Assembly: GCA_034440635.1 (NCBI GenBank) | Contig: JAOTON010002228.1 | Span: forward strand, 968,001 to 1,032,000 | Length of the DNA stretch: 64,000 nucleotides | Direction: 5' to 3' | Origin: Lepas anatifera | Taxonomy: Eukaryota > Arthropoda > Thecostraca > Lepadidae | In this document: positions 1-64,000 of the stretch, one piece after another | Numbering within the stretch: position 1 is the stretch's first letter | Layout of the letters: every line of letters starts with the position of its first letter | Program-made: the position numbers and the translations under genes | The notes under the pieces: generated by a model | The model's database searches: none | What the model was told of the DNA's origin: nothing | Seen by the model: only the letters and a program-made list of their open reading frames with translations

Positions 1-2190
1 GTAGCTGGATTCTTAGTACTTGATGGATTTGATTGTTTAGAGAGGATTTCGACGGGGTGAGACGGCAATGACGTGATATTCACGGTCGTAATATTGGATA
101 TTCAGACATTGGGTTTCACTGGTGGTGACTGAGGTTCGGCAATGTCTTCAGTCCACATGGAGGAACATGGTCGAGGTGGAGTGTCATCGAGGTTGGTGGT
201 TAATATTTGTAATCTCGTAGGGATAGTTCGAGGAGCCCGCGAGGGAGATGTCGCGCTACAGCTAGGCTCTGTCTGGTAGCTGTCGAAAGGGACCAACTTA
301 GTCGTCGCCGCACCGTGTGCCAAATGGACGCCAGTGGTCGGTACGCATTTTTAGAGGTTTTTTGGTAACCTAATCTATCTGGTGTTCGATTAGCTTATTA
401 TTGGGTAACTTAATTTAGGATGTCATTATTCGATGCTTATTCACTGTGGAATTCACTTAAAGGGAATGTGGCACCTTTGCGAATCTTGGAATTTAGTGAA
501 ATTAGGCGTACTTCTAGCGAAAAATAATGAGACGGCTCATGATTTCTATGAAAAATGCTCAATAAGCTCAAAATTTTGTTTTTAAAAATACTACTCTAGG
601 AAAATAAATAAATATCTGCCTGTGGATGATGTCTTGATCTGGTAACCACTACCATACTTGAAACGCTTCAAGGGCTTCGATTGGATGATGCTCATCGTGA
701 CGTCAGCATATGTCGTCGCACCAGCAGCTCACAACAATGGTCGCCCGGCGAGGGGCTGATGAGGGGCTGGTGTCAGGAGGGTCTTAGCTTTTTTCTACGG
801 AAATATCGAGTTCCAAGACAAATGATATATGGAGTACCGGATTTTCCGACTTGCTTTACAACTTGGCTATCTCAGTTACAATCACGTTATGAAGGTGCCA
901 CATTCCCTTTAAGACGCCTTTCCATTTATAATATTTTTGGACTTCGCATATATTTCATACTGTTTCCCTGACATGGCGTGCAGTTTCTTTGATGTTTATC
1001 ACAGGAGTGTTGGGAGCTTAAATAAGTGTTCGACGGCCTTATTAGCACTAAGGTCAGTTCGCTTAACGTGTTGAACCCGTGTTCCTCAAAGTGATTGGCA
1101 TTGAAGAGTCTTGAGTAGATGGGGTGTATACTGACATATCGTTCATTTGACACTATCCGTGGATCTACCAAATACATGGTATACACCTGGCACCCTGTGG
1201 TGTGAGTTGGAGGCGGTGGCGGCTACATCACCGTAAGTGAAAAATTAAATTTTCATATCACCATGTTGAGGTAATGGGTGGATATTTGGCTTTCGAAGGG
1301 GAGCAAAAACCTGATAATGTACTGCACATTTCTTTGCAGACGCGAGCTGCACATTCAAAACAAATGTTATCAAATTCATGACAACTTCAGGGACATTTCT
1401 AGGATAGTCATTTGCGCAAATGTTGGGTGTTGTGCATGTTCGTGGAATGACTGCATTGCTCAATTTATTTATTATCTGAATTTACCGTATCACATCACGT
1501 GACTGCATCAGTGAGAAAATGTTTTTTAACCAACACAGAATACAAAAGAACAAAATTTGCTTCAGATAAGAGAATGAACCACGAATCTTGTGTTCAGAAG
1601 TTCTTTTCATTAAAAACAAAATTTACGCATTCGTGTTTTCATACATGTGACAAAGCAGCATCTGCCGCGATACTGCAGGTAATTGGCCCTTCGTACTAGT
1701 GCTGGTTTGGTCTACAGAGCATGTGCCCATCTTACCTACCATGCCCATCTTACTCTTTCCCCTAGGTGAAACGCCTATGGTTGGCAGTAGCTATGTCGCA
1801 ATATCAGATTACGGGGTATATGGTCGCCCAGCTCTATATAACTTCTTTTGCAGAAAATATCAATGTAAAATATTTAATATTAGATAACAGTTTGTACCAG
1901 ATGCCGATACAGAGCTCCAGGCTGGAGGGCCTCCCCTCCCCCTCCACGATCTTAGCACGGCCGCGCTGGGTAGCGAAAAGCGAAAGGCGGCGTTAGACAG
2001 CCCCTCTGGATCTGCATATCGACTTTTCAGCTCAGGCCACTTTTGAGTTGACCAGAGGTCAACATATTCTTATGGGAATACAATGGTAACTTACATTTTG
2101 TTATAATGACTCACATAGCAGAGCTATAAAATATAAAAACACCATTGGAATCATCTCGTTAAGCCCAATTGGAAGATGTGCCATATGGCC
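1..2190. other. no recognised gene
   Basis: I see no domain, RNA gene or clear repeat in this stretch. Open frames are short (under 100 codons), occur on both strands, and look like chance. A segment near 459-476 resembles the sequence that follows the TTAA sites at 3038 and 8326 (an aagggaatg-ccactttg type motif), so at least part of it is probably old repeat DNA. Confidence 0.6.
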
Positions 2191-3041
2191 TTAACACGCG
2201 CATTGACGGGGGTCTGAGCCACCTTCGCATTGACGGGGGGGCGGGTACCCGCCCCCCTAAGATCTCGAGAACCACGGTAGGTAGCGAAAAACGGTAAACG
2301 GCGTTGGGCTGCCCATCCACTTCTTCATCGAAAACATTTGAACCATTTTTTTGTCAGGTCACATTTAAGGTCACGAGAGGTCAAAACATGCCCGTCATAG
2401 GGATAACATGTAAAATTCAGTTTTTCGGGCATTACATTTGAACAAGTTAAGATAGAGCAAAACGACTTAAACCATATGAATCCTCTTAGCAAGCCGAATC
2501 GAATGATATATAATTTGACCTTGCTAGGTCAAATCATGGATTTGACCTGACCTGAGGTCAGGTCAGGGTCAAATTATATAAAATGCATATCATTAGAACC
2601 GCAAAGCCCCGGCGAGTCTAATGCAGCTAAAATAAATGCTCTATCACCATCCGTTATTGAGTTATTCCGTAAAAACTATTTTTCCCATGTATTTCCAATG
2701 GGGAGGTCATGCGTCGTACCTGACCTTAGGTCATCGATATCAAAAATACCGGAACATATTTTAGAGAACTCGGTGGGGCCATTATGTGATATGAGTTTCA
2801 ATCGGATAATTTCACCCTGCTCCGACTTATGCTATCTCAAACTTTTTTTGAGGTCGGGTCACTTGACCTGTACTGGTGACCTGACCTGAGATGACCTAAC
2901 CTTAAAATTTTCACAGAAGTTGTAAAAATGATGAGGGAAAAGGTATATCAAGTACGGCGGCGCTACGCGCCGCCGTTTTTCTACTATCTCCGAAAAACCC
3001 GAGGGGGGCGGGTACCCGCCCCCCGTCAATGCGCGTGTTAA
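2191..3041 (+). mobile_element. TTAA-flanked MITE, family 1, copy 1
   Basis: The element is bounded by TTAA at 2191-2194 and 3038-3041 and has inverted ends that begin TTAACACGCGCATTGACGGG. A G/C palindrome centred on GGGTACCC lies just inside both ends (about 2235-2257 and 3003-3024). It contains a perfect 10-bp-stem hairpin at 2954-2976 and many AGGTCA/TGACCT hexamers. A second copy lies in the opposite orientation at 6494-7341. No transposase is encoded. A TTAA target suggests the piggyBac or Kolobok type of DNA transposon, but the ends do not let me choose. Confidence 0.8.
2543..2565. repeat. perfect palindrome of AGGTCA half-sites
   Basis: TGACCTGACCT, one G, then AGGTCAGGTCA form an exact 11+1+11 inverted repeat. 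Further half-sites flank it. AGGTCA is the core half-site of nuclear hormone receptors. Whether it works here is unknown, and it lies inside the TTAA MITE. Confidence 0.85.
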
Positions 3042-3321
3042 AGGGAATGGACCACTTTGTTGAGATTCTAAAAGAGCAATTTAAGAACACGAGCGCTCTG
3101 AAAATCACGAAACATGTTTTCCCCACTTCCATACGCCAAAAGCAGAAATATCTCCGCTTCTCTAACAATAGGTGACGCCATCAAAATAACTTTTTTGATA
3201 ATAATAATAATTATCATTATTATATTATTAACTTATTTTTTAATAATAAATGATAATTAGTAAGTAGGCGGAGCAGTGTTGGCAGCAGCATTATTATAAT
3301 GAGTTTTAAAGTGGTGTTGAA
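3042..3321. repeat. dispersed repeat flank plus AT-rich low-complexity DNA
   Basis: 3042-3180 is homologous to 8330-8470: both start at the TTAA junction, continue with (a)gggaatgg-ccactttgt and keep the same order of words. At each locus a different TTAA element sits at the same position of this third repeat. 3190-3260 is a run of TAA/ATT units with local palindromes. Confidence 0.6.
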
Positions 3322-3510
3322 AATGACCATTATCTGCCAAGTTTTTTATTTTAGACCTGAATTAATATTAAAAGAATAGACACAATAATAGGAGCTTCGT
3401 CATCCTCAGCTGAGGATGACTTGAATTCGAAAGCTCCTATTATATTGTCTATTCTTTTAATATTAATTTAGGTCTAAAATAAAAACATAACTTGGCAGAT
3501 AATGGTCATT
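3322..3510. mobile_element. foldback (palindromic) MITE, 189 bp
   Basis: The sequence is almost fully self-complementary. The left end AATGACCATTATCTGCCAAG is the exact inverse of the right end. The arms read through a TTAATATTAAAAGAATAGAC block and close on a central CCTCAGCTGAGG. Mismatches are few. It could fold as a single hairpin. I see no convincing TSD, so it is a foldback repeat or MITE of unknown superfamily. Confidence 0.75.
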
Positions 3511-4547
3511 CACTTCCATTACCTTATCCCTGATCAATTCTACGCATCCGAATACATTTTTAAGGTCAGGTCATGTCAGGTCAAGGACCTATTTAAGGTC
3601 AAATGACCCAACCTCAAAACCAAAAATTACGAGTTTGAAGCGGTGCTTAAGGAACATCTGTCAACCGATCAATTTCAAACTTTCACCATATGATAAAGTC
3701 ATTAGGGTCTACAAATCTGCTGTCTCGGAATTTTGATATTGTTGACCTAAGGTGGGGTCAGTTTTTTGGTCACCCCATTATAAATCTATGGTGAAAATAG
3801 AAAGGGCTCGTTTTCAGTACAAACTGAATACATATACTTGAAAATCCTCAAAAAGTGTATTCTTACCACAATATTGATCATTAAGTTGGGTTTCTGACCA
3901 CCTGACCTCTCAAATGTCATGTGAGGTCACAGGAAAATACAGTGATTTTTTTGCGAATAACTTCTCACTGAATTGAGATAAAACTTCCATTTTGCTTGCA
4001 TGGCGCTTATTGGTCATGGGGAGTCGAATTATTTGCAGCATGACCATACAAGGTCATCCTGTAACCCTGACCCAGCTCGATGTCAGGTAATTTTCACCAT
4101 TTGACCTAGCAAGGTCATATTATACATCATTCGATTTGCCACCATGAGAGGAATCCAATGATGCATAAAGATTTGCTCTAGCTCCGGTGAGTAACAATCT
4201 AGAGGGGAAATATACACTGCCCTATTGTAAGCCTCTGGAACCTTCTTTGACCTATGCTGACCTGAATATTATTTTGACATAAAGATAGTTCGTATAGTTT
4301 CTGTTCGTCTCGTCAAGAGACTTTGAACACCGTCTGTAATTTCTATTTAGCTTCCCTGGAAAATGAGCTACGGAGGGGGCAAAATACGCCCCCCCAGCGG
4401 GACACAAAATGCCAGGGACCTCAGCGGGGCGCGTGTTAGATTATATGTTAAGTTTGCTTAATAATTCATGTAAATACAGCTAACATCACAAGAATGAAGC
4501 TTATTAGCTTACCTAAGCTAAATACCTTACTAAGCAATTGCACAGGC
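3511..4547. repeat. AGGTCA-rich repeat DNA, no gene
   Basis: There are no coding features. The tract continues the dense AGGTCA/TGACCT composition of the neighbouring TTAA elements. Around 4370-4436 there is a G/C inverted segment ending in ggggcgcgtgtta, which looks like the degraded end of another TTAA-type element. Confidence 0.5.
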
Positions 4548-4697
4548 CAGTGACGGGTACAAGGGGGCTGGGGGAGGGCTCAAGCCCGTCCCAAATGTCA
4601 GAATGCCTATAGTTAACATCTGGAGACTGCTCCGAGGTGATGGAGGGAGAGGCTCGGCCTCCTAGCCCCCCGAAATATTGCCCTGGATCGGCTACTA
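4548..4697. mobile_element. short hAT-like MITE (candidate)
   Basis: The left end CAGTGACGGGTACAAGGGG and the right end (inverse TAGTAGCCGATCCAGGG) are imperfect inverted repeats of the hAT-like CAGTGGCGGATCCAGG type found several times in the window. The flanking 8-mers GCACAGGC and ACACAGTC match at 6 of 8 positions, compatible with an aged 8-bp TSD. No ORF is of interest. Confidence 0.45.
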
Positions 4698-5678
4698 ACA
4701 CAGTCAGTTGCCTTTGGGAGAAGCAAGTGTAAAAAAACTTGAAAAAATATGCTTCTAATATTTAGGAAAAATAGGCATTTGGGGAAAGCTTTGAGGAGCC
4801 ATAGCTCAGATGGTCCCTTGAGACCGTTAGTAATCGCGTTCCATTCCGTGACGAAAAATGGGATTCCAAAATCTTTTGAACCATTGCCAAAATACGGCTA
4901 ATTTCAGAATCTTTCGGATGGAAACTGGACGGACGTGATCCGTCGCATCCGCGTTTTGACGCCCACGAAATCCTAATTCAACCCGCCATTTTGACAATTT
5001 CACCTTCCTATTCCCCAAAATTGCTGGCGCTACCAGCGATCGGGACCAGTCCCCTTCCCCCATAGCGTTTGACAAAGACGTGGCTCACTACCCCACCCCC
5101 CTACGCGTTTGGTACATACATACATAGTTAATGTATGTAGATGTGTAGATACATACGGCAGGCCCTCAATGCTGGGAGTGGGCTGCTGCAGCTTCAGCTC
5201 ACTGGTCCTGTCGGCAGCACAATCTCAATTGTTTGTTTCGCAATATGGAAAATACAGGGCATTTTTTAAGGAAACGTCAGTGGGGGGGGGCATCCCTTGT
5301 GCTGGCCATTATGTGTCTTTAGGGGATCAACATCCCATTTGGGGGAGGCGTTAATAAGGCCTAGAAGCCCTAGTGTTAAAAAAATATTTCCAATTTTTGT
5401 GTCTTTCCATATTCTAAAGATTGTAAATGCTGCCTAGGGCTGATTTTTCTTTTTTCAGCAGAAAAGGGCCAAACCGAGTAAAAGCATGGCCAAAAATGGT
5501 CCAAATTTTATTTTTACTAAAAAAGCCGAATAAATATCACATAAGTCAGATTTGAGACTAAATCGACCCCTCAAAGTAATCATAAACACACAGAAAAACA
5601 GCTTGTATCGCTGTTTAAAACTAATTTTCGACAGTTTGATCTTGATATGACGCAATGTTTTTTTAACGCACTTCCTAT
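4698..5678. other. no recognised gene
   Basis: I see nothing recognisable beyond short TACATACA-type microsatellite DNA near 5112-5160 and G-runs near 5281-5345. Confidence 0.5.
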
Positions 5679-6497
5679 TTAACCTTCGTCCAACCGGGGG
5701 AACAGCGATGGCCGCCCTAAGGTTTTTTCAGAATTACAGAAATACAATGAGGTGCAGCACCGTGGTTGAGTGGTCTACTTCTCAGTCCATCATTTTCCCA
5801 CCCTCGCTAACAATTTTTACCCCGGACCACAATAGGTCAGGTCACCAGGCACTCACTTCAACTTCTGAGTTCTACATTAGCTACATTTCTAATCTGATCT
5901 ATTTTTGTATTTTTGCATCATTTTTTTACTAGGACCACTGATTTGAAAGTTTATACACTTGAAGACCCTTCCAGGGTTTGTAAAATGTATATCCGGAATT
6001 ATTTTATTTGGTGACTTTAGGTCAGGTCACAAGGTGACCTCTCCCATAGAAAAAGCATGGAAAAAGCTGTGTTACGATCTTAGAGTCACAAAAATAATTG
6101 CAAATGCTCCAATTTCTCAGAAAACATTCTGGGCCACCCTTTCACGGATTCCAGGGGCGATGTTTTCCATTTGATCTATCTGAGGTCATCACAGGTCACC
6201 AAGGATCAAAAACAGTATTTTGACGCACTTTTTAACCTCATCACTCTAGAGCGCTGAATTAAACGTCATCGTGTATGTCTCATCAATGGCTTCCATTTGA
6301 TTTACGGCAAGGTCACTCTCTGACCTTTCGTGACCCCAGGTCATGTTAGGTCAAGAGGTGCCCTCTGGAGGTCAAACCATTGGCGGGAGGTCATTATGTT
6401 CTACATAGCAGAGAAAGACCTGGCATTTTCCTATCAAGCGTACTATAGTAAATTTCAATAGCTCTAATGGCATGAGAGCCATGCCCAGATTTCTTAA
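5679..6497 (+). mobile_element. TTAA element, family 2, copy A (5' part)
   Basis: It begins at TTAA with ccttcgtccaaccggggg and is collinear with 7338-8114 (shared words include the cagcaccg-ggttgag block and the gctctaatggc block). The match stops exactly at the TTAA where the family 1 element at 6494 begins. The intact copy B has TTAA at the homologous internal position (8111-8114), so family 1 apparently inserted there. The remainder of copy A is not present downstream. Confidence 0.65.
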
Positions 6498-7341
6498 CAC
6501 GCGCATTGCCGGGGGCGGGTACCCGCCCCCTCGGGTTTTTCGGAGATCGCAGAAAAACGGCGGTGCGTAGCGCCGCCGTACTTGGCGTACCTTTTTCCTC
6601 ATCATTTTACAACTTTTGTGAAAATTTTGAGGCTTAGTCATCTCAGGTCAGGTCACCAGTACAGGTCAAATGACCCAACCTCAAAAAAGTTTAGGATAGC
6701 ATAAGTCGGAGCAGGGTGAACTTATCCGGTTGAAACTCATATCACATAATGGGCCCACCGAGTTCTCTAAACTGTGTTCCGGTATTTTTTGATATCGATG
6801 ACCTAAGGTCAGGTACGAGGCATGACCTCTCCAAAGGAAATACATGGGAAAATTGTTTTTACTGAATAACTCAGTAATGAATGGTGACAGAGCGTTTATT
6901 TTTGCTGCATTAGACTCGCCATGGCTTTGCGGTTCTAATAATATGCATTTTATATAATTTGACCTTCACCTGACCTCAGGTCAGGTCAAATTCTTGATTT
7001 GACCTAGCAAGGTCAAATTATATATCATTCCATTCGGCTTGCTGCGAGGATTCATACAGTTGAAGTCGTTTTGCTCTATCTTTACTTGTTCAGATGTAAT
7101 GGCCGGAAACTTAATTTACATGTTATCCCTACGACGGCATGTTTTGACCTCTCGTGACCTCAAATGGGACCTGACAAAAACACGGTTCAAATATTCTCGT
7201 ATGGAGAAGTGGATGGGCTACCCATCGCTGTTTACCGTTTTTCGCTACCTACCGTGGTTCCCGAGATCTTAGCGGGGGGCGGGTACCTGCCCCCCTCGTC
7301 AAAGCGAAGGTGGCTCAGACCCCCGTCAATGCGCGTGTTAA
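6494..7341 (-). mobile_element. TTAA-flanked MITE, family 1, copy 2
   Basis: This is the inverted copy of 2191-3041, bounded by TTAA at 6494-6497 and 7338-7341. The ends again carry the GGGGGCGGGTACCCGCCCCC palindrome, and the GGCGGCGC-type hairpin is degraded here. The internal AGGTCA/TGACCT palindrome recurs near 6960-6990. The two copies differ by many substitutions and small indels, so neither insertion is recent. Confidence 0.8.
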
Positions 7342-8329
7342 CCCTCGCCCCACCGGGGGCCATCGATGGCCCCTAAGGTTTTTCCGGGATAGCAGAAAAC
7401 GACGAGGCGCAGCACCGCGGTTGAGGGCTCTACCTCTCACTGCATCATTTTCACATCATCCCTGAAATTTTTACCCCGGGTCACCCAAGGTCAGGTCACC
7501 AGACAGGTCAACCAGGTCACCTCACTTCACCTTTAGAGCTCTGTAAGAGCTACATTTCAAAGTCGATCGATTTGAAACTTCCTACACTTCATGACCCCTC
7601 CGGGTCTACAAGGTGTATATCCGGGATTTTTCGATTTCGTGCCCTGAGGTCGGTCACGAGGCGACCTCTCCCATTGAAAGCATGGGGAAAAACTATTTCA
7701 TGATATAAAAGCCACAAAAATGATTGCAAATACTCAGACTGCTCAGAACAACGTTTTTGGACACCCTTTCACGGATTCCAGGGGTCATATTTGCCTTTGA
7801 CTTTTCCAGGTATCCAATCACCAGAGGTCAAAACAGTATTTTGACAATAACTTTGACCTAATTGAGCTAGAGCGGTGAAACAAACACCATCGTGTTTGTC
7901 TTGTCACTGGCTTTCATTTGATATACGGCAAGGTCACTTTTGATCTTTCGTGACCTCAGGTCATATTAGGTCACGAGGTGACCTCTGGCGGTCAAACCAC
8001 TGGCGGGAGGTCTTTACGTTCCACATAGCGGAAAAGTACTGGCAATTTGCTATCAAATGTGATTTACGAGACCTCAATAGCTCTAATGGCTAGGAGTTAT
8101 ACCCAGTTTGCTTAAGCATTGCATATTTGAGTGAAAATAGCCGATCTTGACCTAATTTGACCTCTGGAGGTCAAACCATTGACCTGAGCACTAAAACATG
8201 CGTAATTTCTTACTGAATTCACGCGAGCTTTCTATTGCACTTTGCAGATTTGCGCTAACGCCCTATTTTCGGAGTTAGAGGGGGCCATCATGCCCCGGTG
8301 GGGCGAGGTGGCCGACCCCTGCGGGTTAA
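7338..8329 (+). mobile_element. TTAA element, family 2, copy B (complete)
   Basis: It starts TTAACCCTCGCCCCACCGGG and ends with the inverse (CCCCGGTGGGGCGAGG, then GGGTTAA at 8326-8329). It shares its first TTAA with the end of the family 1 copy. It is rich in AGGTCA/TGACCT and non-coding. An internal TTAA at 8111-8114 matches the point where copy A was interrupted. Like family 1 it is probably a MITE mobilised in trans. Confidence 0.65.
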
Positions 8330-8560
8330 AGAGAATGAACCACTTTGTCGAAATTCTTCAAAAAACAATTTAAGAACAAGAGAAGTCTTAAAATCAGAAA
8401 ACAACATTTTCCCCTCTTTCATATGCTAAAAACATAAATATCCCCTCTTTTCTAAAAATAAGTGACGTCATCAAAATGACAATATGATGATAATGAATAT
8501 GATATGATAATCAATGACAATATGATTGACAATCAAAATGATAATAATCAGTGAAATCCC
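8330..8560. repeat. dispersed repeat flank, then ATGATAATCA low complexity
   Basis: 8330-8470 is homologous to 3042-3180. 8480-8560 is a degenerate run of ATGATAATCAATGACAATATG-like words. Confidence 0.55.
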
Positions 8561-8675
8561 AAATCTTGGTCATAGACTCGCTGTAAAAGCCCATTCACAG
8601 CGTTTCCGCATGACAATTTGTGTGCAGTACAAGAAGTACTAGTGCAAGAACCGAACGTCAGGTGTCGTTCCGGCG

Positions 8676-8850
8676 GTGGGGCGCGATAGTGGAGTGGTCA
8701 GCGTAGCTGGCTTCCATTCAGCCGACCCGGGTTCAAGGCCCGGCGGCTTCCCTGAACAAGGAGCAAGCTGGCTCCCGAGAAACCCTTCCAACAGGGAAAG
8801 AGTTGGCAACGCTTATGACCCTGGCAGTTGGTGCGTCGATAAGCCTCAAA
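8676..8850 (+). mobile_element. tRNA-headed SINE (candidate)
   Basis: The head has a box A match (TAGTGGAGTGG, 8687-8697) and a box B (GGTTCAAGGCC, 8730-8740) with a pairing T arm CCGGG/CCCGG. A 5-bp stem closes a 7-base anticodon-like loop (TCCATTC). The acceptor halves do not pair and base 33 is not T, so this is a SINE head or tRNA relic, not a working tRNA. The following gctggctcccgagaaaccctt body recurs inverted at 12958-13172. Confidence 0.6.
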
Positions 8851-9352
8851 AATCAAGATGTCGTTCCGGCAGCCGTGTTAATTGAGTGGTCGAACGTTAA
8901 TGCACATTTCTCAGGTAAATAAACAATTTCAGTGTTCGATTTTGACGAAAACAATTGATACATGTTCCGACAAGTCCGAGGGAGGAACAATGTGATGTGT
9001 GTTGCAGCCATTGAGCGCAATTTGGCCCAAATGCACATTGACTGAACGCTAACTTGCCCGAGGCTTTCGGTCCACACGCAGTTACATGCTGGTTCACTCG
9101 ATAGCATGACATTTTCAGCGAGTGGGTGAGGCTTAGGGCTTACGACCAATCAGATTACTGCTACCATATGGAAGTTATTCCTTCAGGGTTTGAAATAAGC
9201 CAATAAGCCCCTTTGCTTTGAACTTTAAAGCTGGCGGAAATTTTATATCGAGAGCTTTGGGTGAAATTAAATATGTCAATAGTGGTTTCTCAACACGCTC
9301 TACAAAACTGTTATCTCAGGTCAAAACCCATTATAAAATTGGGACACTCCCT

Positions 9353-9591
9353 TTAAGATTTTAGTAGAAATAGCCTATCGTGACCCAACTTGACGTCACG
9401 TCTGGAGGTCAAACCATTCACCTGAGCGCCCGCCTTAACATGTGAAGTAAAATCATAATGAAGTCACACGATCTTTCTAATGCACTTTGCTGATTTGCGC
9501 TAACACCTATATTTTCGGAGTTAGAAAGAGGCTCATCGATGCCCTCGGTGGGGCAAAGGTGGCACCGGACCCTTAGTGGGGCGTAGGTTAA
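9353..9591 (+). mobile_element. TTAA element family 2, 3' fragment
   Basis: The fragment is homologous to 8111-8329, the 3' quarter of copy B (shared gaaatagcc, ctggaggtcaaaccatt, cactttgc-gatttgcgctaac and ttttcggagttag blocks). It is bounded by TTAA at 9353-9356 and 9588-9591. Its start coincides with the internal TTAA of the intact copy. Confidence 0.55.
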
Positions 9592-10172
9592 TAGGAAGCC
9601 AGGAGTGCCCCTCCAACCCCGCATAGCTACGAAATGATTTTATCCACATAAGCATAAAATTTGTTAGCATCATCAATTATCTTGGCCGCACCAATCCCCG
9701 CTAACAGTTGATATATTTCCTGCTTTTCCAACAGTGAATTTTTTGCCCTTCAACAGTGATGGATCTAGGATTTTGGTTAGCGGGAGGGGGAGGGTGGAGC
9801 CTCAGAGGGCGCACTTTTCCATCGACTTTCCACCCAAAGGGCGCCTATAGTATTGCATCTGCGTCCGGTTTTCGGTGGTTGTCATTTTTCTTTTGATCGT
9901 GTTTTTCATCGAGTTCTGTCCCTCTCTCCCACTGGCATAGCAGTTTTTTCTGCTGCTCAGTTCCTTTATTGGTGTCAGAACATTTTATTCAAGCCCAGAA
10001 AAAGCCAAGAGAAGCCATATTTATACAAGAGACAAACCAAAAAGAGCTTAGGTGTCAGCTGCTAGAAAAAGGTCCAAAGAAGGTCAGATTCCAAGAGGGC
10101 CAACCGAAAAAAATTGCGCGGCCAAACACGACAAAAAGCCCAAATTTGAAATATTTAACCACAAAATGGCAT
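9592..10172. other. no recognised gene; possible hAT-like left end
   Basis: Near 9753 a cagtgatggatctagg motif followed by G-runs resembles the hAT-like left end seen at 57819, 39344 and 61572. No matching right end was found. Nothing else is recognised. Confidence 0.3.
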
Positions 10173-10250
10173 CCCTGATTCTGCCGCAATGTATTCGAAA
10201 TGAATAAACTACCCTGATTCTGCCGCAATGTATTCGAAATGAATAAACTA
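10173..10250. repeat. perfect 39-bp tandem duplication
   Basis: Two identical adjacent copies (10173-10211 and 10212-10250) of a 39-bp unit starting ccctgattctgccgcaatg. Identity implies a recent slip duplication or an assembly artefact. Confidence 0.9.
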
Positions 10251-10397
10251 ACTTCTTATTTTTAAGAGTATAGCAAGGTAAGCAAATTCCTGAAGTATCG
10301 AACACATGTGGCTTATAGTCTAAATCGAGATAAGTTTTATGTACATACCTACTATGATGTGTGGCTGTTGCTGTCCAAATCATCTAGGAAATGTAGT

Positions 10398-10610
10398 GCA
10401 AAAACCAGTTACTAATTTTTGCGGCTTATCGACGCACCAACTGTCAGGCCGTAGTGTGGCACTTATTTTCGAAATTTTGAATTTCCAGTGGGACGGGCAG
10501 CCGATCTGTTCTATCCCTGGCAAAAACAACGTGTGTACATTTTTATTGAAAAATATTTATATTTACAGGTCGCTCAAGGAGGTTAAAGCTCCTATTTTTG
10601 GCGAAAAAAA
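10398..10610 (+). mobile_element. SINE body/3' fragment
   Basis: The sequence is homologous to the inverse of 12958-13100: shared words are gtggcacttattttcg/ttcgg, gggacgggcagcc, ggcaaaaacaa and aggtcgctcaa. It belongs with the body that follows the tRNA head at 8676. This copy has lost its head. Confidence 0.5.
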
Positions 10611-10944
10611 GTTATTTTTTAGGATTTAAACAAAAACATTCCCATCAAAATGCTATAACTATTTTGCATTGATCAAATCATATTTGAGCTAAATAACATT
10701 TTTACTGAACACTTGTGATTCTGGGCACCTTCCTTCTGGCTCTGCTTAGGCGCGTAAAATATTTCACCACGACGGGTGTAAGAGCGACTTGCTTCATCGG
10801 GTCATTTTAAAACGTTTTGTGTTCTTTAGACTGGGGCTCAGTCATGGGGATGTTGCGATGCTCCTAGGTCGTGTCCTGGCGCATATGGAACGTCAACATT
10901 CAGGTGGGGCTGATGACCGATGGAGACAATGACCGACTTAATAC

Positions 10945-12749
10945 CCTTCTGGGAGCGCGTGCATATCCCAATGCAGAAGGGGCAGCGCGTGCTGGAACAG
11001 GTGATCCGCTTGCACGAGAAGTGAGAGACGCTCAAAAAGACAAGAAGCGGTGGACCAAGATGTAGGAGACGGAGGAGAAAGATTTTTTCGAGTCGGCGAC
11101 CGGTCTCTTTGACATCGCGCATCAGGACGCTTTGGCGATGATGACGATCAACGAGGATAAGGAGTTTCTCTAGGTCCACCACAAGAAGGGGCGGCGCGGC
11201 TGTATGGCGATGAAGGACGGCTGCCCTCGAAAACTGGAAGCGGAAGAAGGAGCAGGTGACACAGCGATATTGAGAGACGACTGAGATGGAGCCACAAACT
11301 CTTGACGAGACTGCGCAGCTGACCTCTTCCAGCACCTCTATTGCCGTCAGCAGCCCCACTCGCTCTGTCCACCAAGAGCGCGACGGCGACGACTCGCCTG
11401 GTCCATCGACTTCTATAGCAACGTGTTTACTGCCCAAGCGTCGGCGTGCGAAAACAAAGCTCATCAGCACAGAGCTAGCAGCCGCGATGGATCGAACAAA
11501 GATGTTCCACCGTGAAGGTGTCTACCTCCTACCGGCGGCGGCTCTAAGCCTGGGACACAAACCTGAAGAGCTGGTCATCAACCGTGAGTCATCTGGCAAG
11601 TCTCAGATACAGTTCCGGAAGGCTAAGGCTGCCGAGATCAAAGCCGCCTTTGCAACGACCGTCCCTCTCATAGCCCATTCGGATAGAAAAATATTCCCAG
11701 GCATGGGCAGAGGACCAGCCGTCGACCGACTTCCAGCCCTCCTCTCCGCTGACGGCGTGCCGAAGCTCCTGGCCGTACCGAAGCTTCCTAACTGTGCCGG
11801 ATAGACTGCAGCTGTCCTTGCGGTGCTCGATGACTGGGAGGTGAACGACCGAGTGAGGGTGCTCAGTTTCGACACCACTGCCTCTAACACTGGTCTCAGG
11901 GCCGGGGCCTGTACGATAATCGAGCAACGGCTCGGCCAGGACATGCTTCACCTGGCCTGCCGCCACCATGTTTATGAACTTGTCCTGGGAAGGCGCCCAC
12001 CGTCTGTCTCGGCCTGTCCAGCGGTCCGGACGTTCCCTTATTCAAGCGCTTCCAGACAACTTGGGCATCGTTGAATAGGACGGCGCCGGAGCCCTGCGAC
12101 GACTGCGATATGCTGTCACACCTGCACGACAGTCGCAACGACCTGCTTGCGCATTTCGACCGCCTCCTCGACGACCAGCACCCACGTGATGGCTACCGCG
12201 AGCTGCTGGAGATCGCCCTGGGCGGCGTCCCGAAGCGAAGTGTGAGGATCGCCCTTCCCGATGCACTGCATCGGGCGCGCTGGATGGCCAAGGTCATTTA
12301 CTCAGTGAGAGTATATCTCTTCCGCACACAGTTCCATCTCACTGCGTCCAAGAAGAGCAGCACCCAGCGAGCCGTGACGTTTGTGTTCTCAACGTATGCC
12401 ACGGTCTGGTTCGAGGCACCGAATCCGGACTCCGCCCCGCAATTTCGACAGTGACAATTTCGTCATAACTGGCTCCGCCAACTTCTTCACTCTTCTCAGC
12501 CTGGAGACAAGCTTCCTCGACAAGGATCCAGTCTGCTGGGAGGAGGAACCCTCCTACAGCGCTGCCTCTCGCTGCGTCAAATCACTCCGTGCCGTCAACG
12601 AATTCGCGGGGCGGGGCGTCGCCCTGATGCAGGAGATCAACATGGCCCTCATCAAGGACGAGGGCCAGAAACAGTTCCAGCTACAGGTCGTCGAGAAGCA
12701 TCGGCGCAGCTTTCCGAACGCCCGCAAGTCCACTGTGACTGCAAACTAG
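10945..12749 (+). pseudogene. decayed hAT-like transposase of the FDTTASNTG / ERGV family
   Basis: Blocks in order match an uncharacterised invertebrate family I know from motif memory: FWERVHIPMQKGQRVLEQV (from about 10948), FDIAHQDAL (about 11109), MDRTKMFHREGVYLLPAAA (about 11485), AHSDRKIFPG, VDRLPALLSADGVPKLLAVPK (part), FDTTASNTG (11868), ACRHHVYELVL (11957), GPDVPLFKRFQTTW (12023), ARWMAKVIYSVRVYLFRTQF (12277, part) and RGVALMQEIN with KQFQLQVVEKHRRSFPN (12612-12732). In-frame stops lie at 11022, 11063, 11171 and 11802. Frame changes occur between 11024 and 11063, near 11280, near 12000-12015 and near 12430. The D-x-x-A-S-N followed by C-x-x-H spacing recalls the hAT RNase-H-fold transposase core, so I infer a mobile-element origin. 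No TIRs were found around it. It cannot encode a working protein. Confidence 0.7.
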
Positions 12750-12957
12750 GAGAAAATGAGTGAGGCTGGGCACATTAGAGACCCCTGACGCTTTTTGAGC
12801 GGGTAATCCTCTGGAATAGGGGTGTAGCAGGAACCAAGAGAGTTAAATATATATGCTGTTTATGTCGAGTGTGGTGCTATTCATTAGTACAAATTACAAA
12901 TCTAGAATAAGGAACATTGAAAAAAATACTGAAAAATAAGCATTTCATTCCAGAAAT

Positions 12958-13172
12958 GCAAACTTTGACCTCGTTGAGCGACCTCGAAACATACACAAAA
13001 TTCCCCCAAAAATGCACCCTTTGTTTTTGCCGTTAATCGAACCGTATGGCAGCCCGTCCCAAAAGAAGTTCTCAAAAAATAAATTTACCACCGAATAAGT
13101 GCCACCCCATATCAGGGTCATATGGTCACCAACTACTTCCCAGTTAGAAGGGTTTCTCGGGAGCCAGCTTAA
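12958..13172 (-). mobile_element. SINE copy, reverse strand
   Basis: Read on the minus strand it begins gctggctcccgagaaaccctt, as at 8769, passes gaccctg, gtggcacttatt and gggacggg, and ends near the aggtcgctcaa block shared with 10398-10610. The tRNA-like head is missing or unrecognisable. Decayed and non-coding. Confidence 0.55.
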
Positions 13173-13516
13173 TGATTCTGACGAAGGGCTGGCCGAGTAT
13201 ATAATCTTTCCCAATTCACAACTTCAAGGAATCGATGAGAAAGGCCACTAACAACTTATCAACTTACCGAAAAAACATGCAGCGGTCTCACTATAACTTT
13301 TACCTATGCTGCCACCACAATAATAAATAAATAGGCTAAGCACTTTGCAACACCACGCCAGCAACCAGTCTGACGCACTGTGGCTACATCGGGTTCCGCC
13401 TAATCCACGAATGAGCTCTGAGCGCTGACAACTGACCGCGTGTGAAAGGAGAGCATCGTGCAATCCCCCGGTACTAGCTGGGCTTCCGGTCGGTTAGAAC
13501 ACGATGTTTGATTGGT

Positions 13517-13586
13517 TGGCTCCGCCGGGACTTGAACCCGGGACCGGTGGCTTAGAAGACAGGGGTGCTATCCACTAAGCCACCCC
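13517..13586 (-). tRNA. tRNA-like sequence (pseudo-tRNA or SINE head)
   Basis: The minus strand has box A TGGCTTAGTGGATAGC (about 13567-13582) and box B GGTTCAAGTCC (13528-13538) with a good T arm, and 3' bases like an arginine tRNA (CGGCGGAGCC). The 5' acceptor half does not pair with it and no proper anticodon stem forms. Instead GGTGGCTTAG and CTAAGCCACC are perfect 10-bp complements across the molecule. It is therefore unlikely to be a functional tRNA. Confidence 0.4.
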
Positions 13587-13599
13587 ATCCCCTTGGTCA

Positions 13600-14290
13600 A
13601 TTTTAGGTCATCCGTCTATTTCACTGGGGGCCAATTTCCGGGCACTGGGGGGCATTTCGGCCGACTGGGGGGAAATAGCCCCCAGTTAACATGTTAAAAA
13701 ATGGCCTGGGAAAATTCGTCATATGCTGAATTCGGTCCGCAATATCAGTCATAGACTTTTTAAGAGGCCCCATTTGAAGGAAGAATCATCACGAAAATTC
13801 CGGCCCCACCAGACCATAGCCGAATCTTCTTGAATAAATCCAAATCAACCCGTTTGTACGCTACGATTATCAATCTGAATTCAATTAACATGAGAAATAC
13901 GATTGGAAAAAATAGTTTGAATCCATATGCAGATTCGAACCTACCGGAAAATCCAAATCCAAAATCTGGTAAATCCAATCCTGTCCATGGATCGGATTGG
14001 GATCAGACAAGGATCAGATTGGGAACGGATTGGGAACGGATGCCCATTTACGGTCCATGACTTAGGGGAAGTCGGTGCAAACGCACACACTTATCTTCCT
14101 TAAAACTTTCACTCCTCTCCTATGTGCCCTACAGCTAAAATTTGTATACAGTTGTCTTGGCTCAGCTCGCTGTCTCAAAAAGGAACTTATCACGAGCCCA
14201 AATTCAATAAAAGACACGTGCGTTCTCCTGTTGGAGTGAGGTGGTAATGCAACGCAAAAGAGGAGGCTGAAGTACGCATTGATACCCCCG
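13600..14290. other. no recognised gene; short G-rich repeats
   Basis: 13625-13685 repeats an (a)ctgggggg-c word about four times. 13990-14040 repeats ggatcagattggga-like words. Otherwise nothing is recognised. This is the left flank of the 39-kb array. Confidence 0.5.
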
Positions 14291-14642
14291 TCAGAAGCCG
14301 GTGACGAACGAAGTAAGAAACGGCTTCTATTCTGACAGTTTTTCCGGTCTCGTCGTGGTTGTCTGTCAGAAGCCGGTGACGAACGAAGTGAGAAACGGCT
14401 TCTATACTGACAGTTTTTCGTTCTCTGTTGTCCGTCAGAAGCCGGTGACGAACGAAGTAAGAAACGGCTTCTATTCTGACAGTTTTTCCGGTCTCGTCGT
14501 TGTCTGTTGTCAGAAGCCGGTGACGAACGAAGTAAGAAACGGCTTCTATTCTGACAGTTTTTCCGGTCTCGTCGTGTCAGAAGCCGGTGACGAACGAAGT
14601 AGGAAACGGCTTCTATTCTGACAGTTTTTCCGGTCTCGTCGT
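14291..14642 (+). repeat. five tandem copies of the 5'-terminal repeat
   Basis: Copies start at 14291, 14366, 14435, 14510 and 14577 (spacing 75, 69, 75, 67). Each has TCAGAAGCCG facing CGGCTTCTATTCTGA, an imperfect stem, then a tttttccggtctcgtcg tail. Single copies occur at 23390 (unit 2) and 37626 (unit 5); the other units have only (TGT)n here. The AGAAGCCGGTGAC part is the inverse of the 3' subterminal repeat. The long ORF through it is a by-product of the repetition. Confidence 0.85.
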
Positions 14643-15061
14643 CTGTTGTTGTTGTTGTTGTCTGTTCTGAGCGCTGGTATCAGAGACCTAAAACTTTTGT
14701 GGATAGAAGGCACTTCCAAATGAATAAGCACCACGGTTGTCAATTTTCAAAAGTTTCAAAATTTTGCCCAGAGTTTTGCATTATGTGATTTTTAACTTTT
14801 ATTTTTCTTTTTTTTGCTAATTCATCTAGACTCTTCAAACTTGCACCCTTTTACATCAGGGAAATTTGTAGTTCACACAAAAAGTTGGAAAGGAAAAGCT
14901 TTAAATTTAGGGCTCTAAATTAGCTTTTAAACTTTGCAACCTAAATGTGGCATAAAACTCATGGTCTAAACTACAGGCTCGAAATATCTGAAGCTACAGC
15001 AGTTCAGGTTCTGAGTCAAATATCAACTTAAAGGCCGGTTTGTGCAGTACTGCACAAACAC

Positions 15062-18000
15062 TCCTCTCCTGGGCCAAGCTGTAAATTCATGGACTCTCCT
15101 TTTTGTTGGGTTGTAACATTGAGCCGGCAGTAAATGAACATTGATACGCCTGTACCAACCATTGCAATAAGCGAATAACCTATTCTCTTGTGCGTAACCT
15201 ATTCTATTCCACAACCTACTTGCTTGCTCATCTTTATTGAGTTTTTTGTTGTTTTTCTTTCCCCTTCCAAATTTTATGTATCTATAACTATATCTTATGG
15301 ACTACTCTTACAGATTGCCCCCTGGCCTCTTGCTTGATACATTATTAGTCTCTTGCTTGATACTTTCTCTTCGAAACATAATGTAACCATAACTGTATGT
15401 TACAAAATTACCCTGTAATTCACTCTGCTAACACCATGCTTGATACATAAACAAAACTCATCTTTTCAGGGCTCAACAACCTGCTAATGCCAACCTGAAT
15501 CTCTGATCAAGCTCAAGGTATTATCATGAAGGTATGGTAAATTGGTCCACCTTATAGGCATGGAAATTCCTAGGTATAGCTTTCTTTCTTTTGTTGCCTC
15601 CCTTCTAACATATTGTGTAGTTGTTCCTTGTCTGAAAACCAACATACATATTTTCCTTGGTTACCAATTCTAGTTCCTAGCTTGATCTAATTTTTGCTGT
15701 TTGACCTCTGTGCCCATTCATTCTTGTGTAACTTTTGCACTGAACATTCAGTCCCTACCAAACAATGTAAATACAAGCAGATTTATCCCTGAGTTCGCTC
15801 CCCACAATAATGACAGCAATATTGAACAATTAAACCTTTTAGAGCTTCTAAAATCTTGTAATTACTGCTCCCTAGATACATACAACTTAATCAATTCAGG
15901 TAAAGATATCCTGCCTATTATCCATATCAATATTAGGTCCCTTCCCAAACATTTTGAGACACTGGAATACCTCATTTCCAAATTTAAACAAAAACCACTC
16001 ATCATTTTGATAACTGAACTTTGGCTGGCACCTGAGCTTACAAACTCTTATCACCTCCATGATTACAATTTTGAAATTTCTACTCCAGAAGAAAACAGAG
16101 GAAAAGGGGCAGGAATATATATCAATAAGCATCTCTGTTATAACAGGAGGTATGACCTAGAGTCAAAATCTCTTCAATTCCAATCAGTCATTCTTGAAAT
16201 CCAAAACATTCTCCCATTCAATCTAACTGTTGGTTCCTTCTACAGGTCACCATCGTTTCCATCTGGAATGTTTCTTGATTATCTGGATTCATTCTTGGAA
16301 ATCTTATCTATGAACAAAAAACAATGCATAATAGGAGGCGACTTCAATTTTGACATCCTGAAAGGAGGCTCCATTGATCACATTGATATCTTTATACATT
16401 TACTTGCGTCATACGGTTTCAATCCGTGCATCTCAATTCCCACCAGAATTTCGACAGAAAGTCAAACACTTATTGATAACTTTTTCAGTAACGACATATC
16501 TACCATAAAATCTTCCTCAGTTCTCATGTCAGATATTAGTGACCATCTGCCCATTACACTCGAGCTTCACTCCTCAATTAATGTTAAGCACTCAGAGCAA
16601 AAACCCACCATCTCATTTGATTTTCGTAATATTGATATTCTGAAGGTGAAATTGCAAAACAGACTGGAAAATCTTTCAACTATTAATGATCCCGCCAGCG
16701 TTGCAACCTTGATACAATCAGCTCTCGTGGATGAAATCTCCAATCTCTCGACAAGGAAAAAAACGCGGCGAAACACACCTATTCAACCATGGATCTCATA
16801 CAGTATTCTAAGATGTATAAACAAAAAAACAGATCTTTATCAAAAATTTGTTCGCTCGAAATCTAAAAATGATGAAACATTATATAAAAACTACAAGAAC
16901 GTGTTAATAAATGTCATAGGAAATGCCAGAAAACTATATTACCAAAGAAAACTAGAAGAAGATAAATCAGATCCTAGAAAACTTTGGAACACCCTTCTAC
17001 AATTGACACGAAAAAACAAACACAAAAATGAACTTCCAGAACTATTCGAGATCGAGAACAAACTAGAAACAAATCCCCAAAAGATTGCGCATCATTTCAA
17101 TAATTTTTCTCAACAGTAGGTGCTTCTCTGGATGCCTCGCTTCCGCCGTCCACCTCAGATCCTCTTCAATACCTTGTAAGGGACCAAGCGTCCCCAACTT
17201 TTCATTTTCACCCAATAAACGAAGCAATGGTTCAGAAAACCATAACGTCCCTGGGTAATAAGGGAGCTGGATATGACGGTATAAGTGCTAAGATACTAAA
17301 ACGTATATCTCTTGCGATCTCTCCCCATCTAACCCATCTGTTTAATCTGTGCCTAGCTCATGGTGTCTTCCCTGATGAATTCAAAATTGCTTTAGTTGTT
17401 CCTATTTACAAATCCGGTAGTAAACAATCTTTCACAAATTATAGACCCATCTCTATACTCCCTATATTAGCCAAGGTATTCGAAAAAATTATCTACCAAC
17501 AAAAAATTGAATACTTCAATGAAAATAACACCATCTTTAAAAACCAATTTGGATTTCAAAAGAGCCACAGCACATTTATGCCAATTGCCCTACTATATGA
17601 TGACATAACATCAGCGCTGACCCAAAAAAAGTCTCTGCAGCCATCTATCTCGATTTTAGCAAAGCCTTCGATACTGTCAACCACCATATACTTCTTTCAA
17701 AATTACGTTTATACGGCATTCATGGAACTTCTCTAAAACTTTTTTCATCCTACTTAAAAAATCGTACCCAATATGTTAAGTTCAACAGAACCATTACAGA
17801 CGAGCCGTGTCGAATTTCTACAGGCGTACCACAAGGAAGTGTTCTGGGCCCGCTTTTGTTCCTATTGTATGTAAATGACTTGCACAAATGCTCATTGATC
17901 CCAAAATTCTATCTTTTTGCAGATGACACGGCTCTCTTTTTCACTGCGAATAACAAAACTAGCCTTGAAAAGCATATTCAGGATAGCCTCAAAGATATAA

Positions 18001-19807
18001 CGGCCTGGCTCTGTTGCAACCGCCTTTCATTAAACGTGAAGAAATCAAACTACCAAATTTTCTCAACCTCTCCTCAAAATGATCTAAATATCCAAATCAA
18101 CAATGAAAACCTACAACGCAAGTTTTGCACCAAATACCTAGGAATCTCTATAGAGGAGGATCTGAGGTGGACACAGCATATAAAAAACGTTGAAAACACG
18201 ATATCAAGAAATATTGGTATAATAAAAAGAGCTCAGCACATCCTAAACTCTGGTCATACTCTCCTGTTATACAATTCTATGATATTACCATTTCTAAATT
18301 ATGGCCTTCCAATTTGGGGCAGCACATATGAATATAAATTAAACAAGCTGAAAGTGCTCCAAAAGAAAATAATTAGGATAATTGACAAAAATGACCGCCT
18401 GGCGCACACAAGTCCCCTGTTTAAAAAGTACAAAATTCTTAAGGTTAAAGACCTAATTGAAACATCAAAACTAAACATCATCCATAACTATCTAAGAAAT
18501 TCTCTTCCTTGCTCCTTGTCAGAAAAGATAACACGCGTAGACCAGGACCAAAACATCCGGAACACCCGACATGCGCAGCACTTAAATGTACCATTTGCCC
18601 CAACAATGTATCGTAAATTTTCACTCTTTATATCTGCCCCAAGAACGATGTAATAGGTACCAAAATAAGAAATATAAACGATGTCCCGCTAGGAAGGCGC
18701 TTCTTCAAAACGGTTGTCTCTAAATTATACTTCGATAGTTACTAAATGATTAAACCTTGTGGGGAGAAGAACAAAGCTATATTCTATAAAATAGTACGCT
18801 ATTGCAACAAGGTATGGTATGTATCTTCTTGTCATATATACCAACTCTAAACACTAACTATGCTGTAACGCTAACTTATGCTGTAAATTTTCATTGTGAG
18901 CTTAAAATTAAAACAAAGATAGCGGCTTAACCTAAATGATTGCATTAGGTGGTGTTAGCACAGGTGCGCCTCCGGCACCCCTCTTGCCCCCTCCGACTCC
19001 GTGTGCCTCCCGCTGACACTAACTACTCAACCTGGCCACTACTAACCATGTCTAAAAAATAACCTGTTCCATCCTCCCGGCTTAATAACCCCTTTTCCCG
19101 TAGGAACTGCTGGCCTGGCTCGGGAGCCGGTGGAGATCGGTGGCGTCGTGCGCTCCTGTCGGTCCCGCTATCCTCGAGCGAGTGGTGCTGCTTTCGTCCG
19201 GTGCCTGGCGGGACAGCTAGGTTTCTGGCGTGGCTGATCCCGCATGCTGCCGACGCGGAGCGGATAAACCGGCTCCGGGCCGGTCCCCGAAGTCGGTGGG
19301 CTGTGGCGACGGTTGGGGTCCGGTATGCTGCGGAGCCAATAGCGTGTGACTCTGCGTGACTCCGCCGGGTGGCGCTACTGCCGCCGCTAGGTGGCGCTGC
19401 TGTGCCCGGCAGGTGGTGCTGGTACTGGGCGGCGCTACTGAGATGCGTCGGCTGTCTTATGCTGCCCGGATGTCCTCTGCGTCGGTTGGCTCGCCTCAAC
19501 TTGTCGGCGTGATTTGGATGAGGCGGCCCCAGTTCGGTGATGAACCATAACCCATGAATTTATTTTACTTTATTTAATTTTTTTATTCTCACCCCAACCT
19601 TTTTATATATATTTTTTTCCTCTCCGAGTGTCTACCACGTATTGCTCTTATTCATCACCGCGGTTCTTAACGCATGTAACTTAACACTTGCTGCCTCCAC
19701 CTCTTAAGTGAGTCTGCCGGGAGTCTTAAAACGGTGTTTTTATGTCATCCGTATGAACCCATGCCTGTTTTTAATGTTTTTAGTGTCAAATATACGTGTA
19801 TGGAATG
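15062..19807 (+). mobile_element. LINE insertion (CR1/L2/Jockey-like), near full length
   Basis: The unit arm breaks after 15061 (ctgcacaaacac) and resumes at 19808 (aacacagaaa), giving a possible 5-bp AACAC duplication. The 4.75-kb insert has a 5' leader of about 640 bp, an endonuclease-RT reading frame (15701-18745) and a GC-rich then T-rich 3' region of about 1 kb, with GGTGGCGCTACTG-like words repeated around 19365-19440. I see no ORF1 or poly(A) tail. The arm sequence on both sides matches units 3-6, so the insertion postdates the array unit. Confidence 0.7.
15701..18745 (+). pseudogene. LINE ORF2: AP endonuclease and reverse transcriptase, frameshifted
   Basis: The endonuclease domain (15890-16560) shows NIRSLPKHF, ITELWL, FYRSPSFPSG, GGDFNFDIL and the terminal SDISDHLPI. 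The RT follows with YKSGSKQSFTNYRPISILP, KNQFGFQKSHST, LDFSKAFDTVNHHILLSKL (motif A), TGVPQGSVLGPLLFLLYVND and the catalytic FADDTALF (about 17921). Three frame changes break it: a T run at about 17103-17108, an A run at 17624-17630 and one near 18630. The last places the natural C-terminus at 18745. All other sequence is open, so the copy is young or the indels are sequence errors. Reverse transcriptase of this type primes cDNA at an endonuclease nick. CR1/L2-like versus Jockey-like is not settled. Confidence 0.85.
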
Positions 19808-20563
19808 AACACAGAAAAAAACAAAAACGGAAATTTAAGGGTCTTTTTGGCCCATTCCGTGAAGGTCTGCATTTCCCAAAATATCATTCAAACCCTTATA
19901 TCTTCCGATCTAATTGATAAAAATTAGTTCCCATTTCAGATAAAAAGAGAGAATAGCCTCCTTTATTATATATTTAGAGATAAAAACTTTCAGACTGAAA
20001 CTTTTTATTTTATAGGCAAAAATAAAATATAAGTTTTTAAAATTTTTATTCTCAGCCCCTGGTTTCCAAACCATGATAGCTACGGTATTGAACTTAACAC
20101 GGCTGGATAGAAAACTTCGTTGCCGTCATTTTTCTCACTCATACCCCCACTTATCTCTTACGGCTTCCGCGCTATAAGCCGTAAAATACATTTCAAAGTG
20201 GTAATTTTATCAGTTCATTTTTGCTTCACACCGGGGTTTAGGGTGGTTAGAGTCATTGGAGGGAAATGAAATTTTGCATGCAGCTAGGTAAGAGACATGT
20301 GTCGACATTCCATCTGCATAGATATCAATGAAACACCAAGTTACCTTTACAAACATGCCGTTTCTCCACGCAACGTTGTAGCACATCACCACGCGTCACC
20401 CCTGCGTCCACGCCGCGGCAACGCCGGCAATCGGCGCGGCCGTTTCTGTTTATTTATGGTCTGGTAAAAAAGTACCCAATACTACCCATAATGCATCACA
20501 AGTAATTAGAGTACCGTAAAAGTCCGAGTTTACAATAAGAGTATTATGTTTCTGTTTTTGGAC

Positions 20564-20757
20564 CATGGGTGGATCCAGGGAATAAGTAGGCTAGGTGCCC
20601 CCCTCACCCCTTCTCCCCCATCCCCCTCCCCAACCCACAATCGACCATCGGAGGTGCAGGGTGCCATCGAACTTTCCAGGGGTTTCCGGGACAATTTCAG
20701 GGGGCGCTAAGATTCTATGGGGGCACCTGTCCCCTTTCCCCCTTGGATCCGCCTATG
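20564..20757. mobile_element. inverted-end element before minisatellite, unit 1 (short form)
   Basis: The left end CATGGGTGGATCCAGGG and right end CCCTTGGATCCGCCTATG are imperfect inverted repeats of each other and resemble hAT-like ends (CAGTGGCGGATCC). The other type I units carry a 415-423-bp form (28361-28777, 32006-32428, 36042-36456, 42498-42918). This one has an internal deletion. The ends match the core word of the minisatellite that follows directly. Confidence 0.6.
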
Positions 20758-20810
20758 TCGTTTCGGGGGATGGGGGGGCACGGAGGTGGGGTCGTTACGG
20801 GTGTGGGGGT

Positions 20811-23069
20811 AAGGAGCTCGAGCATAAGCGGATCCAGGACATCAGCATGGGGGTAGGGGCTAAAGAGTTCGAGCATAGGCAGACCCAGGACATCAGTACG
20901 AGGGTGGGGCTAGGGAGTTAGAGCATAGGCGGATCCAGGACATCGGTACGAGGGTCGGGCTAGGGAGTTAGAGCATAGGCGGATCCAGGACATCGGTACG
21001 AGGGTGGGGCTAGGGAGTTAGAGCATAGGCGGATCCAGGACATCAGTACGGGGTGGGGCTAAGGAGCTCGAGCATAGGCGGATCCATGACATCAGTTCAG
21101 GGGTGGGGCTAAGGAGCTCGAGCATAGGCGGATCCAGGACATCAGTGCGGGGGTGGGGCTCCGGAGCTCGAGTAATGGCGGATCCAGGACATCAGTTTAA
21201 GGGTGGGCTAAGGAGATGGAGCATAGGCGGATCCAGGACATCAGTACGGGGATGGACCTAAGGAGCTCAAGCATAGGCGGATCCAGGACATCAGTTCGGT
21301 GTGGGGCTAAGGAGCTCGAGCATAGGCGGACCCAGGACATCAGTACGGGGGTGGGGCTAAGGAGCTCGATCATAGGCGGATCCAGGACATCAATACGGGG
21401 TTGGAACTCGGGACCTCAAGCATAGGCGGATCCAGGACATCAGTACGAGAATGGGGCTAAGGAGCTTGAGCATAGGCTGATCCAGGACAGTACGGAGGTG
21501 GGGCTACGGAGTTCGAGCATAGGCGGAACCAGGACATCAGTACGGGGATGGATCTAAGGAGCTCAAGCATAGGCGGATCCAGGACATCAGTTTGGGGTGG
21601 GGCTAAGGAGCTCGAGCATAGGCGGAACTAGGACATTAGTAGGGTGGTAGGGGCTAAAGAGTTCGAGTATAGGCGAATCCAGGGCAGTACGGAAGTGGGG
21701 CTACGGAGTTCGAGCATAGGCAGATCCAGGACATCAGTTCGGGGGTGGGGCTAAGAGGTTCGAGCATAGGTGGATCCAGGACATCTGTACGGGGGTGGGG
21801 CTAAAGAGCTGGAGCATAGGCGGATCCAGGACATCAGTATGGGTGTGGGGCTGAAGAGCTCGAGCAGAGGCGGATCCAGGGCATCAGTAGGGGGTAGGGG
21901 CTAAGGAGTTCGAGCATAGGCAGATCCAGGACATCAGTACGGAGGTGGGGCTAAAAAGTTCGAGCATAGGCGGATCCAGGACATCAGTACGGGGGTGGGG
22001 CTAAGGAGCTCCAGCAAAGGCGGATCCAGGCCTCAGTACGGGGGTGGGGCTAAGAAGCTCAAGCATAAGCGGATCTAGGACATCAGTACGGTGGTGGGGC
22101 TCGGATGTTCCGGCATAGGCGGATCCAGGACAATAGTAGGGTGGTAGGGGCTAAAGAGTTCGAGTATAGGCGAATCCAGGGCAGTACGGAGGTGGGGCTA
22201 CGGAGTTCGAGCATAGGCAGATCCAGGACATCAGTATGGGTGTGGGGCTGAAGAGCTCGAGCAGAGGCGGATCCAGGGCATCAGTACGGGGGTGGGGCTA
22301 AGGGGTTCGAGTATAGGCGGATAAAGGACATCAGTACAGAGGTGGGGCTAAGGAGCCCAAGCATAAGCGGATCCAGGACATCAGCACAGGGGTAGGGGCT
22401 AAAGAGTTCGAGCATAGGCGGAGCCAGGATATCAGTACGGGGGTAGAGGCTAAGGAGTTTAAGCATAGGCGGATCCAGCATATCGGTACGGGGATTGGGC
22501 TAAGGAGATCCAGCATAGGCGGATCCAGGACATCTGTACGGAGGTGGGGCTAAGGAGCTCAAGCATAGGCGGATCCAGGACATCAGTATGGGTATCGGGC
22601 TAAGGAGCTCGAGCGGAGCGGATCCAGGACACCAGTACGGGGCTGGGGTAAGAGGCTCGAGTATAGGCGGATCTAAGACATCAGTACGGGGGTGGGGCTA
22701 AGGAGCTCGAGCATAAGCGGATCCAGGACATCAAGGGGCTAAAGAGTTAAAACAGGTAGGGGCTAAAGAGTTAAAACATAAGCGAATCCAGGACATCATT
22801 ACGGGGGTGGGGCTAAGGAGCTCGAGCATAAGCGGATTCAGGACATCAGTACGTGGGTGGGGCTCGGGAGCTCGAGCATAGAAGGATCCAGGACATCAGT
22901 AGGGGTAGGGGCTAAGGAGTTCAAGCATAGGCGGATCCAGGGCAGTATAGAAGTGGGGCTACGGAGTTCGAGCATAGGCAGATCCAGGACATATGTAAGG
23001 GGGTATGATAAGGAGCTCGAGCATGGGCGGATCCAGGACATCAGTTCGGTGGTGGGGCTGAGGTCTCGA
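20811..23069 (+). repeat. 50-bp minisatellite, unit 1 (about 45 copies)
   Basis: The consensus unit is 50 bp: an aaggagctcgagcataggcg half followed by gatccaggacatcagtacgg and gggtggggct. Copies differ by substitutions, small indels and higher-order blocks (some variants recur together). All are in one orientation with the G-rich strand on top. Copy number is length divided by 50. ORFs across it are repeat artefacts. Confidence 0.9.
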
Positions 23070-23784
23070 GCTGGGGCATAACTCGGTAACAAATAGGCTG
23101 AATTGGGTGAAAATCTGCAGGTATAGGTTAAATACCGTCGGAAAACCCATCATATTTTATATCGTATCTCCTTTCTTCTCGTCATGCCCAGGAAAACATG
23201 GGCCTAGACAGGGGATTGAATGGAGCCATAATGAGAACACAAAACCTAAAACTCTAACATTGCGTTGTTATAAGTATCAAACTGCTGGAAAAAACTCGCC
23301 TGTCAATCGAACTGTTTGGCTAACGTACATTGTCACCGGCTTCTCCTGCGCCAGAGCGGCACCTGTCGAGGCCGCAGGCCGAGGTCTGTCAGAAGCCGGT
23401 GACGAACGAAGTAAGAAACGGCTTCTATTCTGACAGTTTTTCCGGTCTCGTCGTCGTCGTTGTTGTCTGTTGTTGTTGTTGTCTGTTCTGAGCGCTGGTA
23501 TCAGAGACCTAAAACTTTTGTGGATAGAAGGCACTTCCAAATGAATAGGCACCACGGTTGTCAATTTTCAAAATTTTCAAAATTTTGCCCAGAATTTTGT
23601 ATTATGTGATTTTTAACTTTTATTTTTCTATTTTTTGCTAATTCATCTAGACTCTTCAAACTTGCACCCTTTTACATCAGGGAAATTTGTAGTTCACACA
23701 AAAAGTTGGAAAGAAAAAGCTTTAAATTTTGGGCTCTAAATTAGCTTTTAAACTTTGCACCCTAAATTTGGCATAAAACTCATG

Positions 23785-23792
23785 GTCTAAAC
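23785..23792. repeat. 8-bp TSD, left (GTCTAAAC)
   Basis: Exact direct repeat of 27508-27515. Intact units read ggtctaaactacagg here, confirming this is the original target. Confidence 0.9.
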
Positions 23793-23800
23793 CAGGGATG

Positions 23801-23801
<1 letters not shown>

Positions 23802-23833
<32 letters not shown>

Positions 23834-23946
23834 TCGGAGCCGACGATTTTGCCCGGAGCCGGAGCCGGAGCCGGAGCCGCCGAAACACTTTTGATCGGAG
23901 CCGGAGCCGGAGCCGGAGCCGTCAGAAAGGGTCCGGCTCCGGCTCC
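23802..23946 (+). repeat. GGAGCC hexamer array, left subterminal
   Basis: Three runs of (GGAGCC)n are separated by short spacers (cgacgattttgcc, gccgaaacacttttgatc) and closed by an inverted ccggctccggctcc. Multi-copy binding sites next to the TIR are common in hAT elements. Dipeptide-rich frames (SGSG, PAPA) here are artefacts. Confidence 0.8.
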
Positions 23947-24187
23947 CAAAGAGCTGTAAAATTACCAAAAATCAAACGTGAAATGGTCACATTTTACCTC
24001 GTGAGATGTCGCATGGAAACACCTTTATTCACCTGAAATATTACATTTTCGCAATATGTTATGTATATCGAGATTAATGAAATATTGCAACTAGGGTGTT
24101 CCGTAGAGGGTCTCACTCTCGGGCAGGTAATGCGCCCCGGCCATTTAGCATGGGCAGAAATTGGCAACAAATGAAAGCATTGACGGA

Positions 24188-24452
24188 CACTGGCGGATCC
24201 ATGAGGGGGAGCAAAAAGGCATTTGCCCCCAAACTGCCCAATTTTTGGCGATTTTCTTAAAAAAACCATATGTTTTTCACGATTTACCCCATACCGTCGG
24301 CCTGCATCCGCCCCTGTTGACAGACGCAGGGGTATGCCATTCCGGTCATGCCCCCCCACCCAAAGCCCTGGAAGGGGGCAGACTATCTTTTGGCCCCCAA
24401 AGGCCGAAGAAATTGTTTGAAAAAGGTGTTTACACTAGGTCTGTTGAGCAAT
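24188..24452 (+). mobile_element. hAT-like MITE fragment
   Basis: The left end CACTGGCGGATCCATGAGGG resembles the CAGTGGCGGATCC ends. 24338-24449 is homologous to the inverse of 62327-62438 (shared ctggaaggggg, ctatcttttggcccccaaa and aaaaaggtgtttacactagg). Right end and TSD are not resolved. It is nested in the 3.7-kb hAT-like element. Confidence 0.5.
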
Positions 24453-25017
24453 AAAATCTTTGCTCCCATCTCCCCATAGTGAGCGAACCAGCTGCTGGGC
24501 CCTGGGGAGTAGGGTGGTTGGTTCCGATTTTTCTCGAAAAGGAATTATGCCATCAGCCTATCTGATGTGTTTTTCGATGTTGAACACTGTTAACTTAGGG
24601 TCGTTCAAACAAACTTTTTTCTTTTCAGACTCGAACTCACTTTTTGCCATTATATATTCAATTCTGATTTCAATGAGCTACATTCCAAGCGTCTACGACA
24701 GCGGGAAAGATCGCCTCAAAACGGTTAAAGATTTCATGTTTCGGGCGCTGTTGGCCGCCCGGCGTTGCAGTCTCCCCTTGTTAAATTGGGATATAAGGGG
24801 TGCATAACCTACCAGTAAAGACAGCTTGGCATGTGCGTGTGTATAAGAGCGGTAGATGGGATTTAACATGCAGGCATTTACTTGTCATATGTATATGTAG
24901 CGCAATACAAATACATGTTATTCCACAAAAGACCTGAAATTAAATGATTCAGCACCCTTGTACTCTAAATCCCGACAGAACATGAATGCCTTCCGGAGGC
25001 GGACCTTTCTCTAGTAA

Positions 25018-25245
25018 CTATCGCTGGAGAACGTCGTGAGGCAGGGACTTCTCCATATTCTTCTGCGAACTATTTAAGAGCTCTGGTACTGATAAAAGAA
25101 GATACTGTTTCATATTTTTATCCTTTAGGTGGCTCACAAAATCTTCCACCAGCTTCACTCCACGTTCTGTGGGACCGTTCACGACAGTAAGTTCTGGAAT
25201 ACCTTGGAAACAGGGGAAGCTATACCAGCTTCTCAACGGAGCCAT
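25018..25245 (-). pseudogene. transposase C-terminal fragment (left inverted arm)
   Basis: The minus-strand frame reads IPELTVVNGPTERGVKLVED, then LKDKNMKQYLLLSVPE and a stop. This matches in order the C-terminal block of the decayed gene at 12600-12749 (VNEFAGRGVALMQE, KQFQLQVVEKHR). It is the left half of an inverted duplication, and the rest of the gene is absent. Start methionine is fortuitous. Confidence 0.65.
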
Positions 25246-25678
25246 TTCTGGTCAGAATATTTCAGATTCAGGCAATCGAATACCAGCCAGCTGTCAGGAG
25301 TAACAGGCTGGCTGAGGCTTAGTACCGACCATTTACAGAGCTCTTCATAGCCTCTATCGCAAACTTAAGCCTGCCCTAGTCAAATGTGAATCGTTTGCTG
25401 TTTTGGCCAATTGTTGTGCGACTGGCTCCTTACCTCCACGATGGTGGTTCTCACCAGCGCGACAGAATATAACTTTCTGTGCACAGATACCACAGCTGAT
25501 GACAAATTGATTTCAGCACATTCAGGGCGATTTCTATATTAACTTAATGAAAGCACTGCATTGCATTTTATGGATAGCTTTGAGGCTCATAGAAGGCTCT
25601 AAAGCTGACTATCCGCGACGGAGGAACCCAAATGCATGGTTTAGAACCACTTATAAGGAAAGCCGCGAACTGTTTCGG

Positions 25679-25870
25679 AGTCTGAGTGGCTCAGTCGGTT
25701 AGCGCTTGCGCTCGGCTTGGCCAATGACATTCATTATGTGCTGGGTGTCGTGGGTTCGAGCCCACCCAGGGGCAGAACCTGGCGCCCTGCTCTAGCCCGA
25801 GCTAATTCTTTCCCTCTCTCCTCTGATGACATATGACCTGAGCAGTTGATGCGTTGTTAAACTCCAAAAA
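25679..25870 (+). mobile_element. tRNA-headed SINE inside the hAT-like element
   Basis: Box A TGGCTCAGTCGG (25687-25698) and box B GGTTCGAGCCC (25753-25763) with a T arm of GTGGG/CCCACC. About 55 bases separate the boxes, longer than in a class I tRNA, and no cloverleaf closes. The body that follows (tagcccgagctaattctttccctctc) ends in an A/T-rich tail near 25860. It lies between the inverted arms. Confidence 0.55.
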
Positions 25871-25886
25871 TTATAATATTCTGTCT

Positions 25887-26114
25887 TTAACTATCTTCTG
25901 GAATGATGAACGGAATCTGACACAGTAGTACCACGCACTTCATGCCATAAATGTCCGATATTCCATAATATGGCTCGCTGGTGAGCTCCGGGTCTTCTAA
26001 ACAGACAGTTGTTGGAGACAACCCCTCCTGACAGCCACACGTAAACCAGCTTGCGCAATTCGAGATAATACTCCGATATTGTGTAGAGGCGCTGAAGTCA
26101 ATGTGCAAACGCAA
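25887..26114 (-). pseudogene. possible cysteine-rich tail of the same transposase
   Basis: The minus-strand frame contains NCASWFTCGCQEGLSPTTVC, reminiscent of cysteine-rich (tesmin/CXC-like) tails found on some invertebrate transposon proteins. It lies in the centre of the element. Only the cysteine spacing supports this. Confidence 0.25.
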
Positions 26115-26310
26115 CTGTTATTTGTGACCAGAAAGTTATAATCTGCTTCGCAAATAAGAATCACAATGCTAAAGGTAAAAAGGCAGTGATACAGTACCTG
26201 GCCTAAACAGCAAAACCATCCACCTTTCAGTTAGCTAGGCTAAAGTTTCCGACAGAGGCTATGGAGAGCTCGGCTCGATACCAAGCCTCTCCCAATTTCT
26301 CATTCCTGAA

Positions 26311-26591
26311 AGCTGGATGGTATTCGAGCGCCTGAATCTGAAAGATTCTAACATGAAATGGCTCCGTTGAGAAGCTGGTGACTGGTATAGCTTCCCCTGT
26401 TTCAAGGTATTCCAGAACTTACTGTCGTGAATGGTCCCACAGAACGTGGTGTGAAGCTGGTGGAAGATTTCGTGAGCCACCTAAAGGGTAAAAATATGAA
26501 ACAGGATCTTCTTTTATCAGTACCAGAGCTCTTAAATAGTTCGCAGGAGAATAGGGAGAAGCATCTGCCTCACGACGTTCTCCAGTGTTAG
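26311..26591 (+). pseudogene. transposase C-terminal fragment (right inverted arm)
   Basis: The frame reads SWMVFERLNLKDSNMKWL, a stop and a frame change, then GIPELTVVNGPTERGVKLVE, KNMKQDLLLSVPELLNSSQE and a stop at 26589-26591. It is the inverted partner of 25018-25245. The extra upstream SWMVFERL block extends the family match beyond what is readable in the left copy. Confidence 0.65.
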
Positions 26592-27327
26592 TTACTAGAG
26601 AAAGGTTCGCCTCCGGAAGGCATTCCTGTTCTGTCGGGATTTAGAGTACTAGGGTGCTGAATCATTTAATTTCAGGTCTTTTTGTGGAATAACATGTATT
26701 TGTATTGCGCTGCAAATACATCTGACAAGTAGATGCCTGCATGTTAAATCCCATCTACCGCTCTTATACGCACGCACATGCCAGGCTGTCTTTACTGGTA
26801 GGTTATGCACCCCTTTCATCCCAATTTAACAAGGGGAGACTGCAACGCCGGGTGGCCAATTGCGCCCGAAACATGAAATCTTTAACCGTGTCGAGGCGAT
26901 CTTTCCCGCTGTCGTAGACGCTTGGAATGTGGCTCATTGAAATTAGAATTGAATATATAATGGGAAAAAGTGGGTTCGAATCTGAAAAAAATTTGAACGA
27001 CCCTGCTGTTAGCTCATCGAGGTTTTTCTTTGCGGGCTGTCCAAGTTTTACTTGATCGTTGTATCTTTAATTTTTTATGTGGGTTTGCGGGCATGTCTGA
27101 CCCATATTTCTGTTTGCCATAACAGTGCAGTGCAGTTTGCCATACGACTGCACTGCAGTGTAGGTTGGTCCAGTTTTGAGGTTCACTGGCCTTTGGCATC
27201 TGGTCAAGAGCGTTCGTTCATCCAGTCGCCATTTTTCATTCGTACAAATACATAGTCACTTTGTATCTGATGGGCTTTCACGCCCTTGAGAACGTTTCGA
27301 TCACATTGTGGATATAGGTACATTACC

Positions 27328-27478
27328 GGAGCCGGAGCCGGAGCCGGAGCCGGTCGGAGCCGACTATTTTTCCCGGAGCCGGAGCCGGAGCCGGAGCCGT
27401 TAGGACACTTGAACCCGGAGCCGGAGCCGGAGCCGGAGCCGAAATCATAACCCCGGACCGGAGCCGGAGCCGGAGCCG
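27328..27478 (+). repeat. GGAGCC hexamer array, right subterminal
   Basis: Four runs of (GGAGCC)n are separated by short spacers. They keep the same direction as the left array rather than the inverted one, which is unusual for a TIR-proximal repeat. Confidence 0.8.
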
Positions 27479-27507
27479 TCCAAAATTGTCTCGGCTCCGC
27501 ATCCCTG

Positions 27508-27515
27508 GTCTAAAC
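27508..27515. repeat. 8-bp TSD, right (GTCTAAAC)
   Basis: Exact copy of 23785-23792. Confidence 0.9.
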
Positions 27516-28360
27516 TACAGGCTCGAAATATCTAAAGCTACAGCAGTTCAGGTTCTGAGTCAAATATCAACTTAAAGGCCGGTTTGTGCAGTACTGCACA
27601 AACACAGAAACAAAACAAAAACGGAAATTTAAGGGTCCTTTTTGGCCCATTCCGTGAAAGTCTGCATTTCCCAAAATATCATTCAAACGCTTATATCTTC
27701 CGATCTAATTGATAAAAATTAGTTCCCATTTCAGATAATAAGAGAGAATAGCTTCCTTTATTATATATTTAGAGATAAAAACTTCCAGACTGAAACTTTT
27801 TATTTTATAGGCAAAAATAAAATATAAGTTTTTAAAATTTTTATTCTCAGCCCCTGGTTTCCAGACCATGATAGCTACGGTATTGAACTTAACACGGCTG
27901 GATAGAAAACTTCGTTGCCGTCATTTTTCTCACTGATACCCCCCATTTATCTCTTACGGCTTCCGCGCTATAAGCCGTAAAGTACATTTCAAAGTGGTAA
28001 TTTTATCAGTTCATTTTTGCTTCACACCGGGGTTTAGGGTGGTTAGAGTCATTGGAGGGAAATGAAATTTTGCATGCAGCTAGGTAAGATACATATGTCG
28101 ACATTCCATCTGCATAGATATCAATGAAACACCAAGTTACCTTTACAAACATGCCGTTTCTCCACGCAACGTTGTAGCAAATCACCACGCGTCACACCTG
28201 CGTCCACGCCTCGGCAACGCCGGCGATCGGCGCGGCCGTTTCTGTTTATTTATGGTCTGGTAAATAAGTACCCATTACTACCTATAATGCATCACAAGTA
28301 ATTAGAGTACCGTAAAAGTCCGAGTTTACAATAAGAGTATTATGTTTCTGTTTTTGGACA

Positions 28361-28777
28361 ATGGGTGGATCCAGGGAATAAGTAGGCTAGGTGCCCCCCC
28401 ACCCTTCTCCCCCATCCCCTCCCCCAACCCCCAATCGACCTTCGGCGCCCTCTGAAATTGTAAAGACACGCCTCTCAAGGTCGATGACGCTCCCTGAAAT
28501 GTCGCTTCCCATACGCGGATCCAGGATTGCCTATCGGGGGCGAGGTGGAAGGGGAAACTTCCTGGTGGGCGCTATCTACACCAGGGACGCCACTTTTGGC
28601 CGGAAAAACCTATCAAGTAGGCGCTAAAACCTATCAGTAGACCCCGATACCTGCATCTCGGGGAAAACGACATTTCAGGGGGTGCCATCGAACTTTCCAG
28701 GGGTTTCCCGGACAATTTCAGGGGGCGCTAAGATTCTATGGGGGCACCTGTCCCCTTTCCCCTTGGATCCGCCTATG
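28361..28777. mobile_element. inverted-end element before minisatellite, unit 2
   Basis: Full form of the element with (C)ATGGGTGGATCCAGGG and CCTTGGATCCGCCTATG ends. The inside holds tgggcgctatctacaccagg, aacctatcaagtaggcgc and cgacatttcagggggtgcca blocks. It is related to 62560-62768. No coding capacity. Confidence 0.6.
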
Positions 28778-28826
28778 TCGTTTCGGGGGCGGGGGGCACG
28801 GAGGTGGGGCGTTACTGGTGTGGGGG

Positions 28827-30427
28827 TAAGGAGATCGAGCATAAGCGGATCCAGGACATCAGCATGGGGGTAAGGGCTAAAGAGTTCGAGCATAGGCGGA
28901 CCCAGGACATCAGTACGAGTGTGGGGCTAGGGAGTTAGAGCATAGGCGGATCCAGGACATCGGTACGAGGGTCGGGCTAGGGAGTTAGAGCATAGGCGGA
29001 TCCAGGACATCGGTACGAGGGTCGGGCTAGGGAGTTAAAGCATAGGCGGATCCAGGACATTAGTACGGGGATGGGGCTAAGCAGCTGAGCATTAGCGGAA
29101 TCAGGACATCAGTACGGGGTGAGACTCGGGAGTTCCAGCATAGGCGGATCCAGGACATCAGTAGGGGGGTAGGGGCTACGGAGTTCGAGCATAGGCGGAT
29201 CCAGGATATTAGTACGGGGATGGGGCTAAGGAGCTCGAGCAGAGGCGGATCTAGGATATCAGTACGGTGGTGGGGCTAAGAAGCTCGAGCATAAGCGGAT
29301 TCAGCTGATCAGTACGGGGGTGGGGCTCGGGAGCTCGAGCATAGTCGGATCCAGGACATCAGCAGGGGGGTGGGGGCTAAGTAGTTCGAGCATAGGCGGA
29401 TCCAGGGCAGTACAGAGGTGGGGCTACGAAGTTCGAGCACAGGCGGATCCAGGACATCAGTAAGGGGTGGGGTAAGGAGCTCGAGCATAGGCGGATCCAG
29501 GACATCAGTGGGGGGGGGTAGGGGCTACGGAGTTCGAGCATAGGCGGATCCAAGACATCAGGAAGAAGGTGGGGTAAGGAGCTCGAGCATAGGCGGATCC
29601 AGGACATCAGTAGGGGGGTAGGGGCTAAGGAGTTCGAGCATATGCGGATCCAGGACATCAGTACGGAGGTGGGGCTAAGACGTTCGAGCATAGGAGGATC
29701 CAGGACATCAGTACGGGGGTGGGGCTAAGGAGCTCCAGCAAAGGCGGATCCAGGCCTCAGTACGGGGGTGGGGCTAAGGAGCTCGAGCATAGGCGGATCC
29801 AGGACATCAGTACGGTGGTGGGGCTCGGGCGTTCCAGCATAGGCGGATCCAGGACATTAGTAGGGTGGTAGGGAATAAAGAGTTTGAGTATAGGCGAATC
29901 CAGGGCAGTACGGAGGTGGGGCTACGGAGTTCGAGCATAGGCAGATCCAGGACATCAGTTCGGGGGTGGGGCTAAGGAGCTTGAGCATAGGCGGATCCAG
30001 GACATCAGTGCAGGGGTGTGGCTCCGGAGCCTGAGTAAAGGCGGATCCAGGACATCAGTACGGGGGTGGGGCTAAGGAGATCGAGCATAGGTGGATCCAG
30101 GACATCTGTACGGGGGTGGGGCTATAGAGCTGGAGTATAGGCGGATCCAGGACATCAGTACGGGAGTGGGGCTAAGGAGCTCGAGCATAAGTGGATTCAG
30201 GACATCAGTACGTGGGTGGGGCTCGGGAGCTCGAGCATAGGCGGATCCAGGACATCATTAGGGGTAGGGGCTAAGGAGTTCAAGCATAGGCGGGTCCAGG
30301 GCAGTATAGAGGTGGGCTACGGAGTTCGAGCATAGGCAGATCCAGGACATATGTAAGGTGTTGGGGTAAGGAGCTCGAGCATAGGCGGATCCAGGACATC
30401 AGTTCGGTGGTGGGGCTGAGGTCTCGA
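28827..30427 (+). repeat. 50-bp minisatellite, unit 2 (about 32 copies)
   Basis: Same 50-bp repeat as in unit 1. The order of variant copies at the start (three gggagttagagcatagg copies) matches units 1, 3 and 6, showing that the arrays were copied as blocks. Confidence 0.9.
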
Positions 30428-32005
30428 GCTGGGGCATAACTCTGTAACAAATAGGCTGAATTTTGTGAAAATCTGCAGGTATGGGTGAAATACCGTCGGA
30501 AAACCCATCATTTTTATATTGGATCTCCTTTCTTCTCGTCATGCCCAGTCTTTGCTTAACAAAACAACCATTATGCGTGTGTTTATTTATTTGATGATAT
30601 GAACAGAGGGCAAGCGTGGTGCAGTATGCAGAGACATGCTAATTTAGGAAAATATGGGCCTAGACAGGGGATTGAATGGAGCCATAATGAGAACACAAAA
30701 CCTAAGACTCCAACATTGCGTTGTTATAAGTATCAAACTGCTGAAAAAACTCGCCTGTCAATCGAACTGTTTGGCTAACGTACATTGTCACCGGCTTCTC
30801 CTGCGCCAGAGCGGCACTTCCCGAGGCCGCAGGCCGAGGTCTGTTGTTGTTGTCTGTTCTGAGCGCTGGTATCAGAGACCTAAAACTTTTGTGGATAGAA
30901 GGCACTTCCAAATGATTAAGCACCACGGTTGTCAATTTTCAAAATTTTCAAAATTTTTCCCAGAATTTTGCATTATGTGATTTGTAACTTTTATTTTTTC
31001 TATTTTTGTAATTCACCTACAGTCTTCAAACTTGCACCCTTTTACATCAGACAAATTTGTAGTTCATAAAAAAAGTTGGAAAGAAAAAGCTTTAAATTTA
31101 GGGCTCTAAATTAGCTTTTAAACTTTGCAACCTAAATTTGGCATAAAACCATTGGTCTTAACTACAGGCTCGAAATATCTGAAGCTACAGCAGTTCAGGT
31201 TCTGAGTCCAATATCAACTTGAAGGCCGGTTTGTGCAGTACTGCACAAACACAGAAACAAAACAAAAATGGAAATTTAAGGGTCCTTTTTGGCCCATTCC
31301 GTGAAGGTCTGCATTTCCCAAAATATCATTCAAACCCTTCTATCTTCCGATCTAATTGATAAAAATTAGTTCCCATTTCAGATAATAAGAGAGAATAGCC
31401 TCCTTTATTATATATTTGGTGATAAAAACTTTCAGTCTGAAACTTTTTATTTTATAGGCAAAAATAAAATATAAGTTTTTAAAATTGTATTCTCAGCCCC
31501 CTGGTTTCCAGACCATGATAGCTACGGTATTGAACTTAACACGGCTGGATAGAAAACTTCGTTGCCGTCATTTTTCTCACTCATACCCCCTCTTATCTCT
31601 TACGGCTTCCGCGCTATAAGCCGTAAAATACATTTCGAAGTGGTAATTTTATCAATTCATTTTTGCTTCACACCTGGGTTTAGGGTGGTTAGAGTCATTG
31701 GAGGGAAATGAAATTTTGCATGCAGCTAGGTAAGAGACATATGTCGACATTCCATCTGCACAGATATCAATGAAACACCAAGTTACCTTTACAAACATGC
31801 CATTTCTCCACGCAACGTTGTAGCAAATCACCACGCGTCACCCCTGCGTCCACGCCGCGGCAACGCCGGCGATCGGCGCGGCCGTTTCTGTTTATTTATG
31901 GTCTGGTAAAAAAGTACCCAATACTACCCATAATGCATCACAAGTAATTAGAGTACCGTAAAAGTCCGAGTTTACAATAAGAGTATTATGTTTCTGTTTT
32001 TGGAC

Positions 32006-32428
32006 CATGGGTGGATCCAGGGAATAAGTAGTCTAGGTGCCCCCCCTCACCCTTCTCCCCCCATCCCCCTCCCCCAACCCCCAATCGACCATCGGCACCC
32101 TCTAAAATTGTAAAGACACGCCTCTCAAGGTCGATGACGCTCCCTGAAATGTCGCTTCCCATACGCAGATCCAGGATTGCCTTTCGGGGGCGAGGTGGAA
32201 GGGGAAACTTCCTGGTGGGCGCTATCTACACCAGGGACGCCACTTTTGGCCGGAAAACCTATCAAGTAGGCGCTAAAACCTATCAGTAGACCCCGATACC
32301 TGCATCTCGGGGAAAACAACATTTCAGGGGGTGCCATCAAACTTTCCAGGGGTTTCCGGGACAATTTCAGGGGGCGCTAAGATTCTATGGGGGGCACCTG
32401 TCCCCTTTCCTCCTTGGATCCGCCTATG
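32006..32428. mobile_element. inverted-end element before minisatellite, unit 3
   Basis: Full form with CATGGGTGGATCCAGGG and CCTTGGATCCGCCTATG ends, 423 bp. Confidence 0.6.
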
Positions 32429-32473
32429 TCATTTCGGGGGGGCACGGGGGTGGAGTCGTTACGGGTGTGGGGG

Positions 32474-34447
32474 TAAGAAGCTCGAGCATAAGCGGATCCA
32501 GGACATCAGCATGGGTGTAGGGGCTAAAGAGTTCGAGCATAGGCAGACCCAGGACATCAGTACGAGAGTGGGGCTAGGGAGTTAGAGCATAAGCGGATCC
32601 AGGACATCGGTACGAGGGTCGGGCAAGGGAGTTAGAGCATAGGCGGATCCAGGACATCGGTACGAGGGTCGGGCTAGGGAGTTAGAGCATAGGCGGATCC
32701 AGGACATTAGTACGGGGATGGGGCTAAGCAGCTGAGCATTAGCGGATTCAGGACATCAGTACGGGGTGAGACTCGGGAGTTCCAGCATAGGCGGATCCAG
32801 GACATCAGTAGGGGGGTAGGGGCTACGGAGTTCGAGCATAGGCGGATCCAGGATATTAGTACGGGGATGGGGCTAAGGAGATCGAGCATAGGCGGATCTA
32901 GGACATCTGTACGGGGGTGGAGATAAGGAGCTCGAGCATAGGCTGATCCAGGACATCAGTATGGGTGTGGGGCTAAGGAGCTCGAGCAGAGGCGGATCTA
33001 GGATATCAGTACGGCGGTGGGGCTAAAGGGCTTGAGTATAGGCGGATCAAGGACATCAGTACGGGGGTGAGGCTAAGGAGCTCGAGCATAAGGGGATCCA
33101 GGACATCAGCACGTGGGTAGGGGCTAAAGAGTTCGAGCATAGGCGGATCCAGGACATCAGTACGGGGGTGGGGCTAAGGAGCTCGAGCATAGGCTGATCC
33201 AGGACATCAGTGCGGGGGTGGGGCTCCGGAGCTCGAGTAAAGGCGGATCCAGGACATCAATACGGGGGTGGGGCTAAGCAGCTCGAGCAGAGGCGGATCC
33301 AGGATATCAGTACGGGGGTGGGGCTAAGGAGATCAAGCATAGGCGGATCCAGCACATCAGTGCGGGGGTGGGGCTTCGGAGCTCGAGTAAAGGCGGATCC
33401 AGGACATCAGTAGGGGTGGGGCTAAGGAGCTTGAGCATAGGCGGATCCAGGACATCAGTGCAGGGGTGTGGCTCCGGAGCTCGAGTAAAGGCGGATCCAG
33501 GACATCAGTGGGGGGTAGGGGCTACGGAGTTCGAGCATAGGCGGATCCAGGACATCAGTAAGAAGGTGGGGTAAGGAGCTCGAGCATAGGCGGATCCAGG
33601 ACATCAGTAGGGGTTAGGGGCTAAGGAGTTCGAGCATAGGCGGATCCAGGACATCAGTACGGAGGTGGGGCTAAAAAGTTTGAGCATAGGCGGATCCAGG
33701 ACATCAGTACGGGGGTGGAGCTAAGGAGCTCCAGCAAAGGCGGATCCAGGGCATCAGTACGGGGGTGGGGCTAAGGGGTTCGAGTATAGGTGGATAAAGG
33801 ACATTAGTACAGAGGTGGGGCTAAGGAGCTCAAGCATAAACGGATCCAGGACATCAGCACAGGGGTATGGGCTAAAGAGTTCGAGCATAGGCGGATCCAG
33901 GACATCAGTACGGGGGTGGGGCTAAGGAGCTCGAGCATAAGCGGAGCCAGGATATCAGTACGGGGGTACAGGTTAAGGAGTTTGAGCATAGGCGGATCCA
34001 GCATATCGGTACGGGGATTGGGCTAAGGAGATCCAGCATAGGCGGATCCAGGACATCTGTACGGAGGTGGGGCTAAGGAGCTCGAGCATAGGCGGATCCA
34101 GGGCATCAGTATGGGTGTCGGGCTAAGAAGCTCGAGCAGAGGCGGATCCAGGACATCAGTACGGGGCTGGGGTAAGAGGCTCGAGTATAGGCGGATCAAA
34201 GACATCAGTACGGGGGTGGGGCTAAAGAGCTCGAGCATAAGCGGATCCAGGTCATTAAAGGGCTTAAGAGTTAAAACAGGTAGGGGCTAAAGAGTTAAAC
34301 ATAAGCGGATCCAGGACATCAGTACGGGGGTGGGGCTAAGGAGCTCGAGCATAAGCAGATTCAGGACATTAGTACGTGGGTGGGGCTCAGGAGCTCGAGC
34401 ATAGCCGGATCCAGGACATCAGTTCGGTGGTGGGGCTGAGGTCTCGA
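32474..34447 (+). repeat. 50-bp minisatellite, unit 3 (about 39 copies)
   Basis: Same repeat. Contains the degenerate aaagagttaaaacagg variants near 34250-34300 that also mark the 3' end of the blocks in units 1, 5 and 8. Confidence 0.9.
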
Positions 34448-36041
34448 GCTGGGGCATAACTCGGTAACAAATAGGCTGAATTGGGTGAAAATCTGCAGGT
34501 ATAGGTTAAATACCGTCGGAAAACCCATCATATTTTATATCGTATCTCCTTTCTTCTCGTCATGCCCAGTCTTTGCTTAACAAAACAAACATTATGCGTG
34601 TGTTTATTTCTTTGATGATATGAACAGAGGGCAGGCGTGGTGCAGTATGCAGAGACATGCTAATTTAGGAAAACATGGGCCTAGACAGGGGATTGAATGG
34701 AGCCATAATGAGAACACAAAACCTAAAACTCCAACATTGCGTTGTTATTAGTATCAAACTGCTGAAAAAACTCGCCTGTCAATCGAACTGTTTGGCTAAC
34801 GTACATTGTCACCGGCTTCTCCTGCGCCAGAGCGGCACCTCCCGAGGCCGCAGGCCGAGGTTGTTGTTGTTGTTGTTGTTGTTGTCTGTTCTGAGCGCTG
34901 GTATCAGAGACCTAAAACTTTTGTGGATAGAAGGCACTTCCAAATGATAAAGCACCACGGTTGTCATTTTTCAAAATTTTCAAAATTTTGCCCAGAATTT
35001 TGCATTATGTGATTTTTAACTTTTATTTTTCTATTTTTTGCTAATTCATTTAGACTCTTCAAACTTGCACTCTTTTACATCAGGGAAATTTGTAGTTCAC
35101 ACAAAAATTTGGAAAGAAAAAGCGTTAAATTTAAGGCTCTAAATTAGCTTTTTAAACTTTGCACCCTGAATTTGGCATAAAACTCATGGTCTAAACTACA
35201 GGCTCGAAATATCTGAAGCTACAGCAGTTCAAGTTCTGAGTCAAATATCAACTTAAATGCCGGTTTGTACAGTACTGCACAAACACAGAAACAAAACAAA
35301 AACGGAAATTTAAGGGTCCTTTTTGGCCCATGCTGTGAACGTCTGCATTTCCCAAAATATCATTCAAACCCTTATATCTTCCGATCTAATTGATAAAAAA
35401 TTAGTTCCCATTTCAACTAATAAGAGAGAATAGCCTCCTTTATTATATATTTAGAGATAAAAACTTTCAGACTGAAACTTTTTATTTTATAGGCAAAAAT
35501 AAAATATAAGTTTTTAAAATTTTCATTCTCAGCCCCTGGTTTCCAGACCATGATAACTACGGTATTGAACTTAACACGGCTGGATAGAAAACTTCGTTGC
35601 CGTCATTTTTCTCACTCCATACCCCCACTTATCTCTTACGGCTTCCGCGCTATAAGCCGTAAAGTATATTTCAAAGTGGTAATTTTATCAGTTCATTTTT
35701 GCTTCACACCGGGGTTTAGGGTGGTTAGAGTCATTGGAGGGAAATGAAATTTTGCATGCAGCTAGGTAAGAGACATATGTCGACATTCCATCTGCATAGA
35801 TATCAATGAAACACCAAGTTACCTTTACAAACATGCCGTTTCTCCACGCAACGTTGTAGCAAATCACCACGCGTCACCCCTGCGTCCACGCCGCGGCAAC
35901 GCCGGCGATCGGCGCGGCCGTTTCTGTTTATTTATGGTCTGGTAAAAAAGTACCCATTACTACCCATAATGCATCACAAGTAATTAGAGCACCGTAAAAG
36001 TCCGAGTTTACAACAAGAGTATTATGTTTCTGTTTTTGGAC

Positions 36042-36456
36042 CATGGGTGGATCCAGGGAATAAGTAGGCTAGGTGCCCCCTCACCCTCTCCCCCATCCAC
36101 CTCCCCCAACCCCCAATCGACCATCGGCGCCCTCTGAAATTGTAAAGACACGCCTCTCAAGGTCGATGACGCTCCCTGAAATGTCGCTTCCCATACGCGG
36201 ATCCAGGATTGCCTATCGGGAGCGAGGTGGAAGGGGAAATTTCCTGGTGGGCGCTATCTACACCAGGGACGCCACTTTTGGCCGGAAAACCTATCAAGTA
36301 GGCGCCAAAACCTATCAGTAGACCCCGATACCTGCATCTCGGGGAAAACGACATTTCAGGGGTGCCATCGAACTTTCCAGGGTTTCCGGGACAATTTCAG
36401 GGGGCGCTAAGATTCTATGGGGGCACCTGTCCCCTTTCCCCTTGGATCCACCTATG
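36042..36456. mobile_element. inverted-end element before minisatellite, unit 4
   Basis: Full form, 415 bp, right end CCTTGGATCCACCTATG with one change. Confidence 0.6.
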
Positions 36457-36501
36457 TCGTTTCGGGGGGCACGGAGGTGAGGTCGTTACGGGTGTGGGGG
36501 T

Positions 36502-37209
36502 AAGGAGCTCGAGCATAAGCGGATCAAGGGCATCAGCATGGGGGTAGGGGCTAAAGAGTTCGAGCATAGGCAGACCCAGGACATCAGTTCCGAGGGTGGG
36601 GTTAGGGAGTTAGAGCATAGGCGGATGCAGGACATCGGTACGAGGGTCGGGCTAGGGAGTTAGAGCATAGGCTGATCCAGGACATCGTTATGGGTGTGGG
36701 GCTAAGGAGCTCGAGCAGAGGCGGATCTAGGACATCAGTACGTCGGTGGGGCTAAAGGGCTTGAGTATAGGTGGATCAAGGACATCAGTACGGGGGTGAG
36801 GCTAAGGAGCTCGAGCATAAGCGGATCAAGGACATCAGAACGTGGGTAGGGGCTAAAGAGTTCGAGCATAGGCGGATCCAGGACATCAGTACGGGGGTGG
36901 GGCTAAGAAGCTCGAGCATAAGCGGATTCAGCTGATCAGTACGGGGGTGGGGCTCGGGAGCTCGAGCATAGGCAGATCTAGGACATCAGTACGGTGGTGG
37001 GGCTCGGGCGTTCCAGCATAGGCGGATCCAGGACATCAGTAGGGGTAGGGGCTAAGGAGTTCAAGCATAGGCGGATCCAGGGCAGTATAGAGGTGGGGCT
37101 ACGGAGTTCGAGCACAGGCAGATCTAGGACATATGTAAGGGGGTAGGGTAAGGAGCTCGAGCATAGGCGGATCCAGGACATCAGTTCGGTGGTGGGGCTG
37201 AGGTCTCGA
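36502..37209 (+). repeat. 50-bp minisatellite, unit 4 (about 14 copies)
   Basis: Same repeat, contracted block. Starts and ends with the same variant copies as the longer blocks, consistent with internal deletion. Confidence 0.9.
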
Positions 37210-38524
37210 GCTGGGGCATAACTCGGTAACAAATAGGCTGAATTGGGTGAAAATCTGCAGGTATAGGTGAAATACCGTCGGAAAACCCATCATATTTTAT
37301 ATTGTATCTCCTTTCTTCTCGTCATGCCCAGTCTTTGCTTAACAAAACAAACATTATGCGTGTGTTTATTTCTTTGATGATATGAACAGAGGGCAAGCGT
37401 GGTGCAGTATGCAGAGACATGCTAATTTAGGAAAAAATGGGCCTACACAGGGGATTGAATGGAGCCATAATGAGTACACAAAACCTAAAACTCCAACATT
37501 GCGTTGTCATAAGTATCAAACTGCTGAAAAAACTCGCCTGTCAATCGAACTGTTTGGCTAACGTACATTGTCACCGGCTTCTCCTGCGCTAGAGCGGCAC
37601 CTGCCCAGGCCGCAGGCCGAGGTTGTCAGAAGCCGGTGACGAACGAAGTAAGAAACGGCTTCTATTCTGACAGTTTTTCCGGTCTCGTCGTCGTCGTTGT
37701 CTGTTGTTGTTGTTGTTTGTTCTGAGCGCTGGTATCAGAGACCTAAAACTTTTGTGGATAGAAGGCACTTCCAAATGAATAAGCACCACGGTTGTCAATT
37801 TTCAAAATTTTAAAATTTTGCCCAGAATTTTGCATTATGTGATTTTTAACATTTATTTTTCTATTTTTTCCTAATTCATCTACAGTCTTCAAACTTGCAC
37901 CCTTTTACATCAGAGAAATTTGTAGATCACACAAAAAGTTTGAAAGAAAAAGTTTTAAATTTAAGGCTCCAAATTAGCTTTTAAACTTTGCACCCTAAAT
38001 TTTGCATAAAACTCATAGTCTAAACTACAGGCTCGAAATATCTGAAGCTACAGCAGTTCAGGTTCTGAGTCAAAATACCAATTTAAAGGCCGGTTTGTGC
38101 AGTACTGCACAAACACAGAAACAAAACAAAAACGGAAATTTAAAGGTCCTTTTTGGCCCATTCTGCGAAGGTCTGCATTTCCCAAAATATCAGTCAAACC
38201 CTTATATCTTCCGATCTAATTAAGATAAATTAGTTCCCATTTCAGATAATAAAAGAGAATAGCCTCATTTATTATATATTTAGAGATAAAAATTTCAGAC
38301 TGAAACTTTTTATTTTAGAGGAAAAAATAAAATATAAGTTTTTAAAATTTTTATTCTCAGCCCCCTGGTTTCCAGACCGTGATAGCTACGGTATTGAACT
38401 TAACACGGCTGGATAGAAAACTTCGTTGCCGTCATTTTTCTCACTCATACCCCCCACTTATCTCTTACGGCTTCCGCGCTATCAGCCGTAGAATACATTT
38501 CAAGGTGGTAATTTTATCGGTTCA

Positions 38525-39343
38525 TTTTTGATTCACACCAGGATTTCGAATGGTTAATATAGATGGAAGTGGATGAAATTCGGCAAAAAGCTAGTTGAAG
38601 GACATATCTTGCCATCGCAACAGGTTGCATATCATAGCAACAACAGTGTACCTTTAATTAAATGTAATACACAATGCTAGTAAGTTTTCCGCTCGAAACC
38701 TCACCCCGCCGTTCGGCCGTAGCGTGGCTGCGGGCGGCGCACTGGTAGCTGCTATGCGAGACAGATACCATAGCTATGTACGCATGCTATAGACCAGCGC
38801 GAATGCCCGGTGGTGGCAGGGTAGTCTGTCTCGTTTCGGCACCTCTACTCGTGCGGCGGGCGCGTTGTCTATTAGATATTCATATCAGTCGGACGGCCGG
38901 GTGGCGGCCGTGCGGTAGGGTCCCGCTCGCTGCTGCGACTTGCGACGAATAAAAAACAAAATGGTGGTCAGGAACTGGTTTGCTTGTTTGGTTTGTTGTG
39001 TTTTGTTGTTTCTTTATGTGTGTCCAAATCTTACTGTGTATGTGTGTGAGAGGTCCGGTAAAAGTGATGTGTCTTATGAGAGAGATAAGAGAGGCCCCAC
39101 CACTTAAGCCTTCGGGCTTTTGCGTCAATCTATTTGTTATACCTCTCATATTGTTTCCGTCCAATAAAAGTTTATCATCTGTCTATCTATCTACCCACTA
39201 GTTAATGCATCCTCTAACCATAGGTAGCACTGGCCAAAGGATCCACCGTTGCACACCATTTCTTTCCCAGCCGAATAAACCTCGTTGTGGTGATACCATG
39301 ACACGTGACTCCTTGCACTCCCTGCTTAAATAAACTTAACAAG
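38525..39343 (+). other. type II arm: GC-rich segment with UUCG hairpin and polyadenylation-like end
   Basis: This segment replaces the last part of the type I arm and the inverted-end element. It holds a GC-rich tract (38690-38960), a perfect AAGCC-TTCG-GGCTT hairpin (39106-39119), AATAAA at 39163-39168 and a TCTA microsatellite (39178-39193). It looks like a captured transcript end or a SINE. The same segment occurs in unit 8 (about 49980-50791). No coding frame is convincing. Confidence 0.5.
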
Positions 39344-40952
39344 CAGTGGCGGATCCAGGCCATTAATATGGGGGTGGGGCTAAGGAGCTCGAGCATAGGC
39401 GGATCCAGGACATCAGTACCGGGGTGGGGCTAGTGAGTTTGAGCATAGGCGGATCCAGGACATCAGTACGGGGTGGGGCTAAGGAGCTCGAGCATAGGCG
39501 GATCCAGGACATCAGGAGCGGGTTGGAACTCGGGACCTCGAACATAAGCGGATCCAGAACATCAATACGGGGGTGGGGCTAAGGAGCTCGAGCATAGGCG
39601 GATCCAGGACATCAGTAGGGGTTGGGGCTAAGGAGCTCCAGCATAGGCGGATCCAGGACATAAGTATGGGTGTGGGGCTAAGGAGCTCGAGCAGAGGCGG
39701 ATCCAGGACATCAGTACGGGGGTGGGGCTAAGGAGCTCGAGCATAGGCGGATCCAGGACATCAGTAAGGGGGTGGGGTAAGGAGCTCGACCATAGGCGGA
39801 TCCAGGACATCAGTAGGGGGTAGGGGCTAAGGAGTTCGGGTATAGGCGGATCCAGGACATCAGTACGGGGGTGGGGCTAAGGAGCTCGAGCATAGGCGGA
39901 TCCAGGACATCAGTGCGGGGGTGGGGCTCCGGAGCTCGGGTAAAGGCGGATCCAGGACATCAATACGGGGGTGGGGCTAAGGAGCTCGAGCAGAGGCGGA
40001 TCCAGGATATCAGTACGGGGGTGGGGCTAAGGAGATCGAGCATAGGCGGATCCAGGACATCAGTGCGGGGGTGGGGCTCCGGAGCTCGAGTAAAGGCGGA
40101 TCAAGGACATCAGTAGGGGGTGGGGCTGAGGAGCTCCAGCATAGGCGGATCCAGGACATAAGTATGGGTGTGGGGCTAAGGAGCTCGAGTATAGGCGGAT
40201 CAAGGACATCAGTACGGGGGTGGGGCTAAGGAGCTCGAGCATAAGCGGATCCAGGACATCAGCACGGGGGTAGGGGCTAAAGAGTTCGAGCATAGGCGGA
40301 TCCAGGATATCAGTACGAGGGTGGGGCTAAGGAGCTCGAGCATAAGCGGAGCCAGGATATCAGTACGGGGGTAGAGGCTAAGGAGTTTGAGCATGGGCGG
40401 ATCCAGCATATCGGTACGGGGATTGGGCTAAGGAGATCCAGCATAGGCGGATCCAGGACATCTGTACGGAGGTGAGGCTAAGGAGCTCAAGCATAGGCGG
40501 ATCCAGGACATCAGTATGGGTGTCGGGCTAAGGAGCTCGAGCAGAGGCGGATCGAGGACATCAGTACGGGGCTGGGGTAAGAGGCTCGAGTATAAGCGGA
40601 TCAAAGACATCAGTACGGGGGTGGGGCTAAGGAGCTCGAGCATAAGCGGATCCAGGACATCAAGGGGCTAAAGAGTTAAAACATAAGCGGATCCAGGACA
40701 TCAGTACGGGGATGGGGCTAAGGAGCTCGAGCATAAGTGGATTCAGGACATCAGTACGTGGGTGGGCCTCGGGAACTCGAGCATAGGCGGATCCAGGACA
40801 TCAGTAGGGGTAGTGGCTAAGGAGTTCAAGCATAGGCGGATCCAGGGAGTTCGAGCATAGGCAGATCCAGGACATATGTAAGGGGGTGGGCTAAGGAGCT
40901 AAAGCATAGGCGGATCCAGGACATCAGTTCGGTGGTGGGGCTGAGGTCTCGA
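39344..40952 (+). repeat. 50-bp minisatellite, unit 5 (about 32 copies)
   Basis: The first copy reads CAGTGGCGGATCCAGGCC, a textbook hAT-like end, and then passes into the standard repeat. Same 50-bp period. Confidence 0.9.
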
Positions 40953-42497
40953 GCTGGGGCATAACTCGGTAACAAATAGGCTGAATTGGGTGAAAATCTG
41001 CAGGTATAGGTTAAATACCGTCGGAAAACCCATCATATTTTATATCGTATCTCCTTTCTTCTCGTCATGCCCAGTCTTTGCTTAACAAAACAAACATTAT
41101 GCGTGTGTTTATTTCTTTGATGATATGAACAGAGGGCAGGCGTGGTGCAGTATGCAGAGACATGCTAATTTAGGAAAACATGGGCCTAGACAGGGGATTG
41201 AATGGAGCCATAATGAGAACACAAAACCTAAAACTCCAACATTGCGTTGTTATTAGTATCAAACTGCTGAAAAACTCGCCTGTCAATCGAACTGTTTGGC
41301 TAACGTAGATTGTCACCGGTTTCTCCTGCGCCAGAGCGGCACCTCCCGAGGCCGCAGGCCGAGGTTGTTGTTGTTGTTGTTGTTGTTGTCTGTTCTGAGC
41401 GCTGGTATCAGAGACCTAAAACTTTTGTGGATAGAAGGCACTTCCAAATGATTAAGCACCACGTTTGTCAATTTTCAAAATTTTCAAAATTTTGCCCAGA
41501 ATTTTGCATTATGTGATTTTTAAATTTTATTTTTCTATTTTTTGCTAATTCATTTAGACTCTTCAAACTTGCACTCTTTTACATCAGGGAAATTTGTAGT
41601 TTACACAAAAATTTGGAAAGAAAAATCGTTAAATTTAGGGCTCTAAATTAGCTTTTAAACTTTGCACCCTGAATTTGGCATAAAACTCATGGTCTAAACT
41701 ACAGGCTCGAAATATCTGAAGCTACAGCAGTTCAGGTTCTGAGTCAAATATCAACTTAAATGCCGGTTTGTACAGTACTGCACAAACACAGAAACAAAAC
41801 AAAAATGGAAATTTAAGGGTCCTTTTTGGCCCATTCCGTGAACGTCTGCATTTCCCAAAATATCATTCAAACCCTTATATCTTCCGATCTAATTGATAAA
41901 AATTAGTTCCCATTTCAACTAATAAGAGAGAATAGCCTCCTTTATTATATATTTAGAGATAAAAACTTTCAGACTGAAACTTTTTATTTTATAGGCAAAA
42001 ATAAAATATAAGTTTTTAAAATTTTTATTCTCAGCCCCTGGTTTCCAGACCATGATAACTACGGTATTGAACTTAACACGGCTGGATAGAAAACTTCGTT
42101 GCCGTCATTTTTCTCACTCATACCCCCCACTTATCTCTTACGGCTTCCGCGCTATAAGCCGTAAAGTATATTTCAAAGTGGTAATTTTATCAGTTCATTT
42201 TTGCTTCACACCGGGGTTTAGGGTGGTTAGAGTCATTGGAGGAAATGAAATTTTGCATGCAGCTAGGTAAGAGACATATGTCGACATTCCATCTGCATAG
42301 ATATCAATGAAACACCAAGTTACCTTTACAAACATGCCGTTTCTCCACGCAACGTTGTAGCAAATCGGCGCGGCCGTTTCTGTTTATTTATGGTCTGGTA
42401 AAAAAGTACCCATTACTACCCATAATGCATCACAAGTTATTAGAGCACCGTAAAAGTCCGAGTTTACAACAAGAGTATTATGTTTCTGTTTTTGGAC

Positions 42498-42918
42498 CAT
42501 GGGTGGATCCAAGGAATAAGTAGGCTAGGTGCCCCCCCTCACCCTCTCCCCCATCCACCTCCCCCAACCCCCAATCGACCATCGGCGCCCTCTGAAATTG
42601 TAAAGACACGCCTCTCAAGGTCGATGACGCTCCCTGAAATGTCGCTTCCCATACGCGGATCCAGGATTGCCTATCGGGAGCGAGGTGGAAGGGGGAAATT
42701 TCCTGGTGGGCGCTATCTACACCAGGGACGCCACTTTTGGCCGGAAAACCTATCAAGTAGGCGCCAAAACCTATCAGTAGACCCCGATACCTGCATCTCG
42801 GGGAAAACGACATTTCAGGGGGTGCCATCGAACTTTCCAGGGGTTTCCGGGACAATTTCAGGGGGCGCTAAGATTCTATGGGGGGCACCTGTCCCCTTTC
42901 CCCTTGGATCCGCCTATG
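42498..42918. mobile_element. inverted-end element before minisatellite, unit 6
   Basis: Full form, 421 bp, CATGGGTGGATCC and GGATCCGCCTATG ends. Confidence 0.6.
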
Positions 42919-42968
42919 TCGTTTCGGGGGGGGGGGCACGGAGGTGAGGTCGTTACGGGTGTGGGGGT

Positions 42969-45900
42969 AAGGAGCTCGAGCATAAGCGGATCCAGGGCAT
43001 CAGCATGGGGGTAGGGGCTAAAGAGTTCGAGCATAGGCAGACCCAGGACATCAGTTCCGAGGGTGGGGCTAGGGAGTTAGAGCATAGGCGGATCCAGGAC
43101 ATCGGTACGAGGGTCGGGCTAGGGAGTTAGAGCATAGGCGGATCCAGGACATCGGTACGAGGGTCGGGCTAGGGAGTTAGAGCATAGGCGGATCCAGGAC
43201 ATTAGTAGGGGGTAGGGGCTAAGCAGCTGAGCATTAGCGGATTCAGGACATCAGTACGGGGTGAGACCCGGGAGTTCCAGCATAGGCGGATCCAGGACAT
43301 CAGTAGGGGGGTAGGGGCTACGGAGTTCGAGCATAGGCGGATCCAGGATATTAGTACGGGGATGGGGCTAAGGAGATCGAGCATAGGCGGATCTAGGACA
43401 TCAGTACGGGGGTGGGGCTAAGGAGCTCGAGCATAGGCTGATCCAGGACATCGTTATGGGTGTGGGGCTAAGGAGCTCGAGCAGAGGCGGATCTAGGACA
43501 TCAGTACGGCGGTGGGGCTAAAGGGCTTGAGCATAGGCGGATCAAGGACATCAGTACGGGGGTGGGGCTAAGGAGCTCGAGCATAGGCGGATCAAGGACA
43601 TCAGAACGGGGGTAGGGGCTAAAGAGTTCGAGCATAGGCGGATCCAGGACATCAGTACGGGGGTGGGGCTAAGGAGCTCGAGCATAGGCGGATTCAGCAG
43701 ATCAGTACGGGGGTGGGGCTAGGGAGCTTGAGCATAGGCAGATCTAGGACATCAGTACGGTGGTGGGGCTAAGGAGCTCGAGCATAGGCGGATCCATGAC
43801 ATCAGTTCAGGGGTGGGGCTAAGGAGCTCGAGCATAGGCGGATCCAGGACATCAGTGCGGGGGTGGGGCTCCGGAGCTCGAGTAATGGCGGATCCAGGAC
43901 ATCAGTTTAAGGGTGGGGCTAAGGAGATGGAGCATAGGCGGATCCAGGACATCAGTACGGGGATGGACCTAAAGAGCTCAAGCATAGGCGGATCCAGGAC
44001 ATCAGTTCGGTGTGGGGCTAAGGAGCTCGAGCATAGGCGGACCCAGGACATCAGTACGGGGGGTGGGGCTAAGGAGCTCGATCATAGGCGGATCCAGGAC
44101 ATCAATACGGGGTTGGAACTCGGGACCTCAAGCATAGGCGGATCCAGGACATCAGTACGAGAATGGGGCTAAGGAGCTTGAGCATAGCCTGATCCAGGAC
44201 AGTACGGAGGTGGGGCTACGGAGTTCGAGCATAGGCGGAACCAGGACATCAGTACGGGGATGGATCTAAGGAGCTCAAGCATAGGCGGATCCAGGACATC
44301 AGTTTGGGGTGGGGCTAAGGAGCTCGAGCATAGGCGGACCTAGGACATCAGTACGGGGGTGGGGCTAAGGAGCTCGATCATAGGCGGATCCAGGACATCA
44401 GTACGGGGTTGAAACTCGGGACCTCAAGCATAGGCGGATCCAGGATATCAGTACGGGAATGGGGCTAAGGAGCTTGAGCATAGGCGGATCCACGAGAGTA
44501 CGGAGGTGGGGCTACGGAGTTCGAGCATAGGCGGAACCAGGACATCAGTAAATGCGTGGGGCTAAGGAGCTCGAGCATAGGCGGATCCAGGACATCAGTA
44601 CGAGGGTGGGCCTAGGGAGATAGAGAATAGGCGGATCCAGGACATCAGTACGAGGGTGGGGCTAGGGAGTCAGAGCATAGGCGGATCCATGGCATTACAG
44701 AGGTGGGGCTACGGAGTTCGAGCATAGGCAGATCCAGGACATCAGTAAAGGGTTGGGGTAAGGAGCTCGAGCATAGGCGGATCCAGGACATCAGTACGGG
44801 GGTGGGGCTAAAGAGCTCGAGCATAGGCGGATCCAGGACATCAGTTCGGGGGTGGGGCTAAGGAGCTCGAGCATAGGCGGATCCAGGACATCAGTGCAGG
44901 GGTGTGGCTCCGGAGCTCGAGTAAAGGCGGATCCAGGACATCAGTGCAGGGGTGTGGCTCCGGAGCTCGAGTAAAGGCGGATCCAGGACATCAGTACGGG
45001 AGGTGGGGCTAAGGAGATCGAGCATAGGTGGATCCAGGACATCTGGACGGGGGTGGAGCTAAAGAGCTGGAGCATAGGCGGATCCAGGACATCAGTAGGG
45101 GTAGGGGCTAAGGAGTTCAAGCATAGGCGGATCCAGGGCAGTATAGAGGTGGGGCTACGGAGTTCGAGCATAGACAGATCCAGGACATCAGTAAGGGGGT
45201 GGGGCTAAGAAGCTCGAGCATAAGCAGATCCAGGGCATCAGCATGGGGGTAGGGGCTAAAGACTTCGAGCATAGGCGGATCCAGGACATCAGTACGAGGG
45301 TGGGCCTAGGGAGATAGAGAATAGGCGGATCCAGGACATCAGAACGAGGGTGGGGCTAGGGAGTTAGAGCATAGGCGGATCCAGGACATCAGTACGGGGG
45401 TGGGGCTAAGGAGCTCGAGCATAGGCGGATCCATGACATCAGTTCAGGGTGGGGCTCCGGAGCTCGAGTAAAGGCGGATCCAGGACATCAGTACGGGGGG
45501 TGGGGCTAAGGAAATGGAGCATAGGCGGATCCAGGACATCAGTACGGAGGTGGGGCTAAGAAGTTAGAGCATAGGCCGATCCAGGACATCAGTACGGGGG
45601 TGGGGCTAAGGAAATCGAGCATAGACGGATCCAGGACATCAGTACGGGGGTGGGGCTAAAGAGCTCGAGCATAGGCGGATCCAGGACATCAGTACGGGGG
45701 TGGGGCTAAGGAGCTCGAGCATAAGCGGATTCAGCTCATCAGTACGGGGGTGGAGCTCGGGAGCTCGAGCATAGGCGGATCCAGGACATTAGCAGGGGGT
45801 GGGGGCTAAGGAGTTCAAGCATAGGCGGATTCAGGGCAGTACAGAGGTGGGGCTACGGAGTTCGAGCATAGGCGGATCCAGGACATCAGTAAGGGGGTGG

Positions 45901-46209
45901 TGCTAAGGAAATCAAGCATAGGCGGATCCAGGAGATCAGTATGGGTGTGGGGCTAGTTGGCTCGCGCATAAGCGGATCCAGGACATCAGTAGGGGGTAGG
46001 GGCTATGGAGTTCGAGCATAGGCGGATCCAGGGCATTGCAGAGGTGGGGCTACGGAGTTTGAGCATAGGCAGATCCAGGACATCAGTAAGGGGTTGGGGT
46101 AAGGAGCTCGAGCATAGGCGGATCCAGGATATCAGTACGGGGGTGGGGCTAAAGAGCTCGAGCATAGGCGGATCTAGGACATCAGTTCGGTGGTTGGGCT
46201 GAGGTCTCG
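42969..46209 (+). repeat. 50-bp minisatellite, unit 6 (about 65 copies)
   Basis: Longest block. 43790-44330 repeats the variant order of 21060-21640 in unit 1 almost exactly, a block-level duplication. Confidence 0.9.
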
Positions 46210-46624
46210 AGCTGGGGCATAACTCGGTAACAAATAGGCTGAATTGGGTGAAAATCTGCAGGTATAGGTGAAATACTGTCGGAAAACCCGTCATATTTTA
46301 TATTGCATCGCCTTTCTTCTGGTCATGCTTAGTCTTTGCTTAACAAAACAAACATTATACGCGTTTTTATTTATGTGATGACATGAACAGAGGGCAAGCG
46401 TGGTGCAGTATGCAGATACATGCTAATTTAGGAAAACATGGGCCTAGACAGGGGATTAAATGGAGCCATAATGAGAACACAAAACCTTAAACTCAAACAT
46501 TGCGTTGTTATAAGTATCAAACTGCTGAAAACACTCGCTTGTCAATCAAACTGTTTGGCTAACGTACATTGTCACCGGCTTCTCCTGCGCCAGAGCGGCA
46601 CCTGCCGAGGCCGCAGGCCGAGGT

Positions 46625-49153
46625 AGTAGTAGTTGTTGTCTGTTCTGAGGACTGGTATCAGATACTTGAAACTTGCAGGGATGAAAGGCAGGAACCCATA
46701 AAAAATCCCGACGGCTGCAGGTTGTCGAATTTTAGAAAAGCTTTTCCAAAATTTTGGATTATATTTTTCTAAACTTTTATTTTTTATTTTTCTATTTTTA
46801 GTCTACAGCTCTCAAACTTACACTCTTTTACACACAATTAATTACCAGTTGCTGCTAAAGTTTGAAGTAAAAAATCCAAATTTGTACTTCCAAAATGATT
46901 TTTCGAAACTTTTACCTCCAACTTGTAGTGAAATGCATTACTAAAGTTATAAGCTCGAAAAATCTGAAGATATGATGCTAGGTGTTCCAAACTGGATTTT
47001 TACAGACAGAATGGACTGTGCGTTACTGCATAGACACTAAACTGAACCAAAAGCATAATTTTGAAGGTCAGTTTTGGCCGTTTTTCCAAAACATTGCAAT
47101 TATGGCCTAAAACTTTAAAACCGTATAACTTTCAAAATTCTGGACATTTTTGAACGCAGTTTGCTTTGTTGAGATGGGTATTGTCATTACAACAACATAT
47201 TCTAAACTCAAATTTTTGAGTTAATGGGAAATATTTTTCTGCAAAAAATAAAATATTTTTTTGTTTTTTTGGGAATTTATGACTATATATTTCCAAATTT
47301 TCTTCTCGAAATTGGTACCAAAAAAAAGCCAGGCTCAAGTTCTACAACCGTCTGCCTGACCATACCCGCGCGTCTCCCATAGGTTTTGAGCTATATGATG
47401 ATAAAGACTGAATTTGATGCAGTTTTCATAGGTTGTCATAGATTCATCACGTGATAAAGTGCCTTTATACTCAAGTGAGATATATGGCTCTCTCTATACT
47501 TGTAGTATGGGAAATTATGAGCTATGCCGTTTTTGTTTCATGACGCTCCGACGACTAGTTCGCCACTGAGGTGCAAAACACTTCGGTCCCGTTTTTCCCG
47601 CAGCAAGTGTGACGTCATTCTGCCCTTCTTGCATGGACCTTCTGTGCTGCGGCAGTAGGCTGCAGCCGGTAAATGCGTGCAAGAAAGGCATAACATTTCT
47701 AGCCGAGTGTATACAGCGGGTGGCTAGCGGGTCGGGGCGGACAGGAACCTGACCAGAGGGCAGAGGGTGCCGAGGCGTGTTTAGAGATCGGAGGAAGTGA
47801 GCAATGATGCCCTCAGGCATCTAGGGAACGGTAGCAGGGTCCAGAGGCGTGCTCAGATAGCTCATGGGAGACATTTCGGAAGGGGGAGCAGTGAGGATGG
47901 GGGGCTGGTACGGGACTGGAGCCTTCCCCGCCATTGACTCGGAACAGCTTCTGTCTTTGTATTAACCATAGATATTCTGACATTGGGGGGGAGTTCAGCC
48001 CTAGCTCCGCCCATTGTATCAACCACCATTTGAATAGCCACCATGTATGTATATAAGCATATGAAAGATGGAAGATTTCGTTGTACTCAGTACCAAATTA
48101 CCGAACAATATCAATGAGAGGCAATCGACCATGCAGATTTCGAATGTGGTATTCAGGTCAACAAAGGTCACTGCGCATGCGCACTGGATTTAATGGTAAC
48201 AGAGGCTATCTCGGCAAACTACGGGTCGATTTTTTTGAAATTTTGTGAACAAAAGAATAACACGAAATATAAGTAAAAAATGTCATTTAAGCTGCACTGC
48301 TCTGCGCAGGCGCAGAAGAAATTATGAAAATAAGCCTGAAAGGCTAGGATATTTCAGAGGAGGATCTGAACAGAGGGAAAGCCAACGTGCTTAAAGTTAG
48401 CATGAATGTTTTGTCACCCTTGGTACCAACAAAAGTTAGTGCGCATGCGCATTAGAACTTATGGTCATGGAGGCTATCTCGGGAGCCAATAGACCGATTT
48501 CGCTCAAATTTTTGCGAGTAAAAGCAGAATATCATCTGCTAATCCTAATTGATGGCATTATGACGCTGCACTATTATGCGCATGTGCAGTAGGAATTCTA
48601 AGGAATAATAGGCTATAAGGGATCATTTAGACCAGGAGACAAACAAACGGCATATTGACATGCTTCAGTCAACTATAACGGTACCTTTGCTCTCAATCAC
48701 TGCAGACGTTACTGCGCATGCGAACTGGGACTTAGGGTAACCGAAGCTAACTCGTTAACAAATTGGCTGAATTGGGTGAAAATCTGCAGGTATAGGTGAA
48801 TTACGGTCGGTAAACCCATCATATTTTATATTGTATCTCCTTTCTTCTGGTCATGCCCAGTCTTTACTTAATAAAACAACCATTATACGTGTGTTTATTT
48901 ATTTGATGACATGAATAGAGGGCAAACGTGGCGCAGTGTGCAGAGATATGCTAATTTAGGAAAATATGGGCTTACAAAGGGGATTGAATGGAGTCATAAC
49001 GAGAACACAAGACCTAACGTCCGAAAATTGTGTTGGTATAAGTATCATACTGCTGAAAACACTCGCCTGTCAATCGAACTGTTTGCCTAACGTACATTGT
49101 CACCGGCTTCTCCTGCGCCGGAGCGGCACCCTGCCGAGGCCGCAGGCCGAGGT
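46625..49153 (+). mobile_element. array unit 7: diverged subfamily
   Basis: It aligns block by block with the other units but with much lower identity (tctgttctgaggactggtatc; gctcgaaaaatctgaag; ttactgcatagacactaaac; ttttggccgtttttccaaaa). It has no 50-bp minisatellite and no inverted-end element. Instead 48130-48750 carries another tandem repeat. The 3' arm from about 48750 and the 3' inverted repeat (49099-49111) are like the rest. 47500-48050 matches nothing else here. Confidence 0.6.
48130..48750 (+). repeat. tandem repeat with GCGCATGCGC cores
   Basis: TGCGCATGCGCA-like palindromes recur at about 48171, 48303, 48440, 48573 and 48711, spaced about 135 bp, with a stronger 270-bp dimer period (gaggctatctcgg follows every second one). 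The last copy runs into aactcgttaacaaattggctg, the start of the 3' arm, so that arm word is itself a repeat end. Confidence 0.7.
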
Positions 49154-49979
49154 TGTTGTTGTTGTTGTCTGTTCTGAGCGCTGGTATCAGAGACCTAAAA
49201 CTTTTGTGGATAGAAGGCACTTCCAAATGAATAAGCACCACGGTTGTCAATTTTCAAAATTTTCAAAATTTTGGCCAGGATTTTGCATTATGTGATTTTT
49301 AACTTTTATTTTTCTATTTTTTGCTAATTCATCTAGACACTTCAAACTTGCACCCTTTACACCAGGGAAATTTGTAGTTCACACAAAAAGTTGGAAAGAA
49401 AAAGCTTTAAATTTAGGGCTCTAAATTAGCTTTTAAACTTTGCACCCTAAATTTGGCATAAAACTCATGGTCTAAACTACAGGCTCGAAATATCTGAAGC
49501 TACAGCAGTTCAGGTTCTGAGTCAAATATCAACTTAAAGTTCGGTTTGTGCAGTACTGCACAAACACAGAAACAAAACAAAAACGGAAATTTAAGGGTCC
49601 TTTTTGGCCCATTCCGTGAAGGTCTGCATTTCCCAAAATATCATTCAAACCCTTATATCTTCCGATCTAATTGATAAAAATTAGTTCCCATTTCAGATAA
49701 TAAAAGAGAATAGCCTCCTTTATTATATATTTAGAGATAAAAACTTTCAGACTGAAACTTTTTTATTTTATAGGCAAAAATAAAATATAAGTTTTTAAAA
49801 TTTTTATTCTCAGCCCCCTGGTTTCCAGACCATGATAGCTACGGTATTGAACTTAACACGGCTGGATAGAAAACTTCGTTGCCGTCATTTTTCTCACTCA
49901 TACCCCCCACTTAACTCTTACGGCTTCCGCGCTAACAGCCGTAAAATACATTTCGAAGTGGTAATTTTATCGGTTCATA

Positions 49980-50791
49980 TTTGCCTCACACCAGGATTTC
50001 GAATGGATAATATAGATGGAAGTGGATAAAATTCGGCAAAAAGCTAGTTCAAAGACATATCTTGCCATCGCAGCAGGTTGCATATCATAGCAACAACAGT
50101 GTACTTTTAATTAAATGTAATACACAATGCTAGTATGTTTCCCGCTCGAAACCTCACCCCGCCGTTCGGCCGTAGCGTTGCTGCGGGCGGCGCACTTGTA
50201 GCTGCTATGCGAGACAGATACCATAGCTATCTACGCATGCTATAGACCAGCGCGAATGCCCGGTGGTGGCAGGGTAGTCTGTCTCGTTTCGCCTCCTCTA
50301 CTCATGCGGCGGGCGCGTTGTCTATTAGATATTCATATCAGTCGGACGGCCGTGTGGCGGCCGTGCGGTAGGGTCCCGCTCGCTGCGGCGACTTGCGACG
50401 AATAAAAAACAAAATGGTGGTCAGGAACTGGTTTGCTTGTTTGGTTTGTTGTGTTTTGTTTCTTTATGTGTGTCCAAATCTTACTGTGTATGTGTGTGAT
50501 AGGTCCGGTAAAAGTGATGTGTTTTATGAGAGAGATAAGAGAGGCCCCACCACTTAAGCCTTCGGGCTTTTGCGTCAATCTATTTGTTATAACTGTCATA
50601 TTGTTTCCGTCTAATAAAAGTTTATCATCTGTCTATCTATCTACCCACTAGTTAATGCATCCTCTAACCATAGGTAGCACTGGCCAAAGGATCCACCGTT
50701 GCACACCATTTCTTTCCCAGCCGAATAAACCTCTGTGGTAATACCATGACACGTGACTCCTTGCACTCCCTGCTTAAATAAACTTAATAAG
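49980..50791 (+). other. type II arm, second copy
   Basis: Collinear with 38525-39343 with few differences: GC-rich tract, AAGCC-TTCG-GGCTT hairpin at 50556-50569, AATAAA and TCTA microsatellite. Its presence in units 5 and 8 only indicates two unit subtypes. Confidence 0.5.
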
Positions 50792-53288
50792 CAGTGGCGG
50801 ATCCAGGCCATTAATATGGGGGTGGGGCTAAGGAGCTCGAGCATAGGCGGATCCAGGACATCAGTACCGGGGTGGGGCTAGTGAGCTCGAGCATAGGCGG
50901 ATCCAGGACATCTGTACGGGGTGGGGCTAAGGAGCTCGAGCATAGGCGGATCCAGGACATCAGGAGCGGGTTGGAACTCGGGACCTCGAGCATAAGCGGA
51001 TCCAGGACATCAATACGGGGGTGGGGCTAAGGAACTCAAGCATAGGCGGATCCAGGACATCAGTAGGGGGTGGAGCTAAGGAGCTCCAGCATAGGCGGAT
51101 CCAGGACATCAGTTCGGGGGTGGGGTTAAGGAGCTCGAGCATAGGCGGACCCAGGACATCAGTACGAGGGTGGGCTAAGGAGATCGAGCATAGGCGAATC
51201 CAGGACATCAGCACGGAGGTGGGGCTAAGGAGCTCGAGCATAGGCGGATCCAGGACATCAGTAAGGGGTGGGGCTAAGGAGTTCGAGCATAGGCGGAACC
51301 AGGACATCAGTACAGGGATGGGCCTAAGGAGCTCGATCATAGGCGGATCCAGGACATCAGTTCGGGGGTGGGGCTAAGGAGCTCGAGCATAGGCGGATCC
51401 AAGACATCAGTACGGGGGTGGTGTTAAGGAGCTCGAGCATAAGCGGATTCAGCTCATCAGTACGGGGGTGGAGCTCGGGAGCTCGAGCATAGGCGGATCC
51501 AGGACATTAGCAGGGGGTGGGGGCTAAGGAGTTCAAGCATAGGCGGATCCAGGGCAGTACAGAGGTGGGGCTACGGAGTTCGAGCATAGGCGGATCCAGG
51601 ACATCAGTAAGGGGGTGGGGTAAGGAGCTCGACCATAGGCGGATCCAGGACATCAGTAGGGGGTAGGGACTAAGGAGTTCGGGTATAGGCGGATCCAGGA
51701 CATCAGTACGGAGGTGGGGCAAAGAAGTTCGAGCATAGGCGGATCCAGGACATCAGTACGAGGGTGGGGCTAAGGAGCTCGAGCATAGGCGGATCCAGGA
51801 CATCAGTGCGGGGGTAGGGCTCCGGAGCTCGAGTAAAAGCGGATCCAGGACATCAATACGGGGGGTGGGGCTAAGGGGCTGGAGCATAGGCGGATCCAGG
51901 ACATAAGTATGGGTGTGGGGCTAAGGAGCTCGAGCAGAGGCGGATCCAGGACATCAGTACGGGGGTGGGGCTAAGGAGCTTGAGCATAGTTGGATCCAGG
52001 ACATAAGTATGGGTGTGGGGCTAAGGAGCTCGAGCAGAGGCGGATCCAGGACATCAGTACGGGGGGTGGGGCTAAGGGGCTCGAGTATAGGCGGATCAAG
52101 GACATCAGCACGGGGGTAGGGGCTAAAGAGTTCGAGCATAGGCGGATCCAGGATATCAGTACGAGTGTGGGGCTAACGAGCTCGAGCATAAGCGGATTCA
52201 GGACATCAGTACGGGGGTGGGGCTCGGGAGCTCGAGCATAGGCGAATCCAGGACATCAGTAGAGGGTCGGGGCTGAGCATAGGTGGTTCCAGGGCAATAC
52301 AGAGGTGGGGCTAAGGAGCTCGAGCAGAGGCGGACCCAGGACATCAGCACGGGGGTGAGGCTAAGGAGCTGGAGCATAGGCGGATCCAGGACATAAGTAT
52401 GGGTGTGGGGCTAAGGAGCTCGAGAAGAGGCGGATCCAGGACATCAGTAGGGGGGTGGGGCTAAGGAGCTCAAGCAGAGGCGGATCCAGGACATCTGTAC
52501 GGGGGTGGGGCTAAGGAGCTGGAGCATAGGCGGATCCAGGACATAAGTATGGGTGTGGGGCTAAGGAGCTCGAACAGAGGCGGATCCAGGACATCAGTAC
52601 GGGGGTGGGGCTAAGGGGCTCGAGTATAGGCGGATCAAGGACATCAGTACGGGGGTGGGGCTAAGGAGCTCGAGCATAAGCGGATACAGGACATCAGCAC
52701 GGGGGTAGGGGCTAAAGAGTTCGAGCATAGGCGGATCCAGGATATTAGTACGAGGGTGGGGCTAAGGAGCTCGAGCATAAGCGGGGCCAGGATATCAGTA
52801 CGGGGGTAGAGGCTAAGGAGTTTGAGCATAGGCGGATCCAGCATATCGGTACGGGGATTGGGCTAAGGAGATCCAGCATAGGCGGATCCAGGACATCTGT
52901 ACGGAGGTGAGGCTAAGAGGCTCGAGCATAGGCGGATCCAGGACATCAGTATGGGTGTCGGGCTAAGGAGCTCGAGCAGAGGCGGATCCAGGACATCAGT
53001 ACGGGGCTGGGGTAAGAGGCTCGACGATAGGCGGATCAAAGACATCAGTACGGAGGTGGGGCTAAGGAGCTCGAGCATAAGCGGATTTAGGCCATCAAGG
53101 GGCTAAAGAGTTAAAACAGGTAGGGGCTAAAGAGTTAAAACATAAGCGGATCCAGGACATCAGTACGGGGGTGGGGCTAAGGAGCTCGAGCATAAGCGGA
53201 TTCAGGACATCAGTACGTGGGTGGGGCTCGGCAGCTCGAGCATAGGCGGATCCAGGACATCAGTTCGGTGGTGGGGCTGAGGTCTCTA
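50792..53288 (+). repeat. 50-bp minisatellite, unit 8 (about 50 copies)
   Basis: Same repeat, with an amplified two-copy variant (ggacataagtatgggtgtg) near 51890-52570. Begins with CAGTGGCGGATCCAGG like unit 5. Confidence 0.9.
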
Positions 53289-53703
53289 GCTGGGGCATAA
53301 CTCGGTAACAAATAGGCTGAATTGGGTGAAAATCTGCAGGTATAGGTGAAATACCGTCGGAAAACCCATCATATTTTATATCGTATCTCCTTTCTTCTCG
53401 TCATGCCCAGTCTTTGCTTAACAAAACAAACATTATGCGTGTGTTTATTTCTTTGATGATATGAACAGAGGGCAGGCGTGGTGCAGTATGCAGAGACATG
53501 CTAATTTAGGAAAACATGGGCCTAGACAGGGGATTGAATGGAGCCATTATGAGAACACAAAACCTAAAACTCCAACATTGCGTTGTTATAAGTATCAAAC
53601 TGCTGAAAAAAACTCGCCTGTCAATCGAACTGTTTGGCTAACGTACATTGTCACCGGCTTCTCCTGCGCCAGAGCGGCACCTGCCGAGGCCGCAGGCCGA
53701 GGT

Positions 53704-56700
53704 TGTTTTGCCTTAGGTGCATAGGCTGTGTGGCGAAAAATGTTTTGTCGCCAAATTAAGTGATTGTATGCCTTTATACTGTTCTAAATGAACAGGAACA
53801 ATGCTGCAAAGTATATATTTCTAAATATGAATAGTGCACTCTGTCCCGAGCGAAAATATATTTCCCTAACTCTTAAGAATGCGTACTCTTGCACGATGGC
53901 CTAGTGCGTACTCTTGCTGGACATGCTCCCTTTGGGAAAAAGTCATCATAAATTTGTGGCAGGCGTCTAACGTGGGTCCCAGTCCTGGGACGCAGCCTTA
54001 GCTTTGTTTTCTTACCGATAACCGGACGCATCGCGAAACTCTTGATTGCAAGCGAGGTCTAAAAGTTTTAATGGTTACGAAATATTATATCAAAGGCACT
54101 AAAAAAGACTTATCTTGTTCTGTACTCCCGCACAAAGAAAGAGCATAATCATGTTAAATTTCTTTTAGCAACAAAGCCACTGATCTATCATTTTTATACA
54201 ACGGCCTCCACCATCTCAGTGGCTGCTATGATTCCTAAAGGCTGCTGCGTACTCTTATCTCCCGCATACTCTTACCCGCCCTTACCCTACTTTATTTGAA
54301 GGTGAACTGGCAGATAGTAAAAGACGATAACAAAGGCTAGTAATTCAGCAAATCCTTGAATCAAGCTTGAAATTAATTAGGCTTCAATTGATTACCCCCA
54401 TGGCCGTGTTTTCCACACTTGGGCTGGTGGCGAATTCCCACGTGGTTTGGAGGAAACCGGTGTGTCTGAGCCGGCCTGCAGGCTGGTTCAGACTGGTCCT
54501 GCTGCCGTCCGAGCCATGTCCAGTCTCCCCTCTGACGCCGTGTCACATTCAGCCGCTGGCGGCGGCAATATCGCGCTTTGGAGATGTGCACTATCAAAGG
54601 CAAATCCGTCCTTTTCGTGCCAATCGGATGGAAATTAAAAGTCATGGTATTGCAGAACTATCCGCGTATATATCCAATATCGAGTGTAATCACAGTCCGT
54701 TCGTGATTGATCCTATCGAGATCAGAGTATGCCAGAATTCTTGTTAAGCCCTTGTAAGAAGTCCTGACATTCAGCGTTACAATTTAATAGCGTCATTGTG
54801 GATTTCCATTGAAGCAGCGACGGGTCCAAAGAGAGGACGGTAGTTGCGACTGCTCGCTCTGGGGCCGACATAAAACCACAAACAGCTCCTCCCAAAGACA
54901 CGTTTATCTGAGGGGACCTCCTAGTTCCAAACCGCGAGGACACCCTGTGACGACTCGATGGGGCCCCTCATACTGGTGCGAGTTACCTGTGATTTGTCCT
55001 CAGAAGACTCCTCATGCTCTTGCGAGTTGCCTGGGATTTGGCCTCAGAAGGTCTCTAATATTGATATGAGCTGACAGGGATTTCCCTCAGATATCCCTCT
55101 CATACGGGAGCGATTAGCCTGGGACTTCGCCTCAAAAGGCCCCCTGATACTGGTTTTAGTGGCCAAATGCTGGTTTAAGTGAGGTACTCGAAAACTTTGT
55201 GTGCAACTCTGCGGGGAGTTAAACTCAAGCCACAAAGTGTTGATTTGGTGGCCCAGCGAATAACCGACTTGGTCTAGTCTAAAAAATACTTTGAGAATAA
55301 TACACAAAAATGTTCCCTTAAATAGTCCCAAATTAGCTTGAGCTATAGACCCGTTTCGGTAAAGGCGTGGCTGATGATTGAAGAGATGTCTCTGAGGTCC
55401 GAAACCTGGCCCGGGGCAATTCTCAAGAAAGGGAGAGACAAAAATGGGAAAGGGAGCTCCACACGCTATGGGGAGCCCCAACCCAGGTGGCCCCTACCTT
55501 CGCCTTTATTTGTTCCTAAACAAGCTTATATGAGGGCTCCCCCGCCCGATCCTTTGGACTATGCACGTATGCGAGCCTGCCAAATGAATCATCCAGATTT
55601 ACTCTCGGGCGCCTCCTTCACCTCTTCATTTGTCATACCAGAAAGTCATGTAGACGCGGTGGAATTTTCACAGTTCTAAATGGTAGAACACACTTTCACA
55701 TTTCTAAATATATCCGGATGTAGTTTCACAGTAAATAGCAGAGTTGGCAGTCTACAGGGTTTTCTTATTCTCTGGCGACTAGGCCTGGCGAACTCTTCAC
55801 ATCCTCGGGACAGATCATATATGGTAATACATGCATAGCTTGACTGACGAGCAGAGAAAGCTCAGCGGAGCTTAGTAATTTGGAGCCAGCGCCAAGCATG
55901 TTACCGATTGGGCTTCTACGCATAGCCTCTGAAAGCAGGTGAATATCTTTAGCTTAAGTAAGAGGGTTCGAGCCTTACGACTTCCGTTTACCACCATACG
56001 ACTTTACCATTCGCCACTGGAAATGGCTGCAAACAGTGAAGCTCGCTGCAAAGTAACAGGTTTCCGTTTTTCCCTAGATGCAGTACCGCCATCAAACTTT
56101 TACTATCAGTTGTCTAAGTATTCATGTTACAGTAGTTTACTGCAACATGCAACGACAGCATCATTAAATCAGCATGTAATCTTCTTGGACTATTTCAACC
56201 CGCAGTTCCGGCAGAGGGCAGCCAATTGGATAGATCGACAAAATTGTTTACGTTTTTTTCCTTACTTGAGGCTAGTCGATTCCAAACTTTACAACCAATT
56301 GCTCCTGATATATTTCATGACATCGCGTTAAGGGCCGTTTATAAATAAAGTAACGTAGATATATTTGGAAATTTTGAATTCCCCTGCATCCCCCGTTTAA
56401 CGATGTTTGACGTCCACGTGCAACGTTTGATAACGATATGGCGGATTCCCCCATCGTCCCATTGTGTTAAATAATTTATGGACGGCTCTTGCATGCTCCG
56501 CGGGCATGCTTGCCGAATCCAAAGTGCAACCATCTGGTGGGTGAAAGGTATGTTCTAGACTTAATTGTAGGCTTTCCATATAAAGTTGCATCTACAGTTA
56601 AGCTTGGAGTGTATGTGCAGTAGAGTGCCCCATTTTGTACCGACTTTTGAAAATTGTAGGTGGGTATGTCTAATCCCGTGCATTCGGACCTGCTGAGTTC

Positions 56701-57597
56701 AATGAAACTAAAATTTTTGAAATCCGAAAATTTCTAGGTGTCGCGAATTTGATTTGAAAATTGTACTTTTTCCTAAAATGACCGATTTGTCAGCTATTTC
56801 CGATTCTATCTTTGCTCATAATTGGTTAAGAGTAACAAAATAAAAGCATCGTCTTTGCTGTCACCAGAGCTATCGTTTGATGCCCAATTTGATACCTTTT
56901 TAGCACTTGGTCAGGTTAGGGGTCCGGTAATTGTTCCAAATAGGGCAGAAATTGCGATTTCCGGCGAGGATCAATCTCTTGACTGTACTTGACACGAACA
57001 CATCACAAGAGTGAATGTGGTTTTCTTTTCCATCATCTAGACATCCGGACTAACCGTAATGCTTTTGGTGCCATGCACGGTTACTCATTTAATCAAGTTA
57101 CCACAACATTTCTGACCAAATTGTGGTCTGAGGTTCACCACACCGTGCGTCAGAAATCAGGCTTACATACATGTTATGCCGGGTCCGTTTCGATCCTACC
57201 GGAGATTGAGCGTTCTCAAGTGAGGTCTGTCCACGTCAGATATGATTAAATATGAAAAGACACAAAACTGGTTTAAATACTTACTATCCAGTGCGAGATC
57301 ATCTCCCGACCCGCGCACCTAGGCTACACTCAAAACCGCTCAGGAGAACTTTGCCACAAACTTCTTCCATAAGACTTCAGTGGTGTCTCTTTGTTCTATC
57401 CGAATACCTCATTGAGTTCTTTGCATTTTGGCGGGAAAGTGTAAGAAGCCCCACGTATCTTTCAGATAAGAACCCATTGGGACCGTTCTCAGGCGAGAAC
57501 CGGCACTCAAATGCATTGTTTTTTAGTTTCTTCGTAAAAAAACCCAAAGAAGGGATAGCGGTTTCGAACTACTTCTCGGGAATTGTCTCAGCTGATT
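53704..57597. other. no recognised gene
   Basis: ORFs of up to 145 codons occur on both strands and overlap. None shows a domain or a codon-level pattern I recognise. The only clear structure is the minisatellite at 54966-55165. Exons of a host gene could be hidden here. Confidence 0.45.
54966..55165 (+). repeat. degenerate 44-bp minisatellite, about 4.5 copies
   Basis: Copies start near 54966, 55010, 55052 and 55095: cctcatactggtgcgagtt, then cctg-gattt, then cctcagaag. Divergence is high, so it is old. Confidence 0.7.
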
Positions 57598-57639
57598 GTG
57601 CGCGTGCGTGACGCTGCGGAGCTGCGTCGCCATGGCAAC
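57598..57639 (+). promoter_or_regulatory. CpG-rich promoter candidate with RFX X-box
   Basis: GTCGCCATGGCAAC at 57626-57639 fits the X-box consensus GTHRCCATRGYAAC at every position. X-boxes bind RFX factors and mark ciliary gene promoters in animals. TGCGCGTGCGTG just upstream (about 57599-57610) is near the NRF-1 site (10 of 12). The tract is CpG-rich against AT-rich surroundings. Confidence 0.5.
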
Positions 57640-57724
57640 ACAACGACGCGACAGCGGATGGTTCATTTGCATTGGGAAGCTTCTTGAGTTGAGAAGTGGA
57701 GCATCTGGCGCCTGTTTTGCTAAG
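57632..57724 (+). CDS. candidate first coding exon (31 codons) of an unknown host gene
   Basis: The ATG is in a strong Kozak setting (GTCGCCATGG). The frame stays open for exactly 31 codons (begins MATQRRDSGW, ends GACFAK) up to a consensus splice donor AAG|GTAAGT at 57724/57725, a phase 0 intron. The chance of 31 stop-free codons is about one in five, so the start context and donor carry most of the weight. The X-box overlaps the start codon, so this could instead be a non-coding 5' exon or only a promoter. No downstream exon was identified; the presumed intron holds a MITE and a LINE. Confidence 0.35.
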
Positions 57725-57810
57725 GTAAGTGTGACGGCACTTTGTTAATTGGTAACAACTGTCGTGTGTGGTAACTAAATGTGGCTACTGGCCTATGGGA
57801 AATTTGCATC

Positions 57811-57818
57811 GTTGTACA
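57811..57818. repeat. 8-bp TSD, left (GTTGTACA)
   Basis: Matches 58200-58207 (GTTGTGCA) at 7 of 8 positions. Confidence 0.8.
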
Positions 57819-58199
57819 CAGTGGCGGATCTAGCCGGTTGGTTTGGGAGGGGCAAATCAAAGTCGAAAAGCAAAAAAAACGTCACGCAGTGAAAACTGCG
57901 CTACAATATGCCTTTTCGGTAGGATTTTGGGAACTGGAGACAAAAAGAAAAAACGCCACGGGGTGAAAAATATGGGCTCAAGATACTTTTTTCCTTATCC
58001 AAGCCCCAATATTTACACTGAACTTCACTAATTCTGTTTGAAGTTGAGAGTTGAAGCACCAAAATATTGGTTACAAGCTATAAATGAGTCGGGGAAAAAG
58101 GAGGTCGATCGCTTTTGGGGGGGGCAAAAACAAAGTTTTGCCCCGAGCTTTTTCGTTTGGGGGGCAATTGCCTTTTTGCTCCCCCTGGATCCGCCACTG
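57819..58199. mobile_element. hAT MITE, 381 bp
   Basis: Ends CAGTGGCGGATCTAG and CTGGATCCGCCACTG are inverted repeats with one mismatch. They are flanked by an 8-bp TSD. The interior is non-coding. Ends of this type recur through the window (24188, 39344, 50792, 61572), so this copy gives the best-defined reference. Confidence 0.85.
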
Positions 58200-58207
58200 G
58201 TTGTGCA
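58200..58207. repeat. 8-bp TSD, right (GTTGTGCA)
   Basis: See 57811-57818. Confidence 0.8.
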
Positions 58208-58352
58208 AAACTGTGGTACCACCGACGCTTTGTGGTAGACCTGGCAAAATGTTCAGGTTGGGCCAGCCCTGGAAAAATTTCAAAAACATAGTGTTTCTGA
58301 AGAACAAAACAAAACGCTTTGCGCTTTGAAGAATGGTCACGGGATCCACCGG

Positions 58353-59577
58353 AGGTATTCTCAATAACAACCAGTGTGGTTTTCGCAAGGGTCGGAGCAC
58401 TGTTGACCACCTCGTGTCTCCTGACACTTCTGTTCGAAGTGCTTTCAAAGAAAGACGGCATGTAGGGGCTGTATTCTTTGACGTCGTAGCCGCCTACGAT
58501 ACTGCTTGGCGTCATGGAATTCTCTTGAAGGTATTCCAGTGTGGAATTCGCGGTCACTTGGGATTTTTCATTAAGAACTTCTTAACTGACAGGACTTTCC
58601 GAGTACGTGTTGGAGGAACCTACTCCAGGGTATTTTATCAGGAGGACGGCATTCCCCAGGGAAGTGTTATGAGCGTAGGATTATTCGCGCTTACCATTAA
58701 TGACATTACAGACCATCTACCACAGTCTATAAAAAGCTCGCTCTTTGTAGACGACCTTGCTGTATGGACCACGTCGTCTACATCATCATCCCTCGCGCGC
58801 CAGCTCCAGCTGACCGTTAACCAGCTAAAGTCCTGGAGTGGACGGAACGGGCTATATTTCTCGACGACGAAAACGGTCGGCGTGCACTTCTGTCGAAAAC
58901 GTCGACCCTGCCCTGATCCCAGAGTAATGCTAGGAGACAGCCAGATTCCGTTTAAACCGGTTGCTAGATTTCTTGGAATATTTCTCGACAGGCGCCTGAC
59001 CTATACCTTTCACCTTAGAAAGCTTCGAGACAGGTGCTTTAGATCCTTAAATACCCTCAACTGCGTATCCAGGACATCATATGGGGCGGATAGGAAAACT
59101 CTGCTCGTTCTATATCGCTCACTCATTCGCTCCAAAATGGACTATGCTTGTTTTGTGTACGATTCGGCGTCTGACTCCGCGAAGCGCTGCTTGGATACCA
59201 TCCACCATAGTGCTGTTCGTATCGCTACAGGTGCTTTTCGCACCACACCGACAAGCAGCCTGCTTGTCGAAGCGAATGAACCTCCACTGGCGATGCGGCG
59301 TCGCCTTCTTGGCCAGAGGTACGCATACAAGCTGGCACAACTTCCGAGCCACCAAACATATAAGATGGTCTTTTCGCGCCGAGTTGTGCAGCTTTTTGAT
59401 GACCTTCGCAGAGGACTGCCTTTCTGTGTTCGTGCGCGAAATTTAGCATTGGAAAGTGGAGTCCAACGGCGAATGATTGCCCTTAATGAACCGTCCGAAA
59501 TCCCACCTTGGCAGATTGCGGAAACTGAGACAGACTCATCTCTTGCTGGTTACGCGAAATCTAGTGTCCCCCGGTAG
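58353..59577 (+). pseudogene. reverse transcriptase domain of the RNase H LINE (5' truncated)
   Basis: The frame starts within the RT (GGILNNNQCGFRKGRSTVDH) and shows FFDVVAAYDTAWRHGIL (motif A, catalytic D), GIPQGSVMSVGLFALTIND (motif B) and SLFVDDLAVW (motif C, VDD). Thumb and connector follow (RFLGIFLDRRLTYTFHLRK; MDYACFVYDSAS). The first codons of the open frame upstream of 58353 belong to flanking DNA. The frame stops at 59575-59577 after a run of five C (59568-59572). A 1-base change there would continue into the RNase H frame. Confidence 0.85.
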
Positions 59578-59579
59578 AA

Positions 59580-60455
59580 ATGAATGCTCTAGCCTTAGAG
59601 CATATTTCACATTACAGTGAATATGTAAAAATATTCACAGATGGGTCGAAGACGAGAGCTGGGGTAGGATGCACTTTCGTTGTGGGCCCCACGACCAGAA
59701 CCTTTTCGCTTCCATCGTATGCATCGGTGTTAACATCTGAATTGATCGCGATTTCAAAAGCTCTATGTTATATTGAAACGTGTGAAGAGAATCGTTTCGT
59801 AATTTTTACCGACTCACTCAGCAGCGTGCAGGCATTAAAAATCTTCAACCCGAGCGATGGTCTTGTGCGTAAGATACGCCTACACATCTCACGATTAGGG
59901 AAAAATCAAAAGAAGATTCAGGTGTGTTGGATACCCAGCCATGTAGGAATAGGAGGCAATGAGGCAGCAGATGCAGCGGCAAAGCGTGCAGCGGAAAGAA
60001 CATGTTCACGTCGACTTCCAATCCCGGCCAGGGACTTGTTCCCCCATCTATTGTATCACCTCCGCAAGGCCTGGCAGAAGTCATGGGAGGTGCTTGCGAG
60101 CAGCAAGCTGTTCGAGATGAAGCCTGAACTCGGTGAGTGGCAGTGTGCATCGCGCCGATGTCGGCGAGAGGAGGTGGCCCTCTGCAGATTAAGTACCGGC
60201 CATACATTGGCCACCCATCGTTACCTCCTTTGTGGGGAAGCGAGGCCGCCCTGCCTGCGTTGCGGTGCACCCTTGTCAGTCAGGCACGTGCTGACGTCCT
60301 GCCCAGGGTATAACGGAGAGAGAACCACACACTTTGGCGAGAGACAGGAGCCTTTTGCTATGTCAGAGATGGTTGGTCGCGGCTCCCGTTTGATCGAACA
60401 AGTGCTGACTTTCCTGAAGGCCATCAATTTTAGGATCATCTATGACCCTGGTTAA
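59580..60455 (+). pseudogene. RNase H domain and C-terminal zinc finger of the same LINE
   Basis: It shows IFTDGSK (catalytic D), TSELIAI (E), IFTDSLSSVQAL (D) and WIPSHVGIGGNEAADAAAKR (H and D). A C-x2-C...H-x4-C finger follows (CLRCGAPLSVRHVLTSC). RNase H removes the RNA template during cDNA synthesis. In the normal protein this is one chain with the RT; here it is split by the C-run frame change. The first in-frame ATG at 59580 is unlikely to be a true start. All RNase H catalytic residues remain. Confidence 0.85.
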
Positions 60456-60703
60456 GCACAAGATGCTCTGTGAGGATCTCAGATGAACACTGTTTGGCAC
60501 ACTGTAGCCTAATGCCTTGTGCACATACCCTGGGGGTCCTCCGGGTGACGCTGCGCGGAGGGCTGCCTGGCGCGGAGCGCCCGACTCCCCCTGTGGAGTC
60601 TCACGCCCCGTGCTGGGACTACACTGCCGTCCGGCGGAGGGCGGGCGTGGATCACATGAAAATGTGGCTTGCGCTCGTCTTCCGTAGGAGGGCAGCGCAG
60701 GGG

Positions 60704-60750
60704 GAGTCCGCCTGGGTGCCCAGCTGTTTGCTGGGCGCCCGGGCGGACTC
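60704..60750 (+). other. strong hairpin in the LINE 3' UTR
   Basis: Arms 60704-60724 and 60730-60750 pair at 19 of 21 positions around the loop TGTTT (gagtccgcc...gcccagc / gctgggc...ggcggactc). It may aid template recognition by the RT, as known for some LINE 3' ends. Confidence 0.7.
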
Positions 60751-61111
60751 AGGGACTCCCCGTACTCCCGGGCCCCCTGGGTCCGGGGGTACGGAGTGGG
60801 CGTCGGAACTGACGCCCCGACGCCTCGTGCCGGGCGCTCTCTGCGCGGCGTACCTGGTGGATCTTGTGGGGTGTCGGTTTTTTCAGTACAGGAGGAACTG
60901 ATGTTAGTAGTGTGTGCACTTCTCTGTTTGCTTTGCCATTCACCCGCACAGCGAGGTATTGACACCGAAAGGGGTAATGAGTCTCTGAATCAGGCGTTCT
61001 TCTTGTTCCAGATGGAACACTTTTAGCGACTGTACTGTTTTGGGCGCTATATGGCCTTGCCAGGCTGGTGCGCCCCTTAAGCCCAAATAACTAACTAACG
61101 GGATCCACCGG

Positions 61112-61571
61112 CTGATGTGCCGTTGGGTTGACTTTACCGTCTTCCTGTCGGAGGCAGGGTTTGGGAAAGGAGGGGGGTTGGTTTTGTCCATCCGCCCATA
61201 GGCAGATCTTAAATTGTCAATCAGGGGTGGGACACATGTTCAGGGCGTCATCCAGACCTGGGGGACACCAATGCCAGGGGCGGAAAAAATATAACCGCTG
61301 GGCGCCAAATCCGATCGCGATAGCGTTTATTCCTGCTTCCCGGGAAGGAAAAGGCATTTATGGGGGCCCCATTGACCTGTCAGAGAGTTTCATTGATCTT
61401 TCATAGGGCATTGATAGTCGATTAGGCGAAGGGGTGCCAAAAGTCTTTAAAAAGTCTCTGTGTCCCATAGATCGGTCTATGCATCTGTCATACTTCTCCG
61501 AGATATCTTTAAAATAAAGCTGGTAAAATATGGCTTACGAACCGGTATCTTAATCCTTAAATAGAACAGAC
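61112..61571. other. no recognised gene
   Basis: Contains words related to hAT-like MITEs (gcccataggcagatctt near 61193) but no bounded element. Confidence 0.4.
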
Positions 61572-61735
61572 CAGTGGCGGATCCAAGAGGGCTCAAGCCC
61601 CCCCCTAGAAATGTCCGAGCCCCAATAGTAAACGCATAGCCGGATGCCGTTCGAGGTGCTGGCGGGGCAGACTTCCAGCCCCCAACCCCTCCCCCTATAG
61701 TTAGTATGGCAACAGGCCAGGCGAAATGCACTTAT
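61572..61735 (+). mobile_element. hAT-like MITE, left end
   Basis: CAGTGGCGGATCCAAGAGGG starts at 61572, then gctcaagcccccccctagaaatgtc, similar to 4548-4697 (gagggctcaagcccgtcccaaatgtc). Right end and TSD are not resolved. Confidence 0.5.
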
Positions 61736-62326
61736 AGCTATATACCTAGAATGATTGTGCCGCTTGTTACGGAAGATTCGCATCAAACAAGGGAGAAAAA
61801 ATATGTAAATACCTACAAACCAGTCTGGAAAGTATGACTAAATACCCAAAAGCAGTCTGAAAAGTATGGCAACATGAACAGGCCAGAAAATTTAACCAAC
61901 AATATATAGAATAGTCACACCACCAGCCATTTAAAATTTGCAACAAAGCGGGAAAGAAAAATGCACTGACCCATATTTTGAAGCAACATGACAATTGCAT
62001 CATCTATTTAGAACAATCACAAAACTAGTCACCAAAATCTTGGACTGAACTGGGGAGAAAAATGCACACAAAGGGCAGTGGGGGAATCCAGGAGTTCATG
62101 GGGGGGGGCTAGGAGCTGAAGCCTCTCCCGCCATTGCCTTCGATCAGTATCCGCGTTCAGGGGCGGACGCGAGTTGGGGGGGCAAACCCATGTCTGCCTC
62201 TTCTCCTGTGGGAGGGGGGGCTGGGACGTGCCATTCGGGTGCTCGGCAGACCTAGTATAAGCTACCTCTCCAAGTACATCATCGCTCTCCTGGGGGGGGG
62301 GTTGGAGCGAATATTTGTTTTTACTC
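61736..62326. other. no recognised gene; G-run rich
   Basis: Nothing identified apart from G-runs and ggcggacgcgagttgggg-type words near 62160, probably eroded MITE ends. Confidence 0.4.
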
Positions 62327-62438
62327 TACAGACCTAGTGTAAACACCTTTTTCAAAAAAATTCCGGCGTTTTGGGGGCCAAAGATAGTTTGGCCCCCTTC
62401 CAGCACTTTGGGGGACCATGGCCGGAATGAGCCCTCTC
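62327..62438 (-). mobile_element. MITE fragment shared with 24338-24449
   Basis: Inverse of the segment inside the 3.7-kb hAT-like element; see 24188-24452. No TSD seen. Confidence 0.55.
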
Positions 62439-62559
62439 CCTTGCGTCCGCGAATGTCCGCGTTTATTTTTACTACATGTTACAACCATATTACATGTGTT
62501 GAACTGTTTGTTACTACATGTTACATGAACTATGATATCTTGAGGGGGAGCTTGAGACC

Positions 62560-62768
62560 TTAGGCAACACCTATCAGGTGGGCGCAAAATCCTATTGGTG
62601 TGCGCCGATTTTCGCATCCTGGGGGAGCGGTGGAAAGCGACATTTCAGGGTGCACCATCGACCTTTCAGGGGGCCCCGAGGGTCAATGGGGGGCCGAAGG
62701 TTGATCGGGGGGGCGCCGAGGGTTGATGGGGGGAACGTGACCCCTTTTGCCCCCTGGATCTGCCCATG
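62560..62768 (+). mobile_element. fragment related to the inverted-end element of the array
   Basis: Shares aacacctatcaggtgggcgc, gcgacatttcagggtgcacc and a right end ccccctggatctgcccatg with 28361-28777 and its sister copies. It shows that this element also exists outside the array. Confidence 0.5.
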
Positions 62769-63923
62769 AATGAAGCACCACAGTAAATATCGAGTTGATG
62801 CAGTGACGCACCATAAATTTATCAAAACACTACGGAATGATCGAACAATTTGGGGGACAAAATCTGCCAGAGCTAAACACTTTCTGATACGATGCAATAT
62901 GAAACAGCTTAGGAAATGCGAAATTACCACTTTTAAGCACTACTTACTTCGTAAACAGACGAAAGGCACGGATTTCCTCTATTAAGTCCGGTAGGTTTGT
63001 ACATGGTGGGCAGCAACCAAGGGGCAGCAACTGTGTGATACCAGTACCTAAAAATATTTTTTGAAGCCTTCAATTTTGAAATTTTGTTTTCAATCTATCA
63101 CTTTTCATTGACTTTCCCCGAAAATTATCAAAAAATAATGTTTGTCTGGTTGCACAGTTTCAGAGCAATCTTTTCATCGTTCTTGACCGGGGCTGGATCA
63201 CGCAGTACAGACGAATATTTGAGGGAGCGTTCCAAGACAGATTTCCTCATTCAAAGTAGAAACCCCCCTCAAATTTTAAGATGATTAGAAAGTGACCGGG
63301 TGGAAAGGTTCCCCTTATCTTTGCCAATTTCATGTTGTGTTTTCTGAAAACATCGTTCCGGGCGTTCCCATCCTTGCGAACGTGCGTTTCCATTTATGGA
63401 TTAAACGTTTCCAAATATGGGTCAATGTTCTCATTGTTTGGAACATAGCCATTCTTGGGAACCCGGACCACAGTTTTCCCCACTGAAAGTGTGATACTCT
63501 TCATACTAGCTTAAAATTAGGGAAGTTGGTATTCATATTTTTAGCTCGTTTTGATCCCTCTATGTTTTGCGGCTGTTCATTGTCAGCTCCCTTGGCCAGG
63601 CCCACTCCGCAAAATATGATACTTTCAAGGAGTTCTTGTCTGAGTGAGTGCCCCTGAGGCCAGTGGAAGTGGTGCAAATTTTGGAGAAAGCAAAATTGTC
63701 ACTGGTGAAAAGGGGGCCTGGTGCAAGGGAGCTGACAGTGAACACCCACAAAACTTCAACAGGAAGGAAAATTTGGCAATGAGTATAAAAATACTAACTT
63801 TTGTTTTTAGCAAATGGTTGATGTTTTTCTTCTCCCCAGTTTGGTTTCAGAAGGCTGGTGGTGTGATTATTAAAAAAATGGTTTGTATTACCTATGTGTA
63901 TCATCTGACATATTTCCATACCT
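62769..63923. other. no recognised gene
   Basis: AT-rich. ORFs up to 112 codons show no motif I recognise. Confidence 0.45.
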
Positions 63924-63980
63924 TGCAGACTGGTACCAGAGCCCTGCAGACTGGACCGCAGACTGGACAGCAGACTGGAT
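63924..63980 (+). repeat. short GCAGACTGG tandem repeat
   Basis: Four copies of (t)gcagactgga spaced 12-21 bp. It makes the LQTG/QQTG-like end of a short open frame. Confidence 0.7.
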
Positions 63981-64000
63981 AGCCCGAAGCTCCACCCCTG

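Follow-up and report, generated by a model that had tools for sequence, protein, structure and literature searches.

Several of the features met in this locus are already in print, namely Helentrons, the anatomy of HINEs, TSD-free insertion, Helitrons in tandem and elements with multiple 5′ termini (PMC4067079, PMC5148889, PMC7492417). In the account of Thomas and Pritham (2014, PMC4067079), HINE/DINE-1 elements and endonuclease Helentrons carry subTIRs of 12-15 bp, set in from the 5′ end by 2-4 nt and from the 3′ end by 38-60 bp. The array described here resembles them in its subTIRs, its 3′ palindrome, its microsatellite and tandem repeats, the lack of a TSD and the existence of a partner with Rep, helicase and endonuclease regions, but differs from that description in its target, which is G^T and not clearly T^T, in its stacked 5′ ends and in its joins, most of which are split in the linker. 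The Pacific oyster Cg_HINE elements (PMC7492417) share with it a 5′ subTIR with a complementary inverted repeat, a microsatellite (GTCY-like in several elements), central repeats, and a 3′ subTIR followed by a palindrome; however, the word "nested" occurs 0 times in the main text of that paper, and no autonomous partner could be related to the oyster elements, while one was found here. The FoHeli elements of Fusarium oxysporum (PMC5148889) are also similar, with a 5′ TCAG hairpin and copies in which the first 31-85 nt are repeated, and self-insertion was proposed there as the source of copies with several 5′ termini and one 3′ terminus. In contrast to our arrays, the available part of that paper describes a single pair of copies separated by 2 bp and a single case of nesting; it has no long arrays and no endonuclease domain, and names no linker into which copies repeatedly land. 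Rolling-circle elements also occur in tandem in the Myotis and Bombyx Helitron arrays, which are attributed to bypassed termination (PMC4067079), whereas few of the joins in our arrays are end-to-end.

The window, that is the whole stretch of 64,000 nucleotides that was analysed (C2084:968001-1032000, in an assembly of 1.044 Gb and 2126 contigs), contains an array of ~39 kb whose features are listed in Table 1. The original prediction described this array as eight units in the same orientation, opening on a 5′ terminus and closing on a 3′ terminus, and this layout was borne out by eight tails and eight heads in one orientation (seven heads of type A and one of type B). The inverted subterminal pair that it had pointed out, AGAAGCCGGTGAC / GTCACCGGCTTCT (13 bp), is present, the 3′ copy being perfect in seven of the eight units with a single mismatch at 41312, and the GGCC-GCA-GGCC hairpin was found in all eight. 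A tandem core had been claimed for every complete unit; seven of eight indeed carry a 50-bp VNTR, with ~15 copies in unit 4 and 30-66 in the other VNTR-bearing units, but TRF detected no 50-bp array in unit 7. The claim that failed concerns the joins: the units were said to meet exactly at their termini, yet at none of the seven joins in the window does a bare tail sit on a 5′ end (TCAG). At five of them the tail is followed by a fragment of the next unit's linker without a 5′ block, and at the other two by a few linker bases (TCTG, TTG) and then the next 5′ block. Nor did the prediction say that the 75-bp repeats at the left end of the array are five stacked 5′ ends, each with the 5′ subTIR AGAAGCCGGTGAC and an inner inverted repeat CGGCTTCT.

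Table 1. Features of the array, in window coordinates.
Feature	Position	Strand	Remarks
Whole array	14291..53702	+	Left flank ends ...CCCCG; right flank opens TTGTTTTG
Stack of five 5′ terminal blocks	14290..14642	+	Blocks 67-75 bp apart; types a,b,a,a,a from left to right
Intact GTT/GTC linker, last block to body 1	14643..14660	+	
Unit 1 body, type A	14661..23384	+	Non-LTR retrotransposon 15062-19807 inside; VNTR 20796-23071
Unit 2, type A, own 5′ block	23389..30839	+	hAT-like insert 23793-27507
Unit 3, type A, without 5′ block	30840..34860	+	TCTG retained in linker piece
Unit 4, type A, without 5′ block	34861..37622	+	Near-duplicate of unit 6 outside VNTR
Unit 5, type A, own 5′ block	37626..41364	+	
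Unit 6, type A, without 5′ block	41365..46623	+	Near-duplicate of unit 4 outside VNTR
Unit 7, type B head, without 5′ block	46624..49152	+	Linker TAGTAGTAGTTGTTG
Unit 8, type A, without 5′ block	49153..53702	+	VNTR 50796-53282
3′ subTIR GTCACCGGCTTCT	53650..53662	+	40 bp from 3′ end
3′ hairpin GGCC-GCA-GGCC	53688..53698	+	4 bp from 3′ end; plan common to 8/8 units

A complete element consists of a 5′ block of ~75 bp (5′-TC, a 13-bp subTIR and an inner inverted repeat), a GTT/GTC linker, a body and a 3′ hairpin; following the body, which in type A contains the 50-bp VNTR, come the 3′ subTIR, a short GC hairpin and ...GG-3′. Most inner units have no 5′ block. We distinguished three head types, A, B and C, which differ from one another in linker and in 5′ block (a, b, c): the A linker is made of CGT/TGT units, usually with one TCTG landmark, and then (TTG)n, the B linker reads TTGTCCG(TAG)n(TTG)n, and the C linker reads (GTT)nGGCGTCTG or its CTGTCCCG variant. 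The tail is common to A and B and that of C is related, the C subTIRs having changed letters with their complementarity kept (AGAGCCGCATGAC / GTCATGCGGCTCT). The 13-bp subTIRs are placed 2 nt from the 5′ end and 40 bp from the 3′ end, and the 3′ palindrome GGCCGCAGGCC, present in 8/8 window units, lies 4 bp from the terminus, compared with a published distance of ~8-35 for HINE/Helentron elements (PMC4067079). The 5′ block folds better than most shuffled sequences (only 6/200 were as good for a and 4/200 for c), which was not the case for the last 54 nt (128/200 and 53/200 as good). To within one base, the ends lie at TCAG... and ...CCGAGG, a placement on which the exact tail-TCAG joins and the empty site described below agree. 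Genome-wide, GTCACCGGCTTCT has 3791 + 3823 = 7614 matches, a figure that takes in both tails and 5′ blocks, against 4 + 5 = 9 for the reversed control.

Rfam gave no match in the array or in C units, and ribozyme modules were accordingly set aside. Letters resembling tRNA box A and box B were noticed by eye near the 3′ ends of C units (L015, ~6885-6975 and 8215-8290); ARAGORN found no tRNA in loci L015, L025 and L036 and, the Rfam search of the C units being empty as well, we make no claim of a tRNA-like stretch. On the minus strand of L020 (C36:289001-299000, ~5301-5361), a different body resembles the family in no more than the final ~60 bp of the A tail; it may be a further subfamily or a captured body.

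A search of the genome with the Helitron_like_N profile returned 57 matches, and two of the places, on C1203 and C435, were examined. Judging from their sequences, both are putative autonomous-type copies, a term by which we claim no activity. The C1203 element (~15 kb) is an inner unit of an array, in which a previous tail and a linker piece are followed by an A head (96.7% identity), VNTR, Rep and helicase ORFs, an A tail (98.2%) and the next A head. As regards the expected Rep/helicase element with the same ends, this copy shares head, VNTR and tail with the family and has no adjacent 5′ block. The C435 copy, which is 98.5-99.7% identical to C1203 in the four longest aligned pieces, was compared with the family over VNTR and tail only; its A tail is 100% identical over 114 bp and is followed by a B head. 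The ORFs are spread over several frames in C1203, while C435 has two long ORFs ~1.4 kb apart. Pfam identified Helitron_like_N (1.3e-20) and PIF1 (3.3e-28) domains in the partner, and the motifs PHFHGL and YLTDYLTK were seen by eye. The partner aligned to protein P0001 (28% identity, 921 aa, 3e-70) through the Exo_endo_phos_2 domain of the latter, which points to the C-terminal apurinic-type endonuclease characteristic of Helentrons, and several of its 16 nearest proteins have OTU, Rep, PIF1 and endonuclease domains. Taken alone, the endonuclease region stayed below the Pfam cut-off (E 0.05), retrieved nothing in PDB or homologue searches and gave a poor, uninformative AF2 (AlphaFold) model (pLDDT 41.7). 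An OTU-like ORF noted by eye was unconfirmed by Pfam and by the comparison with P0001, and was not retained.

The array belongs to a Helentron family with non-autonomous HINE members, and the Helentron-like class originally assigned to it holds: the genome has an element that encodes Rep and PIF1 helicase, ends in an endonuclease-like region and matches the array in head, VNTR and tail, and the outer site described below has no long TSD. An abundant HINE family is thereby tied to an endonuclease-bearing partner, a tie that was left open in the oyster (PMC7492417). The first reading considered, a non-LTR retrotransposon of composite make-up (5′ monomers, VNTR, GTT tail), was dropped because the Rep-helicase partner has the same head and tail. 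A canonical Helitron (5′ TC, 3′ CTRR, A^T insertion) was rejected too: the array does begin with TC, but its elements end in CGAGG and go into G^T. As a separate observation, 23 of the 57 Helitron_like_N matches lie on one strand of C680:447345-468269, in short open frames spaced like repeated exons, and may represent a tandem gene family built on this domain.

When the two flanks of the window array were joined and used as a query, at least 38 other places matched them as one stretch (263-284 query bases, 76-78% identity); 40 of 1714 candidates were scored, two of these 40 rows being the window's own flanks. The outer boundaries had therefore been correctly predicted. The five paralogous empty sites that we inspected read GAT(G/A)CCCCG|CTGTGCTTTAGG, compared with GATACCCCCG|array|TTGTTTTGCCTTAGG in the window. 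From this comparison, the array as a whole interrupts a dispersed repeat at a single point, the G is part of the target and, as foreseen, there is no TSD of the long type at the outer site. The right flank of the window is ~3 bases longer at the join, so that a change of 1-3 nt is possible in a host repeat that is 76-78% identical. Two split linkers could also be rejoined exactly and without duplication: block 2 and unit 7 of the window together give an uninterrupted B linker, as seen in array C39b, and block 25 and body 2 of array C116 give an uninterrupted A linker, as in C67 and C3.

The base preceding TCAG was G in 99 of the 100 block-block joins listed, and the first base after the tail was T in 99 of the 100 tail-body joins listed. 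At the outer ends of arrays, the left base was G in seven cases, T in one and A in one (n=9, one of 10 ends having been dropped because a further insert has split the linker that contains it), and the right base was T in 5/5 (one of six dropped for its truncated tail). The original prediction had expected insertion at TT or AT; the site is indeed T-rich, but it reads G^T, and moving the end inward by one base would be needed to make it TT. A paper from 2010 is said to describe a Helitron-like element that disrupts (GAAA)n microsatellites.

Using exact-anchor patterns, we counted 1937 block-block joins (after a- or c-type ends), 1557 tail-body joins (A and B heads) and 495 tail-block joins in the genome, with 0 for the reversed control in each case. 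These counts are lower bounds, since a single mismatch in an anchor is enough to miss a join, and the C tail and the ends of type b lie outside the patterns. For each class, the first 100 joins in contig order were inspected. Among the tail-block joins listed, 36/100 were exact end-to-end joins of tail and TCAG (hand count) which, if the list is a fair sample, amounts to ~178 of 495, or roughly 9% of the 2052 unit joins. The other ~91% (1557 tail-body joins and ~317 tail-block joins with a linker remnant) are not end-to-end; in these the break falls within the linker, almost without exception at G^T, which fits repeated insertion of the element into its own linker.

These figures bear directly on the explanation first offered for the array, rolling-circle read-through, whereby replication past the 3′ terminator lays down an end-to-end concatemer. 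Exact joins of the kind it requires do exist, and bypassed termination is the explanation given for the tandem Helitrons of Myotis and Bombyx (PMC4067079), but it fits only the ~9% of unit joins just mentioned. Most joins lie away from the termini, which in part contradicts the original prediction. Read-through also predicts neither the stacks of mixed-type 5′ blocks at the left nor the block-less bodies, and it sits badly with arrays in which types A, B and C succeed one another (C34, C116), so that we consider it quite unlikely as the origin of the arrays.

In 15 sampled regions, we found 56 tails and 59 heads. Next after the tails came a body in 40 cases, a block in 10 and other DNA in 6; directly in front of the heads was a tail in 40 cases and a block in 19, and in none was it unrelated DNA. 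One could imagine that the inner bodies are 5′-truncated transposition products that start in the linker and landed beside a resident tail, as the varied linker positions at which tail-body joins begin would allow. However, this leaves unexplained the 1937 block-block joins and the left and right linker pieces that rejoin, and the tail or block in front of all 59 heads also speaks against it; truncation appears to us highly improbable. The same regions contain 74 block-block joins, and 94 blocks versus 59 bodies, C116 having been picked for its large stack; this excess of blocks calls for deletions or composite transposition. Blocks are stacked at the left ends of arrays, five in the window and 26 in C116, and units with two or three blocks and a single body occur directly behind a tail inside arrays (C39a, C3), as would be expected if composites move whole, which is the scheme proposed for Fusarium (PMC5148889).

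The stacked 5′ blocks at the left, together with inner bodies devoid of blocks, point to nested self-insertion. We therefore propose, with a probability of somewhat more than three in four, that this Helentron/HINE family builds its arrays by repeated insertion into its own linker. According to this model, a HUH Rep-helicase, predicted from homology and shared ends, would make copies in trans, and the new copies would prefer G^T in a T-rich context, of which resident linkers offer many instances. Each insertion into a linker would split the resident 5′ block from its body, giving block1-block2-body2-body1, and the splits seen in an array would correspond to separate insertions in time; repetition would pile up 5′ blocks on the left, with the bodies following head to tail and a single right end common to all. 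Composites with several 5′ blocks and one tail would also insert as units, and unequal recombination could later duplicate or delete units. Much more tentatively, and with the odds rather against it, the linker might be an evolved self-landing pad, in which tandem copies of the preferred target between 5′ end and body let the element shelter in itself, giving rise to arrays whose block order records insertion order and to composites, movable as units, in which many 5′ ends share a single 3′ end.

Unequal crossing-over could by itself have amplified a few founding joins among arrays, in which case the variety of junctions would be secondary. Units 4 and 6 of the window, which are 98.7% identical in the head and 99.5% before the VNTR and have identical linker pieces, suggest such a process, as do the identical linker pieces of bodies 2 and 3 in C67, and block stacks are tandem repeats prone to expansion. 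On the other hand, the a-type left break points in the block-block joins listed number 83 and include 38 different pieces, with G^T as the break in almost all, which would be hard to obtain from amplification; and the window, like the top of C116, has body types that match the block types in reverse. We regard crossing-over as an unlikely main cause. Nesting has its own expectation, namely that TCTG should be missing from left pieces as often as it is present in right pieces; 46/83 and 32/79, respectively, were found among the joins listed, an agreement that is only rough.

If copies landed in resident linkers, the blocks would be stacked in the reverse order of the bodies. In the window, the stack a,b,a,a,a matches the bodies A,A,A,B,A read in reverse, by type and TCTG landmark, with the near-duplicate units 4 and 6 counted once and units 2 and 5 carrying their own block; the linker landmarks agree, a TCTG-less block pairing with a TCTG-bearing body and vice versa. 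In C116, the top of the 26-block stack pairs with bodies 1-3, the next four a blocks have no body, and c1, c2, c2 then pair with C1, C2, C2, the next C1 body requiring that many blocks be skipped. One block has to be skipped in C67 (five blocks, three bodies), where a first-in order fits better from the top, and the bodies matched are 5/6 in C34 (with gaps), 1/3 in C3, 1/2 in C14, 0/2 in C39a and 0/1 in C36b. Over the nine of 15 regions in which a stack is followed by at least one body without a block, last-in-first-out order accounts for 21/28 bodies, compared with 18 for first-in order and a shuffle mean of 18.4 (permutation p=0.013), and strict matching from the top gives 11 versus 4 (p=0.013); counting units 4 and 6 apart gives 21/29 (p=0.026, strict 0.064). 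The order tokens behind these values were coded by hand after the data had been seen, and many matches need skipped blocks. A first coding had given 19/27 (p=0.033, strict 0.078), and a second, with units 4 and 6 merged and the C39b stack extended across an insert, 20/26 (p=0.016, strict 0.012); the third, which yields 21/28, also adds two later C34 bodies. With 7/28 bodies off the last-in-first-out order, this modest agreement is supportive of nesting without being decisive, and the junction evidence weighs more.

A literature search on Helitron/Helentron nesting, tandem arrangement and self-insertion, covering titles and abstract openings, found no description of genome-scale nesting in a self-carried linker, and within that scope what these observations add is such nesting at a landing site carried by the element itself. 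It offers a testable account of how rolling-circle elements could turn satellite-like, by insertion into a site that they carry themselves and not by missed termination. If the nesting order proves reliable, each array would be a readable history of subfamily activity and timing.

Other mobile elements lie in and near the arrays. A 5′ block stack on C39 is split by an insert at C39:574433 to ~578570, which runs from CAGGGGCGCAGCC to GGCTGCGCCCCTG with CTCGTCGT on both sides and is hAT-like. The insert in unit 2 of the window has a similar hAT-like look, with the ends CAGGGATGCGGAGC... and ...GCTCCGCATCCCTG and an 8-bp duplication, GTCTAAAC. In the non-LTR retrotransposon of unit 1, an endonuclease domain was identified by Pfam and reverse-transcriptase-like ORFs by eye; a second reverse-transcriptase/RNase-H-like ORF pair, also seen by eye, lies downstream of the array at 58330-60455.
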